A stretch of DNA of 64,000 nt from Zoogloea ramigera (lineage in GTDB: Bacteria > Pseudomonadota > Gammaproteobacteria > Burkholderiales > Rhodocyclaceae). The DNA is taken from NCBI RefSeq assembly GCF_006539865.1, contig NZ_BJNV01000011.1, positions 1 to 64,000 on the forward strand. Direction: 5' to 3'. Under the pieces are notes generated by a model. That model searched no databases. It had not been told where the DNA came from and saw nothing but the letters and a program-made list of their open reading frames with translations. Below, piece by piece: positions 1-64,000 of the stretch; positions within the stretch are counted from its first letter, which is position 1, and each line of letters opens with the position of its first letter. Both the position numbers and the translations under genes were made by a program.

Positions 1-604
1 ACGTGACTTGATGCTGCTCCCAAACAATGCCGACAACTTGAGGTTGAACGGAGTGAATCTCAGTATTTGGTGTTTTCCAAGCGTGCCGCTCTTTTTCAAC
101 AGACTCCCGAACCAACGCGGAGCAATCGGAAGGCTCAAGCACAGCACCTGCGATGAACGGACGGCTAGATGATCTTGATAGCCGAGTTTCACTTCGATGA
201 GGCTTGATCGAATTGGAAAGCGGAAAATAAAGGTGTGATACGGTCGTTTGCTGCGACCGGCTAGGCAATCGATCTCGCTCGAGAAATGTTACGCCATCGG
301 CGGTAAGCGCAAGCTCTGCGAGCCGAAGATCCATATAGTCTTGCGATGTTGGGCCGCTCAAGACGCCCATATAGATCAGATTTTCAACGCTTGGCCCGAC
401 CAGTTCAGTGGCCGAAGCCACGCCAAGTTGATGCTCAAAAATTTGAGACAGTGTCATGTCAGCGAGCCCCGGGGTCGCCCGATAGCTACCGCATAGCTTC
501 ATTACCGTCCGCTCAAATACTGTCGGCGTACGCACGGTCTGGTACGTCACCTCCGACTCCACTTCGTAGAGCGGCATGCCGACAGAGAAAGAACCCAACT
601 TCAT
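1..604 (-). CDS. Unknown protein, N-terminal 201 codons, runs off the left edge
   Basis: An uninterrupted reading frame starts at the ATG at 604 and stays open to position 1. The ATG overlaps the TGA of the upstream helicase gene (ATGA at 604-601), the same coupling used throughout the defence operon, so this is very likely a translated, co-transcribed gene. The visible product starts MKLGSFSVGMPLYEVE and is soluble, with no signal peptide, membrane segment or zinc motif. I do not recognise the family. Its position after a DNA2/UPF1-type helicase suggests a partner of that helicase, perhaps a nuclease or accessory subunit, but nothing in the visible part shows a catalytic motif. Confidence 0.8.
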   Translation of the reverse strand, partial: MKLGSFSVGMPLYEVESEVTYQTVRTPTVFERTVMKLCGSYRATPGLADMTLSQIFEHQLGVASATELVGPSVENLIYMGVLSGPTSQDYMDLRLAELALTADGVTFLERDRLPSRSQQTTVSHLYFPLSNSIKPHRSETRLSRSSSRPFIAGAVLEPSDCSALVRESVEKERHAWKTPNTEIHSVQPQVVGIVWEQHQVT

Positions 605-3600
605 CGCTGATTACCTCGATTGCCGTTGCTGGGTCGCGGCGTGAACTTGCGCTGACCAGGGTTATCGTTTCGCATGAGTCGGCTCGCCGGAATCAGACGG
701 GCGTCTCTATCCAGCTGATCGAGAATGTCCTTATAGACCGTGCGTGTCGTTGAGCCCTCCTGATCCATATGCGGTAGCGTTACCTCATATGACTCGTACA
801 TGCTTCTTGCACCAAAAACAATCAGTAGCTCCTGCGCTCGAGAGAAGGCCACGTTGATGAACTCGTATCGTGCGACATTCGCACGGCTAGACCTGCGCCT
901 TGCCATACCCTGACTTCTGGTGTCGATTCCGTCATTGCGAACCAGACTAACCAGAATGATTGGCTTCTCCTTACCCTGATACCGTATTACGGTGTTGACC
1001 TCTACATCCAGGCATTCGAATTGCCCGGAAGGTTTGACCGTACGGATCGCCTCGCAGATTAACCGGCATTGCCGCGCGTAGAAGGAAACCACGCCGACTT
1101 GACGCCGCTTCTGAGCTGAATATCCAAGAAGGGCACTCTGCTTGTCGAGCTGAAGCAATGTGTGGGCAATCAACTGTGCTTCGAGGCGGTTGCTACGCGC
1201 AGGTTTACCCGCTGCGTCCATGTCCTCCTTGTGGATCTGCCCTTCCAAATTGCGAGATGTATCCACCCACAGGACGTGGTCACCCTCGTGAACGACTTTC
1301 TCCTTTTCTGCACGAGGAATTTCTGAGGACGGCAAACTGATGTTCTTGGGAATTCGATTGCCCCCACCATCAAGCGCGGGCTTGACGATAGATTTCCCAT
1401 CTGCGTCGACCAGAACCAGCCCATGATTGCGATCGTAATTCGGGAACTCTAGCCCGCAGGTCAGGCGGCGCTCATAGAAATGGTTCACCATTGTCATGAT
1501 CTGCGGATGCATACGGAACTGAACCTCGAGGCGTGCGCGTATCGCATCGTCTGCCGCTTCAAAGTGCGACTTGAACAAGGATGCCGTAACCATCTTTTCG
1601 AATCGGTGCAGATTTTGCCGGGTCAAAGCCGTTCGACTCTCTTGCTCGTCTTGCTCCGCCTCTTCAACCACGTCGCTGAATGTCTGGGCATCTGCCCCCT
1701 CCTGAAACAATGGTGGAAGCTGACGGTGATCACCCACCAAGATCGAGCGCCGCGCACGCATTAGAGGCAGCAGCATCTCCAGAGGAGTCGCCTTGCTGAC
1801 TTCATCGATGATCGCAACGTCAAAACTTACCTGACCAGAGTCTTCGAGCGTTTGTTCACGTTCATTGCATGTGATGGCGACCACGTTGCACTGCGGCACA
1901 TAGACTTCTTTGAAGTGCTCCCAATCAGACTGAGCTGAAGCAGGTCTGCGAAGATCATTCACCCAGTCCTGGATCAGTTGCCCCCACACATACTGCTCAT
2001 CCTTCTGATTTTGTATTTGTTCCTCCAGCGTACGGACCTCGCCTTGGCGAACCAAGATTTCTTGGCTGAGCAAGGCAGCGACATCGATCGGGTTGTCGTT
2101 CGCGGAGTTTTCTGCTGCCTGCGCAAGAAGAAGCTCTGATGCACGAGCAAGGGAACTTGTCAGAGACTGATTTACCCTCGGCTCTGTCCTGATGTGCTGC
2201 TCGAGCTCCTGTTCGCGCTGCCGCCACTCAGATTCATCGATTTCCGGAACCTCACAGAGATCAATGAGCCTGTACACCTCTGCAATCAGTCGTTCCAAAG
2301 CCTGATCAATGGCCGCATTGCTGGTACGCAATGCGGCCAAACGATCGGCAAGCTCTGCGCCGACCTGTTCTGCGTTGTCGATGGCGGCACACCAGCGATC
2401 AGCGTCCACGAAGAGATCGCTGTACAGATCGGCACTCAGCCCACCGGCAGAACTGTTTCGAAGTTGCTTGATCTCCTGACGCTTGGCTCTCCAGGCTGAG
2501 ACCAAGCTATCGTCATCGTCAACCCGCTCAGCTAGGGCCTTTTCTTCGGCCTCCAGTTCCGCAATGCGAATAGCCACATCAGGACTCTGTAGAGATCGGG
2601 GCCCCGCCGCATACAAGCGAGCCACATCCTTCTCCAGTTCCTGTTCACGTGTCCTCAACTTGCGCCAACACCTCACCAGTCCTGCAAGCATTTGAGGACG
2701 TTGTTGTGGCACGGCGTCCCAATCGGCCTTCGAGACCGGGAGTTTTGTTCGCGCTGCCGTCAACCCGAAGAGGCTGAAAGCTAGCTCTGATGACAGTGGT
2801 TCAGGCAGCGGGCACCCATCTGCAACATCCTCTTCGCCTGTCACCAAGAATTCCCTTAGGGTCGAAAGGCGGTTCCGCTTTCGTTTCGCGTCCTCGTGCT
2901 TCTGTGCCTGCTCCTGCAGCCTTTGCCAGGCCAAGTCTCTCTCAAGCTTTGCCCGGACACGACCTTGCTCATATAGATCAATACCTCTTTGTGCTTCGAC
3001 AATGTCGCGGCGCACATATTCGGCTCTGTTCAGCCAGGACTGAAGCTGGCTCATCCGATCGGCAGTTTCACGCCAAGGCTTCAAGAATCGGTCGCTCGCA
3101 TGCTCCGCCAGGGATGAGTAATACCGGGACAAAGCCGCTTGCTGAACAAAGGACTTTCCATCACCAGAGACTTTATCCAGGTCGCGTGCTAAACGAATGA
3201 CCCGCAAATCAGGATGTTTGCCGAGCCGTTCTAGAGCGTTGTCAACGGCCGTGTGGGCTTGACTGGCCAGCAGTACGCGCTCACCGCGACGGGCCAATTG
3301 CATGATGGCTTCTGCGATCACGGTTGTCTTCCCTGTACCCGGCGGCCCTTGAATCAGGCACAGGTCAGGCGCGGTCAAGATCTTCTCGACTGCATCTTTC
3401 TGGAACGGGTTCAGATCATCTCGGAACCAGTGCGTGATCGATTCTTTGGCCGAAGGCTTCTTAGCTTGTCGGGCATCAAACAGGTAGGAGGAGAGGTAAG
3501 GGGCATAGCCTCCCTGATCTTGCAAGCGCTTGATCGCCATTTCATGGCGGCGAATCAAAGCAAGATCACCCGCAGCCGATACGGACAAGAACCCTTGCTC

Positions 3601-4545
3601 GGGGATTCTGGAAAGGATCATCTGGCGAATGTTTGCCAAGTCTTCCGCAACTGTTAGCTGATTCTGGTCGTCTTCAGAGAGAGCAACCACGACTTCAGCG
3701 AGGTGTGGCTCATTCCATTCGCAGTCCTTGATCTTGTCCTTGTGTGGAGCGATCTTCGCCATCGCCTCAGGTTGGCCGAGCTCAAAACCTCTCGGAGCAC
3801 GCTTTGCCCCTTCCCGATCGCTGATTCGAAAGGTCCAGGGATCGACAGACACATTAAGGTCAAATGCCATCACGTCTTGACGTGAGAGCGACCGATGAAC
3901 TTCACGCAGGGACTGCTCGCTCTCGCCAATCACTCTGAAGACGATCCTGTCCTCTTGCCACTCGCGCTGAATGAACCTCAACCCACGGGTTTTCTCCGAC
4001 ACGAGCTTGCGCTTCCACTTCAGGAATTCGGTCCAATCGACCAGTTTCTCCCGGGTGGTGATTGAAATGGGAGGTAGCTCGAATGCCAACTCGCGGGTCA
4101 AGGCATTGTTGTTGCGTTGGATTCGTGGCGGCTGCGGGTTGTCCTGATACACCACCACCGAAAGGCTGCGCTCGTAGCTGTGCCCAGGCGCATCAGCGAC
4201 TTCAAACAAGTCCTGAACCATGAACACAGGGCTGGGAACGCGAGTCGGCCAGAAGCCCCTTACCGCCAACGAACATCCCCTGGGAAACGGCCAGGGCTGC
4301 TCCGGGTTGATGACCGGGCGAAGAGCAAGGCTCAAGTTATCGTCAGGGCGGTTCTCGATACTGAGGTTTGCCGCGTAGTACTCCATCGGCATGCCATGTG
4401 GGAAAAGCAAATTCAACATCCCCTCGATGCGATCGCCCCCAGTGAGGAAGTCCCGGAGCTGAGGATGTCGGCGAGCCAGTTCTCCTACCGTGCGCGAAAC
4501 GCGTTCGCGATTTCTGTCGTCAACCCATATGTACAGATTGGCCAT
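601..4545 (-). CDS. Large SF1 helicase, UPF1/DNA2-like, with central coiled coil
   Basis: Predicted superfamily 1 helicase of 1,314 aa. Walker A (GPPGTGKTT) lies near residue 400, followed by motif Ia (LLASQAHTAVDNAL). A long charged, probably coiled-coil insert covers roughly residues 480-880. Walker B (IIDEVSK) lies near 910 and motif III (GDHRQLPPL) near 938. The C-terminal motifs include VISL-type VSLVRND and NVAFSRAQ near 1225. The N-terminal 390 residues are of unknown fold. A longer form from TTG at 4554 is possible; I prefer ATG 4545 because it is the first ATG, with GGGAGG 12 nt upstream. The gene lies 123 bp downstream of mad8 in the same direction and overlaps the next gene by 4 bp. 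It is not one of the eight named mad genes, so it may be an accessory to MADS or half of a separate two-gene module. Confidence 0.9.
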   Translation of the reverse strand: MANLYIWVDDRNRERVSRTVGELARRHPQLRDFLTGGDRIEGMLNLLFPHGMPMEYYAANLSIENRPDDNLSLALRPVINPEQPWPFPRGCSLAVRGFWPTRVPSPVFMVQDLFEVADAPGHSYERSLSVVVYQDNPQPPRIQRNNNALTRELAFELPPISITTREKLVDWTEFLKWKRKLVSEKTRGLRFIQREWQEDRIVFRVIGESEQSLREVHRSLSRQDVMAFDLNVSVDPWTFRISDREGAKRAPRGFELGQPEAMAKIAPHKDKIKDCEWNEPHLAEVVVALSEDDQNQLTVAEDLANIRQMILSRIPEQGFLSVSAAGDLALIRRHEMAIKRLQDQGGYAPYLSSYLFDARQAKKPSAKESITHWFRDDLNPFQKDAVEKILTAPDLCLIQGPPGTGKTTVIAEAIMQLARRGERVLLASQAHTAVDNALERLGKHPDLRVIRLARDLDKVSGDGKSFVQQAALSRYYSSLAEHASDRFLKPWRETADRMSQLQSWLNRAEYVRRDIVEAQRGIDLYEQGRVRAKLERDLAWQRLQEQAQKHEDAKRKRNRLSTLREFLVTGEEDVADGCPLPEPLSSELAFSLFGLTAARTKLPVSKADWDAVPQQRPQMLAGLVRCWRKLRTREQELEKDVARLYAAGPRSLQSPDVAIRIAELEAEEKALAERVDDDDSLVSAWRAKRQEIKQLRNSSAGGLSADLYSDLFVDADRWCAAIDNAEQVGAELADRLAALRTSNAAIDQALERLIAEVYRLIDLCEVPEIDESEWRQREQELEQHIRTEPRVNQSLTSSLARASELLLAQAAENSANDNPIDVAALLSQEILVRQGEVRTLEEQIQNQKDEQYVWGQLIQDWVNDLRRPASAQSDWEHFKEVYVPQCNVVAITCNEREQTLEDSGQVSFDVAIIDEVSKATPLEMLLPLMRARRSILVGDHRQLPPLFQEGADAQTFSDVVEEAEQDEQESRTALTRQNLHRFEKMVTASLFKSHFEAADDAIRARLEVQFRMHPQIMTMVNHFYERRLTCGLEFPNYDRNHGLVLVDADGKSIVKPALDGGGNRIPKNISLPSSEIPRAEKEKVVHEGDHVLWVDTSRNLEGQIHKEDMDAAGKPARSNRLEAQLIAHTLLQLDKQSALLGYSAQKRRQVGVVSFYARQCRLICEAIRTVKPSGQFECLDVEVNTVIRYQGKEKPIILVSLVRNDGIDTRSQGMARRRSSRANVARYEFINVAFSRAQELLIVFGARSMYESYEVTLPHMDQEGSTTRTVYKDILDQLDRDARLIPASRLMRNDNPGQRKFTPRPSNGNRGNQR

Positions 4546-4668
4546 AACAAACAAAGTCCTCCCAGACCCAACGGCTCAGCTCCCACAAGGTGTGGGGTGG
4601 CTTCCGCGCTTTTTCTATAGGTTGTGTCTGTTCTTGATGAATAGATACCGTCAAGGACAGCGCGTAGT

Positions 4669-7600
4669 TCAGTCCTTCACGGCCACCCGGGTTGCCCCAC
4701 CGTGCTGCGTAACCCTGGGTCTGCACCGAAGCTTGACGGCCCCTTTGGAAAACGACTCATCCGTCGCCTTGCTTGACCACACATAAGCCTCTCCGGCTTT
4801 CAGCAGGGCCATGCGCTCTGGCGTCAGGTTGCCGAGTGCGGCGTTGGCTTTCTGGATGTGCTTTAACCAAGCAGGCGAATTGAACTTGTGCATGATGATC
4901 TGGCTGGACAGCTCGATCAGGCTGACAGGCACAGATGGTGGGTCTTGGCTTGCGACCATGATGCTGACGCCCTTGTGCCGCATCTCTCGGACCACTTCGA
5001 TGAGCCCGGCAACCAGGTCGGGACTCTCGATGTATTTGTGGGCCTCATCGAACACCACCAGCTTGTTGAAGCTGCGCCCATCGATGCGCGCATCTGCGAA
5101 CAACTGCAAGAGCACGACGAACAGTCCGAGGGCTTCGTCCTTCTCGATGAATTCGTCCCGCAGGTCCACGATGATCAGTCGACCTGGCCTCACCACCTCA
5201 GTGAGCGAGGTTCCGTCGTTGATGTACTCAGCGGCCAGGTCGAGGCGCATCCGAGCCAGCTCCTTGAGGTGATCAGGAACCGACGATGCATCGATGCCTA
5301 CACGCAAGCCCTCAAGGGTGATGTCGTCGCGCATCGCCTTCATGATGCGCATGATCTGACGGATGTACGTGGCTTGGTTGCCTACGGCGCCCATCAAAAA
5401 TTTCCAGTGCGAAGCCTTCAGCTCTGAAGCCGAGAACTGCAACGGACGTACTTCGATGTCGGGGTACTCGGCCTGACGCTCTTCGATCTTGTCGGCTGGT
5501 ACGAGAAGCAAGACATCTGCGAGTGCCCTCGGCTCCGCGCCATATACCTCCTTCAGCGCGCGAACCTGATCTTCCACCGAGTTCGCTCCCACCATCGACG
5601 TGAACTCGGGCTTGTAGTCCATCGTCGGGCTGTAGTGGAAGATCACCGTGGACAGCGGCTCAGGCAGGCAGTTGATACCAGGGATCTGCAGCGAAGCCAT
5701 CTCTGCCACACTGCCCAAGGTGTAGCTCTTGCCGCCGCCCTGAACGCCGAACAGGCTGATGGTGTGGGTCTGATTGAGGTCAAGTGCCACCTTGCGCCCA
5801 GACACTTCACCAATCAGGCCGTACTGCGGTGTTGCTCCCGTGGCACCGAGCATGATGTCGTAAGCCACGCGGCTATAGATAGCCTCGCCATCTTGAGTCT
5901 GCGGCCGTTTAACGGACGCACTCAGGGGAGCCTCCTCCCCCGCAATAAGAACCGATGCGGGTGCCGGCTCCACAGTTGCTGTCGCATCCGGTTCGTCTAC
6001 TGGCGGTGGTGGCGTGTCAGTGCTTGCAGCCTGCACGGAGCCAACTGGCTCGGGAGCCGCCAGCACCACGGGGGCAGGTTCTGGCTCACGCACGTGCACG
6101 CTTGAAGCCACCTCATGTTGCGTGTACCTGAACCTCGGACTGTCGTCCCACGCGAGTGTTCGATCCCGTGGCGGGCTGAGGAAGGCTGCCGTTTCAAAAG
6201 TAGGAACGGCAGGCGCCAATTCCCTGCGACGAAGCAGTTCTTGCGTGACCTCTCGCGCTGTGTCAGCAGAGCGCGCGTACTGGACGCTAGCCACCGTTTC
6301 GGTGTCAGTCACTGCAGACTCCACCAACTGTCGAATCAAATCACTACCGATCCGATAGAACTCGATGCCGTTTTCATGCTCGGCGGGCTCAGTCCCTGGC
6401 TTGCTGAAGTCAAACACCACGGCACTTCGTGTGAACTGCAGGGTGTAAGGCCGCTCATCAAGGCGTCGCAGGAAGTAGTGAGCCTCTTCGGCGGCTTCTG
6501 GCAAGACCACGCCATAGCGTTCGGAGCGGTCTAGGTAAAAGCCCAGCAGTGCAGCAAGATCGCGATTCTTGATGGGGCGGTCAGGCCGATCTACGTCAGC
6601 CATCCTGGGGTCGAAGTGATAGGCCAAGACGTGCTCGGACTGAGCGATCTGATCAGCGATGGACGCCTTCAACTGCGCGTAGGCAGCCACATCACCTACT
6701 TGGCTGTAGCACTTCACTTCGACCAGCCGACATGTCACCACACGGCTTGCTGGGTCGAGGTCGAACAGGGCAAGGTCAGTCCGACGGAAGCTGACTTCAT
6801 CGCCCATTTCCTCAGCGCTTTGCTTCAACGCCTTGTACAACTCCAAGTGCGCGTCCAACGGCACGACGACCTGGTTCTGGAAAACGCCTTGGTGTTCGAG
6901 GAACAAACGCGAGAGCGCCAAGCCCATCGCCTCGGCCCGCTGGGATGAAGAGGACAGTAGCTTCAAGGCCAACCGTCCGGACAACGATCGAAGCTGATCC
7001 AGCATCACCAAGGCATGTCGGCCCGTGTTGGGCAGCCCGTACTCCCCCAAGATGGGAATCAGCAACGACTCAAGCTCAGCAACGGAGCGCGAGGTGATCG
7101 CCAATCGATGGCTCATGGCGCTCGCCATGTCGGGCGAGTGGTCAATCAGATAGTCTGGCCGCGTGGCATGGCGACGATGGTCGAAGAACTCGATCCCCAA
7201 GTTCCGATCAATCGTGAGCACCCAATCACTGACCTCATGAACCTGATGGAGCATGGCACGCTCGTCTGCCGACAGGCTCAACGCCACAACAGGGCGCGCA
7301 TGCGGCAGGTATTGACTGCGAGCAACTGTCGCCACTGCGACCGAGACAGCACGGGAAACACCACCCATGAGGTCGGATAACGCCTCTGCTCCCTCCAGCG
7401 GCTGCGCCGCGCCATGAAGCGGACGACGCAGCCAAGTGATGGACTGCTCATCTTCCAGATAGTCCACTTCGAAGGGCTGAACCAGACCATGGACAAACGA
7501 AGAGTCGTCACTGTCCTGAACATCAACTGCTCGAATTTCCTCAGCAGGGAACAAGTCAAACAAGAAGGACAGATGCGCCGCATGCAATTCCGGATCCTCA

Positions 7601-10245
7601 CGGAACTCCTTGATCGCACGAATGGCCAGTCGCAGCTTGGGGTGCAAATGACTGTTGGTCGGCGTCGAAAAAGCGTCTGCTTCCTTGGCACTCGTTCCCG
7701 AGTCTGGCGACAAGAGTTCCAGCAACGCTTCCCCGGTCGAAGGGGCTGCAGGATCAAGCACGAAGAGTCGGATGTCGTAACGTAGATCGGCGAAGTCAGG
7801 ATGTCGCTGGAGTGCCAGCAGCACCTCGGCCATTGCGCCTGCGCGCCCCGCGTTGAAGGCGTTAATCGTCAGCGTCTCCACATACGGGTGCTGGACCAGA
7901 TAACGCTGCACACGCGCGGCAAGATAAGCGCTATCGATGGTTGCCCCGCCGATGGCTGGCTCTGGCAAGCCCAAGGCAGCACAAACCTCCCCAATCAGGC
8001 CACGAGGATCCTTTTCATCGGTCGCTGCGTACAAGGACCAGAACGGGTTGATGTTGTCCACAGCCAGCGCTGTCCGCCCCAGCTCCTCACCGAAGGGAAC
8101 AACCGGCGGAAATGCCGCTGGCGCAAGCTGCTTGATCACTGCGTCACGTGTCGGGATCACAAACTCTTTGTTACTAGCCCGGCTCTGCTCCATCCAGGCC
8201 TGGCCGAGATGGCTCCATGCAACATGCCAGTTGGCACGCAAAGGATGCGTTGGCCCCAACAGCACAGCATCTCGTCGCCTACCTTGGTAGTCTTCCAGCA
8301 CGAGGGCCACTGAATCGATGGTGAGCGCGTAGCGAAGCTCATCCATCGCTTGCCGCGCAACGGCCGTCTCTGTGGAGCTGGCACGTGCAAGTGCTGTGTC
8401 GATCCAAGCCAAATAGGCGGAAGCATAGTTCTGAGCTGACTCCTGAAGGGACAGAAGATCGCTGGCCTGCATGATCAGCCGTTGGTCTCCCTTGAGCACT
8501 GCGGCGAAGAATGACTGCCGAGCCTCTCGGAATCGAGTGACCTCGTCCGGGACTGGCCACTTGAATGACGTCGTAGATCGGGTGGCAACACCCGAAGCGC
8601 TTATCGAAAGTCTCAAGCGGTTAAGACCTTCCGGGTCTTCAAGAAACGCGCGCTCCAGGTTCGCCAAAAGGCTGGACACCAAGACGTTCGCCTTACCCTC
8701 CTTGCCCAGGCGAATCTCCAAGGTTTCGCCGCTGGCCATGGCCTTGCTACTGCGCTCCACCCAGCCGCAGCCGGTCACAGTAACGGTTCCAGGATCACGA
8801 TCCTGAGTCACCGCCGCAAAACGTGCACGCAGCAATGCATGCATCAAGCTAGCCTCACGCGGGACCGCACGCTGCGGTGGTTCTACCTCGACCTCGTCGT
8901 CGGTAACCACGTAAAAGAGGTCACTTTCGTTGGGGCTGGCGTGCGTCTCAGCTGCATCCGTGTTGAACCGGATGGGATTGCCTTCTCCGTCCGCGAGCGG
9001 GATGCGATCACCGTCCTCGGTCTCTGCATACACCCGCACGTAGTGCCAGCCTTCCTCCCAGTCGATCTTGCCAATCGACGAAAAAGCAATCGCGCCGGAG
9101 TCGGTTCCTTTGGTCCAGGCGGCCTTTCGTCTACGCAGGCCTGTCGGACCGTTGTCGCGCGACACAACCTCTGCCACAAACCGCGACAACCCTTCGACCT
9201 TGGACGGCACCGGGTCAACACGGAAAGAGACACTGAACTTCTTGAGCCCGGTTTTTGAGATGGGCAGCACCTTGTGCCCGATCAACTCAGCCAACCGGGG
9301 GTCTTCGTTGTCATCCTTTACCACGGGCAAGTCAGGCAGTGCGACATCGCCGATGTAGATGGCGTCGGGGTTAACTCCGCCGTCCTCGAACAACCATTTG
9401 TTGAACGCAAGTGGCCAATTCACACGGTCACGAACGATGGCTTGCGTCCACTCCTTGGGATTGGAGACGCCGATGCGGGAGAAGAACTCGCCAAGCTGCT
9501 TGCAGAACACAGGGTCCAGCAAGCCCAACTCAAGCGCGCGAACGCGCTCCGTCTTGGTAGACCAGGTCACGCGCTCAACGCACTCTCGGTTGCGCGCCAC
9601 CCGCGCAGGTGCGCGCTCGGACTGTTGGAACAACTCAAAGTCCGGCACCAGAGCAAGTTCAAAGAGCGCTGCCCCCATCGCATCCGGATCAAACTCATTG
9701 ATCTGGCAGGTGAGCAGGTAACGAGCGACAGCAGCGTCATCGGCGTACCTCCACCGGCTGTCACGCCGCCGCAACTCGCTCAAGCAGGCCTCCACGGCCA
9801 TCCGCAAGTTGGCAGGAACTTGAGCCAGCAACTGCCCATTCAGCTCCGCATACGCGCCATCGATCGAAACCTCTTCGAACGTCGCGACGCCAAAGGAATC
9901 TTCCGCTGAAGCACGCAGGTCATTCGGAACGAAGACAAGCAACGGGGGGCGAAGCTCATCGTTCGGTAGCGGATTCCGCAGCTCAACCAGCTTGGTGCTG
10001 CTGACAGCCATGTCAGCAGCCATCGCTCGCAAGCCTTCGTCAGCCAGTACCACGACGTTCGCTGAAGGCACGGCAGCCCGCAGGCCACCAGCCAAGCGAA
10101 TCATCAGCTCCCGATCCAAGTCGGTGACCCGCATGCAATGCCCAAGCTCGCGAGCGGCAAGCAACTGGGATAGCTTTGGAAGCAGGACCGATTCCAGCGC
10201 GGCGTTCAGCTCTTGATTGGTGAGTTCACGCAGTCCCTGACTCAT
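4669..10245 (-). CDS. mad8: MADS protein MAD8, giant HerA/FtsK-like ATPase with candidate nuclease motif
   Basis: An 1,858-aa protein. The C-terminal 370 residues form a HerA-type translocase-like ATPase: Walker A (GVQGGGKS) near residue 1500, LIIVDLRDEF near 1690, Walker B (LVVFDEAHKYIE) near 1728 and MVASQDP after it. Upstream, an aspartate at about 1157 (RTDLALFDLD) and E-V-K at 1176-1178 (RLVEVKCYS) are spaced as in PD-(D/E)XK nucleases. A proline-rich linker near 1400-1450 separates the two parts. The N-terminal 1,100 residues are unassigned. The start ATG overlaps the mad7 stop (ATGA). Position and size match MAD8 of the methylation-associated defence system. In restriction-like systems a translocase of this type would be expected to act on DNA, but the nuclease role is my inference. 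Confidence 0.85.
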   Translation of the reverse strand: MSQGLRELTNQELNAALESVLLPKLSQLLAARELGHCMRVTDLDRELMIRLAGGLRAAVPSANVVVLADEGLRAMAADMAVSSTKLVELRNPLPNDELRPPLLVFVPNDLRASAEDSFGVATFEEVSIDGAYAELNGQLLAQVPANLRMAVEACLSELRRRDSRWRYADDAAVARYLLTCQINEFDPDAMGAALFELALVPDFELFQQSERAPARVARNRECVERVTWSTKTERVRALELGLLDPVFCKQLGEFFSRIGVSNPKEWTQAIVRDRVNWPLAFNKWLFEDGGVNPDAIYIGDVALPDLPVVKDDNEDPRLAELIGHKVLPISKTGLKKFSVSFRVDPVPSKVEGLSRFVAEVVSRDNGPTGLRRRKAAWTKGTDSGAIAFSSIGKIDWEEGWHYVRVYAETEDGDRIPLADGEGNPIRFNTDAAETHASPNESDLFYVVTDDEVEVEPPQRAVPREASLMHALLRARFAAVTQDRDPGTVTVTGCGWVERSSKAMASGETLEIRLGKEGKANVLVSSLLANLERAFLEDPEGLNRLRLSISASGVATRSTTSFKWPVPDEVTRFREARQSFFAAVLKGDQRLIMQASDLLSLQESAQNYASAYLAWIDTALARASSTETAVARQAMDELRYALTIDSVALVLEDYQGRRRDAVLLGPTHPLRANWHVAWSHLGQAWMEQSRASNKEFVIPTRDAVIKQLAPAAFPPVVPFGEELGRTALAVDNINPFWSLYAATDEKDPRGLIGEVCAALGLPEPAIGGATIDSAYLAARVQRYLVQHPYVETLTINAFNAGRAGAMAEVLLALQRHPDFADLRYDIRLFVLDPAAPSTGEALLELLSPDSGTSAKEADAFSTPTNSHLHPKLRLAIRAIKEFREDPELHAAHLSFLFDLFPAEEIRAVDVQDSDDSSFVHGLVQPFEVDYLEDEQSITWLRRPLHGAAQPLEGAEALSDLMGGVSRAVSVAVATVARSQYLPHARPVVALSLSADERAMLHQVHEVSDWVLTIDRNLGIEFFDHRRHATRPDYLIDHSPDMASAMSHRLAITSRSVAELESLLIPILGEYGLPNTGRHALVMLDQLRSLSGRLALKLLSSSSQRAEAMGLALSRLFLEHQGVFQNQVVVPLDAHLELYKALKQSAEEMGDEVSFRRTDLALFDLDPASRVVTCRLVEVKCYSQVGDVAAYAQLKASIADQIAQSEHVLAYHFDPRMADVDRPDRPIKNRDLAALLGFYLDRSERYGVVLPEAAEEAHYFLRRLDERPYTLQFTRSAVVFDFSKPGTEPAEHENGIEFYRIGSDLIRQLVESAVTDTETVASVQYARSADTAREVTQELLRRRELAPAVPTFETAAFLSPPRDRTLAWDDSPRFRYTQHEVASSVHVREPEPAPVVLAAPEPVGSVQAASTDTPPPPVDEPDATATVEPAPASVLIAGEEAPLSASVKRPQTQDGEAIYSRVAYDIMLGATGATPQYGLIGEVSGRKVALDLNQTHTISLFGVQGGGKSYTLGSVAEMASLQIPGINCLPEPLSTVIFHYSPTMDYKPEFTSMVGANSVEDQVRALKEVYGAEPRALADVLLLVPADKIEERQAEYPDIEVRPLQFSASELKASHWKFLMGAVGNQATYIRQIMRIMKAMRDDITLEGLRVGIDASSVPDHLKELARMRLDLAAEYINDGTSLTEVVRPGRLIIVDLRDEFIEKDEALGLFVVLLQLFADARIDGRSFNKLVVFDEAHKYIESPDLVAGLIEVVREMRHKGVSIMVASQDPPSVPVSLIELSSQIIMHKFNSPAWLKHIQKANAALGNLTPERMALLKAGEAYVWSSKATDESFSKGAVKLRCRPRVTQHGGATRVAVKD

Positions 10246-11915
10246 GCGCGCGCTCCTTCGTTTCGTTCTGCAATCGTGTAGCGCGGCACCACGGTCTGAG
10301 TCACGTAGGCATCAGACAAATCTCGATAGAAGCCAATCTCACGGAGGCGTCCGGTGAATGCCTGCACATTGCTGCGCAGTGCCTTCCGTTCGTCGATGGT
10401 CGGAGCGCTGAACCCCTCACCGGGCGGCAGCTGATCGATGTAGAGCCCATAACGTTCACGCAAGAACGACAGCAAGTCGTCGATCCGCATCTCGCCGGTG
10501 AAGTAGCCTTGGTCCCCACCGGGTCGCAACACTGCGATCTGCAGCAACACTTCCAGCAGGCGACTCTCCAGCGCAAATCGCCGAGGTGCGTTCCGCGCGC
10601 GGGTCTGCGCAAGCAGCGCCCCCGACTTGTTCTTCAACATCGTCGCATCCAAAGACTCGATGATGTACTTCCGATGAAAGGCACCACGCAGTGCCACCAG
10701 AATCTCGATGTAGGTCTCGAAGTCCGAGAGTCCCATCTTTGTGATGGCCTCGACCTCTGCGTCAAGGCCCGCATCTCCCTCAGACAAGGATTCCAGCAGT
10801 CCGGCCAGGCGCTCACCAAAGAACTTATCTCGCTCTTCCGCGAACGGCTCTCCTTGCAGGCCGTAGAGTTCGCCGACCGAGAACACGGAATTCAAGGGCC
10901 GGATCAGTTTCCCTCTCCGAACGAGGTGCTCAGAAAATTCGTCTAGCTTCTTGGCGACGAAGTACGCTCGCACAAAGCTAGGAATGCGCCGGTAGTAGCC
11001 ATCTGCGCTGCGCTCTGCCAGCGCTGCTGTGGAGGACTCTGAGCTACCCGACAGATCAACGAACAAGCCGAGCTTGTAGGGGCAGTCACCCTGAGGCTCG
11101 CGTTGCTCGCGGGGCTTCATAGGGCATGCCGATTCGGCGCACAGCGAGTTGGCCCCCTCCAGCTTCTGCCAGGCAGGCAGCAGCTTCAGCAGGCGAAGGT
11201 GGTACAGCGCCAAGTGGAACGACAACAGCACCTTCAGGTACTCCACCATCACTGAACGCGGCATGAAGGGCTTGTAGAACAGAAGTCGCTGAATGTCTTC
11301 GGCCATCAGATCGGCTGAGCCGATGCATACAGGCGCAAACCGATCTCCGCCCGCGCGCGTGTCCGCCGTGTCCTTTCTCTGCGACAGAAAGTGCAGCAGC
11401 GTCGCTGTCTCAATGTCTGTCAGCGCCTTGTCGTTCAGCTCTCTTGTGAGCTTGTCGAACCCGTCGAAAAAGAAGCCCTTGAGATGCTCGATGGCCTTGT
11501 GGCCGGCGAGGTGGCGCGCGTGGTGCAGCATCTGATAAAGATGCTGTGCAGCCCCGTAGTCACGCGAGTGCTTCGGGTTGCGAAAGCGATAGGTATAGCC
11601 ATGCAGCGGTCGCGGCCCTGCCACGGCGGCGTTTTTCTTGCCGCGGTTCACGATGTCCATCAGGTGGGTTTCAACCCAACGCTCCACCATGTCTCGGTGC
11701 TGGGTGAAGCCCAAGAACTTGTCGCTGGCATCCAGGATGTCATCAACGAACTTGTCCACGGTCAACTCGCGCTTGTCGCGGAAAACGCTCGGATAACCCC
11801 CATGCTCCAGCCGCTCGAACAAGCCCGTGAGCACCCGATCCATCTCGATGGTCTTGAAGTCGAGATAGCTGATCTTCGGGAGTCGGAACTCCCTGTCCTT
11901 CTTCTGCAATGCCAT
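10242..11915 (-). CDS. mad7: MADS protein MAD7, unknown function
   Basis: A 557-aa, mostly helical soluble protein without a motif I can tie to an enzyme. A cysteine cluster near the middle (CAESACPMKP then GDCPYK) could bind metal. ATG 11915 is chosen over an upstream in-frame codon at 11963 because it overlaps the mad6 stop (TGATG) and the extra residues would only be translated from inside mad6. The gene sits between the kinase-fusion gene and the giant ATPase gene and overlaps both, so it should be made in step with them. The assignment rests on its place in the conserved MADS gene order, and on size, rather than on a domain. Confidence 0.8.
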   Translation of the reverse strand: MALQKKDREFRLPKISYLDFKTIEMDRVLTGLFERLEHGGYPSVFRDKRELTVDKFVDDILDASDKFLGFTQHRDMVERWVETHLMDIVNRGKKNAAVAGPRPLHGYTYRFRNPKHSRDYGAAQHLYQMLHHARHLAGHKAIEHLKGFFFDGFDKLTRELNDKALTDIETATLLHFLSQRKDTADTRAGGDRFAPVCIGSADLMAEDIQRLLFYKPFMPRSVMVEYLKVLLSFHLALYHLRLLKLLPAWQKLEGANSLCAESACPMKPREQREPQGDCPYKLGLFVDLSGSSESSTAALAERSADGYYRRIPSFVRAYFVAKKLDEFSEHLVRRGKLIRPLNSVFSVGELYGLQGEPFAEERDKFFGERLAGLLESLSEGDAGLDAEVEAITKMGLSDFETYIEILVALRGAFHRKYIIESLDATMLKNKSGALLAQTRARNAPRRFALESRLLEVLLQIAVLRPGGDQGYFTGEMRIDDLLSFLRERYGLYIDQLPPGEGFSAPTIDERKALRSNVQAFTGRLREIGFYRDLSDAYVTQTVVPRYTIAERNEGARA

Positions 11916-14900
11916 CAGTTCCCCCTGGCGCCGCTCTCTGCGGCTTCTTCTTGGCGAGCGCACCCCACAGGGCCGTGCAGCAAACGCATCTCCACCCGAC
12001 CATCGTCATGGCGGGCCAAGCGGTAGAAGTCGTGCCCCGTGGTGGTCAGCAGGATTTCGCGGTAAGGCTGAGCGTTGAGACTGTTCTTGAACACGCCAAG
12101 GCAGAGATAGAACCCTTGCATCTCCTCAACGCTTGGCCGGTAGCCTTCATTCAGGCGTACCAACATCTCGAATACGTCGAGGTTGATGATCAACTCACTG
12201 CTGATGGCGCCTTGGCCTTGGCCCTGGTACTTCAGCAATAGACCTGTCGGCAGGTGCTCAACGAAGCGTGCCTTGGCCGCAAAGTCTTGTACCTGCAACC
12301 CAAAGCCCTCCACTGGGAAGAGCCGGTAGCTGCGGACCGTACCGTGTTCGACCTGCCGCAACTGCAAGGCCAGGCTGGCGCCCAGTCGCTCGGGGCGCTG
12401 CAACCCCTCCCCACGGTTGATGGCATGCAGGATTTCGCCGGTGAGTTCGTCGATGGGCATCTCGCCACGAACAATCTCCACCATGCGTTTGGCAGAGCGA
12501 TAGGGCAGCATCTTTTCCCAGCTGGCGTCACGCCGCTCAAAGAAGTGCTTGCGGCGTGCCATGGCCACGTACTCGCGATGCTTGCGCGCCCGGTGGCGAA
12601 CTGACGAGTCAGACACGCCACGCGGCAGATCGCCGAACAGGCGCTTCAACACCTCGAAGTCAAACTGCCCTCGGCGCTCGAAGCGGAACAGGGCGCGGTC
12701 ATCCGGCTGAACAAAATCCAGGCCTCGGTCGAAGCGGGGGTCCTCCTGCTTGCCAACATCCAGATCGCTCAGCAGCGTCAGCAGCCGGTCCGAGGTGGCT
12801 TGCCCGCCACCCATCCAGCTGTTGAAGTAGAAGCTCCGGGCCACGTCATCATGCTTGCCCGATGCGTACAGCGCATGAATCTCGCCACAGTCGCGGTTGC
12901 CAATCAGCATGAACGACAGCGCTGAACGCAGGTCGCGCATCGTGATGTGCAAACGCCCGCGTAAGTGGGCCATCGTGTAAAGCGTCTTGAGGCGTTCCAA
13001 CAAACGCGGCCCGGCAATCTCATCCTGGAAACTGCGCGCGTTGTGCAAGGCGTAGCAACTGTCTTTCAAGTCACACAGCTCACAAGCAGCCCAGTTCTCC
13101 GGGCGGACGATGCTTCGCAGCGTGCGCTCCAGAATCGATCCATCCTGAGTATTGTTAGCGTCGTCGGCCACAACGCTGCGCAGGTTCAGGTTCACCACCG
13201 CCACGCCAGACTCCGCTTCCCCTGTGGCAAAAGCGCGCCGAACCAGGGCCGTGAGCGCCGGGAAATCTCGTTCATGCGCAGCGAGGAAGTCCACCAAGCG
13301 ACCTTCGTTGATCGCAATCAGTCGTGTCTCTTGGGGCCTCCAGGTTGCTGCATCGTTGCCCTGGAACGGAGCCAGGAAGTCCAGCAACACCTGGTTGTTG
13401 TCCTTGTTGCCCTCGTCTTGGCTGCCGTCGTAGTTGATCAGGTAGCGCTTGCCCTCCAGGCTCAGCTCGCTGCCGTTTGCCAAACCACGATTGACGGCCC
13501 CGCCGCGCGCTTCGACCTCTTTCTCCAGGCGTTGCAAAAAGGCTGTCTTGCCATCACCAGCGTTGCCAGAGATCAGCACGAGTCGGAACTCACCCTGCAG
13601 CACAGCAGGCAACAAGGCACGGTCCAGCGCGGTGTCCACATAGGCTGAGAACCCAAGCGCGTCCATGCCCCGCGTACCCGCATTGCTGCGCCGGCTTTGG
13701 CTGTAGAGCGTCAGCAGGTGTGAAACGAACGCGTTGGAGTTGGGTGCCGATTCAGCCAAGGCGGGCTGCCCGCTACTCACAGCCGTCACCATAGCCGCCA
13801 GGCTGACAGTCTGCACTCGACGCGCATGGCGAACTTCTGCCAGCGCATCGCGGAAATCGACGGCCGTGTGGAAGCGCTCTGCCCTGCGCGGCGCAATGGC
13901 CTTGAGCACCACGTTCACCAACTCCGGCGCCAAGTCGGCAAAGCCCGACAGTTCGCGAGGGTCCGGCGCAGGCTTGTTGATGGGCGGCTCCGTGGTGTCC
14001 CACGGGTAGCGGGCGGTCAATGCCTCGTACAAAGTCAGGCCCAGCGCATACAGATCGCGGTCTGCGCGCTCGCCGTTGTGCGGAATGACCTCAGGGTCAA
14101 AGTCCGGCGGCAAATAGCGCCGCGAACCCCCGCCGCGCGACTCCTTGTCGTCGGCCCGCACTGACACGTTGAAGTCGATGATCTTGGCGCCCTTCTGCGT
14201 CCACAAGAGGTTGCGTGGCTTGATGTCGCAGTGATGGAAGCCCTGCGCATGCAGATGCACTAGGCCCTCAATCACCTGCTTGCCCAGCTCCAGCGCATCT
14301 TCAGGGGACAGCAGGCGGTCGTGGATCATGTCGCCAACATCGGCCCCTTCCACGTACTCAAACACCAGGAAGGGGATGTCCCGCCCTGGAATCACATCGG
14401 CATCGAGCACACGCACCACATGGGGGTGCTCGGGGATGTGCACCAGGTGGCGGTACTCCTTCTTCAGGCGCTCCAGGGTCGAGTGCCGGTCACTGACGAT
14501 GAGCTTCACCGTGCGGGCCACGTCGCCCAAGGTGTCGATCACCTTGTAGACCACACCGAAGCTGCCTCGCCCGAGCTTCTTCTCCACGATGAACTTGTGG
14601 GTCAGGCGATGGCCTGCCACCAAGTTCAGGTAGTCGGTCTGGGCATCATCGACTTCAGTAGCCTCGGGCTTCGGAGCCTCTGCAGCTTGGCTGGCCACTT
14701 GCGCAACGGGCTGCAGCAAAGCATTCAGAGCAGCCAGCGCGGCAGATGCGGTCAGCCGCTGGTGCTCATCAAAAGCGCACAGGCTCTGCAGCCACGCGTC
14801 AAAGGCTTCGTTCAGTTCCGGTCGCAGTGCCGAGGGCTTGTTGAGGAACTCGCCGACCCGATCCCACACCGTGGTGGGTTCGCCCGCGAAGGGGCGCTCT

Positions 14901-16090
14901 CCGGTGAAGAGTTCGTAGAGGATGACCCCAGCGGAAAAGATGTCTGATGCGCTCGACGCGGCACCCGGCTCCCGGAACGCTTCCGGCGCCACATAGGCTT
15001 TCTCCACCAGATCAACAATGTCCGTCGCAATCGTCAGGCTGCGGTCCACACCGGGCTTGGCGAAATCGAAGTCGGTGATGCGTGTGGTGCCGTCCTGGCC
15101 AATCAAGATCGCGCCCGGCGTCAGGTTGCGATGAACCACACCGTGATGGTGGGCGTGGGCCAAGGCCGCCAACAGGTCTTTGGCCACGCGCCACTTCTGG
15201 TCCAGCGTCAGCGCCAACTGAGGACGAGCCATATGCACGGTCAGCGCTTGGCCCGGTGCATCGTCCAGGATCAGGATGAAAGACTTGTCGTCATCGGTCG
15301 GGAAGAAGTCCCGCGCCGCGACGATGTTGGGATGCAACGGCAGCTTAGACAGCGCCCGGTAAGCATTGGCAATGCGGTTGACCTGCGCCTTGCGCACATC
15401 CTCAGGCTGGTAAGGGTCTGCCTGGTACACCCGCAGGCGGGCCGTGCCACCCGCGAACGCGTTCTCGGCACGAAACTCGGTGTAGGCCTCCGCCGCCCCG
15501 AGCTTTTCTTTCACCTGCCAGTGCCCAAAGCGCTGCACGGCTGAAGCGGGCTTCACCACCTTCAAGGCATGCAGAATCAACCCCTGCTGCTGCAGGATGT
15601 TTTTGGAGAAGCGCACCGGGATGCGCGTGGCATCTTTGAAGTAACGCTCTGCGTCCTTCAGCTTCACCACCCGGTCTGCATCCAGCTGCTCGCGGTCATT
15701 CAGGTGAGCATCAGGCGCGGTGAGCAGGATGGCGGCATCGACATAGATACCGTCCAGTTCATTCCGACCGGGATTGGCCTGAGTCACCAAGCCCTTCACC
15801 GTGCGCGCATGACCGCGCAGCTTGCCCATCGGCGACGGATAGGGAGCGCGCCCCTCGGGGTACCACTTGCTGCCGTACACATCGATGGTGCCGCGCGTGC
15901 CCTTCACGTCGATCAGGTAAAGGGCGTGCGGGGTCAGCAGCGCGATGTCGATCTCAAAGCGCTCGCCCTGCCGCTCGATCTCGAAGTTGTGAAGCAGAAC
16001 GAAACTGTCTGGCAAGCGATCCCGCAGGTAAGCGATCGCGCTGCGCTCTGCATCGTTGACCGGCTGGCCTATTGGGATCACTTTGGCCAT
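11915..16090 (-). CDS. mad6: MADS protein MAD6: NERD nuclease-like + pseudokinase + Ser/Thr kinase + P-loop ATPase
   Basis: A 1,391-aa multidomain protein. Residues 12-130 are a NERD (nuclease-related) domain with D48 and the D61-V-K63 pair. Residues 190-460 are a protein-kinase fold whose catalytic loop reads HRN (320-322) instead of HRD, with DFD (340-342) for DFG, so it is probably a pseudokinase. Residues 500-750 are a second kinase domain with an intact glycine loop (GRGSFG, 507-512), lysine K529, catalytic HCDIKPRN (D622) and DFN at 639-641; this one may be active. Residues 800-1391 start with a P-loop (GNAGDGKT, 842-849) and resemble a STAND or AAA-like ATPase. A CxxC-containing stretch (CELCDLKDSC) follows. 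It starts one base after the stop of the HsdS-like gene. It matches MAD6, the protein kinase of MADS. Confidence 0.9.
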   Translation of the reverse strand: MAKVIPIGQPVNDAERSAIAYLRDRLPDSFVLLHNFEIERQGERFEIDIALLTPHALYLIDVKGTRGTIDVYGSKWYPEGRAPYPSPMGKLRGHARTVKGLVTQANPGRNELDGIYVDAAILLTAPDAHLNDREQLDADRVVKLKDAERYFKDATRIPVRFSKNILQQQGLILHALKVVKPASAVQRFGHWQVKEKLGAAEAYTEFRAENAFAGGTARLRVYQADPYQPEDVRKAQVNRIANAYRALSKLPLHPNIVAARDFFPTDDDKSFILILDDAPGQALTVHMARPQLALTLDQKWRVAKDLLAALAHAHHHGVVHRNLTPGAILIGQDGTTRITDFDFAKPGVDRSLTIATDIVDLVEKAYVAPEAFREPGAASSASDIFSAGVILYELFTGERPFAGEPTTVWDRVGEFLNKPSALRPELNEAFDAWLQSLCAFDEHQRLTASAALAALNALLQPVAQVASQAAEAPKPEATEVDDAQTDYLNLVAGHRLTHKFIVEKKLGRGSFGVVYKVIDTLGDVARTVKLIVSDRHSTLERLKKEYRHLVHIPEHPHVVRVLDADVIPGRDIPFLVFEYVEGADVGDMIHDRLLSPEDALELGKQVIEGLVHLHAQGFHHCDIKPRNLLWTQKGAKIIDFNVSVRADDKESRGGGSRRYLPPDFDPEVIPHNGERADRDLYALGLTLYEALTARYPWDTTEPPINKPAPDPRELSGFADLAPELVNVVLKAIAPRRAERFHTAVDFRDALAEVRHARRVQTVSLAAMVTAVSSGQPALAESAPNSNAFVSHLLTLYSQSRRSNAGTRGMDALGFSAYVDTALDRALLPAVLQGEFRLVLISGNAGDGKTAFLQRLEKEVEARGGAVNRGLANGSELSLEGKRYLINYDGSQDEGNKDNNQVLLDFLAPFQGNDAATWRPQETRLIAINEGRLVDFLAAHERDFPALTALVRRAFATGEAESGVAVVNLNLRSVVADDANNTQDGSILERTLRSIVRPENWAACELCDLKDSCYALHNARSFQDEIAGPRLLERLKTLYTMAHLRGRLHITMRDLRSALSFMLIGNRDCGEIHALYASGKHDDVARSFYFNSWMGGGQATSDRLLTLLSDLDVGKQEDPRFDRGLDFVQPDDRALFRFERRGQFDFEVLKRLFGDLPRGVSDSSVRHRARKHREYVAMARRKHFFERRDASWEKMLPYRSAKRMVEIVRGEMPIDELTGEILHAINRGEGLQRPERLGASLALQLRQVEHGTVRSYRLFPVEGFGLQVQDFAAKARFVEHLPTGLLLKYQGQGQGAISSELIINLDVFEMLVRLNEGYRPSVEEMQGFYLCLGVFKNSLNAQPYREILLTTTGHDFYRLARHDDGRVEMRLLHGPVGCARQEEAAESGARGN

Positions 16091-16091
16091 C

Positions 16092-17510
16092 TCACTTCTC
16101 TCCTAGAACTCTTGCTTCCAACATGTCTCGCGCTTCGCGCTCCCAAACGCAAGCTTGATCTCTCAATTCCCGTGCGCGAATCGCAGGGGCGCCGATATAT
16201 TCCCGGTCTGTGCGCGAAGGCCAAGGCACTTGAATTCGCTTGACGCGTTGCTCATCGGTGTGAGGAATGCTGGACCCAGCTGCTTCTCGCGAAAGCAATC
16301 TAACTCCATGCTCGCTAGACAGGAGTGTGAACAGATAGCCAACGTCGCTGTCGTCTTCAGGGACGATCCGAATCATGTTGTTGCTGCAGGAGAACCCGTC
16401 GAGATAGCTGCCGACCATCACCGAGCGTCCAATGAGGCCTCCCAGTTGACCGGCCTCCTGCACAACGATCATTCCTTTCCTGAGCAGCAGGCCGTACTCA
16501 GCGGCCACGCGCTTCATCAAGTACTTGTCTGAGGTAGGGGCCAGCTCGAACACGTCCCCTCCCGTGATGTAGGGACTGCCAAACTGAGGATCGGACGCAT
16601 AAAGTCGCTTGAAGATACCTGGAATGAAGACCTCTGCAATCTCTCCCAGCTGGTGATTTTCGGTCGCACCGTCTAGTGCAATTCGTGACTCTGAATTCCT
16701 GGCACTGTAGTAATACGCGTCCCCTCGATCTTTAAAGACTTCGCTTGAAACCATTGCGACGTCTGGTTTTGGTAAAGAGGCAACGGGTGTTGGCTGCTTC
16801 AGCCCGAGTCTCTTGTACAGGCGATTTGCGGCTTCGCGGAGCGATTCCACCGCCTCCGCACGTGCGCGGGCAGCGGCATCTACTTTCGACGCAATTTCGT
16901 GTTCGGTCGGAATATCAAATCTTGGAACCGGCAGGTCGGCGATGTGTTCCGGCTCAATGTGCTGAATGATGGCGCCATATGTGCCAGAGACGACCAAAGG
17001 CACGCCGTAGCGGCTGGAGAGGAATGCGTGCAGATAACCCGGTTGAATAGCGTCAGGATCTGGGACGACCTTCAATACGTCCTGCGACGACCAGACGCCC
17101 GCCATATCTGGCCGCACATAGGACATCCGGCCGATCGTTCCGGAGCACGAAATCATCGTCATCCCTGGCCGCAGTCGAAGATAAGACAACCGTGAGGACT
17201 TCGCATCCTTCGCGCGCAGCAGTGAGAGCGTACTCAGGTCTGCGAGCAAGAGGGTGCCGCTGCTAATAAATGGCACACCGTGCTCAGGCGACTCAACATA
17301 ATTGCGCTTGAACATCGGTCCGTTGTAGATGCCACCTGCGTATCCTTTAGTGAGGGTTCGCAAAGCGTCTTTGCGAACATTCAAACGCCGCAGAGCATCC
17401 CTGGCTTCTTGAGCGCCAGACATATAAGGGTTGCAATCGAGTCGTCGGCCGCCTTCGTCAAGCCAACCGGACCGGACAATGCGTGCATTCTTGAAGCTCG
17501 TGAAGGTCAT
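16092..17510 (-). CDS. mad5: MADS protein MAD5, HsdS-like specificity subunit
   Basis: A 472-aa protein with the two-repeat layout of type I specificity subunits. Each half has a target-recognition-like segment (first: GTLLLADLS...SCSGTIGRMSYV; second: ITGGDVFEL...QEAGQLGGLIGRS) followed by a helical spacer (AAARARAEAVESLREAANRL near residues 225-245, and a C-terminal helix rich in R, E and A). It should give DNA sequence specificity to the HsdM-like methyltransferase encoded four genes upstream. ATG 17510 overlaps the stop of the preceding gene (ATGA), which rules out the longer frame to 17579. No separate HsdR restriction subunit is present; the mad6-mad8 products presumably take that role. 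Confidence 0.88.
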   Translation of the reverse strand: MTFTSFKNARIVRSGWLDEGGRRLDCNPYMSGAQEARDALRRLNVRKDALRTLTKGYAGGIYNGPMFKRNYVESPEHGVPFISSGTLLLADLSTLSLLRAKDAKSSRLSYLRLRPGMTMISCSGTIGRMSYVRPDMAGVWSSQDVLKVVPDPDAIQPGYLHAFLSSRYGVPLVVSGTYGAIIQHIEPEHIADLPVPRFDIPTEHEIASKVDAAARARAEAVESLREAANRLYKRLGLKQPTPVASLPKPDVAMVSSEVFKDRGDAYYYSARNSESRIALDGATENHQLGEIAEVFIPGIFKRLYASDPQFGSPYITGGDVFELAPTSDKYLMKRVAAEYGLLLRKGMIVVQEAGQLGGLIGRSVMVGSYLDGFSCSNNMIRIVPEDDSDVGYLFTLLSSEHGVRLLSREAAGSSIPHTDEQRVKRIQVPWPSRTDREYIGAPAIRARELRDQACVWEREARDMLEARVLGEK

Positions 17511-18163
17511 ACGGCGACCTCCAGGGGGAACCATGCAAGAAATGCTGCGTGCATCTCGGCAAAAGCCGTATCGGTACACCCCTTGATCGAGATGTGCTCA
17601 GCCAGCTTCTGGTAGATCGCAGAAGAGCGAGGTTGCCGGGTCTGCTTCAGCACCCATTCGGCGGCCTCCTTCGGCCGCGTTGGTTTGGCGGCGTTTGCAG
17701 GCCACCATCCGCTCTCCGCCAGATGCTGGCGCAGCGACTTGTCGCCTTTGTAGCGAAGCACGTCTGCCACCTGCGGCTTGTCCTGCCACAGCCAGTTCTC
17801 TAACTCGGGGTCGATGGCTATCACTTTGACCGCATCCTCAGCCCAGCCACTGGCCACCAGCTTGGCCGTGATGTGGGCAACGATGGCATCCTTACCAGGC
17901 GAGCCGTCCCATTCGCAATCCAACACCACGAGGGCGCGATGGTGGCTGTTCTGGTAAGGGCGCAACAACTCGTGGCCCTTGGTGTAGACGCCAGGGTCGT
18001 TGCCGCCTTCGTCCACCAGCAGGTCAGCACCGACATCAGTGTTGATCTCGAAGGGCGAGCAACCGAGACTCAGGTGCCAAGCCTCGCGCTTGAAGTAGCC
18101 ACGGAAGGTGGCCGCCATATTGCTGTCGGCCACCAGGATGACGCACGGTCGCTTGTTTATCAT
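17507..18163 (-). CDS. mad4: MADS protein MAD4, small TOPRIM/DUF4276-like partner of the AAA ATPase
   Basis: A 218-aa protein starting at ATG 18163, overlapping the stop of the ATPase gene by 4 bp. Acidic motifs at the ends of predicted strands (VILVADSN, LVVLDCEWDGSPG, VIAIDPELENWLW) resemble those of DUF4276 or TOPRIM-like proteins, which often follow an OLD/AAA15-type ATPase in defence loci such as PARIS-like pairs. If so it may be a metal-dependent nuclease or a regulated effector. This relation is by motif pattern only; the assignment to MAD4 rests mainly on gene order. Confidence 0.78.
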   Translation of the reverse strand: MINKRPCVILVADSNMAATFRGYFKREAWHLSLGCSPFEINTDVGADLLVDEGGNDPGVYTKGHELLRPYQNSHHRALVVLDCEWDGSPGKDAIVAHITAKLVASGWAEDAVKVIAIDPELENWLWQDKPQVADVLRYKGDKSLRQHLAESGWWPANAAKPTRPKEAAEWVLKQTRQPRSSAIYQKLAEHISIKGCTDTAFAEMHAAFLAWFPLEVAV

Positions 18164-19533
18164 CCCAGCACCCCCGCTGCGAACAGGCTGCCAAGATCGA
18201 TGCCACCTCGCCACTCTTGCAGGCGAGGATGATCCGTCCCGGCGACCATCTCCACACCACCCTCGCTGGCCAGTCGTGCACACAGCAATTGATCCAGCTT
18301 GGCGCGCGCTAGCACGACCGGCGAATGTGATGACACCCAGACTTGGCTGTCGTACATGGACGAGAGCGATTGCAAGACCGCTTCGATGGCACGGGGATGG
18401 ATACCGTTTTCTGGCTCCTCGGTCACCAAGATGGCCGGCTGCTTGCTGAGGTAGGGCAGCAGCGTCAGTGTGAGGATGCGCAGGGTGCCATCCGACAAGC
18501 CGGGTGACGGCACTTTGAAGTCGCCCTTGTAGCTGACCACGAAGTAGGCGTGGTGGTCGTCCTCACGTTCACGTACTTCGATGTCAACGACCTGCGGCAA
18601 CGCGGTTTGCACGTGGGCAATCCAGTCGGCATAGCGCTCGCTGCGGTAGTTGGCAGGAGCACCCTCAGGAGCCCCCTCCCGCTTCAAGTCCAGCGCGAGC
18701 CATGGCACGTTTCGACCGTCCGCTGTGATCGCTTTGGGCTGACCTGGTGGGCAGGCAAACCGCATTTCCTCCCAGTCAGGATTGAGAAACACCGTTTCTG
18801 TAGTCAGTAGACTATGCAACCAACGTGACGCGGGATACTCATGCTCCGACTCAAAGAGCATCCGCGGCATTGCAAGCAAGGTATTGCCAATGCCGACTTT
18901 TGTGGAACGAGTTCGAGCTCCTGGTGGCGGAACTTCTGGCGTAAATTCAGCCGTTTGGCCAAATTCGCGCTGCAAGATCATTCGCCAGCCCTTGCCCTTC
19001 CGTTCGCCCACGCGAACGCCCTGATACCCAGGCTCCTCACGATTCGGTTTGAAGGCCTCCGGGAAGACGAAGAGGAACTCCTGAACCACATGCAGATCTC
19101 GATCTTCAGAGACTCTGAGCCCTAGCTCATATCGGATATGTGAAGGCCAGCGCTTTTTGTCGATGTCCAACGCGGATTGAGTTTTTTGCCGTTGAGCCTT
19201 ACTCAATCGTTGAAACATACCTTCGACGAGTTTTGACTGGACCTCTTCTGGCAATCTCGCCTCGATGGCGAAAGAAAAGTCATCCCCCCGACCAGCAAAC
19301 ACGAGTTCTCTAAGACTACTGGCGCGAGCTTTGCCTTCCGACGACTTGCGACGACGCGGGACGAATGCATCGATTACATATTTAGCGTCCAGGAGGTCGC
19401 CGAATAGCCCCGGCAAATCGAGTAGCGTGCTCTTGCCAGAGCCGTTAGCCCCGACGAGCACACGAAAATCGCCAACATCGATGCCAAGGTGTTCAAAGCA
19501 GCGATAGCGTGTGGCTTCAAGTCGCGTGATCAT
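18160..19533 (-). CDS. mad3: MADS protein MAD3, AAA/ABC-type ATPase
   Basis: A 457-aa SMC/ABC-like ATPase of the AAA_15/AAA_21 group. The N-terminus carries Walker A (GANGSGKST, residues 28-36), the ABC-type signature is LSDGTLR, Walker B is ILVTEEPENGIHP and the H-loop region reads SSHSPVVL. This layout is shared with OLD-family and AriA-like defence ATPases that sense invading DNA or phage proteins. The start ATG overlaps the last bases of the methyltransferase gene and its stop overlaps the start of the small downstream gene, so the three are translationally coupled. It matches MAD3 in the MADS order. Confidence 0.88.
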   Translation of the reverse strand: MITRLEATRYRCFEHLGIDVGDFRVLVGANGSGKSTLLDLPGLFGDLLDAKYVIDAFVPRRRKSSEGKARASSLRELVFAGRGDDFSFAIEARLPEEVQSKLVEGMFQRLSKAQRQKTQSALDIDKKRWPSHIRYELGLRVSEDRDLHVVQEFLFVFPEAFKPNREEPGYQGVRVGERKGKGWRMILQREFGQTAEFTPEVPPPGARTRSTKVGIGNTLLAMPRMLFESEHEYPASRWLHSLLTTETVFLNPDWEEMRFACPPGQPKAITADGRNVPWLALDLKREGAPEGAPANYRSERYADWIAHVQTALPQVVDIEVREREDDHHAYFVVSYKGDFKVPSPGLSDGTLRILTLTLLPYLSKQPAILVTEEPENGIHPRAIEAVLQSLSSMYDSQVWVSSHSPVVLARAKLDQLLCARLASEGGVEMVAGTDHPRLQEWRGGIDLGSLFAAGVLG

Positions 19534-21572
19534 TTGCTTGGCTCCGGATGTTGGGCGCGGAACTCGGCATACGCCTTGGCAATTTCGGGCAGGTCGTCGT
19601 CGAGGATGCGCTCCTTGCGGTGGAGCGTGCGCACTTGCAGGCCACCGCCGATGCGGACCTTCTCTTCGTGGCTGACATCCACCAGGATTTCTTCTCCGTC
19701 AGGGTGGCGCTTGTAGAGCGTGTTGCCACGGCGGTCGAAGCCCACCTTCTCGGCGACCGCCATGAAGACGGGATAGTCCTTCTTCTGGCCCAGGTCTTCT
19801 GCCTTGATCACCTCTTCGGGCTTGCGCTTCAGGAATAGCAAGCTAGTCAAGATGTTGACGTTGGCCTCGACAATGAAAGATTCCACCGGCAGGTCGATGC
19901 TAGCCAGCACCCAGCAGTGGCGAAGAATCCAGTAACGGATGTACTCATCGCCAGGGTTGCCCAGGATGCCGTCAGGCAAGACGATGCCCGCACGCCCCCC
20001 CGGCTTGAGCCACTTGACGCAACGCTCGATGAACAGTACCTCTGGCGACACAGCAGGCTTAATGGCGTTGGTCATCACGAAGCCATCGCCTTGCCGCTCC
20101 CAGCGGCGGGCCAGCTCGTACTGCTCCAAGATGGTCTTTTCGGTGACCGGAATGTCCGAGCCAAACGGCGGGTTGGTCATCAAGACATCGATGGTGCCAA
20201 GCGGGATGGCTGCCTTCGCAGCAGGCACACCAGGCAGGTGGCCTGCCGGGAACTCCAGCGAGTTCATGTGATAGAGGTGGCCGAGCGAATTGCCAGCCAT
20301 CATCACGTTCATCTGTGCCGCGCGAACCAGGAAGGGGTCGAAGTCGGCGCCGAACAGGTTGTTGGCCGCGAAGTGGGCCAACCGGTCTCGAATGGAGACG
20401 AACTCTTCCGTATTCTCGTCGCCTGCCTTAATGCGCTTCTCTTCGTGGAAGACCTTGTTCAGGTAGTTCAAGGTCTCGACCAGGAAGCCACCCGTACCGC
20501 AGGACGAATCGAGCACGCGCTCATGCTCTTTGGGTGCCAACATCTTGACCACAAGACTGATGGCGCCACGCGGGGTGAAGTATTGGCCGCGATCTCCACG
20601 CAGGTTGGTGCCAACGATTTCTTGGTAGGCCGTGCCCTTGGCGTCCACATCGGTGCGACCAAAGTCGTAGCGGGCCAGTTCGGAGACGATGAATGCCAGT
20701 GCGCGGTCGGACAGGGTGATCTCTTCGTTGCCCTTGAACAGGCCGTCGTACTTCTTCTTCACCGCCTCAAAAAGCGGCTTGATGCGCAGGCGGATTTGCT
20801 CTCGGCCAGCAGCTTCAAACGGCTCGAACGGCCCTACCCAGAAGCGACGCGCATCGTTGGGCTGCTGCTCGTCATACATCTTGCAGAAGATGAGGTACAG
20901 GAACTGCCAGAAGGCCGCATCCTTGGGCATGCCTTCATTGCCGTGGATGTAGTTGTGGCAGCGGCGGAACGCTGTGCGCAGCATGACCGGATCGGCACGG
21001 CGCAGGCGCCCCATGGAGCGGCCTTCCACACTGAAGGTGTCGTCACCCAGGGGCCAGTCGCCGATGGGCTTGAACTTGGTGTCGAAGCGGGTGACTTCTT
21101 TCTTGAAGAAGAAGAACTCCAGTCCGTTGGTCCACAGGCCGTAGTCGCAGCTTTCGACTTCGGCCATCACGGTTTCCAGCACCTCGAACTCTTTGCGCGC
21201 CTCTTCCGGATCACGCATGCGATAGGCACCTTTGGTGCCGAGCTTGGGCTCTTTCTCCACCACCACTGCGCGGTAGAGGTTGTCCACCGTGTGTGCTTGG
21301 CCAGGCTTGAAGATGGCGATGTCGAGCTTGCGGTTCTTACCCAGCACCTTGACCTTGAAGTCAGGCTCCATGTCTTCGGCAGCAATGCCGTACTCATGGA
21401 TGATGGCGCGGGCGATGCGCTGGCGGACTTGCTCTTTGTCGCTGTCCTTCACCGGGTTGCCGGTGATGTAGTCAAAGACCTTGCCCTCTTCGAGCGCTCT
21501 CTCGGGCGCTTGGGCTTCTTGATCAAGGTCGCTCATGTCGTTGTTGTCCTGTGCGGAGCGCTGCTTAGGCAT
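19530..21572 (-). CDS. mad2: MADS protein MAD2, HsdM-like adenine-N6 DNA methyltransferase
   Basis: A 680-aa type I-like N6-adenine methyltransferase. The S-adenosylmethionine-binding motif DSSCGTGGF lies near residue 355 and the catalytic NPPF near 467. The N-terminal 200 residues resemble the HsdR_N/type I R N-terminal fold (KLDIAIFK, VVVEKEPK) and are followed by an HsdM helical region (GQYFTPR). It should modify host DNA at the site chosen by the HsdS-like protein and so mark self. ATG 21572 is supported by AAGGAG 7 nt upstream and by an 8-bp overlap with mad1; the longer frame to 21674 lies wholly within mad1. Confidence 0.92.
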   Translation of the reverse strand: MPKQRSAQDNNDMSDLDQEAQAPERALEEGKVFDYITGNPVKDSDKEQVRQRIARAIIHEYGIAAEDMEPDFKVKVLGKNRKLDIAIFKPGQAHTVDNLYRAVVVEKEPKLGTKGAYRMRDPEEARKEFEVLETVMAEVESCDYGLWTNGLEFFFFKKEVTRFDTKFKPIGDWPLGDDTFSVEGRSMGRLRRADPVMLRTAFRRCHNYIHGNEGMPKDAAFWQFLYLIFCKMYDEQQPNDARRFWVGPFEPFEAAGREQIRLRIKPLFEAVKKKYDGLFKGNEEITLSDRALAFIVSELARYDFGRTDVDAKGTAYQEIVGTNLRGDRGQYFTPRGAISLVVKMLAPKEHERVLDSSCGTGGFLVETLNYLNKVFHEEKRIKAGDENTEEFVSIRDRLAHFAANNLFGADFDPFLVRAAQMNVMMAGNSLGHLYHMNSLEFPAGHLPGVPAAKAAIPLGTIDVLMTNPPFGSDIPVTEKTILEQYELARRWERQGDGFVMTNAIKPAVSPEVLFIERCVKWLKPGGRAGIVLPDGILGNPGDEYIRYWILRHCWVLASIDLPVESFIVEANVNILTSLLFLKRKPEEVIKAEDLGQKKDYPVFMAVAEKVGFDRRGNTLYKRHPDGEEILVDVSHEEKVRIGGGLQVRTLHRKERILDDDLPEIAKAYAEFRAQHPEPSK

Positions 21573-21780
21573 TGCGGGGCTCCTTGTCGTCAAAGTCATC
21601 ACTGCTGGCAGCGGCACCGCCCTCACGCACCCAGGCGTCCACGTCTTCTTTCTTGAACTTCCAGAAGCGCCCAACCTTGTGCCCCGGCATGCCTTTGGAG
21701 GTCACCCAGGTGTAGATGGTGTCTTTGGCTACGCCGAGGTAGTCGGCGATTTCATCGACAGAGAGCCAGCGGTCGTCCAT
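21565..21780 (-). CDS. mad1: MADS protein MAD1, excisionase-type helix-turn-helix protein
   Basis: A 71-aa protein of the MerR/Xis HTH_17 type: LSVDEIADYLGVAKDTIYTW is the helix-turn-helix, and the wing includes GHKVGRFWKFKKEDVDAW. ATG 21780 is preferred because the extra residues up to 21810 need a TTG start. It is the first gene of the MADS operon and overlaps mad2 by 8 bp. Small HTH proteins at this position usually bind the operon's own promoter or the modified DNA; which applies here cannot be seen. Confidence 0.88.
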   Translation of the reverse strand: MDDRWLSVDEIADYLGVAKDTIYTWVTSKGMPGHKVGRFWKFKKEDVDAWVREGGAAASSDDFDDKEPRNA

Positions 21781-21801
21781 ATCTGCATCCAAACAAAAAT
21801 G

Positions 21802-21817
21802 CGCCGCCAAAGCGGCG
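21802..21817 (-). terminator. Hairpin with T-rich tail between mobV and mad1
   Basis: On the minus strand CGCCGC-TTTG-GCGGCG is followed by CATTTTTG. It lies 66 bp after the relaxase stop and 22 bp before the mad1 ATG. It can end the mobilization transcript, but if the mad promoter lies upstream of it then it would also act as an attenuator for the whole MADS operon. No convincing -35/-10 pair was seen in the remaining gap. Confidence 0.5.
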
Positions 21818-21882
21818 GCAACTGAACACAGTCTACGCCACTTTCAGCCAGTTAAATAGGGTTTGAACCTGTTTTGATCGGG

Positions 21883-22749
21883 TTAGGCCTTGTCAGGATC
21901 GTTCGAGTCGGACACGGGCGGCTTCAATCCCAACCTGGCTTCAAGTGCCAGAACGCGAGCCTCCCGCGCTTCCAACTCCTTGATCAACAACTGCGCTTCA
22001 AGCATCGTCTTGTGCGCGAATGAGCGAAGCTGACGGTCACGCTCACCCGTCCCACGCGTGATCTCACGCGCACGCTGGAGCAACGAGGCCTGCGCCGGCA
22101 GCCCGAACTTCACCCGCGTCCACTGCGCACGACTCATGCGCTGTCGGCCCGGCCCCAAACGAGCGAGTCCAGACGGCCCGGCAACGTGCTCCCAGAATCG
22201 GTCCTGAAATGCGCGCATTGCCGTGTTGTAGGCAAGACGCTGTTCCTTGGGTGTTTGAGCGCCCTTTGCCGCACGGAAGCCGGGATGCAAGTCCTTGACG
22301 TTGCCACCGTCAGGATTGACGACATAGAAGTGGAGGTGCGGGTGCGCCTCATCGGTGTGCTCGACAACGGACCGAACGCGATCACCGAATTCCGTTTGCA
22401 GCCACTCCAAGGTGCTTTGCTTCCAGTAGCTGTACTCAATGCCTCCACGTGGATACGACGCCACGCCAGCCAGCAGGACGGACGCGTCCTTTCGCAAACG
22501 GCGACCAGCTGCGTCACGGCTGCGCGCATGGATGGCGCCAACTTCGGCTTCCAGCTCGGCGAGGCTGGGACCATGCAGCAGGTTGGGTGGCCTCGGCCTA
22601 GGCACATGCAAGCACGCTTGCGGCTCGCGGCTGGCCTCAGCAATCACGTCGCGCACAGCCCATTTACGGTCTGCTCCCCGCGAGGTTTTCTTCGGTGAAT
22701 GCAGCGAATAGACAGCGATGTGAACAAACTGGATGCCGCCTGTGATCAT
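21883..22749 (-). CDS. MobV-family (Pre/Mob) relaxase-like mobilization protein
   Basis: A 288-aa protein. The N-terminus (GGIQFVHIAVYS) and the metal-binding motif HTDEAHPHLHFYVV near residue 135 are typical of MobV/Pre plasmid mobilization relaxases, which nick oriT and lead single-stranded transfer using a conjugative helper. The C-terminal third is helical and charged, probably a coiled coil. ATG 22749 is chosen; the frame continues to 22905 but those codons lie in the repeat-rich oriT-like region and are not conserved-looking. The Shine-Dalgarno is weak. Shorter than many MobV proteins (400-500 aa), so it may have a reduced C-terminus. Confidence 0.8.
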   Translation of the reverse strand: MITGGIQFVHIAVYSLHSPKKTSRGADRKWAVRDVIAEASREPQACLHVPRPRPPNLLHGPSLAELEAEVGAIHARSRDAAGRRLRKDASVLLAGVASYPRGGIEYSYWKQSTLEWLQTEFGDRVRSVVEHTDEAHPHLHFYVVNPDGGNVKDLHPGFRAAKGAQTPKEQRLAYNTAMRAFQDRFWEHVAGPSGLARLGPGRQRMSRAQWTRVKFGLPAQASLLQRAREITRGTGERDRQLRSFAHKTMLEAQLLIKELEAREARVLALEARLGLKPPVSDSNDPDKA

Positions 22750-22769
22750 GGGGCACCGTCGCTGAAAAC

Positions 22770-22836
22770 ATAGTGACCGACTATATTTATCGCCGCTATC
22801 GCAACGATAAATGTCGGCCAGGGGAAAATCCCCTGG
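22770..22836. other. Candidate oriT: three adjacent inverted repeats upstream of the relaxase gene
   Basis: Three perfect inverted repeats are packed into 67 bp: ATAGT-gaccg-ACTAT (22770-22784), ATTTATCG with a 12-nt loop to CGATAAAT (22785-22812) and CCAGGGGA-aaa-TCCCCTGG (22818-22836). The first arm contains TAGTG, similar to the TAGTGTG core near the nick site of the pMV158/MobV family. The position directly upstream of the relaxase gene fits an origin of transfer. The exact nick site cannot be assigned. Confidence 0.55.
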
Positions 22837-22850
22837 ACCCCGCCGCCCAA

Positions 22851-22994
22851 TGTGCGAACAGTGTGTTGAGCCTGTGCGAACCAATGGGCGAAACTGTGTG
22901 AACAATTGGCCGATTTGATGCCAAACCTTGTGTTAACAGTGTGGCAAACATGTGGGGGCACTGTGGCGCATATTGTGTAATCAGTGTGTGAGTT
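22851..22994. repeat. Array of about thirteen degenerate 11-bp repeats (iteron-like)
   Basis: Units starting every 11 bp from 22851 share the consensus TGTGnGAACAn. Clear copies are at 22851 (TGTGCGAACAG), 22873 (TGTGCGAACCA), 22895 (TGTGTGAACAA), 22929 (TGTGTTAACAG), 22940 (TGTGGCAAACA), 22951 and 22962; weaker units fill the steps between. A single 1-bp slip occurs near 22917-22928. One unit per helical turn would place a bound protein on one face of the DNA. The array overlaps the end of the small gene at 22981-23379 and abuts the oriT-like repeats. Confidence 0.7.
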
Positions 22995-23379
22995 GCCCAC
23001 GACGCCTCCGCTGATTACCAAAAACTTGCACGAGCAGACCGTCATCCGCCAGGCCATTCAGCAATTCCGGCGCGGCCAAATGGACTGGAGTTGATGGGAC
23101 TTGCCGCAGCCTGTCGATGACAGCATCGAATGAAAGTCGGGCCACATACTCGCGGAGCACGAAGCCAGTGTCCGTATATTCGATCAACGTGGCCTGATCG
23201 AGCGCAATGAGACAAAGCCGCATGCTTCGGTCGCCGCCGAGAGCTGGTTGCGGTATGCATTCAATATTGACCTTGCCCGTCGCCACGGTGCAGGTTTGCA
23301 TCCATCCCCAGCCCGCCCATTTGTCATCCGCCACGACATCTCGCCAGGCGAATCGGTTTTCCAAGTTTTTGTTGTTCAT
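22981..23379 (-). CDS. Hypothetical protein, 132 aa, coupled to the Rep-like gene
   Basis: A 132-aa soluble protein starting at ATG 23379, which overlaps the stop of the Rep-like gene by 4 bp (ATGA). I do not recognise the family. It is rich in aromatic residues at the N-terminus (WRDVVADDKWAGWGW) and has a basic C-terminus (NQRRRRGQ), which may touch nucleic acid. Its last codons lie in the 11-bp repeat array. Coupling to the upstream gene suggests a role in replication or maintenance of the element. Confidence 0.7.
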   Translation of the reverse strand: MNNKNLENRFAWRDVVADDKWAGWGWMQTCTVATGKVNIECIPQPALGGDRSMRLCLIALDQATLIEYTDTGFVLREYVARLSFDAVIDRLRQVPSTPVHLAAPELLNGLADDGLLVQVFGNQRRRRGQLTH

Positions 23380-24287
23380 GCTGTGCCTCGTGACATTGCC
23401 GGTGTCCGTGCCTTCTTTGCGAGTTCATCACGCATCTGCTGGAGCCTTTCTCTGGCGCGGGCCCTGTCCACCACTGGCCGATCCGTCACGATTGCTTGAG
23501 TTGGCTCGGCTGCGGCTTCCATAGCGCGTTGCCGCCTGATGATTTGGCGAAGGTCGCGTCGCAGCTCTGACCCAGCCGACAAGCTGAACTTGCCCTCGCG
23601 AGCCCTTCGCAGCAGGGAGGCAAGGAATTGGGGGACAGTCTTCCGAATGCTGTTTTGGCGCTTGCATTCGAGGACTTCTGCCAAGACATCCAGGGCTACG
23701 GAGGTGGAGAGACCCGTGCATTGATCCTGCGTCTTTTGGGGTTCGAGTGATAGCTTTTGGCACAACCACAACCAGCACTCTTCATCCGCCTCGTCCATGA
23801 TCAAGGCCGGCGACTGGTCAGAGTCAGGTGGCGTGTCCTCTGGCCCGGTAGTGGTTGTTTTTGATGAATCCAATGTTTCTTTAAACCCAGTGTTTGTAGC
23901 CCCTTGATCGCCCTGGACTGGCTGATCCAGAACTGGCTCTTCCACACGTGGGTTTTCAAGGTGTGGAGCCCAGTCCACAATCGGCTCATCGCTGACAAAC
24001 CATCTGGATTGAATGAATTGCCCCGATGCCGAACGGTCGCGGACGATTCGCATGTAGTTCAGGCTCTCAAGCTGCTTGATGGCTGTTCGCATGGCCGTCT
24101 CCCCCTCCTTGCGTACAGCGCACAGACCTTCGAGGCTGATGCGATAGCCTGGCGGGAGGGAGAGCAAGTGCACGATCACCCCCAGCGCTTTCAGACTGAG
24201 ATGCTCGTTGCGGATCAGCGAGTTGGGAATCTGGGTGAAATTCCCCGCATGGCGACGCCGAACGATCAGCAACTGAGAGGCGTTCAT
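23376..24287 (-). CDS. Replication-initiator-like winged-helix protein
   Basis: A 303-aa protein. The N-terminal part (NFTQIPNSLIRNEHLSLKALGVIVHLLSLP, residues about 15-45) matches helix-turn-helix proteins encoded by many plasmids and integrative elements; it is the winged-helix domain found in DnaD/RepA-like replication proteins. The C-terminus is basic and helical (RRDLRQIIRRQRAME). ATG 24287 has GGAG 6 nt upstream, so it is preferred to the GTG at 24299. The iteron-like array 400 bp downstream could be its binding site. Annotation as an initiator is inference; a transcriptional role is possible. Confidence 0.7.
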   Translation of the reverse strand: MNASQLLIVRRRHAGNFTQIPNSLIRNEHLSLKALGVIVHLLSLPPGYRISLEGLCAVRKEGETAMRTAIKQLESLNYMRIVRDRSASGQFIQSRWFVSDEPIVDWAPHLENPRVEEPVLDQPVQGDQGATNTGFKETLDSSKTTTTGPEDTPPDSDQSPALIMDEADEECWLWLCQKLSLEPQKTQDQCTGLSTSVALDVLAEVLECKRQNSIRKTVPQFLASLLRRAREGKFSLSAGSELRRDLRQIIRRQRAMEAAAEPTQAIVTDRPVVDRARARERLQQMRDELAKKARTPAMSRGTA

Positions 24288-24311
24288 GGGCGTCTCCACT
24301 GACCTTCATGA

Positions 24312-24518
24312 TCAGCGGCCCACCCGTGCGGTAGCAGCTTGCTGGGCAATCCAGGCCTCGATTTCTTCAGCAAGAAATCCGATGGCCGCGTTGCGAGAGT
24401 TGCCCAGGCGGATCGGGCGCGGGAAGGTTGGGTCTGTTCTCGTCCTGCGCCAGATGGTGACGCGGTTCATGCCCAACTGGGTTTCCAGGTCGCTGTACCG
24501 GAGGATGCGGTTTTTCAT
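24312..24518 (-). CDS. AlpA-family phage/island regulator
   Basis: A 68-aa protein beginning MKNRILRYSDLETQLGMNR, the standard opening of AlpA/Prophage_AlpA HTH regulators, which activate excision or other genes of integrated elements. The HTH is LGMNRVTIWRRTRTD and the wing is FPRPIRLGNSRNAAIGF. The frame is open to an ATG at 24533, but homologues usually start at the MKNRIL methionine. It precedes the Rep-like gene by 24 bp in the same direction. Confidence 0.85.
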   Translation of the reverse strand: MKNRILRYSDLETQLGMNRVTIWRRTRTDPTFPRPIRLGNSRNAAIGFLAEEIEAWIAQQAATARVGR

Positions 24519-24987
24519 TTGATTGCCCACCATTTCGTGTAATGACAGGCAATTCTTCGTTCTGCGTTGTCGGCGTGTCCAGAGGCTCAGATTTTGGCTA
24601 TGTTCCGCGATTTACATGACAAATTCAGATAACTGATGCGATTGTCAAAAACGTGCAGCGGCATGTTTTTGACCATACGGAGAAACGCAAGCAATGCCGC
24701 CCCAATGAAACGGACAGTTCAACTTCGCATTGGGCGATTGACTTCCGCTCGGGCACGGACACGAAAGAGGTTTTTCGGAAATCACCGACCAACGGCCATT
24801 CACCGCCGAATGACGGATATGGAATCAGTTGTTTTCAATCAGAAGCTAGAAAACTGAATCGCCATCTTTTGAACTGAAAAATGTCTTTTATCAACAGCCA
24901 CTTGCGCGATTCGCGGATCGCAAGGGGACAGATGACGGCGCGAGCGAAATAAATCATCGCTCGTTGCATTTTTGCAACAATTAATGC
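24519..24987. other. Non-coding region rich in inverted repeats upstream of alpA
   Basis: A 469-bp AT-richer gap between the XRE gene and alpA. Besides the terminator at 24647-24670 it holds CGAGCGA/TCGCTCG (24941-24963) and GTTGCA-TTTT-TGCAAC (24963-24978), both just after the XRE stop. Plus-strand frames at 24636-24877 lack a ribosome-binding site and look like chance frames. The alpA promoter is probably here but I could not pick a clear one. Confidence 0.5.
24647..24670 (-). terminator. Hairpin terminator between the XRE gene and alpA
   Basis: AAAAACGTGC, loop AGCG, GCATGTTTTT: a 10-bp stem with one G-T pair. On the minus strand the stem ends in five T, so it can stop readthrough from the XRE gene before alpA; the A-tract makes it potentially bidirectional. 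Confidence 0.55.
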
Positions 24988-25710
24988 CTATTTCTGGCTA
25001 TCCCGTGCTGCGGAGATCCATTGAGCAATCGCGCTGGGCTCAAACCCATCATGCAGTGCTGCGCGTAGTGCTTGCTCCAGTTTTTGCCAACCGACGGGAG
25101 AGCTGGTGTTGGATGAGGCGGTCGGCCAACTGCTATTACCAATCTGAAACAGCAGGCTGTCCAACAGTTCGTCGTCGTCCACATCATTTGCTGCTTGCTC
25201 AGCCAGCGTAAGCAATGCTTCACGCGTGGCTCTGACCGACTCGACCGGGACCGCAGCAAGAGGCTCAGCCAGCACGATCACACGGTGCGGCTGAATGAAA
25301 TCGGCCAAGTCCTGCGCGGCCGCAAAGCCAGCGGTTAGCTCGATGCGGGCAAGTACATCGCCAATTTGCAGGAACCGGGTCTTGGTAAGGCCTGGCTGAC
25401 CATCCTGGTAAAGCACAACAGCCTCAGAGCCGACGAGGGCGTTCAGCACCAGTCCCACGTCATCTAAGGCACCAGCGTCCCGCCATTGGTGGAGGATATC
25501 TGCGCGTAGGCTGCTCCCCTCCAGCCCTAGGTGATACATCAACGTCGCCACGCGCTTGGCAGAAATGACCTGCTCTTTGCCCCTCAGCCAAACGGAGAGG
25601 TTCGCCGGACGGATACCAGTGGCCATCCCCACAGAGCTCAGCGTATCGCCACGCAGTCGCATGAGTGCGGCTGCTATGGCACGCAGTTGTTCGGCCTGAA
25701 GTGTCGGCAT
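24988..25710 (-). CDS. XRE-type DNA-binding regulator, 240 aa
   Basis: A 240-aa protein with an N-terminal HTH (SSVGMATGIRPANLSVWLRG, about residues 25-45) and a C-terminal region of 170 residues without a recognised fold. The divergent gene starts 117 bp away and the gap holds two near-identical inverted 20-bp sites, so it most likely represses both itself and the AAA ATPase gene. The C-terminal part is acidic and may sense a ligand or protein partner. Confidence 0.8.
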   Translation of the reverse strand: MPTLQAEQLRAIAAALMRLRGDTLSSVGMATGIRPANLSVWLRGKEQVISAKRVATLMYHLGLEGSSLRADILHQWRDAGALDDVGLVLNALVGSEAVVLYQDGQPGLTKTRFLQIGDVLARIELTAGFAAAQDLADFIQPHRVIVLAEPLAAVPVESVRATREALLTLAEQAANDVDDDELLDSLLFQIGNSSWPTASSNTSSPVGWQKLEQALRAALHDGFEPSAIAQWISAARDSQK

Positions 25711-25728
25711 ACGGCACCTGCATTGTTC

Positions 25729-25748
25729 TAACAGTAAATCACTATAAC
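25729..25748. promoter_or_regulatory. Operator-like site, left copy
   Basis: TAACAGTAAATCACTATAAC. It matches the reverse complement of the site at 25795-25814 in 17 of 20 positions. It lies 19 bp upstream of the XRE gene start, where a promoter for that gene would be. Confidence 0.55.
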
Positions 25749-25794
25749 AAGGCGGCCATCACCCAGCCAAGGCTTGGCATGCCCTGTTTGAGTC

Positions 25795-25814
25795 GTTATA
25801 GTAATTTATAGTTA
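25795..25814. promoter_or_regulatory. Operator-like site, right copy
   Basis: GTTATAGTAATTTATAGTTA, the inverted partner of 25729-25748, ending 13 bp before the ATPase ATG at 25828. The two sites are 66 bp apart centre to centre, so a regulator bound at both could loop or block both divergent promoters. Confidence 0.55.
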
Positions 25815-25827
25815 AATGGAGAGTACC

Positions 25828-27405
25828 ATGACCGACCTGCAACGGAAGTACCGCCCCATGCGACGCCGAGAGTACCAAGAGGCCGTCGAAGAGCTGAAGC
25901 GACTTCACCCTTGGCTGGAGAAGCAGGTGTTTCAGCCCGCCCCAGGCCATCTCGCCGTGGTCGCCGAGCTGATCACTCAATGCGAGCGGTTGATGCATCG
26001 CAGTGACTACCAGCGTCGTCCGCTGTTCTGTGTCACCGCAACCAGGGAAAAGCTGGCGGTCCGAGTCGAGGTCTCCGATGCCAGCATCCAGCGCGAGCGC
26101 GCCTTGCTCGATGTGGTGGAACAGGCTCGGCACGCCGCCCAGCAGTGCTGCCCTGTGTGTGGTGCTCCAGTTTTCGGTGGCGATGCCAATGCTCCCCAAG
26201 GTGCTCGGTGCGCTGCGCACGAGCAAGTGGTCGGACTGTTCGCAGAGGACATCCAGCGTTTCAAGAGAGCTGCGAAGGCCTTGGAGTTGGCGGATGCCGA
26301 GCGTGCGAGCAGCACTACTGATCGCGATGCACCCACTCGCACTGAAGCCGCCAAGAAAGACCTGCCCGACAGCCCCGTCCCCGCACGCGATAGCAGCACT
26401 TCGACTAACGACAAGCACGCACCGTTGATCGCCTTTCTGGACGCTTCCGGCCTCAAACAATTTGTTGACCGCCATCGCGCGAAGGCAGACGAAAAGTTCA
26501 AGCGTGCCCAGCAGATTGCGGAGCGCATCCGGGCGGCCGGCCATGAGCGGCGCACGCTCGGCATGCTGCCCGACGAGTGGGACGTGCTGATCGAAGAGTT
26601 CACACAAGCCTTCCCGAACTTCAGCGAGCTGGCTGAGGTGCTGCACGATCACTTTGCCCTCAATGCGATGGGCGATGGCCGCGTTGCCTGGTCGCCGCTA
26701 CTGCTGGTCGGGCCTGCGAGCATCGGCAAAACAGGAGCGGCTCGCTGGCTGGCGGAAAGGCTGGCCTTGCCCTTCCGTGTGTTCGACATGGCAAGCGCCC
26801 AATCTGGTTCTCCACTGGCTGGGTCAGAAGCCTTCTGGAGTAATTCCGAGCCTGGCCTCCTGTTCGAACTGCTTGCCTACCAGCCAAAGGCCAACCCCGT
26901 CGTGGTCTTGGATGAACTGGACAAGACTGAGCAGGTGCGCCAGTACGACCCATTGGCGGCGCTATACACCCTTCTTGAGCCCCGCAGCGCACGGTCCTTC
27001 ACGGACCTCTCTATTCGTGATTTCACCATCGATGCCAGCCACGTGAACTGGATCGCGACGGCAAACAGTGTGGATGGCATCCCGAGCCCATTGCTGTCGC
27101 GGCTCACGGTGCTGCATGTCCAAGCACCCACGCCCGATCAGATCGCACGAATCGCGCAGAACATCTATGGACGAATGCGTGCCGAAGCCAGCTGGGGTTC
27201 TGCCTTCGTACCCTCTCTCGACGGGGCCGTTCTGGAGAAGTTGAAGCACTTGCCGCCGCGAAGTCTGGGCCTGGCATTGCGACGGGCGCTTGGGCATGCC
27301 GCAAGGGATCTGCGCGATCACATCCGCCCCAAGGACCTACAGCTGGTTTCGGACGGTGGGAAACGTAGTATCGGTTTCACCGCTGGCTTGACTGTCCAGC
27401 GGTAG
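25828..27405 (+). CDS. AAA+ ATPase with zinc-finger-like cluster (Lon-type ATPase module, no protease)
   Basis: A 525-aa protein. Residues about 295-450 are an AAA+ module: Walker A (GPASIGKT), Walker B (VVVLDELDK) near 360, and sensor 1/arginine-finger region (NWIATANSVDGIPSPLLSRL). The module resembles Lon and other proteolysis-linked ATPases, but there is no Ser-Lys protease domain. A CCPVCG...C..H cluster near residue 110 may bind zinc. The N-terminus is basic. ATG 25828 is preferred to 25816 because GGAGAG sits 4 nt before it and the first ATG overlaps the operator. Its substrate is unknown. Divergent from the XRE regulator. Confidence 0.82.
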   Translation: MTDLQRKYRPMRRREYQEAVEELKRLHPWLEKQVFQPAPGHLAVVAELITQCERLMHRSDYQRRPLFCVTATREKLAVRVEVSDASIQRERALLDVVEQARHAAQQCCPVCGAPVFGGDANAPQGARCAAHEQVVGLFAEDIQRFKRAAKALELADAERASSTTDRDAPTRTEAAKKDLPDSPVPARDSSTSTNDKHAPLIAFLDASGLKQFVDRHRAKADEKFKRAQQIAERIRAAGHERRTLGMLPDEWDVLIEEFTQAFPNFSELAEVLHDHFALNAMGDGRVAWSPLLLVGPASIGKTGAARWLAERLALPFRVFDMASAQSGSPLAGSEAFWSNSEPGLLFELLAYQPKANPVVVLDELDKTEQVRQYDPLAALYTLLEPRSARSFTDLSIRDFTIDASHVNWIATANSVDGIPSPLLSRLTVLHVQAPTPDQIARIAQNIYGRMRAEASWGSAFVPSLDGAVLEKLKHLPPRSLGLALRRALGHAARDLRDHIRPKDLQLVSDGGKRSIGFTAGLTVQR

Positions 27406-27410
27406 TCTAT

Positions 27411-27451
27411 GCACCCGTTATCGTAATTACGGTAACTACGATAACGGGTGC
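27411..27451. terminator. 15-bp perfect hairpin between convergent genes
   Basis: GCACCCGTTATCGTA and its exact complement TACGATAACGGGTGC flank an 11-nt loop that itself overlaps the palindrome CGTAATTACG. It lies between the stops of the convergent ATPase and zinc-ribbon genes, so a shared terminator is the simplest reading, although there is no T-tract on either strand. Confidence 0.5.
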
Positions 27452-27458
27452 GTACCGA

Positions 27459-27926
27459 TCATGTCCTGCGATGTGCCTGCCCGCACGTATGGCAAAACCA
27501 CGTGCTCTGCCACTGGCGTTTCGCGGCACTGTAGACCTTCGCCTGGGTACGCCAGCCCTTCATCAGCAGCCAGCCCAGCGCGATGAGTCCCAAGCCGACA
27601 GCCGCTTGCTTCCAGTTGTAGCGCAGGCCTGCCATGCCGACGTATACGCACTCACGCGCCAACAACGGGCACACCGTCATCGACATGTAGATGATGATGC
27701 CGCCAATCCCATATGCCCCGATGAAAGGTAGCGGTGACGGCGGTGCGGGCGGGGCGCAGTGCTGGGCCAACGCCGTGGACTGCGAGCCCTGGCTGCTACC
27801 TTGAACGAACTGCCCATCTGAAGTGACCGCCGTGTGCGTTGCGTAGAACTGCTGCGTGCCGCCTGCATGCACGACAGCCATCGGCTGAATGTGCGTGCTG
27901 CCGCAGCTCGGGCATTGCATCGCCAT
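27459..27926 (-). CDS. Zinc-ribbon membrane protein, unknown function
   Basis: A 155-aa protein with CPSCG at residues 5-9 and CHTCG near the C-terminus (about residue 145), which could form one zinc ribbon from both ends of the chain. Two hydrophobic segments lie between them (FIGAYGIGGIIIYMSM and AAVGLGLIALGWLLM), so both termini should face the same side. It starts 2 bp after the stop of the lipoprotein gene and is probably co-transcribed. I do not know its function. Confidence 0.78.
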   Translation of the reverse strand: MAMQCPSCGSTHIQPMAVVHAGGTQQFYATHTAVTSDGQFVQGSSQGSQSTALAQHCAPPAPPSPLPFIGAYGIGGIIIYMSMTVCPLLARECVYVGMAGLRYNWKQAAVGLGLIALGWLLMKGWRTQAKVYSAAKRQWQSTWFCHTCGQAHRRT

Positions 27927-27928
27927 GG

Positions 27929-29041
27929 TCAGCCCTCCGAGCCTTCGGTGTTGACGGTGCAGGTCAGCGTGACTTCGCCGCCCTCCATGCCTGCCGACAA
28001 CACACCGACCTTGGTCAAACGGCCATAGGTCTTACCGTCCTTGCCCAGCTTCAACGAGCCTGATTTCGCAAGCTGCTGGACCGTAAGACCGGGCAAGTAG
28101 CTGCGGTAGGTTTGCTCACCCCCGTCACGTGACACCGCAACTTTACGGACGCTGAACCCATAGACCTTGACGGGCTCGGTGAGCGTGACCGGCGTGACGC
28201 CTTGATCGGGATTCCATCCCGACTGCTTGAGCAGTGACTCAGCCAGTTCAAATCGTGGACCGATGGCCGTGCAGCTCAGCGCCTGTTCGAGCTGCGCCTT
28301 GGTCTTGGCGTCCACGGGCTGCGACGCTCCGTTGCTGGAGGCAGGAGGCACGGTTGGCTTGATGACCGCGTTGGCGTCATACCCTACCAACCAGAGATTG
28401 GTTGGTGCGCCCGGCTGCCAGCCGGTGTCTAGCACCAGTTGCTGGACAAACCCCTGAAAAGCGAGCTGCTGCCGCTCGCTGATCGGCTGCCGGTCTGGGA
28501 TGGCCAGCATGGGCGGCTTGGGGCCAACAGTGCGGACATTGCCGCTGTGCTCGACCGCCATCTGCTGCATGAAGAGGTGCAGGTTCGCGGCGTTGTTGAC
28601 CGCGTACCCCACCGACTGTCCCCAGCACACAGAGAAGGCGGGCACAGCTTCGGACTTGCTCTTGCTCCACCAGATGGTGGCCGTACCGATCCAGCAGTCA
28701 CGGCGGGACCAGTCTGTGACCGTGACTGCCACGCGGGGGAAGTAGGTCTTGGGCGTTCCGTCGTAGGAGTGCTTGCTGAAGACGCCTGCCAGGGCTGTTG
28801 CACGGATGCCAGGAGCGCCGGGCGGCGCGCTTTGGTCTGGCTTTGCTTGATTGGCAACGACGGCTGGGCGAGTCTCGGTAGTAGGAGGCGGTGCCACGTT
28901 ACCTTGGCTTACCTTCGACACGCCACCCAAGGAGAGGTGAACCTTGGTAGAACCGTCAGCCTGCGGCTGTGTCGTGACACAACCGGTCACGGTCATCACA
29001 ACGGCCAGCCCGGCCAGCATCCGAAAGCAGAGTCCACTCAT
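27929..29041 (-). CDS. Predicted lipoprotein, 370 aa, unknown function
   Basis: The N-terminus has a lipoprotein signal with lipobox VTGC and the modified cysteine at residue 21. The following 30 residues are a Pro/Thr/Ala-rich linker. The remainder is soluble, with a tryptophan-rich part (DWSRRDCWIGTATIWWSK) and four or more cysteines. The start at ATG 29041 has GGGAG about 8 nt upstream. It forms a two-gene unit with the zinc-ribbon membrane protein and is divergent from the small XRE gene. Function unknown; a surface or periplasmic role is inferred from the signal. Confidence 0.8.
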   Translation of the reverse strand: MSGLCFRMLAGLAVVMTVTGCVTTQPQADGSTKVHLSLGGVSKVSQGNVAPPPTTETRPAVVANQAKPDQSAPPGAPGIRATALAGVFSKHSYDGTPKTYFPRVAVTVTDWSRRDCWIGTATIWWSKSKSEAVPAFSVCWGQSVGYAVNNAANLHLFMQQMAVEHSGNVRTVGPKPPMLAIPDRQPISERQQLAFQGFVQQLVLDTGWQPGAPTNLWLVGYDANAVIKPTVPPASSNGASQPVDAKTKAQLEQALSCTAIGPRFELAESLLKQSGWNPDQGVTPVTLTEPVKVYGFSVRKVAVSRDGGEQTYRSYLPGLTVQQLAKSGSLKLGKDGKTYGRLTKVGVLSAGMEGGEVTLTCTVNTEGSEG

Positions 29042-29081
29042 CCATCAGCTCCCTTTGATCCCAAGTTGAGCTGATTATGAA

Positions 29082-29110
29082 GACTATATTCGACATTGTC
29101 GAATATAGTC
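29082..29110. promoter_or_regulatory. Perfect 29-bp palindrome, probable operator of the small XRE regulator
   Basis: GACTATATTCGACA, one central T, then the exact complement TGTCGAATATAGTC. It lies in the divergent gap between the lipoprotein gene (start 29041) and the XRE gene (start 29150). The symmetry and position fit a dimer-binding operator controlling both directions. Confidence 0.65.
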
Positions 29111-29149
29111 CGTGGATTCAAGGTCTCATGACGCCCATGCTCGGCGTTG

Positions 29150-29380
29150 ATGGGACGAGACTACGAGCAAGTGCGTCAGGACTTGGCGCGCAACATGAAA
29201 GACTTCCGGGGCAAGCGTGGCTTGTCGCAGGAGGCGCTCGCCCTGAGCGCGGATGTGGATCGCACCTACGTGAGTCAGATCGAGCGCGCTGTGGGCAACC
29301 CGTCCCTGCTGGTCCTTTGCAAGCTGGGCGCGATCCTGGAGACCGACGTGCTTGATCTCTTGGCGGAGCAGACCAAGTGA
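29150..29380 (+). CDS. Small XRE/controller-type regulator
   Basis: A 76-aa Cro/C1-type HTH protein; the helix-turn-helix is LSQEALALSADVDRTYVSQIER, residues about 25-45. Proteins of this size and form include controller (C) proteins of restriction-modification systems, which bind palindromes like the one at 29082-29110. ATG 29150 is used because the frame's earlier codon is TTG. No clear Shine-Dalgarno is present. It is the last gene recognised on the island. Confidence 0.85.
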   Translation: MGRDYEQVRQDLARNMKDFRGKRGLSQEALALSADVDRTYVSQIERAVGNPSLLVLCKLGAILETDVLDLLAEQTK

Positions 29381-29735
29381 ACACGGGTGAGGCCACCCGA
29401 ATGGGGATGTCCGCAAAAAATGTATACGGAAGTGACTACGGAATGAGCCAAACCGCGCTGAGACCCAGTAAAAATGGCACTTCCAAGGCCATCTTTCACT
29501 TTAACGTCTGAGCCTCCGGGAGCCCATCAGAGGGCTGTGCAAGCCCTCTCAAAAAACCGCAAAGCCTGGTGCCTGCGGTTTTTTTTATGTCCAGCCGTTT
29601 CCCTCCGGCACAGCGCTCCCGCGGTCTTCGCCGCCGCCAGGGCTTTCTTCGAATGCCGCCAAGCTTCCTGGCCGGCGAGCGAGGCTTTATCGCCCGCCGC
29701 GATGCGTCTTCACTGCCAAACAAGTCTTTCCTGGC
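29381..29735. other. Island/chromosome border region without a gene
   Basis: A 355-bp gap. I see a short stem GGGTG/CACCC just after the XRE stop, a hairpin GAGGGCT-GTGCA-AGCCCTC near 29530-29550 and the terminator at 29551-29586. Frames across it look like chance frames. The shift from island to chromosome-like composition happens here. No tRNA, tmRNA or direct-repeat attachment site was found. Confidence 0.45.
29551..29586. terminator. Bidirectional Rho-independent terminator
   Basis: AAAAAACCGCA, a 12-nt loop, TGCGGTTTTTT followed by two more T. The 11-bp stem has T-runs on both strands (eight on plus, six on minus), so it can end transcripts from the island and from the ABC-transporter gene, which stops at 29736. 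Confidence 0.85.
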
Positions 29736-31445
29736 TTATTGCCCGAAGTGATAACCCGCCGCCGGGTGCAGGCGCCAGCCGGTGTCGCCGGTGAGCTCCA
29801 GCACCTGGGTGTGGTAGCGGACCACCGCGGCCCGGTGGGCGATACTGATCAGCGTGGTGCCAGCCTCGAGCAGCAGGCCGTAAAGGGCGGCCTCGTTGGC
29901 GCTGTCGAGGGCGCTGGTGGCCTCGTCGAGGATGGCATAGCGGGGCTGGAACAGCAGCACCCGGGCAAAAGCCAGGCGCTGCTGCTCGCCGATCGAGAGC
30001 ACCTTCTCCCAGTCCATCTCCACGTCGAGGCTGCCGAAACGCTCGGCCAGGTCCGGCAGATTCACCTGCTCCAGCACTCGCAGCAGGCGCGTATCGGGCA
30101 CCGTGCCTGTCTTGTGCGGGTAGAGCAGCTGGCTGCGCAGGGTGCCGAACTGCATGTAGGGCTGCTGGGGCAGAAAGAGCATCTCGCTCGCCGGCGGGCG
30201 CAGGATGCTGCCGCTGCCCGCATACCACAGCCCGGCAATGGCCCGCAGCAGCGAACTCTTGCCGCAGCCGCTGTCACCGACGATCAGCAGGCTCTCGCCC
30301 GGCTTCACCATCACCGACAGGTTCTGCACCAGGATGCGTTCGTAGTTGGGAGTGTGCAGCGTGACGTTCTGCAGGGCCAGGTGGGGCGCCTCGGCCGACT
30401 GGATGGTGCTTCCCTTGCGCGGCTGCAGCTCGGCGGCGGGGCCCAGCACCCGCGCCAGGGTATCGAGCCGGTCGACCCCGGCGGTGAAGCGGGAGAGGCT
30501 CTCGAAATTCTCGACGATCAGAGAGATGGCGCTCAGCACCGCCGCAAAGGCCCCCGCCGCCTGCACCGCGCGGCCCACCTCCAGCTCGCCCGAGAGCACC
30601 TGGGAGGCGACGATGGCGCTGGGCAGCACGATGTTCATCAGGCTGTAGGCGTACTGGAAGAAGTTGAGCCCCAGCTGCTGGCGGATCAGCTGCTTGAAGT
30701 TCTTGAAGGCCGCGCTGAAGCGCCGCCGCACCTGGTGCAGCTCCTGGGCCTCGCCCCGGTAGAAGGCGATGGATTCGGCGTTGTCGCGCACCCGCAGGAG
30801 GCTGTAGCGGAAATCCGCCTCGCGCCGGATCTGCTGGAAATTGAGGCTCATCAGCCGCGAGCCGAAGAACACGATGGCGATCAGGGTGCCCGAAACAGCG
30901 TACACCACCAGCACATACACCAGCTCGTGGGAGATCGACCACAGCACGCGGCTGAAGGCGATCAGCTGCAGGAAGGAGCCGATGAAGATCAGCAGGAAAT
31001 ACAGGGAACGCGAGCAGAAGGTGCTGATGTCCTCGGCGATGCGCTGATCCGGGTTGTCGATGATGGCGCTGGCGTTGAGCTCGTAGTACTGGCGGTGGCT
31101 GAAATAGCTCTCGAGGAAGCGGTTGGTCAGCCAGCGCCGCCAGTGGATGCCCAGGGTGTCGCGGACATAGAAGTAGAACGCGAAGATCGGCACCGCCATC
31201 AGCAGCAACACCACGCAGAACTGGATCGAATCCCAGAAGCGCGTCTCGTCGCGGGCCGCCAGGGCCGAGGTGAATTCGCCGGTCTGCTCGTTGAGCATCA
31301 CCGCGAAGCGGGTCTGGCCCAGCAGCAGGACGACCAGTAAGGCCAGCAAGCCCCACGCCCTCAGCCGCTCGTCGCCGCGCCAGTAGGGCGAGGCGATGGC
31401 CCAGAAGCGCTGCCATAGATGGTAGGCGAAGAGATTGATCTTCAT
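29736..31445 (-). CDS. ABC transporter fused permease-ATPase, SbmA/BacA/YddA-like
   Basis: A 569-aa half-transporter. The membrane part (residues 1-330, ABC_membrane_2 type) has several hydrophobic helices including LLALLVVLLLGQ and FCVVLLLMAVPIFAFYFYV. The ATPase has Walker A (GDSGCGKSS), signature LSIGEQQRLAF and Walker B (YAILDEATSALD). Homologues such as YddA and BacA export or import peptides or long-chain lipids; the substrate here is not shown by sequence. I start at ATG 31445 (MKINLFAYHLWQ); a GTG at 31490 would add 15 residues unlike the family. Confidence 0.9.
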   Translation of the reverse strand: MKINLFAYHLWQRFWAIASPYWRGDERLRAWGLLALLVVLLLGQTRFAVMLNEQTGEFTSALAARDETRFWDSIQFCVVLLLMAVPIFAFYFYVRDTLGIHWRRWLTNRFLESYFSHRQYYELNASAIIDNPDQRIAEDISTFCSRSLYFLLIFIGSFLQLIAFSRVLWSISHELVYVLVVYAVSGTLIAIVFFGSRLMSLNFQQIRREADFRYSLLRVRDNAESIAFYRGEAQELHQVRRRFSAAFKNFKQLIRQQLGLNFFQYAYSLMNIVLPSAIVASQVLSGELEVGRAVQAAGAFAAVLSAISLIVENFESLSRFTAGVDRLDTLARVLGPAAELQPRKGSTIQSAEAPHLALQNVTLHTPNYERILVQNLSVMVKPGESLLIVGDSGCGKSSLLRAIAGLWYAGSGSILRPPASEMLFLPQQPYMQFGTLRSQLLYPHKTGTVPDTRLLRVLEQVNLPDLAERFGSLDVEMDWEKVLSIGEQQRLAFARVLLFQPRYAILDEATSALDSANEAALYGLLLEAGTTLISIAHRAAVVRYHTQVLELTGDTGWRLHPAAGYHFGQ

Positions 31446-31544
31446 GATCCTGAGCGGCACCCGGTGAAGGCCTGCGCTGGCTGGAACCACGGGGCGCCCC
31501 CGATGAGCGCCCCCGGCTTTTGTACTCCCGCGATCGGCGCGGGG

Positions 31545-34001
31545 TCAAGCGCGGCCGGGCGGCGGCAGGGCCTGGGTGACGCTCAGCACGCTGGCCAGGC
31601 CCTCGGGGGCATCCGGCGCACAGGCCGGGAAGCGCATCGTGAAACAGGTGCCGCCGGGCGTGCTGCTCACCTCGATGCTGCCCCCCAGCAGGCTGGTGAC
31701 GATGTTGTAGACGATGTAGAGCCCCAGCCCGCTGCCGCCCTGCCCCATGCGGGTGGTGAAGAAGGGGTCGAACACCCGCCCCTGCACCTCCGGCGGAATG
31801 CCGCAGCCATTGTCGCGAATGCAGAGCTCGATCTCCCCGGTGCCCACCGGCTCGGCCAATATGAAGAGCTCACCGGCCTCATCCGGCCCGAAGGCATGGA
31901 TGGCGGCGTTGGTGACGATGTTGGCGATGACCTGCTCCAGCGGCCCCGGGAAGCTGTCGAGTTCCAGCCCCTCGGGGATGTCCACCACGAGCACCAGCCT
32001 GCGCTTGCGCAGGCCTGGCATCAGGGTCGCGACGACTTCATCGACGGTCTTGCGCAAATCGAAGCGGCGCCGCTGGGCGCTGGTCTGGTCGACCGCTACC
32101 TGCTTGAAGTTGGCCAGCAGGCCCGCGGCCCGGTTGAGGTTGCGCTCGATGAGATCGAGCCCGTCGCTGGAGAGTTCGATGAAGGCGGTGAGCTCGGAGC
32201 GCCGCATGGCCCCTGTTTTAAACACATCCTGCAGCTCATGGACACGGTTGCGCAGGTGGGTGGCCGTGAGCAGGGTGTTACCCAGGGGCGTGTTGAGCTC
32301 GTGAGCCACGCCGGCAACCAGGTTGCCCAGGGAGGCGAGCTTCTCAGCCTGCACCAGGTGTTCTAGGGCATGGGCCAGGCGCTCGTTGGTCTGGCGCAGC
32401 TCGGTGGTGCGCTCGGCCACGCGCTGCTCGAGGGACTGGTTGAGCCGCCGGATCTCCGCCTCGACGGCCTTCTGCTTCGAGATGTCCTTGCCGGTGCCAC
32501 GAAAGCCGCAGAAGCCACCGTCGTGCCCGAAAACCGGGTCGCCGCTGACCTGCAGATGGATGACGCCTCCGTCAGGCAGCTGGAGCTGAAACTGCAGGTC
32601 GCGGAACGGCTGATGGCTCTCGAAGGCGTTGCGCAGCCGGCTCCATTCCAGCGGCTCGCCCTTGACGCCCGGGTTGTCCCACGGGCACACGCCGAGCAGC
32701 ATGACGTGCCAGGCGAGCAGTTCATTGGCCCTGAGGCCCGACAGCGCGGTGTAACGGAAGTCGGCGTCGACCTCCCAGAACACGTCGCTCGACATGTCCG
32801 ACAGGGTGCGCAGGCGCGCCTCGCTCTCGCGCAGCGCCCGCTCGGCGAGGGCGCGCTGGCCGGCGCTCTGGCGGAACTCCCGGAGGGCACCGGCCAGCCG
32901 GCCCAGCTCGTTGTCACCCACGTCGGGAACCGGCTCGTCGAAGCGCCCGCGGGAGAAGGCCTCGACGGTGCGCAGCAGGGCCCGCAGGGGCTCGCGGATC
33001 GACGCCGCCACCAGCGCTCCGAGCAGCAAGGTGACGCCGATGACGACCGCGCCGATCATCACCGACAGCGCGTTGATCATGCTCAGGCGGGAGGTGTAGC
33101 GGGCACGCAGCTCGGCCTCGATGCCGGCATGGCGCTCGTCCAGCGACGACGCGACCCGGGCGATGTCGCGCTGGCTGGCCTCGATCTGCCGCTCCATCAC
33201 CGCGGCGCGCCGGGCGTAGGCCCGCTGCAGGCTGCCCAGGCCGGAGATCATGCGGTGGGTGCGTTCGCCCAGGTCGCGCAGCACCGCCCGCTCGAACGCG
33301 TCGTGGGTGAGCTGCTCGATGAGGGGCGAGAGCTGCGCCACCCGCTCCAGCGAGGTGCGCGTGGCGAGGCTCACGTTAACCTCCCGCCGGGCGTAATAGG
33401 CGTTCATCTTCAGCAGCGCATCCACGAAGGCGTCGATCAGCGAGCGGGACGCCGGTCCGATCAGGGTCTGGCCCGTGTTCTCGGCGCTGCGGCTGAGCAT
33501 CAGCGAGAGCAGGCGGGCCGACTGCTGCGCCGACTCGAGGAGCTCGCGGTGGTAGATGCGGTCGATCTCCAGGTTGATGCGCTTGAGCTCCTGATACCCC
33601 GCCACAAAGCTCTGCAGCGACTGGCGCAGCGAGGCCAGCTCATCGGCGTAATCGGCGCGGGTCTTGTCGGTGGTGTCGAGCTCGGCGAACAACAGCTCGG
33701 TGGCCCCATCGATCTGCCGCACCAGGGCCTCGTCGGGCACCGCCAGATACTGCTGGATCGCGGCCTGCAGGCGGGCCGTCTCGGTGTTGAAGTGCTGCAG
33801 CTGCCGCTGCTGGACGTTGAGCACCTCGATGGAGTCGAAGTAGGCATCCTTGAGCCCGCTGCTCAGCAGGTTGAGCGCCAGCAACATCGTCAGGCCGGCG
33901 ACGCTGAGCAGCGACAGCAGGGTCAGGCGCCGCCCGAGGGAGGTGGCGCGCAACCAGGCGTCGATGCGGGCACGCAGGCGGGCGAGCTGCGGGGCGATCA
34001 T
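31545..34001 (-). CDS. Membrane-bound PAS-domain sensor histidine kinase
   Basis: An 818-aa kinase. An N-terminal membrane helix (RRLTLLSLLSVAGLTMLLAL) is followed by a long helical periplasmic domain (about residues 60-300), a second membrane helix (MIGAVVIGVTLLLGALVAA), a HAMP domain, a PAS domain (LRTLSDMSSDVFWEVDADF), a coiled coil, the H-box HELNTPLGN, N-box and the G-boxes DNGCGIP and GSGLGLYIV. ATG 34001 overlaps the stop of the binding-protein gene (ATGA); the longer frame only shadows that gene. No receiver domain or response regulator gene is adjacent, so its partner is encoded elsewhere. The three upstream periplasmic binding proteins are its probable ligand sensors. Confidence 0.92.
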   Translation of the reverse strand: MIAPQLARLRARIDAWLRATSLGRRLTLLSLLSVAGLTMLLALNLLSSGLKDAYFDSIEVLNVQQRQLQHFNTETARLQAAIQQYLAVPDEALVRQIDGATELLFAELDTTDKTRADYADELASLRQSLQSFVAGYQELKRINLEIDRIYHRELLESAQQSARLLSLMLSRSAENTGQTLIGPASRSLIDAFVDALLKMNAYYARREVNVSLATRTSLERVAQLSPLIEQLTHDAFERAVLRDLGERTHRMISGLGSLQRAYARRAAVMERQIEASQRDIARVASSLDERHAGIEAELRARYTSRLSMINALSVMIGAVVIGVTLLLGALVAASIREPLRALLRTVEAFSRGRFDEPVPDVGDNELGRLAGALREFRQSAGQRALAERALRESEARLRTLSDMSSDVFWEVDADFRYTALSGLRANELLAWHVMLLGVCPWDNPGVKGEPLEWSRLRNAFESHQPFRDLQFQLQLPDGGVIHLQVSGDPVFGHDGGFCGFRGTGKDISKQKAVEAEIRRLNQSLEQRVAERTTELRQTNERLAHALEHLVQAEKLASLGNLVAGVAHELNTPLGNTLLTATHLRNRVHELQDVFKTGAMRRSELTAFIELSSDGLDLIERNLNRAAGLLANFKQVAVDQTSAQRRRFDLRKTVDEVVATLMPGLRKRRLVLVVDIPEGLELDSFPGPLEQVIANIVTNAAIHAFGPDEAGELFILAEPVGTGEIELCIRDNGCGIPPEVQGRVFDPFFTTRMGQGGSGLGLYIVYNIVTSLLGGSIEVSSTPGGTCFTMRFPACAPDAPEGLASVLSVTQALPPPGRA

Positions 34002-35014
34002 CGGAGGGCGCGGATCCGGGCGATCAGCCGGCGCTGCTCGGGGCTGCCGACAAAGCGCGCGTAAAGCGGCCGCAGCGCCGCCTCGAAGCGGGCCCGCTCG
34101 GCCGGCGGGATGTCCACGAAGCTGACCCCGCCCAGGCGTAGCAGCGCCTCGACCCGCTCCTCGCGCTGCTGCCACATGTCGCGCATCATCGGCCTGGCCT
34201 CGCGGGCGGCCCGGCGCAGCATCGCCTGCTCGGCGCCCGACAGTGCATCCCAGCTGCGCCGCGACATGACCAGCACCTCTGGCGAGAAGGTGTGGTGGGT
34301 CAGCGTGAGCCACGGAGCATGGCGGTGATGCTCGGCGCTGGCGTAGGCCAGCAGATTGTTCTCCGCCGCATCGATCAGGTGCGTGGTGAGGGCGTTGCCG
34401 GTCTGGGAGAAAGGCAGCTTGATCGGCCGCGCGCCCCAAGCCTCGAAGACGGCCGAGGCCAGCGCCGACGGTGGCACGCGGATGCGCAGCCCCTTGAGGT
34501 CCTCCGGGCGCCTCACGGGATGACTGACCGTGCAGATCGAACGCCCCCCGGCCTCGAAGAAGGCCAGCGCCACCAGCCCCTTGCCATTCATCGCCCCCAG
34601 CAGCTCGGCGCCGATGGGGCCGTCGAGCACCCGGTTGAGGTGATCCACGTCGCGGAACAGGAAGGGCAGCGACAGAACCCGGACCAGCGGGAAGACCTCT
34701 TCCAGCGCCTGGGCGCTGACCCGGTTGAGATCCAGCTCGCCGCTGCGGGTCAGTTGCAGCAAGGTGGCCTCGTCCCCCAGCAGGGCCGCGGAATAAACCT
34801 GGATGGCCAGCTTGCCGCCGGACTGCCGGTGCAGGCTCTGGCCCATGGCGTGGACCGCCTGCACGGCCGGATAGTCGGCCTGCTGGACGTCGGCGGAGCG
34901 CAGCGTGCGCACGCCGTCGACGGTCTCGAGCGCGGCCAGCGGAGGCGCGACGAGCAGCAGCAGCGCCGACAGCAGCCGCCGGACACCACCGGGCCGCAGC
35001 GCCAGGCGCCCCAT
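33998..35014 (-). CDS. TRAP-type (DctP-like) periplasmic solute-binding protein
   Basis: A 338-aa DctP-family protein with a cleavable signal (RRLLSALLLLVAPPLAALE) and the typical TRAP pattern VFPLVRVLSLPFLFRD and GLRIRVPP. TRAP binding proteins bind organic acids such as C4-dicarboxylates. No DctQ/DctM membrane subunits lie nearby; instead the gene is coupled by a 4-bp overlap to a histidine kinase gene, which points to a sensory rather than a transport role. ATG 35014 follows the previous stop by one base (TGAGATG). Confidence 0.88.
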   Translation of the reverse strand: MGRLALRPGGVRRLLSALLLLVAPPLAALETVDGVRTLRSADVQQADYPAVQAVHAMGQSLHRQSGGKLAIQVYSAALLGDEATLLQLTRSGELDLNRVSAQALEEVFPLVRVLSLPFLFRDVDHLNRVLDGPIGAELLGAMNGKGLVALAFFEAGGRSICTVSHPVRRPEDLKGLRIRVPPSALASAVFEAWGARPIKLPFSQTGNALTTHLIDAAENNLLAYASAEHHRHAPWLTLTHHTFSPEVLVMSRRSWDALSGAEQAMLRRAAREARPMMRDMWQQREERVEALLRLGGVSFVDIPPAERARFEAALRPLYARFVGSPEQRRLIARIRALR

Positions 35015-35015
35015 C

Positions 35016-35804
35016 TCAGTGCCCCACCACCGGGCTGCGCCCATGGTGCCGGAAGTGGATGGCCATCAGGGTCTGGTCGCGCAGGCGCGCCACGATCCAG
35101 CGGTTGATCCAGTCGCGCAGGGGTTTTTCGCCCTTCGGCATCGCCACCGCCAGATCGAACTCGGATTGCCTGAACTGCTCGACTAGGGGCCGCAAGGGCT
35201 GGCGGGCGTTGACCTCGGCCACCACGCTCTCGGTGGCCGACATGATCTCGAAATCGCCGGCCAGATAGGCGCTCACCAGCAGGTCATGGTCGGCATAGGC
35301 GAGCAGCTTGGCAGCCGGGACGTGCTGGTGCAGATGTTCGAGGTTCGAACTGCCCGCCAGCACCCCCACCCGACGCCCCTTGAGGTCGAGCAGCGACGAC
35401 AGCTGCAGCGAGCGCGGCGCCGCGATGAGCACGCCGATGGTCGCATACGGCACCGAGAAGGCGATCAGCCGCTCCCGCTCGGGCGTGATCGACAGCGCCG
35501 AGATGACCAGGTCGGCGCGTCTGGCGAGCAAGACCGCGACCCGCTCGGAGTTGATGACCCGGACGATCTCGAGCCGGACGCCCAGATCACGGGCCAGGGC
35601 CCGGGCGATGTCCACGTCGGAGCCCTCGGCCCTCCCGTCGGGCCGATAAGCATTGTAGGGCGGCACCGAGCCCGCGATTGCGACGCGAAGCACTCCCCGC
35701 GCCCGCAGCTCGCCGAACAGGTCGGCACGCGCCAGCCCGGGTACGGCCAGCAGCAGCGCAAAGGGCACCGAGCGCAGCCAGGCCCGCCTCGAGACGCGCC
35801 CCAT
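35016..35804 (-). CDS. Family-3 periplasmic solute-binding protein (second copy)
   Basis: A 262-aa SBP_bac_3 protein with signal peptide SVPFALLLAVPGLARA. Family features include LRVAIAGSVPPYN, GSDVDIARALARDLGV, LVISALSITPERER and DLKGRRVGVLAGSS. These proteins bind polar amino acids or similar ligands. It is about the same length as the upstream copy and shares its motifs and its junction form (TGAGATG), so the pair is probably a tandem duplication. ATG 35804 is used because upstream codons lie inside the neighbour. Confidence 0.9.
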   Translation of the reverse strand: MGRVSRRAWLRSVPFALLLAVPGLARADLFGELRARGVLRVAIAGSVPPYNAYRPDGRAEGSDVDIARALARDLGVRLEIVRVINSERVAVLLARRADLVISALSITPERERLIAFSVPYATIGVLIAAPRSLQLSSLLDLKGRRVGVLAGSSNLEHLHQHVPAAKLLAYADHDLLVSAYLAGDFEIMSATESVVAEVNARQPLRPLVEQFRQSEFDLAVAMPKGEKPLRDWINRWIVARLRDQTLMAIHFRHHGRSPVVGH

Positions 35805-35805
35805 C

Positions 35806-36630
35806 TCAGCGCCCTCCCCGCGCAGGACGCAGCTCGGCGGGCAGGTCGCGCCCGTGGTGGCGGCGGTAGATCTCGTTGAGGCGGCCGTTCCGCAGCTGTT
35901 CGAAGACCCAGGCGTTGACCCAGGCACGCAGCGCCCGCTCCCGTCGGGGCATGGCGATGGCCACATCCATCTCCTGCTGGACGAACTTACCCTCGAACAT
36001 CTTGTAGCCGGCCCGTTGGTTCACCGCGTCGAGCACGGCGTTCTGGGTCGAGAAGAGGTCGAGCCGGCCGGCTGCCGCCGCCTCGATCAGCATCATGTCG
36101 CTCTCGAAATCGACCCGCCGGGCCCGCGGTGCGAAGCGGGCCACCAGCGCCCCGCTGGCGGTATTGCGGGTCACCCCAATCTCCATGCCGGCAAGGTCGG
36201 TGTAGCCACTGACACTGAGCGCCGGGCGCCCGGCCAGCACCACGTAGAGCCGCGCATAGGGCATCGAGAAACCGACCACCTGCTCCCGCTCGGGGGTGAT
36301 CGCCAGGCTCGAAACCACCAGGTCCACCGTGCCCGCCTCGAGCGCCGGGAGCCGCCCGGCGTTGGTGAGGCGCACGATCTCGAGCCGGACACCCAGGTCG
36401 CTCGCCAGCAGGCGCGCGGTATCCACGTCGGAACCCACGAGCTCCTGGCGGGCATCCAGATAACTGAAGAGGGGCACGCCCACCGCCACCCCCACCCGGA
36501 GCCCCCCGCGCTGGAGGACGTCAGCAAGCAGGTCGGCCCTGGCCGCCGGCACCGCCAGCAGCGCGACGACAACCCACAGGGACACCACCAGCCGGAGCGC
36601 CGGACCCGCACCACGCAGAAATGCGTACAT
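35806..36630 (-). CDS. Family-3 periplasmic solute-binding protein (first copy)
   Basis: A 274-aa SBP_bac_3 protein with signal peptide (LVVSLWVVVALLAVPAARA), GSDVDTARLLASDLGV, LVVSSLAITPEREQ and DLAGMEIGVTRNTASG. It is the first gene of the four-gene sensory operon. ATG 36630 with GAGAG just upstream is preferred to GTG 36642. No ABC permease or ATPase for amino-acid uptake is encoded nearby. Confidence 0.9.
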   Translation of the reverse strand: MYAFLRGAGPALRLVVSLWVVVALLAVPAARADLLADVLQRGGLRVGVAVGVPLFSYLDARQELVGSDVDTARLLASDLGVRLEIVRLTNAGRLPALEAGTVDLVVSSLAITPEREQVVGFSMPYARLYVVLAGRPALSVSGYTDLAGMEIGVTRNTASGALVARFAPRARRVDFESDMMLIEAAAAGRLDLFSTQNAVLDAVNQRAGYKMFEGKFVQQEMDVAIAMPRRERALRAWVNAWVFEQLRNGRLNEIYRRHHGRDLPAELRPARGGR

Positions 36631-36962
36631 CGACTCTCTCACGCGGAATAGTACGTCTGATTACGGACGCCATCCCCGATGCTTGAGGGCTTTTTTGATG
36701 AATGTATCGGCATGGCTCCAGGCAGCCGAAGACCAGGGCCGCCCGGATGGGCGACGTCCGTGGCAAAGGGCGCCAACCGGGCTTCGAGGCCCGCGCACGA
36801 CCGCGTGCAGCAAGGGCCGCCCCTTCCCGGCAGACCCGCACACCCCGGTCCCGGATGCGACGAGGGCGCCACAAGGCGCCCTCCGGCCTGGCGCTGATCC
36901 GTGAAGAGGACCACGCGGGAGGCGGTGGATCGACCCACCGCCAGTCATTCCAGGACAAGCCT
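36631..36962. other. Gap between tatC and the sensory operon
   Basis: This 332-bp stretch should hold the promoter of the sensory operon and the end of the tat transcript. I see only a perfect 9-bp hairpin GAGGGCGCC-acaa-GGCGCCCTC at 36862-36883 without a T-tract. Overlapping frames on both strands are G+C-driven and lack ribosome-binding sites. Confidence 0.45.
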
Positions 36963-37706
36963 TCAGCTGCTTACCGCCTCATCAGCGCGCGTCTTGGTAA
37001 CGAAGCGGGACAGGAATATCCCCAGCTCGTAGAGCAGGCACATGGGCACCGCCAGCATCAGCTGGGACACCACGTCCGGCGGCGTGACCACTGCGGCGAT
37101 GACGAAGGCGCCGACGATCACGTAGGGCCGCGCCTCCTTGAGCTTGGCCACATCGACGATCCCCAGCTTGACCAGCACGATCACGATCACCGGCACCTCG
37201 AAGGTGATGCCGAAGGCCAGGAACATCGACATCACGAAGGCCAGGTATTGCTCGATGTCCGGCGCCGGGGTGATGCTCTTCGGCGCAAACTGGGCGATGA
37301 ACTTGAACACCGTGCCGAACACGAAGAAATAACAGAAGGCCATGCCCGCCAAAAACAGCACCGTGCTGCCCACCACCAGCGGCAGACCCAGGCGCTTCTC
37401 GTGGGCGTAGAGGCCCGGCGCGATGAAGCACCAGGCCTGGTACAGCACGAAGGGCAGCGCGATCACGAAGGCCACCAGCAGCGTGACCTTCATGGGCACG
37501 AAGAACGGCGTGACGACGCCGGTGGCGATCATCTTGGTGCCTTCGGGCAGCGCACTCATCATCGGGTGCGCGAGGATGTCGTAGATGTCGCCGGCCCAGG
37601 GCATCAGGCACACGAAGATCGCGACCACCGCAACCACGGCCCGCAGCAGGCGGTCGCGCAGCTCGACCAAGTGAGAGATGAAACTGTCTTCCTGCGGCTC
37701 GCTCAT
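36963..37706 (-). CDS. tatC: Sec-independent protein translocase TatC
   Basis: A 247-aa inner-membrane protein with six predicted helices. It opens SFISHLVELRDRLLRAV and contains the conserved cytoplasmic loop FIAPGLYAHEKR and FEVPVIV. TatC binds twin-arginine signal peptides and, with TatB, forms the receptor for export of folded proteins. It overlaps tatB by 4 bp (ATGA). Confidence 0.97.
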   Translation of the reverse strand: MSEPQEDSFISHLVELRDRLLRAVVAVVAIFVCLMPWAGDIYDILAHPMMSALPEGTKMIATGVVTPFFVPMKVTLLVAFVIALPFVLYQAWCFIAPGLYAHEKRLGLPLVVGSTVLFLAGMAFCYFFVFGTVFKFIAQFAPKSITPAPDIEQYLAFVMSMFLAFGITFEVPVIVIVLVKLGIVDVAKLKEARPYVIVGAFVIAAVVTPPDVVSQLMLAVPMCLLYELGIFLSRFVTKTRADEAVSS

Positions 37707-38236
37707 GACTGGGTGCTCTTGCCGGCGCTGCCGGGCTCATTTGAATCGACGCCTGCCGACACCGGCGCAGCGGGCGCCACGGCGGGCGGAACATCGACGA
37801 AGACGGGCGGGCCGGCGTGCTGCTCGGCCTCGGCCAGCTGCTTGTCGAGGAGATCGGAGACGACGTCGTGGCTGTGCCCGGTGTCGACGAGCTCGGGGCT
37901 GGCCGGTGGCGTGGACTTGAGGGTGTTCTCGAGATCGCCGATCGCCGACGAGGCCGATTGCAGCGATGACGAGAGCCCGCTCTCGACGCCCGCCATCTCG
38001 CTCCTCACCGTGCCTTCGAAGGCCATCGCCGACTTGCGCGCTTCTTCCTGCAGCTTCTTCAGCTCGTCGAGCTGCATCTCGCGGTTGATGTCCGACTTCA
38101 CGTCGGAGACGTAACGCTGCAGGCGGCCCAACAGGTGCCCGGTGGTGCGCGCAACCTTGGGCAGCCGCTCGGGGCCGAGCACCAGCAGCGCCACGATGCC
38201 GATGACCATGAGTTCAGAAAAACCGATGTCGAACAT
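37703..38236 (-). CDS. tatB: Sec-independent protein translocase TatB
   Basis: A 177-aa protein. The N-terminal membrane helix (FDIGFSELMVIGIVALLVLGPERLP) with the conserved Glu and Gly-Pro hinge is followed by an amphipathic helix and a long charged, proline-rich tail. It works with TatC as the receptor. It is separated from tatA by a terminator-like hairpin. Confidence 0.96.
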   Translation of the reverse strand: MFDIGFSELMVIGIVALLVLGPERLPKVARTTGHLLGRLQRYVSDVKSDINREMQLDELKKLQEEARKSAMAFEGTVRSEMAGVESGLSSSLQSASSAIGDLENTLKSTPPASPELVDTGHSHDVVSDLLDKQLAEAEQHAGPPVFVDVPPAVAPAAPVSAGVDSNEPGSAGKSTQS

Positions 38237-38286
38237 CTGATTCGCCTAATGTGAGGAAACGCCTGGGGCCGGCGGACGCCAGAAAC

Positions 38287-38316
38287 AAAAAGAGGGGCGG
38301 CTCGATGCGCCCCTCT
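38287..38316 (-). terminator. Terminator-like hairpin between tatA and tatB
   Basis: On the minus strand AGAGGGGCG, loop CATCGAGC, CGCCCCTCT, then TTTTG. The 9-bp perfect stem plus T-run is a good Rho-independent terminator. It lies 25 bp after the tatA stop and 51 bp before tatB, in the direction of transcription. Confidence 0.8.
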
Positions 38317-38340
38317 GCCGCGCGTGCTGCCGGGCCTGGA

Positions 38341-38559
38341 TCAGGATTTGTTCTTTTCCCGGGCTTCCGCGTCGATGGTCTGCTTGCTGGCGGCGTCGCC
38401 GATCTTCTGGCTGTCGCCCTCGGCTTCTTTCATGCCGTCCTTGAAGCCCTTCACCGCGCCTCCGAGATCCTGGCCGATGTTGCGAAGCTTCTTGGTGCCG
38501 AAGACGAGCATCACGATCACCAAGACGATCAGCCAGTGCCAAATGCTGAAGGAACCCAT
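38341..38559 (-). CDS. tatA: Sec-independent protein translocase TatA
   Basis: A 72-aa protein with the single N-terminal helix ([17 protein letters not shown]), the [22 protein letters not shown] amphipathic helix and a short polar tail. TatA oligomers form the translocating pore and are needed in excess over TatB and TatC. It follows hinT by 16 bp. Confidence 0.97.
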
Positions 38560-38575
38560 TGAATTCTCCTAGTAA

Positions 38576-38923
38576 CTACCGTTTGAGCATCGGCCCGACC
38601 GGATCCGGCCCACCGACGATGTGCATGTGCACATGCATGACTTCCTGCCCGCCGACGCGGCCAGTGTTGATGATGGACCGGAAGCCGTCGGTGCTGCCTT
38701 GATCGACAGCAATCCCGTTGGCGACCGCCAGCATCCGGCCGAGAACCGGGGTGTCTTCCGGCGCCGCATGGGCCAGCGAGGTGATGTGCCGCTTCGGGAT
38801 CACCAGCACATGCACCGGCCGCTGGGGCTGGATGTCGCGGAAGGCCAGCACCTCGTCGTCTTCATAGACTTTTGCGGCAGGGATCTCGCCGCGGACGATG
38901 CGGCAGAACAGGCAATCATGCAT
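38576..38923 (-). CDS. hinT: HIT-family nucleotide-binding protein HinT
   Basis: A 115-aa histidine-triad protein with an N-terminal CLFCRIV zinc-site remnant and the catalytic HVHMHIVGG. It hydrolyses adenosine 5'-monophosphoramidates. It sits between hisE and tatA, the usual place in betaproteobacteria. Confidence 0.95.
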   Translation of the reverse strand: MHDCLFCRIVRGEIPAAKVYEDDEVLAFRDIQPQRPVHVLVIPKRHITSLAHAAPEDTPVLGRMLAVANGIAVDQGSTDGFRSIINTGRVGGQEVMHVHMHIVGGPDPVGPMLKR

Positions 38924-38938
38924 TGTTGGATGCCTTCC

Positions 38939-39265
38939 TCAGCCGGCGGTTCGCGCTTTTTTCTCGTCGATGCCCGAGACGCCTTCGCGGCGGCGGAACT
39001 CGGCGAGCACGTCGTCCACCGACAGGCCGAAATGGGCCAGCAGCACCATGGTGTGGAACCACACGTCGGTGACTTCCCAGACCACGTGCAGCAGGTCCTT
39101 GTCCTTGGCCGCCATGATGGTCTCGGCGGCCTCCTCGGCGACCTTCTTGCAGATCGCGTCGGTGCCCTTGTGGAACAGGCTGGAGACGTAGGACGAATCC
39201 GGGCTGGCCTCCTTGCGCTCGGCAAGGGTGTTGGCGACGCGGTGCAGCACTTCGATGTCGATCAT
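38939..39265 (-). CDS. hisE: Phosphoribosyl-ATP pyrophosphatase HisE
   Basis: A 108-aa MazG-like enzyme of the second step of histidine synthesis, with the [12 protein letters not shown] helix and the EVTDVWFH motif binding Mg-PPi. ATG 39265 overlaps the hisI stop (ATGA); longer frames shadow hisI. The enzyme is separate from HisI, unlike the fused enterobacterial form. Confidence 0.95.
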
Positions 39266-39647
39266 TTGTAAATCTCCTTCGGGTCTTTCAGAACCGGTTC
39301 GACGGCCTCCCAGCGCCCGTCGGCGAAGTGCTTCTGGAAGAAGCAGCTGCGCCGGCCGGTATGGCAGGCGATGCCGCCCACCTGCTCGATCTTGAGGAGG
39401 ACCACGTCGTTGTCGCAATCAATGCGGATCTCGCGGATCTTCTGGGTGTGGCCGGACTCTTCGCCCTTGTGCCACAGCTTGCCGCGGGATCGGGAGAAAT
39501 ATACCGCCTCGCCTGTTTCAGCCGTTCGCGCCAGCGCGTCGCGGTTCATCCAGGCGAACATCAGCACGTCGCCGGTTTCGGCGTCCTGGGCGATGGCGGG
39601 GATCAGGCCGTCCTTGTCCCAGGTGAGTTCGTCGAGCCAGGCGGTGC

Positions 39648-39651
<4 letters not shown>
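39262..39651 (-). CDS. hisI: Phosphoribosyl-AMP cyclohydrolase HisI
   Basis: A 129-aa enzyme opening the purine ring of PR-AMP. Zinc and Mg ligands are visible in DCDNDV and CHTGRRSCF. The start is GTG 39651, overlapping the hisF stop (GTGA). Confidence 0.95.
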
Positions 39652-40406
<755 letters not shown>

Positions 40407-40410
40407 GAAC

Positions 40411-41157
40411 TCAGGCGGCCCCGTTGAGCTCGTCGGCGCGGGCCTGCGCCTTGGCGAAATCGAGGGTGCCTTCGTAGATCGCCCGGCCGGTGATGGCGCC
40501 GGTGATGCCTTCGCCCTCGACGGCGCACAGCGCTTCGACGTCGGTGACGGTGGCGATGCCGCCGCTGGCGATGACCGGAATGCGCAGGGCCTGGGCCAAC
40601 TTGACGGTGGCTTCGATATTGACGCCGGAGAGCATGCCGTCACGGCCGATGTCGGTGTAGATCACGCCTTCAACGCCGTAGTCCTCGAACTTCTTGGCGA
40701 GGTCGACCACGTCGTGGCCGGTGAGCTTGGACCAGCCATCGACGGCCACCTTGCCGTCCTTGGCGTCGAGCCCGACGATGATGTGGCCGGGGAAGGCGCT
40801 GCAGGCGTCGTGCAGGAAACCGGGGTTCTTGACCGCGGCGGTGCCGATGATCACGTAGGTGATGCCGGCGTCGAGCACGCGCTCGATGGTGTCGAGGTCA
40901 CGGATGCCACCGCCCAGCTGGACGGGAATCTCGTCGCCGACCTCGGCCAGGATCGCCTTGATGGCGGCCTGGTTCTTGGGCTTGCCGGCGAAGGCGCCAT
41001 TGAGGTCGACCACGTGCAGTCGGCGGGCCCCCTGTTCGATCCAGTGCCGGGCGGTGGCCCGGGGATCTTCGGAGAACACGGTGGCAGCGTCCATTTCGCC
41101 TTGTTTAAGGCGCACGCAGTGACCATCCTTGAGGTCAATAGCGGGAATCAGCAGCAT
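40411..41157 (-). CDS. hisA: ProFAR isomerase HisA
   Basis: A 248-aa TIM-barrel isomerase with [15 protein letters not shown] (catalytic Asp) and [11 protein letters not shown] (second Asp). It acts on ProFAR between HisI and HisF/H. It lies 60 bp after hisH. Confidence 0.96.
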
Positions 41158-41217
41158 AGCGAGAGATTGCGGAAGAGGAGTTGAAACCGAAACGGGGGAA
41201 TGAAAAGCGACCGGGCG

Positions 41218-41856
41218 TCAGGGCTTCCAGGACATGAAGTTCGACAGGAGCTGGAGACCCGCCGCGGCACTTTTTTCAGGGTGGAACTGGACGGCAAAGA
41301 TATTAGCCTGCGCTACCGCCCCGGTAAAGGGGATGCCGTAGTCGGTGGTGGCCGCGACGATAGCCGGATCGGCCGGATCGACGTAGTAGCTGTGCACGTA
41401 ATAAAAGCGCGCACCGTCGGGGATGCCGACCCACAGCGGGTGGGCCTGCTTCTGCCACACCTCGTTCCAGCCCATGTGGGGCACCTTCAGGCGCGCACCG
41501 TCGGCGCCAACCATCTTGTCGGCGGGAAAGCGGCGCACTTCGCCCTTGAACACGCACAACCCGGGCACGTCGCCCTCCTGGCTGTGCTCGAAGAGCATCT
41601 GCTGACCGATGCAGATACCCAGGAAAGGCTTGTTGCGGGCCGCCTCGAGCACCGCCGGACGCAGGCCGCGGGCGTCGAGCTCGCGCATGCAGTCGGGCAT
41701 CGCGCCCTGACCGGGGAAAACCACCCGGTCGGCCGCCAGCACTTCGGCCGGGTCGGCGGTGACGAGGACTTGCACATCGGCAGCCACGTGTTCGATGGCC
41801 TTGGCCACCGAACGCAGGTTGCCCATGCCGTAATCGATGATCGCAAGCTTGCTCAT
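41218..41856 (-). CDS. hisH: Imidazole glycerol phosphate synthase glutaminase subunit HisH
   Basis: A 212-aa class I glutamine amidotransferase. The nucleophile Cys is in GICIGQQM and His/Glu in VQFHPEKS. It supplies ammonia to HisF. ATG 41856 overlaps the hisB stop; a much longer open frame upstream (to 43542) shadows hisB and antisense hisC. Confidence 0.95.
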
Positions 41857-42440
41857 AGGGCCCCCTTGGTGGACGGCACCATGCCGGCCTGGCGCGGGTC
41901 CGGCGTCACCGCCATGCGCAGCGCGCGGCCGAAGGCCTTGAAGACGGTTTCGCACTGGTGGTGCGCGTTGCGCCCCTTGAGATTGTCGATGTGCAGGCTG
42001 ACGCCGGCGTGATTGACGAAGCCCTGGAAGAATTCGTAAACGAGCTGGGTGTCCAGCGCGCCGATCATGCCGGCGGTGAAGGGCACCTCGAACTCCAGCC
42101 CGGGCCGGCCGGACAGATCGACCACCACCCGCGACAGCGCCTCGTCGAGGGGCACGTAAGCGTGGCCGTAGCGGGTCAGCCCCTTCTTGTCGCCGACCGC
42201 CTTCGCGAAGGCCTGGCCGACGGTGATGCCCACATCCTCGACAGTATGGTGGCCGTCGATGTGCAGGTCGCCAACGGACTCGATCTCCAGGTCGAAGCTG
42301 CCGTGGCGGGCAATCTGGTCGAGCATGTGGTCGAAGAAACCGATGCCGGTGTTGAGCTGACTCTTGCCGCTGCCGTCGAGATCGATCTTGACGCGGATCT
42401 TGGTTTCGAGGGTATCGCGGGATATTTCGGCGTGCCGCAT
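41853..42440 (-). CDS. hisB: Imidazoleglycerol-phosphate dehydratase HisB
   Basis: A 195-aa monofunctional dehydratase with the metal-binding HHTVEDVGI and [13 protein letters not shown] motifs; no phosphatase domain is fused. ATG 42440 ([10 protein letters not shown]) is used. Because the upstream gene hisC is on the opposite strand, hisB must have its own promoter in the 109-bp divergent gap. Confidence 0.95.
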
Positions 42441-42549
42441 TGCGTGGTTTTCCAGGAAGAACAGTCGAAACTGGGTGAACAAAGGGCATGATAGCATCTA
42501 GTGTTTTCACCGTCCCTTCCGGCACGCGCTGCCGCCGAGCCGATCTGCC

Positions 42550-43641
42550 ATGAGCCGCTTCTGGAGCCCCGTCGTCCACGACCTGACGCCCTATGTCCCC
42601 GGCGAGCAACCCAAGCTCGCCAACCTGGTCAAGCTCAACACCAACGAGAACCCCTACCCGCCGAGCCCCCATGTGCTGGCGGCGATCCGCGCCGAGCTCG
42701 GCGGCGACGCCGACCGCCTCAAGCTCTACCCCGACCCGACCGGCAGCCAGCTCAAGGCCGCCGTGGCCCGGCATTTCGGCATCGCGCCCGAGTGGGTGTT
42801 CGTGGGCAACAGCTCGGACGAAGTGCTGGCCCACACCTTCCAGGCCCTGCTCAAGCACGAGCGGCCCCTGCTCTTCCCGGACATCACCTACAGCTTTTAT
42901 CCGGTGTATTGCGGCCTGTACGGCATCGCCTTCGAGGCCGTGCCGCTCGCCGACGACTTCACGATCCGCGTTGACGACTATCTGGCCCGTGGCGCCGACC
43001 GCGTGGGCGCGGTGATCTTCCCGAACCCCAACGCGCCCACCGGCCGCCTGCTGCCGCTGTCCGAGATCGCCCGCCTGGCCGCCGGCCTGCCCGATGCGCC
43101 GATCGTGGTCGACGAGGCCTACGTGGATTTCGGCGGTCTCGACGTGATTCCCACCGCCGTCGCGCTGGTGCAGCAGTTCCCCAACATCCTGGTCACCCAG
43201 ACGCTCTCCAAGAGCCGTTCGTTGGCCGGGCTGCGGGTGGGTTTTGCGATCGGTCAGCCGGAGCTCGTCGAGGCCCTCACCCGTGTCAAGGACAGCTTCA
43301 ACTCCTACCCGCTGGATCGCCTGGCCCTGGTGGGCGCCAGTGCCGCGATGGACGATGAGGCCCATTACGAGACCACCCGCCGCCAGGTGATCGCCAGCCG
43401 CGAAGCCCTCACCGCCGAGCTCGGCGCGCTTGGTTTCGAGGTGCTGCCGTCCGCCGCCAACTTCGTCTTCGCCCGCCACCCGGGCCGCGACGCCGCCCAG
43501 CTGGCCGCCGCGCTGCGCGAGCGCAGCATCATCGTGCGGCACTTCAAGGCGGCGCGCATCGACCAGTTCCTGCGCATCACCGTGGGCACCGACGCCCAGT
43601 GCGTGCAGCTCGTCGAGGCGCTGCAGGAGATCCTCGGCTGA
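42550..43641 (+). CDS. hisC: Histidinol-phosphate aminotransferase HisC
   Basis: A 363-aa class I/II aminotransferase. The PLP lysine is in [14 protein letters not shown], with [11 protein letters not shown] and DEAYVDFGG as further family motifs. It is the only his gene here on the plus strand, lying between minus-strand hisB and hisD, and ends at its own strong terminator. Confidence 0.95.
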
Positions 43642-43656
43642 CCTGGCAATGCCCGT

Positions 43657-43688
43657 AAAAAAGCCGCACCCGAGGGTGCGGCTTTTTT
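43657..43688. terminator. Strong bidirectional terminator between hisC and hisD
   Basis: AAAAAAGCCGCACCC, loop GA, GGGTGCGGCTTTTTT: a 15-bp stem with T6 on both strands. It ends hisC (plus) 15 bp after its stop and also serves hisD (minus), whose stop is at 43724. Confidence 0.92.
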
Positions 43689-43723
43689 GTGGCTGCGGGG
43701 GGCGGCCGGCCCGAGCTGAAGAC

Positions 43724-45040
43724 TCAGCCCTTCAGACGCATCTCGGCCGAACGGGCGTGGGCCTGCAGGCCTTCGCCGTGGGCCAGCACCGACGCGACCT
43801 TGCCGAGGGTCTGGGCGCCGGCCTCGGAGACGTCGATGAGGCTGGTACGCTTCTGGAAGTCGTACACCCCCAGCGGGCTCGAGAAACGCGCGCTGCGCAT
43901 GGTCGGCAACACATGGTTGGGGCCGGCGCAGTAGTCGCCCAGGGCCTCGACCGAGTAGTGACCGATGAAGATCGCGCCGGCGTGGCGAATCTGGTCGATC
44001 CACGGGTACGGGTCGGCGAGGGACAGCTCGAGGTGCTCGGGCGCGATGCGGTTGGCGATCCGGCAGGCCTCGGCGAGGTCACGCACGTGGATCAGCGCGC
44101 CGCGGTTCTTCAGCGAGGTGGCGATGGTGTCTCGGCGCGGCATCTCGGGCAGCAGGCGGGCGATGCTCTCCTCGACGCGGGCGATGAAGGCCGCGTCGGT
44201 GCACAGCAGGATGGACTGGGCCAGCTCATCGTGCTCGGCCTGGGCGAAGAGGTCCATCGCCACCCAGTCGGGGTTGCCCGAGCCGTCGGAGATGATCAGC
44301 ACCTCGGACGGGCCGGCCACCATGTCGATGCCGACGGTGCCGAAGACGCGGCGCTTGGCGGCCGCCACGTAGGCGTTGCCGGGGCCGACGATCTTGTCGA
44401 CCTGCGGGATGCTGTGGGTGCCATAGGCCAGCGCAGCCACGGCCTGGGCGCCACCGATCGTGAACACCCGGTCGACGCCGGTGATTGCGGCGGCGGCCAG
44501 CACCAGCGGGTTCTTCTCGCCGCGGGGCGTCGGCACGACCATGATCAGCTCGGCAACGCCGGCCACCTTGGCGGGGATGGCGTTCATCAGCACCGAGCTG
44601 GGGTAGGACGCGCGGCCGCCCGGCACATACAGGCCGACCCTATCCAGCGGCGTAACCTTCTGCCCGAGGCGGGTGCCGGCCATGCCCGGAGAATCGTCGG
44701 CGTAGCTCCACGATTCGAGCACCTGGCGCTCGTGGTAGCTGCGCACGCGGGCGGCGGCGGCTTCGAGAGCCTCGCGCTGGGCGGTGCTGAGGCCGGCCAG
44801 TGCGGCCTGGAGTTCGGACTTCGGGAGTTCGAGCGCAGCCATGTCGGCGGCGTCGAGGTGATCGAAACGGCGGGTGAACTCGACCACCGCCGCGTCGCCG
44901 TCCCGGCGCACGGCCTGCAGGATGTTGGCGACGGCGTCCTCGATGGCCGCGTCGGTGCTGCCCTCGAAGGCCAGCAGGGCGTCGAGGGTGGCGGAGAAGC
45001 CTTCGTCGGCGGACGACAGGCGGCGGATCTGTTCACTCAT
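43724..45040 (-). CDS. hisD: Histidinol dehydrogenase HisD
   Basis: A 438-aa zinc enzyme oxidising histidinol to histidine in two NAD-dependent steps. Conserved [22 protein letters not shown] and AEHDELAQS (zinc ligand) are present. ATG 45040 overlaps the hisG stop (ATGA). Confidence 0.96.
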
Positions 45041-45690
45041 TTCTTGACGGCTCCTGCGAAGGCCTCCAGCACCGGCTGGATCAGCTCGCGCTTCAGCTTG
45101 AGGGAGGCCTGATTGACGACGAGGCGGGAGCTGATGGGCATGATGTCCTCGACCTCGACCAGGTTGTTGGCCTTGAGCGTACCGCCCGTGGAGACCAGGT
45201 CGACGATGGCGTCGGCCAGGCCGACCAGCGGCGCGAGTTCCATCGAGCCATACAGCTTGATCAGGTCGACGTGGACGCCCTTGGCGGCAAAGTGTTCCCG
45301 GGCCGCGTTGACATATTTGGTGGCGACCCGGATGCGCGCACCGCGCTTGACCGCCGCGGCGTAGTCGAAGTCCTTGGGCGCTGCCACGCACAGCCGGCAC
45401 TTGGCGATGTTGAGGTCGAGGGGCTGGTACAGCCCGGCTCCGCCGTGTTCGAGCAGCACGTCCTTGCCGGCGATGCCCATGTCGGCGGCGCCGTACTGCA
45501 CGTAGGTCGGCGTGTCGGTGGCGCGCACGATGACCAGCCGCACGTCGGGCCGGTTGGTGCCGATGATGAGCTTGCGCGACGTTTCGGGGTTGTCGGTCGG
45601 CGTGATCCCGGCGGCGGCGAGCAGCGGCAGGGTTTCTTCGAAGATTCGGCCCTTCGAAAGGGCAAGCGTAATGCCGTTCAAGATGGTCAT
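45037..45690 (-). CDS. hisG: ATP phosphoribosyltransferase HisG (short form)
   Basis: A 217-aa catalytic subunit of the first step of histidine synthesis, with [16 protein letters not shown] and the PRPP loop [13 protein letters not shown]. It lacks the C-terminal histidine-binding domain, so the short-form enzyme needs HisZ, which is not in this window. It begins the hisG-hisD unit. Confidence 0.95.
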
Positions 45691-45794
45691 CTGTGTGCCT
45701 AAAACGTGATTCTAGCCGATAGCACCGCGCTCCGGCCCGCGGGGGTGGCGGCAGGCTTTGTTCGCGGCGCCGGTTCTGTTAGCCTTTGGACTGT

Positions 45795-45835
45795 GGCTGA
45801 ACCGCTCCCGGCGGGTTCGGCCCTTTTCATTTTTC
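45795..45835 (+). terminator. Hairpin with T-rich tail in the rnk leader
   Basis: GGCTGAACC and GGTTCGGCC flank a short loop and are followed by CTTTTCATTTTT, 18-30 bp before the rnk ATG. It could attenuate rnk or shield it from readthrough. The stem has one G-T pair. Confidence 0.4.
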
Positions 45836-45852
45836 AGTCTCAGGAGCATTGC

Positions 45853-46236
45853 ATGAAACCCGAAATCACCGTATCGACCAGCGATCTCGAACGCCTCGAG
45901 GGCCTGCTGTCGAAGCCGCCGACCCGCAACCGCAGCGATCTCGACGGCCTGCGCGCCGAACTCGACCGCGCCAACATCCTCGACACCGACGGCATGCCCG
46001 CCGACGTCATCATGATGAACAGCCGCGCCCGCTTCCGCGAGGAGACCTCGGGCCGCGAATACGAACTCACCCTGGCCTGGCCCCACGAGGCCAACGCCGC
46101 CGACGGCAAGGTGTCGATTTTCTCGCCGGCGGGCAGCGCCCTGCTGGGCTTGTCGGTCGGCCAGTGCATCGACTGGCAGACCCCGGAAGGCCACGCGATC
46201 CAGCTGCGGGTGCTGGCCGTGAGCCACGGGGCCTGA
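45853..46236 (+). CDS. rnk: Rnk/GreA-C-type nucleoside diphosphate kinase regulator
   Basis: A 127-aa protein with an N-terminal helical part (LERLEGLLSKPPTRN) and the C-terminal GreA/B FKBP-like domain (PAGSALLGLSVGQCIDW). Rnk proteins bind RNA polymerase and affect nucleoside diphosphate kinase levels. ATG 45853 has a good GGAG site; the longer frame from 45706 crosses the leader hairpin. It lies between hisG and murA on the opposite strand to both. Confidence 0.88.
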   Translation: MKPEITVSTSDLERLEGLLSKPPTRNRSDLDGLRAELDRANILDTDGMPADVIMMNSRARFREETSGREYELTLAWPHEANAADGKVSIFSPAGSALLGLSVGQCIDWQTPEGHAIQLRVLAVSHGA

Positions 46237-46269
46237 CCCCCAGGGGCCCGCCCCGCCGCCGGTGCGACC

Positions 46270-47523
<1,254 letters not shown>

Positions 47524-47534
47524 TCAACGGGCCC

Positions 47535-47789
47535 TCAGCCCAGTTCCTTGATGAGTTCGGCCCACTGGGCGGGCGTGTAGGTGTTGAGCTGGAGGGCGTG
47601 GATCTCGTTGCCCATCAGCTTGCCGAGGGTGGCGTAGACGGCCTGGTGCTGCTGCACCCGGCGCTTGCCCTCGAAGGCCGGGCTGACCACGATGCCGGTG
47701 AAGTGGGTGCCGTCGTCACCCTCGATCTGCAGGAAGTCGCATTCGAGGCCCGCGGCGATCAGCCGCTCGATTTCAGTTGCTTCAAACAT
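47535..47789 (-). CDS. ibaG: BolA-family protein IbaG
   Basis: An 84-aa BolA-like protein with VVSPAFEGKRRVQQHQAVYATLG. Members work with monothiol glutaredoxins in iron-sulfur handling. ATG 47789 (MFEATEIERL) is used; upstream codons shadow the permease gene. Its place before murA is conserved in beta- and gammaproteobacteria. Confidence 0.92.
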   Translation of the reverse strand: MFEATEIERLIAAGLECDFLQIEGDDGTHFTGIVVSPAFEGKRRVQQHQAVYATLGKLMGNEIHALQLNTYTPAQWAELIKELG

Positions 47790-47803
47790 TTTTATACCAA
47801 TCC

Positions 47804-48559
47804 TCAGGCGCGCAGCTTGTAGCCCCGGGCAAGCATCTGCAGGGTGACTACCGCGAGCACGATAAAACAGGTCAACACGACTCCGATGCTCGTCCACGGG
47901 GAGACGTCCGAGACACCGAAGAAACCATAGCGGAATCCGTCAATCATGAAGAAAAACGGATTGAAATGCGACACCCCCTGCCAGAAAGCCGGCAGGGAAT
48001 GGATCGAATAGAACACCCCCGACAGCATCGTGAGCGGCATGATCAGGAAGTTCTGGAAGGCCGCCAGCTGGTCGAACTTGTCGGCCCAGATACCGGCGAT
48101 CACCCCCAGGCTGGCCAGGAAGGCGCCGCCGATCAGCGCGAAGGCGACAATCCAGCCGGGCTGGGCGATGTCGAATGACGCGAAGGGCAGCGCAGCCAGC
48201 AGCACGCCGACGCCGCACATGGCGCCCCGCAGCACCGCGGCGATCACGTAGGCTGCGTAGAACTCGCGATACGAAATGGGCGGCAGCAGCACGAACACGA
48301 TGTTGCCGGTGATCTTGCTCTGGATCAGCGACGAGGAGCTGTTGGCAAACGCGTTCTGCAGCACCGTCATCATCACCAGGCCGGGCACCAGAAAGGCCGT
48401 GTAGCTGACGCCCGGGAAGGGCTGGACGTGGTCCTCGAGCACATGGCCGAAGATCAGCAAATAAAGCACCGCGGTGAGCACCGGGGAGAGCACCGTCTGG
48501 AAGCCGACCTTCCAGAAACGCAGGCACTCCTTGTAGAGCAGGGTCTTGAAACCTTCCAT
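47804..48559 (-). CDS. ABC-2 type permease, YadH-like
   Basis: A 251-aa inner-membrane protein with six helices and the ABC-2 pattern NFLIMPLTMLSGVFYSI and SHFNPFFFMIDGFRYG. It pairs with the ATPase encoded 8 bp upstream. The substrate is unknown; the family is often placed beside mla genes. Confidence 0.92.
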   Translation of the reverse strand: MEGFKTLLYKECLRFWKVGFQTVLSPVLTAVLYLLIFGHVLEDHVQPFPGVSYTAFLVPGLVMMTVLQNAFANSSSSLIQSKITGNIVFVLLPPISYREFYAAYVIAAVLRGAMCGVGVLLAALPFASFDIAQPGWIVAFALIGGAFLASLGVIAGIWADKFDQLAAFQNFLIMPLTMLSGVFYSIHSLPAFWQGVSHFNPFFFMIDGFRYGFFGVSDVSPWTSIGVVLTCFIVLAVVTLQMLARGYKLRA

Positions 48560-48567
48560 GGATTGCC

Positions 48568-49470
48568 TCAGTTCTGGTTCATGATGCCGACGAAGACCTG
48601 CTCCATGTCGGGCTTGCCGAGGGCCATGTCGACGATGGAGCCGCCGGCTGCGCGCACGCCGGCCAGGATGTCGGCCACGTCGTCGAAGTGCTCGAAACCG
48701 AACTCGAGCCCGCCGTCCGCCTCGCGCAGCAGCTTGGCCGCCAGCAGCGGCGGCAGCGCCACGGGGGCGGCCAGCTTGACCTGCAGCAGGTGGCTGGCGA
48801 AGCGCTGGAGCAGGTTGGCGGTGGTGTCGAGGGCCACGATGCGGCCAGCCTTGAGCATGGCGATGCGCCCGCACAGGGTTTCGGCTTCTTCGAGGTAGTG
48901 GGTGGTCAGGACGATGGTGTGGCCGTCCTGGTTGAGCTTGCGGATGAAGGTCCACAGGCCCTGGCGGAGCTCCACGTCGACGCCGGCGGTGGGCTCGTCG
49001 AGGACGATCACCGGCGGCCGGTGGACCAGGGCCTGGGCCACCAGCGCGCGCCGCTTCATGCCGCCCGAGAGCATGCGCATGTTGGCGTTGGCCTTGGTGG
49101 TGAGGTCAAGGTGGTGGAGGATCTCGTCGATCCAGGCGTCGTTCTTCTTGATGCCGAAGTAGCCGGACTGCAGCACCAGCATCTCGCGCACCGAGAAGAA
49201 GGGGTCGAAGACGAGCTCCTGGGGCACCACGCCGAGGGCCATCCGGGCGGCGCGGTAGTCGCGCACGACGTCGTGGCCCATCACTTCGAGGGTGCCACTG
49301 TCGGGCCGGGCGAGGCCGGAGAGGGATGAGATAAGCGTCGTCTTGCCGGCACCGTTGGGGCCGAGCAGCCCGAAGAATTCGCCCTGCGCCACCTCGAGAT
49401 CCACCCCGGCCAGGGCCTGCAGGGAACGGAAACGCTTGGTGACGCCGGCAATGCGGATCGCAGGAGTCAT
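48568..49470 (-). CDS. ABC-2 exporter ATP-binding protein, YadG-like
   Basis: A 300-aa ATPase with Walker A (GPNGAGKTT), signature LSGGMKRR and Walker B (VIVLDEPTAGVD). The C-terminal 70 residues form a DUF4162-like extension. ATG 49470 is chosen with GGAG just before it; the longer frame shadows mlaB. Confidence 0.93.
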   Translation of the reverse strand: MTPAIRIAGVTKRFRSLQALAGVDLEVAQGEFFGLLGPNGAGKTTLISSLSGLARPDSGTLEVMGHDVVRDYRAARMALGVVPQELVFDPFFSVREMLVLQSGYFGIKKNDAWIDEILHHLDLTTKANANMRMLSGGMKRRALVAQALVHRPPVIVLDEPTAGVDVELRQGLWTFIRKLNQDGHTIVLTTHYLEEAETLCGRIAMLKAGRIVALDTTANLLQRFASHLLQVKLAAPVALPPLLAAKLLREADGGLEFGFEHFDDVADILAGVRAAGGSIVDMALGKPDMEQVFVGIMNQN

Positions 49471-49501
49471 ATCAGGTCGGAGAGTTGAAGCCGGCAGGCG
49501 C

Positions 49502-49786
49502 TCAGTGCGCCAGCGGCAGGATGGCGTCGACGTCGTAGAGGGCCGCCAGGCTGAGCAGCGCCGGCGGCGCCGCGACGATGGAAAGCTTGCGCCCCGCCCC
49601 GTTGGCGGCACGCGTCCAGCTGAGCAGCAGGGCCAGCGCAGCGGAATCGACCGGGCCGGCCGCCGAAAGGTCGACGACCCGGTCGGCCTCGGCGACAAGG
49701 GCCGCGCCCTCGCCCTTCAGCGTCGCGACGGTGCTGATGGTGAGCGGCCCGGAGACGAGCAGCCGCTGGCCCTCGAGGCGGATCAT
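49502..49786 (-). CDS. mlaB: MlaB, STAS-domain subunit of the phospholipid transporter
   Basis: A 94-aa STAS protein with DLSAAGPVDSAALALLLSW. MlaB binds and activates the MlaF ATPase. It overlaps mlaC by 4 bp. Confidence 0.9.
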   Translation of the reverse strand: MIRLEGQRLLVSGPLTISTVATLKGEGAALVAEADRVVDLSAAGPVDSAALALLLSWTRAANGAGRKLSIVAAPPALLSLAALYDVDAILPLAH

Positions 49787-50415
49787 TTCTTGGCCTGGAC
49801 AGTGGTTTCGAGTTGCTTGTTCTTGTCCTTGAGAGACTTGATCAGGCCGTCGATGCCGCCCGCCCGGACTTCCTGCCCGAAGCTGTCGCGGTAGTTGGTG
49901 ACGAGGCTGACGCCGGCCACCATCACGTCGTAGACCTTCCAGCTGTCGCCCTGCTTGTCGAGGGCGTAGTCGATCTGCACCGGCTTGGCACCGGCCTGGC
50001 GCACCTCGGTGCGGACGATCACGTCGGTATCCTCAGGCTTCGCCTTGAGGGGCTTGAAGTCGATCACCTGGTTACGGTATTGGGTGAGTGCGTTAGAGTA
50101 GGTGCGCACCAGCAGGGTCTTGAACTCGTGGGTCAATGCGGCTTTTTGCTCGGGGTTGGCCTGGCGCCAGTCCTTGCCCACCGCGAGGCGGGTCATGTGG
50201 GCGAAGTCGAAGTACGGCAGCACCTTGGTTTCGACCAGGTCGACGGCCTTGCGGGTGTCGCCCGACTGGATCGCCTTGTCCTGACGCACGATGGCGATCA
50301 CGTCGTCGGTGACGCCTTTGACGAGGGCGTCCGGCGCGATGGTGTTGGCGAAGGCAGCAAACTGGACGCCGAGGCTGAGGGCCAGCGCGGCAAGCAGGGA
50401 GAGGGTCTTGGTCAT
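49783..50415 (-). CDS. mlaC: MlaC, periplasmic phospholipid-binding protein
   Basis: A 210-aa protein with a signal peptide (LSLLAALALSLGVQFAAFA) and the MlaC/Ttg2D fold pattern YFDFAHMTRLAVG and QYRNQVIDFKPL. It shuttles phospholipids between the outer-membrane MlaA complex and MlaFEDB. It overlaps mlaA by 4 bp. Confidence 0.94.
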   Translation of the reverse strand: MTKTLSLLAALALSLGVQFAAFANTIAPDALVKGVTDDVIAIVRQDKAIQSGDTRKAVDLVETKVLPYFDFAHMTRLAVGKDWRQANPEQKAALTHEFKTLLVRTYSNALTQYRNQVIDFKPLKAKPEDTDVIVRTEVRQAGAKPVQIDYALDKQGDSWKVYDVMVAGVSLVTNYRDSFGQEVRAGGIDGLIKSLKDKNKQLETTVQAKK

Positions 50416-51245
50416 TCCTGGCTTTCTTTCGTGGCGGAGGTGGGCGAAGGCGTGGCGGAGTCGGCCGCGGCAAGGGCCGGGGCGGCAGGCTGATCGGCCT
50501 GCGCCTCTTCGTCGTCAAAGTCTTTCACCCTCGGCGGGCTGCCGTCATACACCTGATTGAGACGGTACTGCATGTAAAAACTACGCATGTACGAATACTT
50601 GTCGAGGGCGGCCTGCTCGGCGGTGGTGTCGGCCCCCAGCAGCACGCTGCGCTTGTGAATCAGGCGCAGGCCGGTGGCCGAGTTGCGGGTGGCGACCTCT
50701 TTGTGCTGGATCACAGGGTCGGCGTAGATGTCGCCCACCAGGCCCAGGGTGTCGCGGAAGTTGCTTGACCCGAGGATGGGCAGCACCAGGAAGGGCCCCT
50801 CACCTACGCCCCACACGCCGAGGGTCTGGCCGAGGTCTTCGTCGTGCTTCTCGAGCCCCAGCTCGGTGGCAATGTCGAAGGCGCCCAGGAGGCCCACGGT
50901 GCTGTTCACCAACACCCGTCCGCCGTCGGAGAGGGCTTCGGCCACCTTGCCCTGGAGCAGGTTGTTCACGCCGATCCAGACATCGCCCAGGTTGCCGAAG
51001 AAATTGCCGACCACCGTCTTGACCGGCAGCGGCACGTAGTCGTAAACCTGCGCAACCGGGCGGATCACGAAGCGGTCGGCCTGCTCGTTGAACTGGAAGG
51101 TAGCCCGGTTGAGGGGCTCGAGGGGGTCTTTCGGATGCCCGCCGCCGGTGGCGGCACAGGCGCTCAGGCCGAGGCCGAGCGCCAGCGTGGCCGCACCGCG
51201 CAGGAGGGCCTGCCGCTGAAGTTTGCTTTTGTTGTTCTTCATCAT
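50412..51245 (-). CDS. mlaA: MlaA (VacJ) outer-membrane lipoprotein
   Basis: A 277-aa lipoprotein; lipobox LSACAATG with Cys near residue 29. Conserved DPLEPLNRATFQFNE and GNFFGNLGDVWIGVN are visible. It removes mislocalised phospholipids from the outer leaflet. Unlike in E. coli it is encoded inside the mla operon, between mlaD and mlaC. Confidence 0.95.
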   Translation of the reverse strand: MMKNNKSKLQRQALLRGAATLALGLGLSACAATGGGHPKDPLEPLNRATFQFNEQADRFVIRPVAQVYDYVPLPVKTVVGNFFGNLGDVWIGVNNLLQGKVAEALSDGGRVLVNSTVGLLGAFDIATELGLEKHDEDLGQTLGVWGVGEGPFLVLPILGSSNFRDTLGLVGDIYADPVIQHKEVATRNSATGLRLIHKRSVLLGADTTAEQAALDKYSYMRSFYMQYRLNQVYDGSPPRVKDFDDEEAQADQPAAPALAAADSATPSPTSATKESQE

Positions 51246-51294
51246 CGTACTGCCGGCGAGATGCCCGGCACTCTGCGTTGGTTTCGCCCTGGTC

Positions 51295-51774
51295 TCACTT
51301 CTTGGCCGGGGCGGGCTCGCTGTCCGCCGCCTTGTCGAACATGAACTGGCTGATCAGCTTCTCGAGCACAACGGCCGACTGGGTCTTTTTGATGACCTCG
51401 CCCGGCGCGAGGTTCTTCTCCTCGCCGCCCGGGTCGAGACCGATGTACTGCTCGCCGAGCAGGCCGGAGGTGAGGATGTTGGCGAAGGTGTCTACGGGAA
51501 ATTTATAGCGACCATCAACGGTGAAGACCACCTCGGCCTGGAAGCGTTCATTGTTGTAGCGGATTTCCTCGACGCGCCCCACCAGCACGCCGGCGCTCTT
51601 CACGGGCGCCCGCACCTTGAGCCCGCCGATGTTGTCGAAATGGGCGCTGAGGGTATAGGGCGACTGGATGCCCGACCCGGAAATGCTGCCCACCTTGAGC
51701 GCCAGAAACAACAGCGCGGCAATCCCGATTGCCACGAAAACCCCGACCCACAGATCGAGCGTCGTACGACTCAT
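51295..51774 (-). CDS. mlaD: MlaD, MCE-domain protein
   Basis: A 159-aa protein with one N-terminal membrane helix (LWVGVFVAIGIAALLFLAL) and an MCE domain (YTLSAHFDNIGGLKVRAPV, GLLGEQYIGLDPGG). It forms the hexameric periplasmic ring of MlaFEDB. ATG 51774 overlaps the mlaE stop (TGATG). Confidence 0.95.
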   Translation of the reverse strand: MSRTTLDLWVGVFVAIGIAALLFLALKVGSISGSGIQSPYTLSAHFDNIGGLKVRAPVKSAGVLVGRVEEIRYNNERFQAEVVFTVDGRYKFPVDTFANILTSGLLGEQYIGLDPGGEEKNLAPGEVIKKTQSAVVLEKLISQFMFDKAADSEPAPAKK

Positions 51775-52556
51775 CAGAGACCCCTGAACATGAAAGACGT
51801 CATTACAAAATCGAGCGCCAGGATGGCCAGCGCCGAGCTCACCACCGTGCGGGTGATCGCCCGCGACACGCCCTCGGCGGTGGGCACGCAATCGTAGCCC
51901 TCGAACACCGCGATCAGCGCCACCGCCACACCGAAGACAAAGCTCTTGAGCACACCGTTCATCACGTCGTAGCGGAAGTCGACGGCCGCCTGCATCTGCG
52001 ACCAGAAGGCGCCGTCATCGACTCCGATGAAGACCACGCCAATCAGCCAGCCGCCGAAGATGCCCATCGCCGAGAACAGCGCGGCGAGCAGCGGCATCGA
52101 GATCACCCCGCCCCAGAAGCGCGGCGCGACGACCCGGGCGATGGGGCTGACGGCCATCATGTCCATCGCCTTGAGCTGCTCGGTGACCTTCATCAGGCCA
52201 ATCTCGGCGGTCACCGCCGAGCCGGCCCGGCTGGCGAACAGCAGGCCCGCCACCACCGGCCCCAGCTCACGCAGCAGCGACAGCGCCACCATCGTGCCCA
52301 TCGCATCGGTGGAGCCATAGCGCTGCAGGATCTCGTAGCCCTGCAAGCCGAGCACCAGCCCGACGAACAGGCCCGACACCAGGATGATGAGTAGCGACAG
52401 CACGCCGCTGAAATAAAGCTCGCGGATGGTGAGGTGCAGTCGCGTGAACGACTGCCCCGAATACACCAGGATCAGCCAGAAGAACCGCGCGGCGAAGCCC
52501 AGCTGCCACACCCCGTTCACCACCATCGCGCCGAGCCTGCGCACCACGCCGCCCAT
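51774..52556 (-). CDS. mlaE: MlaE, permease of the phospholipid transporter
   Basis: A 260-aa integral membrane protein with the MlaE signatures [38 protein letters not shown] and [11 protein letters not shown]. It abuts mlaF directly. Confidence 0.96.
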
Positions 52557-53359
52557 CAGGCGCGACCTCCGGTCAGGGCCTGGGCGTAGTCGCCGGCCGG
52601 GTAGTGGAAGGGCACCGGGCCATCTGCTTCGGCATGGACGAACTGATGCACGAAGGGGTCTTTGGTGTGGCGGATCTCATCTGGCGCCCCCTCGGCCACG
52701 ACCCGCCCCTCGGAGATGAAGTAGATGTAATCGACGATCTGCAGGGACTCCTGGATGTCGTGGGTGACGATCACCGAGCTCGCCCCAAGCGCGTCATTGA
52801 GGCGCCGGATGAGCTGGCCGATGACGCCCAGCGAGATCGGGTCGAGGCCGGTGAAGGGCTCGTCGTACATCAGCAGCGCAGGGTCGAGGGCTATCGTGCG
52901 GGCCAGCGCCACCCGCCGCGCCATACCGCCCGAGAGTTCGCCTGGCATCAGCCGCGCCGCGCCGCGCAGGCCCACCGCATGGAGCTTCAACAGCACGAGG
53001 TCTTCAATCAGCTCGGGCGGCAGGTCGGTGTGCTCGCGGAGCGGAAAGGCCACGTTGTCGAAGACGGTCATGTCGGTGAACAGCGCACCGAACTGGAACA
53101 GCATGCCCATGCGCCGGCGCAGCGCGTAAAGCGCCTCCCGGCCGAGGCCGGCCACGTCCTGACCATCCACCACCACCCGCCCGCCGACGGCCCTTTCCTG
53201 GCCACCGATGAGGCGCAGCAGGGTTGTCTTGCCGCAGCCGCTGCCGCCCATGATGGCAACCACCTTGCCACGGGGGATCGATAGGGAAATATCGCGCAGG
53301 ATCGCCCTTTCGCCATAGGCGAAACGGACGTTTTCAAGGCGAACGAAGGGCTCGGACAT
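52556..53359 (-). CDS. mlaF: MlaF, ATPase of the phospholipid transporter
   Basis: A 267-aa ABC ATPase: Walker A (GGSGCGKTT), signature LSGGMARR and Walker B ([12 protein letters not shown]). It powers transport through MlaE. ATG 53359 (MSEPFVRLE) is used; the frame opens at a TTG 15 bp earlier. It is the first gene of the mlaFEDACB-yadGH-ibaG-murA unit. Confidence 0.95.
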
Positions 53360-53497
53360 GGGAAAATGCTGCAATGCAATAGCCCAATTGTAGCAGAGCC
53401 GCCGCAGGCTGGCATGGGGGCAAACCCCTTCCTTGCTGGAAATCCCCCGTCACATCAAGGTCTTGAGCGTGTCAAACCCGGCATCGCCCGAGGGGTT

Positions 53498-56307
<2,810 letters not shown>

Positions 56308-56327
56308 CGACAACGAGGGCCTTCATC

Positions 56328-56537
56328 ATGCGTGCCGGCATCGCTTTCGCTTTACTTCTGCTCCTCGCCGCCTGCGCCGGCGCGCCGGGCGATCGCGCCT
56401 GGTACGAAGGCCTGCGCCAGGAAAACGCCCGGCGTCAGTACGAGCCGGGCCGCGACATCAACCGCGAACCGCCGGCCCCCAGCTACGACGCCTACGAGCA
56501 AGAACGTCAGCGCCTGCAGAAGGAAGCACGCCCATGA
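56328..56537 (+). CDS. Small predicted lipoprotein between leuS and lptE
   Basis: A 69-aa product with a signal and lipobox (LLLLLAACAG, Cys at about residue 16) and a charged tail (YEGLRQENARRQYEPGRD). Its stop overlaps the lptE ATG (ATGA), which supports translation. Function unknown. Confidence 0.8.
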   Translation: MRAGIAFALLLLLAACAGAPGDRAWYEGLRQENARRQYEPGRDINREPPAPSYDAYEQERQRLQKEARP

Positions 56538-57067
56538 GCCACCCGCAACAGCCCGGCCGCCGCCGGGCCCTAGCCCTCCTCGGCGCCGCACCGCTCCTCG
56601 TGGCCGGCTGCGGCTTCAAGCTGCGCGGCGCGCGGCAGATGCCCTTCGAGTCGATCCACCTGGGCATGTCGCCCTACCTTGAGCTCACCGCGGCCATCCG
56701 CCGCCAGCTCCGCGCCAACGGCGACACCGTCATCACCGACAAGGCCGAAGACGCCCAGGTGCGCCTCGAGGTGCTCGCAGACCGCAAGGAAAAAGTCATC
56801 CTGGCCCTCAACACCCAGGGCAAGGTGCGCGAGTACCAGCTGCGCCACCGCTTCATCTTCCGCCTCGTCGACGTCAAGAGCGGCCAGGAGGCGCTGCCCA
56901 ACAGCGAGATCTTCCTCTACCGCGACCTAGCCTTCGACGACACCCAGCTGCTCGCCAAGGAACAGGAAGAAATCCTGCTCTACCGCGACATGCAGAACGA
57001 CCTGGTGCAGCAGCTGCTGCGCCGGCTCGCCGCCGCCAAAATGCCGGCCGCGGCACCCAAGCCGTGA
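56534..57067 (+). CDS. lptE: LPS-assembly lipoprotein LptE
   Basis: A 177-aa lipoprotein with lipobox LLVAGCGFKLRG and the LptE pattern FRLVDVKSG and YRDLAFDDTQLLAKEQEE. LptE plugs the LptD barrel that inserts LPS in the outer membrane. It overlaps holA by 4 bp. Confidence 0.92.
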   Translation: MSHPQQPGRRRALALLGAAPLLVAGCGFKLRGARQMPFESIHLGMSPYLELTAAIRRQLRANGDTVITDKAEDAQVRLEVLADRKEKVILALNTQGKVREYQLRHRFIFRLVDVKSGQEALPNSEIFLYRDLAFDDTQLLAKEQEEILLYRDMQNDLVQQLLRRLAAAKMPAAAPKP

Positions 57068-58089
57068 ACCTGCGCCCCGAGCAGCTCGCCGCCCAGCTCG
57101 ACAAGCCGCTCGCCCCGCTCTACGTCCTCCACGGCAACGAGCCTCTGCTGGTGCTCGAGGCCGGTGACGCGATCCGCGCCGCCGCCCGCAAGCAGGGCTA
57201 CGCCGAGCGCGAGGTGCTGGTGGCTGGCCAGGGTTTCCGCTGGACTGAACTGCAATCCGCCGCCGGCAACCTGTCGCTCTTCGGCGCCAGCAAGCTGGTC
57301 GACCTGCGCATCCCCAACGGCAAGCCCGGCCGTGACGGCGGCGAAGCCCTGCAGCGCTACGCCCGCCACCTCGACGACGGCGTCGTCACCCTCATCACCC
57401 TGCCCGAGATCGACTGGGCGACGCGCAAGGTCGGCTGGTTCACCACCCTCGTAGAGGCCGGCATCGCCGTCGAACTCAACGCCCCCGAGCGCGACCGCCT
57501 GCCCGACTGGATCGCCCAGCGCCTCGCGCGCCAGCAACAGCGGGCGCCGGCCGACGCCCTCGGCTTCATCGCCGATCACGTGGAGGGCAACCTCCTCGCC
57601 GCCCACCAGGAGATCCTCAAACTCGGCCTGCTCCACCCGCCGGGCGACCTCAGCCTCGACGATGTGCGCGGCGCGGTGCTCAACGTGGCCCGCTACAATG
57701 TGGACAAGCTCCGCCAGGCCCTGCTCGACGGCGATCCGGCCCGCTGCGCCCGCCTCCTCGAAGGCCTGAAGGGCGAAGGCGAGGCCCCGCTGCTCGTACT
57801 GTGGGCCCTGACCAGCGAGATCCGCAGCCTCGCCAACCTGCGCCAGGGCCTCGACGACGGCCAGCCGCTGCCGGCGCTGCTGAAGGCCGAACGCGTCTTC
57901 GACGAACGTCGCAAGCAAGGCGTGCAGCGCGCCCTGCCGCGCCTGCCCTCAAGCGCCCTGCGCACCGCCATCTTGCACGCAGCCAGGATTGACCGGATGA
58001 TCAAGGGCCTGACCGGCGGCGACGTGTGGGACGAATTCCTCCAGCTGTGCCTGCGCATCACCCGCAGCCCGGCCCCCGCAGGGCGCTGA
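57064..58089 (+). CDS. holA: DNA polymerase III delta subunit HolA
   Basis: A 341-aa clamp-loader subunit, beginning with a GTG start overlapping the lptE stop. Conserved LYVLHGNEPLLVLEAGDAIR and the C-terminal helical collar are present. Delta opens the beta clamp. The leuS-lptE-holA order is conserved in proteobacteria. Confidence 0.94.
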   Translation: MNLRPEQLAAQLDKPLAPLYVLHGNEPLLVLEAGDAIRAAARKQGYAEREVLVAGQGFRWTELQSAAGNLSLFGASKLVDLRIPNGKPGRDGGEALQRYARHLDDGVVTLITLPEIDWATRKVGWFTTLVEAGIAVELNAPERDRLPDWIAQRLARQQQRAPADALGFIADHVEGNLLAAHQEILKLGLLHPPGDLSLDDVRGAVLNVARYNVDKLRQALLDGDPARCARLLEGLKGEGEAPLLVLWALTSEIRSLANLRQGLDDGQPLPALLKAERVFDERRKQGVQRALPRLPSSALRTAILHAARIDRMIKGLTGGDVWDEFLQLCLRITRSPAPAGR

Positions 58090-58116
58090 CGCCGCACCAC
58101 CACGAGACGAAAGACG

Positions 58117-59394
58117 ATGGACATCAAGACCTACATGCAGACCGTCGGCCGCCAGGCCCGCAGCGCCTCGCGCAGCGTGGCCGCCGCCTCGACCGACGCA
58201 AAAAACAAGGCCCTCCTCGCGATGGCCGCCGAGATCCGTGCCCGCGCCGCGCAGCTCCTGGACGCCAACGCCCGCGACCTCGCCGAGGCCCGCGCCAACG
58301 GCCTCGAGCCGTCGATGATCGACCGCCTCACGCTGTCCGCCAAGGGCATCGAGGCGATGGCCGTCGGCCTCGAGCAGGTCGCCGCGCTGCCCGACCCGGT
58401 CGGCGAGATGACTGATCTCAAGCGCCGTCCGTCCGGCATCACCGTCGGCAAGATGCGCGTGCCGCTGGGCGTCATCGGCATCATCTACGAGGCCCGCCCC
58501 AACGTCACCGCCGACGCTGCCGCCCTGTGCCTCAAGTCGGGCAACGCCGCCATCCTGCGCGGCGGCAAGGAGGCCCTGCACTCCAACCAGGCCATCGCCG
58601 CGTGCGTCCGCGCCGGCCTCGCCGCCGCCGGCCTGCCCGAGCTGGCGATCCAGGTCGTCGAGATCACCGACCGCGCCGCTGTCGGCGAACTCATCGCGAT
58701 GCCCGAGTTCGTGGACGTCATCGTCCCCCGCGGCGGCAAGGGCCTCATCGAGCGCATCTCCCGCGACGCTCGCGTGCCGGTCATCAAGCACCTGGACGGC
58801 AACTGCCATGTTTACGTGGACGAATTCGCCGATCCGGCCAAGGCCCTCGCCATCGTCGAGAACGCCAAGACCCAGCGCTACGGCACCTGCAACACCACCG
58901 AATCGCTGCTGGTAGACGCCACCGTCGCCCAGGCCCAGCTGCCCGCCATCGGCCACATGCTCGCCGGCAAGGGCGTCGAAGTGCGCGCCTGCCCCGCAAC
59001 GCTCGCCATCCTGCGCGAAGCCGGCATTGCCGACAGCCAGCTCAAGGAAGCCGTCGAATCTGATTGGTCCGAGGAATTCCTCGCCCCGATCATCGCGGTA
59101 AAGGTGGTCAATGGCCTCGACGCGGCCATCGAGCACATCAACCGCTATTCGTCCGGCCACACCGAGGCCATTGTTTCCGAAAACTACACCCGTGCGATGC
59201 GTTTCCTGCGCGAGGTCGATTCCGCCTCGGTGATGATCAACGCCTCCACGCGCTTTGCTGACGGTTTCGAATACGGCCTCGGCGCCGAGATCGGCATTTC
59301 CACCGACAAGATCCACGCCCGCGGCCCGGTTGGCCTCGAAGGCCTCACCAGCCAGAAATGGATCGTCTTCGGCGACGGCCAGGTACGCGGCTGA
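58117..59394 (+). CDS. proA: Gamma-glutamyl phosphate reductase ProA
   Basis: A 425-aa aldehyde-dehydrogenase-fold enzyme of proline synthesis. The catalytic Cys is in [13 protein letters not shown], and [15 protein letters not shown] is the nucleotide-binding region. proB is not adjacent. Confidence 0.96.
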
Positions 59395-59450
59395 TGCCAG
59401 CCTGACCCACCGCAAAAGTCTCCCTCCCGGAAAACATCCCGGGTAAGATT

Positions 59451-59497
59451 CAAACGCCCGTTCGAAATCGCATACAAATACGACGGACGGGCGTTTG
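59451..59497. repeat. 11-bp inverted repeat downstream of proA
   Basis: CAAACGCCCGT and ACGGGCGTTTG are separated by 25 bp, between proA and the chalcone-isomerase-like gene and 29 bp before the latter's ATG. It could be an operator or a long-loop hairpin. Confidence 0.45.
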
Positions 59498-59525
59498 CAC
59501 ATCCACGCCAATAAAGGAGACCGCC

Positions 59526-60116
59526 ATGCACACCACCCTGCGCCGCCTGCTGCGCCCAGCCCTGCTCGCCGCAGCCCTCGGCATCACGCTTCCCGCCACC
59601 GCAGCCGATGTCGCCGGCGTCCGTTTTGACGACAAGGCCAGCCTCGCCGGCAGCGAGCTCGTCCTGAATGGCGCGTCCCTGCGCACCCGCTTCATGCTCA
59701 AGATCTACGCGATCGGCCTCTACCTGCCCCGCAGCGGCAATAGCGCAGAAGCCGTCATGGCCAGCAGCGGGCCAAAGCGCATCCAGATCACCACCCTGCG
59801 CGAACTCGGCGCGAGCGAATTTGCCGACGCCCTCGTCGACGGCCTCAAGCGGAATCACTCGGACGCAGAGCTGGCAAAACTGCAGCCCCGCATCGACGAT
59901 TTCCGGAATGCCATCATCGCCCTCAAATCGACGCCGGCCGGCAGCCAGATCCGGCTCGAATGGCTGCCCGGCAGCGGCACGCGGCTTTCCGTCGGCAACG
60001 AGGCGCGCGGAAAGGATATTCCCGGTGAAGATTTCTATCGTGCCCTGCTGCGCATCTGGATCGGTGAAAAGCCCGTCGACCAAGACCTGAAGAACGCCCT
60101 CCTCGGAAAAGCCTGA
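59526..60116 (+). CDS. Secreted chalcone-isomerase-like protein
   Basis: A 196-aa protein with a signal peptide (ALLAAALGITLPATAADVAG) and a chalcone isomerase-like domain (LNGASLRTRFMLKIYAIGLYLP). Bacterial members are not flavonoid enzymes; they probably bind fatty acids or other ligands in the periplasm. GGAG precedes the ATG. Confidence 0.85.
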   Translation: MHTTLRRLLRPALLAAALGITLPATAADVAGVRFDDKASLAGSELVLNGASLRTRFMLKIYAIGLYLPRSGNSAEAVMASSGPKRIQITTLRELGASEFADALVDGLKRNHSDAELAKLQPRIDDFRNAIIALKSTPAGSQIRLEWLPGSGTRLSVGNEARGKDIPGEDFYRALLRIWIGEKPVDQDLKNALLGKA

Positions 60117-60164
60117 AAAAGCCGACCCTTGCCGCAAGGCCGGTGGCGGGCGCAGAATTCATTC

Positions 60165-60671
60165 ATGTCAGCGCCCGCACCCTATATGCAAAACCTCACC
60201 GGCAAGCCCCCCTTTTCGGCGATCCTGCCAACCCCGTTCGGCGCGCTGGGCATCATCGCAGATGCCGAATATCTTCGCGAAATCATCTTCCTGCCGGGCA
60301 GTGCCGCCGCGCTGCAGCCATCCGGCATTCCCGCCGAAAAGGCCGTCGAGCAATTGGCCCGTTACCTCGCCGACCCCGACTACCGGTTCGACCTCCCGCT
60401 CGCTGAGCAGGGGAGCCACTTCCGGCGCCGCACCTGGGCTGCAATAGGCGAGATCCCCCGCGGGGAGACACGCACCTACAGCCAGCTCGCCGAATCGCTC
60501 GGCAGCGTCGCCCGCGCCGTCGGCCAGGCCTGCGGAGACAATCCGTTTCCCATCGTCACGCCCTGCCATCGTGTCGTCTCGGCCCGAGGGATAGGCGGCT
60601 TTGCCCATCACGCCGAGGGATTTCTGATCGACACAAAACGCTGGCTTCTACAACACGAAGCCGCCGCTTGA
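60165..60671 (+). CDS. ogt: Methylated-DNA-protein cysteine methyltransferase
   Basis: A 168-aa Ogt/AGT-type repair protein with the active-site PCHRVV and the DNA-recognition YSQLAESLGSVARAVGQACGDNP. It removes alkyl groups from O6-alkylguanine. ATG 60165 is chosen; ATG 60186 (MQNLTGKPP) is also possible, since neither has a strong ribosome-binding site. Confidence 0.9.
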   Translation: MSAPAPYMQNLTGKPPFSAILPTPFGALGIIADAEYLREIIFLPGSAAALQPSGIPAEKAVEQLARYLADPDYRFDLPLAEQGSHFRRRTWAAIGEIPRGETRTYSQLAESLGSVARAVGQACGDNPFPIVTPCHRVVSARGIGGFAHHAEGFLIDTKRWLLQHEAAA

Positions 60672-60864
60672 GGCGGCACGCATTCAATCCTATTGCGACC
60701 GCCGATCACTTTCGCAGACCGCTATTGCGCACGGACTCCGGCTTTGCACTTTCTTTCGCCGCCCGCCGTCGGGTGCCGACACCACGCGCCGATGCGACGT
60801 TGAACTGCCGTTTCAAGTCCGAACACGCAGCCGACACTCCATAACCCACCCATCCGGAGCCGCC

Positions 60865-61356
60865 ATGTCACGTACTCCAGGCAATACACCAGAAACTCCC
60901 GCCACGCGCTTCCTGCGCGAGCATCGCGTCGCCTTTTCGAGCCACCCTTATGCCTACGAGGAGCACGGCGGCACCAAGGTTTCGGCGCGTGAATTGAATG
61001 TCCATGAGCATTCAGTGGTCAAGACACTCATCATGGAAGACGAAGGCCGTCACCCTCTCGTCGTCCTGATGCACGGCGACCGCAAGGTCTCCACCAAGGA
61101 GCTCGCAAGGCAATCCGGCCACAAGCAGATCAGCCCCTGCGACCCCGCGGTGGCCCAACGCCACACGGGTTATCTGGTCGGGGGCACATCGCCCTTCGGC
61201 ACCCGCAAGGCACTTCCGGTATTCATGGAGCGCAGCATTCTCGATCTGCCGCTCATTTACATAAACGGCGGAAAAAGAGGCTTCCTTGTCGGCGTCCATC
61301 CCCATGACATCGTCCAGACACTCAAACCGCAGCTGGTCACCGTGGCGATCGACTGA
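60865..61356 (+). CDS. ybaK: YbaK/EbsC-family aminoacyl-tRNA deacylase
   Basis: A 163-aa protein with TPATRFLREHRVAFSSHPY, VKTLIMED and VGGTSPFGTRK (conserved Gly-Thr-Ser-Pro-Phe-Gly). Members hydrolyse misacylated Cys-tRNA(Pro). The 193-bp gap before it shows no feature I can name. Confidence 0.9.
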   Translation: MSRTPGNTPETPATRFLREHRVAFSSHPYAYEEHGGTKVSARELNVHEHSVVKTLIMEDEGRHPLVVLMHGDRKVSTKELARQSGHKQISPCDPAVAQRHTGYLVGGTSPFGTRKALPVFMERSILDLPLIYINGGKRGFLVGVHPHDIVQTLKPQLVTVAID

Positions 61357-61365
61357 ATTGCAATA

Positions 61366-61385
61366 AAACACTTGCAAACACTTGC
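61366..61385. repeat. Tandem 10-bp direct repeat upstream of the H-NS-like gene
   Basis: AAACACTTGC occurs twice without a gap. It is followed by GCCACC/GGTGGC in inverted order. It lies about 110 bp before the H-NS-like ATG and may be part of its promoter control. Confidence 0.45.
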
Positions 61386-61495
61386 CAAGCCACCGGGCAT
61401 TGGTGGCAAAATAAGCGCGTAAATAAAACCCGGGCCGACGAGCTTATTGATCAGTCGGTTCCTGCCACCAGAACAGCAAATCAAGGAAACACACC

Positions 61496-61885
61496 ATGGA
61501 TCTGTCTTCACTTTCCGTTGCGGAATTGCGCCGCCTCCAGACGAAAGTCGAAACCGAAATTCGCCGCCGCTCCGACACCGCCAAAAAAGATCTGCTGAAG
61601 CGCATGCAGAAGCTCGCCGCGGAACACGGCATGAGCCTCAATGAAGTGATCGGCCAGGAAGCCGAGAAAGCCCCCGCCGCCGCCCCGGCAACCAAAAAAG
61701 CGGCCGCAGCCAAGCCGGCCAAGAAAGCCAAGGCCGCTTCGGTGATCAAGTTCCGCCACCCGGAGAACTCCGCCATCGGCTGGACCGGGCACGGTCGCAA
61801 GCCCCAGTGGGTCATCGACTGGCTGGCCCAGGGCAAGGCCCTCGACGACCTGCGCGCCGACGCGGCAGCCGTCACCGCAGCCTGA
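61496..61885 (+). CDS. H-NS family nucleoid-associated protein
   Basis: A 129-aa protein with an N-terminal oligomerisation helix (LSSLSVAELRRLQTKVETEI), an Ala/Lys/Pro linker and the C-terminal DNA-binding domain (FRHPENSAIGWTGHGRKPQWVIDWL, with the GHGRKP loop). This form is typical of betaproteobacteria. H-NS proteins silence AT-richer foreign DNA, which may include the island here. Confidence 0.92.
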   Translation: MDLSSLSVAELRRLQTKVETEIRRRSDTAKKDLLKRMQKLAAEHGMSLNEVIGQEAEKAPAAAPATKKAAAAKPAKKAKAASVIKFRHPENSAIGWTGHGRKPQWVIDWLAQGKALDDLRADAAAVTAA

Positions 61886-61913
61886 GCCTGGCAGCGCGCA
61901 AGGCGCTGCCCGC

Positions 61914-62309
61914 TCAGCCGGGCAGGCCTGCCGTCGGCACGTGAGCGGGTGGAGACACCCCATTGCGGCCGCGCTCGATGAATACCCCCACACGCCGCAC
62001 ATCCTTCATCACGCCGATCTTGGCAATCGCCAGCTTCACCCACGGTGCACCGAATTCATCGAACAGCAGCTTTACGATGAACTCGCCGAGCGTTTCGATC
62101 AGGTTGAATTGCTGAACCGCCAGCTCTTCCCGAATACGCGCGATCACCTGCGCGTAGTCGATGGTATCGGCGATATCGTCGTGTTCGGCTGCCGCGTCGG
62201 GCACGCCAAAAGTCAGATTCAACTCCAGGGTTTGTTCGGCTACCCGCTCCCGCGGATAGATGCCCACGCGCGACTTGACCCGCAGCGCCTCGATAAAAAT
62301 GAAATCCAT
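61914..62309 (-). CDS. folB: Dihydroneopterin aldolase FolB
   Basis: A 131-aa enzyme of folate synthesis with LRVKSRVGIYPRERVAEQTLE, DYAQVI and LIETLGEFIVKLLFDEF. It is divergent from plsY and convergent with the H-NS-like gene; an 8-bp hairpin (GGCAGCGC/GCGCTGCC at 61890-61910) lies between the latter two. Confidence 0.92.
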   Translation of the reverse strand: MDFIFIEALRVKSRVGIYPRERVAEQTLELNLTFGVPDAAAEHDDIADTIDYAQVIARIREELAVQQFNLIETLGEFIVKLLFDEFGAPWVKLAIAKIGVMKDVRRVGVFIERGRNGVSPPAHVPTAGLPG

Positions 62310-62361
62310 TGCTCGTCCCGGCTAAAATCGCGCTCATTCTAGCTCGCTCCTCCACGAAACA

Positions 62362-62979
62362 ATGCAACTCGCTCTTCTTCTTGTCGCCGCCTACCTTCTT
62401 GGCTCCGTGCCTTTTGCGGTCGTGGTGAGCCGTCTTTTCGGCATGGCCGACCCGCGCAGCTACGGCTCGGGCAATCCAGGGGCCACCAACGTGCTCCGCA
62501 GCGGCAACAAGCTCGCCGCCGTCCTCACGCTGGTGGGCGACGCCTTCAAGGGCTGGCTGGCCGTATTTGCCGCAGCAAGCCTGGCTCCGGCCATGGAGAT
62601 CAGCGCCATCGCCGCACCGGCCGCCGGCCTGGCCGCCTTCCTGGGGCACCTGTTTCCGATTTTCCTCGGCTTCAAGGGCGGCAAGGGCGTCGCCACCGCC
62701 GCCGGCGTGCTGATCGGCGCCAACGGCTGGCTCGGCCTCGCAACCCTGGGGGTGTGGCTGGGGGTCGCCTTCACGCTGCGCTACTCATCCCTGGCCGCCC
62801 TCTGCGCAGCCCTCGCGGCGCCAGCCGTCGCCTTCGTGCTCGGGCTCGACGCTTACTGGGTGCTCGCCTGCAGCGCCATGTCAGCCCTGCTGATCTGGCG
62901 CCACAAGGACAACATCAAGCGCCTCGTCGCGGGCCAGGAAAGCCGCATCGGCAGCAAGAAGAAAAGCCCCGGCGCCTGA
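62362..62979 (+). CDS. plsY: Acyl-phosphate glycerol-3-phosphate acyltransferase PlsY
   Basis: A 205-aa inner-membrane enzyme with the PlsY motifs [33 protein letters not shown] and RHKDNIKRL. It makes lysophosphatidic acid. Confidence 0.96.
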
Positions 62980-63006
62980 CGCGGGCCGGCGCGCGCCAGT
63001 TATTGA

Positions 63007-64000
63007 TCACGCTGCGGCCTGCGGCGGCGTGATCTCCTGCAGGCTCCAGCGCGGCCGCACCGCAAAGCGGCCGTCCGAGGCCTCCACCTGCTCGCCGGCC
63101 ATCAGGCGCATGGCCCCCGCAAAGGCAATCATCGCGCCGTTGTCGGTGCACAGTTCGAGCTCCGGGTAGAACACCCTCGCCTTGCGCTTCGCCGCCGCAG
63201 CGTCGAGGGCGGCACGCAGGGCCAGGTTGGCACCCACACCACCGGCGACCACCAGCTGGCGGAGACCACAGTGGCGGAGCGCCGCCATCGCCTTGGCGAC
63301 CAGCACCTCCACCGCCGCTGCCTGAAACTCGGCGGCCAGATCAGCCCGGTCTTCCGGCGCAAAACCCGGCGCCGTCGCGGTGGTCAGCACCGCCGTTTTA
63401 AGGCCGCTGAAACTGAAATCGAAATCCTTGCTGTGCAGCATCGGGCGCGGCAGCTTGAAACGCCCGGGCGTTCCCTCGAGGGCCAGCTTTGCCAGCACGG
63501 GCCCACCCGGATACGGCAGGCCGATGAGTTTCGCGGTCTTGTCGAAGGCCTCGCCGGCGGCATCGTCCACGGTTTCGCCCAGGAGCGCGTAATCACCCAC
63601 ACCCGAGACCCGCATCAGTTGCGTATGGCCGCCCGAGACCAGCAGCGCTACGAAGGGAAACGCCGGCGGATCGGCCGACAGCAGCGGCGAGAGCAGGTGC
63701 CCTTCCAGGTGATGCACCGGCAGGGTCGGGATGCCGAGCGCCACGCCCAGCGCCTCGGCCACGCTGGACCCCACCAGCAGCGCACCGGCCAGCCCCGGCC
63801 CGGCGGTGTAGGCGATCGCGTCCACGTCACGCATCGAAAGCCCGGTCAGGGCCAGGGTTTCCCGCAGGAGCAACGGCAAGCGACGGACATGATCGCGGGA
63901 CGCCAGCTCAGGCACCACGCCGCCGTAGGCCGCGTGGAGGTCGATCTGGGAGTGCAGCCGGTGGCCGAGCAGGCCCTTGTCGGTGTCGTAGACGGCAACA
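63007..64000 (-). CDS. tsaD: tRNA N6-adenosine threonylcarbamoyltransferase TsaD (5' end outside window)
   Basis: The visible 331 codons carry [16 protein letters not shown], the iron-binding [16 protein letters not shown] and [14 protein letters not shown]. The frame stays open to the right edge; only about 10-15 N-terminal residues should be missing. TsaD transfers threonylcarbamoyl to A37 of ANN-decoding tRNAs. Confidence 0.96.

What the first reader, a model, noticed from the sequence alone, without database searches (positions are those of the whole stretch)
601..21780. Complete MADS locus followed by an extra helicase gene and a coupled unknown gene
mad1-mad8 are all present and intact in the order I know for the methylation-associated defence system of Pseudomonas. 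In the same direction, 123 bp past mad8, come an SF1 helicase and an unknown gene that overlaps its stop. Neither belongs to the eight named genes. They may be an accessory module of a MADS subtype or a separate defence pair.
Basis: partly seen in the sequence, partly recalled or inferred. Interest (0 to 1): 0.8.

Follow-up and report, generated by a model that had tools for sequence, protein, structure and literature searches.

The report
Mobile five-gene helicase–PIN operon behind MADS
The extra helicase and unknown gene next to a known bacterial anti-virus system are the first two genes of a separate five-gene cassette, found elsewhere without that system, that probably defends bacteria as well.

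Summary
mad1–mad8 are complete on the minus strand. A Upf1-like SF1 helicase starts 123 bp after mad8, and an unknown gene overlaps its stop by 4 nt. The unknown gene looks short only because the contig ends inside it. Its remainder lies at the end of another contig of the same genome, and close homologues are 810 aa with a C-terminal PIN nuclease domain. Neither a MADS accessory nor a "pair" is right. The two genes open a conserved five-gene operon: Upf1-like helicase, PIN protein, long-helix protein, Clp-type AAA+ ATPase, NrdG-like radical-SAM enzyme. All five occur in the same order in 11 of 11 loci compared. MADS is nearby in two (one element lineage), BREX in three, neither recognised in six. 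Of 8 MADS loci examined, 2 carry it. A near-identical MADS element in another genome has different cargo in the same slot, with similarity ending exactly at the mad8 stop. So it is an independent cassette, carried here on a probable ~36 kb element at the 3' end of ychF. Defence is likely by association but untested. The libraries and papers searched do not describe the five-gene set. The proposed mechanism is inferred.

The parts
1..604 (-). 5' part (codons 1-201) of the PIN-domain gene, second gene of the operon; cut by the contig end; continues on contig C29 (L045 16060-14225)
   Evidence: full homologues L003:13951-16383, L004:4455-6887, L005:13945-16377; PF13638 PIN_4 at residues 670-787 of the L003 protein
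601..4545 (-). Upf1-like SF1 helicase, first gene of the five-gene operon (ATG at 4545; the ORF call gives an upstream TTG at 4554)
   Evidence: PF13086 AAA_11 4e-39, PF13087 AAA_12 6e-30; helicase motifs in 11 of 11 copies
4546..4668 (-). 123 bp spacer between mad8 and the helicase; cassette boundary (similarity to L004 and L005 starts at the helicase ATG; similarity to the MADS loci L049 and G557 stops at the end of mad8)
   Evidence: 0 sigma-70-like sites in 4400-4800
4669..10245 (-). mad8
10242..11918 (-). mad7 (start placed by comparison with the annotated L049 copy; ORF call 10242-11963)
11915..16090 (-). mad6 (NERD + two protein-kinase stretches)
16092..17579 (-). mad5 (type I specificity-like; start not refined)
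17507..18163 (-). mad4 (start inferred; ORF call 17507-18283)
18160..19533 (-). mad3 (AAA_21 ATPase)
19530..21539 (-). mad2 (N6 adenine methylase; start inferred from L049; ORF call 19530-21674)
21565..21780 (-). mad1 (excisionase-type helix-turn-helix)
29503..29511 (+). probable attR: AACGTCTGA, direct repeat of the last 9 bases of ychF on contig C29 (L045 9236-9244); only copy in the window on either strand
   Evidence: ychF named by TIGR00092

Best explanation
The helicase and the unknown gene are genes 1 and 2 of a self-contained, mobile five-gene operon: Upf1-like SF1 helicase, PIN-domain nuclease, long-helix (coiled-coil) protein with an invariant Tyr-x-Gly-x-x-Cys region, Clp/ClpB-D2-type AAA+ ATPase with its own N-terminal domain, NrdG-type radical-SAM enzyme. 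It most probably defends against phages or other mobile elements. In this genome it is cargo, together with MADS, of a probable ~36 kb element at the 3' end of ychF. Shown: gene content, order, conserved catalytic residues, co-inheritance, independence from MADS, cassette boundaries. Inferred mechanism: the helicase loads on foreign or aberrant nucleic acid, more likely RNA than DNA. The PIN protein, whose gene overlaps the helicase gene here, cleaves it. The AAA+ ring, with the long-helix protein as adaptor, assembles, restrains or releases the helicase-PIN complex. The radical-SAM enzyme primes the complex by a radical modification of a partner protein, perhaps the long-helix protein; in the two genomes without NrdD it cannot be an NrdD activase.
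For: All five genes in the same order in 11 of 11 loci compared: own genome, L003-L009, L051, L052, L134; the named ones include beta-, gamma- and alphaproteobacteria. Lowest identity to the own copy: helicase 31%, PIN 16%, long-helix 33%, Clp 45%, rSAM 47%. Neighbours: MADS at 123 bp in 2; BREX-3 in L005 (BREX gene 1.6 kb away, WYL gene between) and L134 (~7 kb); BREX-1 in L009 (~7 kb); SoFic-like gene next to L051 and L004 (other). Similarity to L004 and L005 starts at the helicase ATG, and MADS similarity ends at mad8. In G557 the same integrase-MADS element carries a KAP NTPase and two other genes in the slot. Motifs: helicase, Clp Walker A/B, sensor 1, Arg finger, rSAM CxxxCxxC and GGEP in 11 of 11; four PIN acids in 11 of 11, in L052 over two ORFs with the last two read by eye. 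Nearest solved relatives by sequence: SMG6/EST1A for PIN (5e-9, 63 positions); DNA2, SMUBP2, UPF1 for the helicase. NrdD absent in 2 of 3 module genomes, where the operon rSAM is the only match of its profile at E<=1e-5. PIN nucleases with required catalytic residues occur in validated defence systems DS-3 and DS-5 (PMC13092281, passages).
Against: No phage or nuclease experiment exists. Six of 11 loci show no recognised MADS or BREX gene in the stretch held, and in L009 and L134 BREX is ~7 kb off. The operon is rare: 3 of 399 order genomes, and 1 of 398 phylum genomes, the window's own. The best solved helicase relative is DNA2, a DNA enzyme. The gene overlap of helicase and PIN is not universal (gaps in L009, L051). 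PIN_4 is below cut-off in L052 (20.1 against 21.9 bits) and modest in L134 (27.9). Structure predictions were uninformative (PIN pLDDT 40, long-helix 65). PADLOC, NCBIfam and Pfam give no system-level name.
Confidence: 0.7

Rival explanations
1. The operon is an accessory of MADS: it is read through from mad8 and acts only with MADS, as the reader first proposed.
For: Same strand, 123 bp gap, no sigma-70-like site between; the linkage is kept in two genomes, window and L003 (96.3% DNA identity over 14,553 bases).
Against: No MADS found beside 9 of 11 copies. 6 of 8 MADS loci examined lack it. The two linked loci are one element lineage, and a sister element has other cargo in the slot. The promoter scan knows only one promoter type.
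Confidence: 0.1
2. The operon works on DNA, not RNA: a DNA2-like helicase hands single strands to a PIN/FEN-like nuclease, with Clp and rSAM as regulators.
For: Best solved relative of the helicase profile is DNA2 (4e-38), ahead of SMUBP2 (1e-33) and UPF1 (5e-25). BREX and MADS, found near some copies, act on DNA (established knowledge).
Against: The PIN domain matches PIN_4 and SMG6/EST1A, RNases by established knowledge; no DNA-binding Pfam domain among the matches of the five proteins.
Confidence: 0.25
3. Not defence: an RNA quality-control or stress operon (an NMD-like surveillance set) or a plasmid-stability device that happens to ride on mobile elements.
For: Helicase and PIN resemble the UPF1-SMG6 pair of eukaryotic mRNA decay at domain level; five of the 11 loci are on plasmids; six loci have no recognised MADS or BREX neighbour.
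Against: Patchy and rare distribution, mobile context, MADS near two and BREX near three copies; no antitoxin-type Pfam match among the five proteins.
Confidence: 0.22

Closest known systems
MADS (mad1-mad8; Maestri et al. 2024, seen only as a reference entry in PMC12904381)
   Same: Neighbouring genes on the same strand in the window and in L003; all eight mad genes are present in the window.
   Different: None of the five operon proteins matches a mad profile beyond a shared ATPase core (helicase to mad8 7.5e-8; Clp to mad8 0.002); most copies of either examined lack the other.
Mokosh (MkoA/MkoC helicases)
   Same: The helicase C-terminal half matches PADLOC MkoA at 2e-100: same SF1 Upf1-like branch.
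   Different: No kinase, NERD or PLD Pfam match in the helicases of the window, L006 and L134 or in the four partners.
PLuB system helicase (NCBIfam NF040671)
   Same: Helicase matches at 2.5e-43.
   Different: 147.8 bits against a cut-off of 999; no paper in the library holds the name, so the system could not be compared.
CoCoNuTs (PMC11090510; abstract and passages seen)
   Same: Uses a UPF1-like helicase with coiled-coil nucleases predicted to target RNA.
   Different: A type IV restriction (McrBC) branch; no McrB/McrC match was among the Pfam matches of the five proteins. Membership not tested further.
vWA-MoxR ternary conflict systems (PMC7159879; section 11 and passages read)
   Different: No vWA match in the five operon proteins; the passages read do not give helicase, PIN, Clp and NrdG-like rSAM together.
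Dodola DolB and candidate PDC-M37B (PADLOC)
   Same: The Clp-type protein matches PDC-M37B (3e-29) and DolB (3e-19) over its AAA+ core: Clp-like ATPases occur in other defence sets.
   Different: Match is confined to the AAA+ core; the other four proteins do not match those systems.
Eukaryotic UPF1-SMG6 (nonsense-mediated decay)
   Same: Closest solved relatives include UPF1 for the helicase and SMG6/EST1A for part of the PIN domain.
   Different: Domain-level similarity only; architectures and other partners differ. A working parallel, not kinship of systems.
NrdG (class III ribonucleotide reductase activase) and prokaryotic viperins
   Same: rSAM matches NrdG (86.9 bits, cut-off 126.1), with CxxxCxxC and GGEP in 11 of 11; weak pVip match (1e-4).
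   Different: Below the NrdG cut-off; NrdD absent in 2 of 3 genomes; viperin NCBIfam model 17.4 bits against 180.
Hachiman HamAB (start of abstract seen in listings)
   Same: Helicase sensor plus nuclease effector as working principle.
   Different: Two genes; relation by sequence not tested.

Membership tests
MADS (the eight upstream genes) | mad1-mad8 in order, each matching its PADLOC profile | tested here: met
MADS (the helicase operon as further genes) | Regular presence behind mad8 | tested here: not met
   2 of 8 MADS loci examined, one lineage; helicase profile at E<=1e-30 in 0 of 4 other mad7-positive order genomes
Mokosh | SF1 helicase of the MkoA/MkoC type | tested here: met
   MkoA 2.4e-100, best stretch residues 745-1283
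Mokosh | Kinase/NERD or PLD domain in the system (from a table passage of PMC10952713, and recall) | tested here: not met
   No such Pfam match in three helicases or in the four partners
vWA-MoxR ternary system | vWA and MoxR genes | tested here: not met
   No vWA or MoxR-named model among the Pfam matches of the five proteins; the Clp protein matches AAA_5 (4e-9) far below AAA_2 (6e-50)
CoCoNuT / McrBC | McrB-type GTPase and McrC nuclease | tested here: inconclusive
   No such match among Pfam or PADLOC results of the five proteins; no dedicated search of the neighbourhoods
NrdG | Score over the NCBIfam equivalog cut-off | tested here: not met
   86.9 against 126.1 bits
NrdG | NrdD partner in the genome | tested here: not met
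   NrdD in 1 of 3 module genomes
PIN_4 nuclease | Match over the Pfam cut-off | tested here: met
   4 copies tested: L003 70.2, L009 71.0, L134 27.9 bits against 21.9; the longer of the two L052 ORFs 20.1, just below
PIN_4 nuclease | Four acidic residues | tested here: met
   11 of 11, in L052 on two ORFs
Anti-phage defence system | Protection against phage | not testable with these tools
   no experiment

The most novel reading that the evidence does not exclude
A bacterial NMD-like immune system of a kind not described before: a Upf1-type helicase and an SMG6-type PIN nuclease police foreign transcripts, armed by an orphan NrdG-like radical-SAM enzyme that modifies a long-helix partner (invariant Tyr-x-Gly-x-x-Cys) and gated by a Clp-type AAA+ ring. 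It circulates as an exchangeable cassette, at times near BREX and MADS.
Probability: 0.22. Interest if true: 0.88.

Novelty: new variant of a known kind. Interest (0 to 1): 0.62.

Why it matters
If confirmed, a radical-SAM activase without its usual glycyl-radical partner and a Clp-type unfoldase would be built into a helicase-nuclease immune operon, a combination not found in the libraries and papers searched. It would give a bacterial parallel to UPF1-SMG6 RNA surveillance. The finding also sharpens the MADS boundary: in this element lineage the genes right behind mad8 occupy an exchangeable cargo slot, so they should not be added to MADS.

Tried and rejected
MADS accessory: rejected on the two-way census and the slot exchange in G557. 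Mokosh membership: rejected, no kinase, NERD or PLD Pfam match. A two-gene pair with a small second gene: rejected, contig edge. NrdG function: rejected for two genomes.

Led nowhere: viral contigs. The long-helix profile found no relative, nor did mad7. The Clp scan kept the best 80 of 218 relatives; none of these 80 held a second operon gene over more than 60% of its profile. The long-helix protein found nothing in phages, and the Moellerella operon nothing in E. coli genomes by near search. AlphaFold models of the PIN (pLDDT 40) and long-helix (65) proteins from three close sequences were too weak, so no fold search was run. The Clp N-terminal domain gave no convincing solved relative (best 0.007). 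Longer seeds missed the attachment repeat before the end of similarity pointed to it.

Dropped or limited rows: 56 of the 57 class genomes matching the PIN profile matched only the PIN region and were dropped as lone PIN-domain proteins. Aeromonas hit H10 (16% coverage) and Phocaeicola L146 (no annotation) were not examined. One of six Moellerella records was read. The six loci counted 'neither' are L004, L006, L007, L008, L051, L052. No mad gene was found there by tblastn. BREX was judged from the record annotation in L006-L008, and from PADLOC on some flanking ORFs in L051, L052 and L004, whose upstream flanks are only 0.5-3.7 kb. One ATPase downstream in L052 (16663-19473) scores on SspH (4e-62) and mad8 (5e-47) profiles. 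tblastn with the window's mad8 found nothing in L052, and I take it for an FtsK-type translocase (recalled, not tested). The downstream side of mad8 in L140 is only 2.6 kb to the contig end, and that of L144 was judged from annotation.

Papers: PMC12839542 (section 35 part 1 of 2, and passages), PMC7159879 (section 11 and passages), PMC11090510 (start of abstract, passages), PMC13092281, PMC10853773, PMC12904381, PMC10952713 (passages). Searches gave no paper found to describe the five-gene set (the closest listed papers were checked only by term passages); subscription papers are mostly outside the library. One search found no paper on the mad genes.

Full report
1. What is in the window. The minus strand from 21780 to 4669 carries mad1-mad8 in order. 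Every gene matches its PADLOC profile, and the NCBIfam MADS1 and MADS8 models pass their cut-offs. 123 bp later an SF1 helicase of Upf1 type begins (ATG 4545, stop 601-603; AAA_11 and AAA_12). The next gene starts at 604 and overlaps that stop by 4 nt. The window starts at base 1 of contig C11, so this gene is cut. A profile of its homologues matches positions 1-198 at C11:5-604 and 198-789 at the very end of contig C29. C29 ends at 52060 and shares its last 8 bases with the first 8 of C11.

2. The operon. Behind the PIN gene on C29 lie three more genes in the same direction with 0-3 bases between or a short overlap: a 377 aa protein, a 617 aa AAA+ protein whose C-terminal half is of the ClpA/B second-ring type, and a 193 aa NrdG-like radical-SAM protein. 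The 377 aa protein has no Pfam family over cut-off, and a low-confidence model shows long N-terminal helices with good local confidence; I call it long-helix or coiled-coil protein. The same five genes in the same order are present in 11 of 11 loci compared. They were found by the helicase, PIN or long-helix protein alone, so the presence of the other genes is not a result of the search. Lowest identity to the own copy: helicase 31%, PIN 16%, long-helix 33%, Clp 45%, rSAM 47%. Motifs kept in 11 of 11: helicase GPPGTGKT, DEVSKA, GDHRQLPP; Clp Walker A, Walker B, sensor 1, Arg finger; rSAM CxxxCxxC and GGEP. The four PIN acids are kept in 11 of 11, using the C29 piece for the own genome; in L052 they are spread over two overlapping ORFs of 672 and 174 aa. 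The long-helix protein has invariant Tyr326, Gly328 and Cys331 in 11 of 11.

3. Independence from MADS. In the stretches held, MADS lies beside 2 of 11 (window, L003). BREX-3 lies near 2: L005 by PADLOC, with BrxC 1.6 kb away and a WYL gene between; L134 by annotation, about 7 kb away. BREX-1 lies near 1 (L009, about 7 kb). Neither was recognised in 6: L004, L006, L007, L008, L051, L052. Limits: L004 starts about 500 bp upstream; L051 and L052 have 3.6-3.7 kb upstream. L004 and L051 have a SoFic-like gene nearby. In L052 a downstream ATPase scores on SspH and mad8 profiles, but the window's mad8 finds nothing there. The two MADS-linked copies are one lineage: 96.3% DNA identity over 14,553 bases, same integrase and ychF beside them. 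From the MADS side, 8 loci were examined. The window and L003 have the operon. G557 has a KAP NTPase and two other genes. G625 and G634 have a RecD-like SF1 helicase with other Pfam domains. Piscinibacter (L049), Hymenobacter (L050) and Bacteroides (L144) have other genes. In the order sample mad7 occurs in 5 of 399 genomes; one of them, G663, gave no tblastn match to any mad gene in the stretch held. The long-helix gene occurs in 3 of 399, and both in 1 of 399, the window's genome. The helicase profile has no match at E<=1e-30 in the four other mad7 genomes.

4. Cassette boundaries. Upstream of the helicase ATG the window shares no extended similarity with L004 or L005; similarity (about 90% over the 31-32 bases compared there, then the whole gene) starts 1-2 bases before the ATG. 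MADS similarity to L049 ends 10 bases before the mad8 stop, and to G557 exactly at the mad8 stop (window 4669). In G557 similarity resumes 34 bases inside the 3' end of the integrase gene. The stretch between mad8 and the integrase is thus an exchange slot.

5. The carrier. A tyrosine-type integrase (Pfam Phage_integrase, Arm-DNA-bind_3) and then ychF (TIGR00092 over cut-off) follow the operon on C29 and in L003; DNA similarity shows the same integrase-ychF junction in G557. The last 9 bases of ychF, AACGTCTGA, occur once on the + strand of L045 (9236-9244) and once in the window on either strand (29503-29511, + strand). The second copy lies where similarity to G557 ends, at 29512. A 9-mer is expected about 0.5 times in the window on both strands (my arithmetic), so its position, not the match, carries the weight. 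If the contigs adjoin, the element is about 36 kb.

6. How it may work. Shown: composition, order, intact active sites, mobile context. Inferred: nucleic-acid sensing by the helicase, cleavage by PIN, control by the Clp ring plus long-helix adaptor, priming by rSAM. The helicase and PIN genes overlap in the window and in L003-L008, but are separated in L009 and L051. The PIN profile's best solved relatives are SMG6/EST1A (5e-9, over 63 positions); the helicase's are DNA2, SMUBP2, UPF1. RNA is favoured but DNA is not excluded. NrdD, the usual partner of NrdG, is missing from the window's genome and G495 but present in G693. The operon's rSAM is the only match of its profile in those first two at E<=1e-5, so it must have another substrate there. 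The invariant Tyr-x-Gly-x-x-Cys of the long-helix protein is a candidate only.

7. Known or new. PADLOC-DB 2.0.0 has no match for the PIN protein and only weak ones for the long-helix protein (JetC 0.007) and rSAM (pVip 1e-4). The Clp protein matches PDC-M37B and DolB over its AAA+ core, and the helicase matches MkoA. NCBIfam gives no system name over cut-off for the five; the helicase's PLuB_AAA match is far below its cut-off. Paper searches gave no description that I could find. PMC7159879 reports SF1 helicase with PIN as an effector combination, and a radical-SAM effector in another subsystem, so these are known themes. PMC12839542 (section 35 part 1, passages) lists PIN RNases as rarer backup effectors near BREX; its held text has no Clp or radical SAM term. 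In PMC13092281 (passages) two PIN systems need their catalytic residues for defence. I therefore rate the operon a new variant of helicase-nuclease conflict systems.

8. Limits. No experiment; 11 loci; uninformative structure predictions; rare system (1 of 369 class genomes with the full PIN protein; 1 of 398 phylum genomes, the window's own). Named organisms are limited to genome contigs found by close peptide patterns and to plasmids.

Noticed in passing
window 16092-19533; G557 C64 (L139/L145); L049: Within MADS, mad3-mad4-mad5 are far less alike (56/40/48% to G557; 71/52/85% to L049) than mad1, mad2, mad6, mad7 and mad8 (95-100%): the specificity gene seems to be exchanged together with mad3 and mad4 as a cassette.
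   Followed up: partly
L139 2344-8466 (G557): In the same slot behind mad8 of a sister element: a KAP-family NTPase gene and two genes without a clear family (one has only a sub-threshold Fer2_2 match); possibly another defence set.
   Followed up: partly
L141 6326-10006 (G634) and L140 114-2633 (G625): Right behind mad8 of two more distant MADS loci lies a different, RecD-like SF1 helicase (AAA_30 in both; UvrD_C_2 in L141), shorter in L140.
   Followed up: partly
L139 8491-14071 (G557): mad8 of G557 is read in two ORFs of 1056 and 800 aa, together covering nearly all of the window's mad8.
   Followed up: no
L052 7654-10186 (G495): The PIN domain is split over two ORFs that overlap by a few bases, with lysine- and glutamate-rich sequence between the halves.
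   Followed up: no
L052 16663-19473 (G495): An ATPase about 3 kb behind the operon scores on PADLOC SspH (4e-62) and mad8 (5e-47) profiles; probably an FtsK-type translocase (recalled, untested).
   Followed up: no
L054 9968-11854: A phage-catalogue contig (IMG/VR) carries a Clp-type ATPase that also matches the operon's N-terminal domain (35% over residues 8-587), without the other four genes in the stretch held.
   Followed up: no
L142 7535-15466 (G663): A mad7-like gene (240 bits) followed by a 1682 aa gene, with no tblastn match to any mad gene: perhaps a relative of DndFGH/SspFGH-type genes (recalled comparison; mad7 and mad8 have weak SspG and DndH matches).
   Followed up: no
window 21883-22905: Gene beside mad1 with sub-threshold Mob_Pre and Relaxase matches, suggesting the element may be mobilisable.
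   Followed up: no
L009 1-9000 and 21097-23079: The Acinetobacter plasmid copy has BREX-1 and a DarT-family gene on one side and a second radical-SAM plus ATPase gene group on the other.
   Followed up: no
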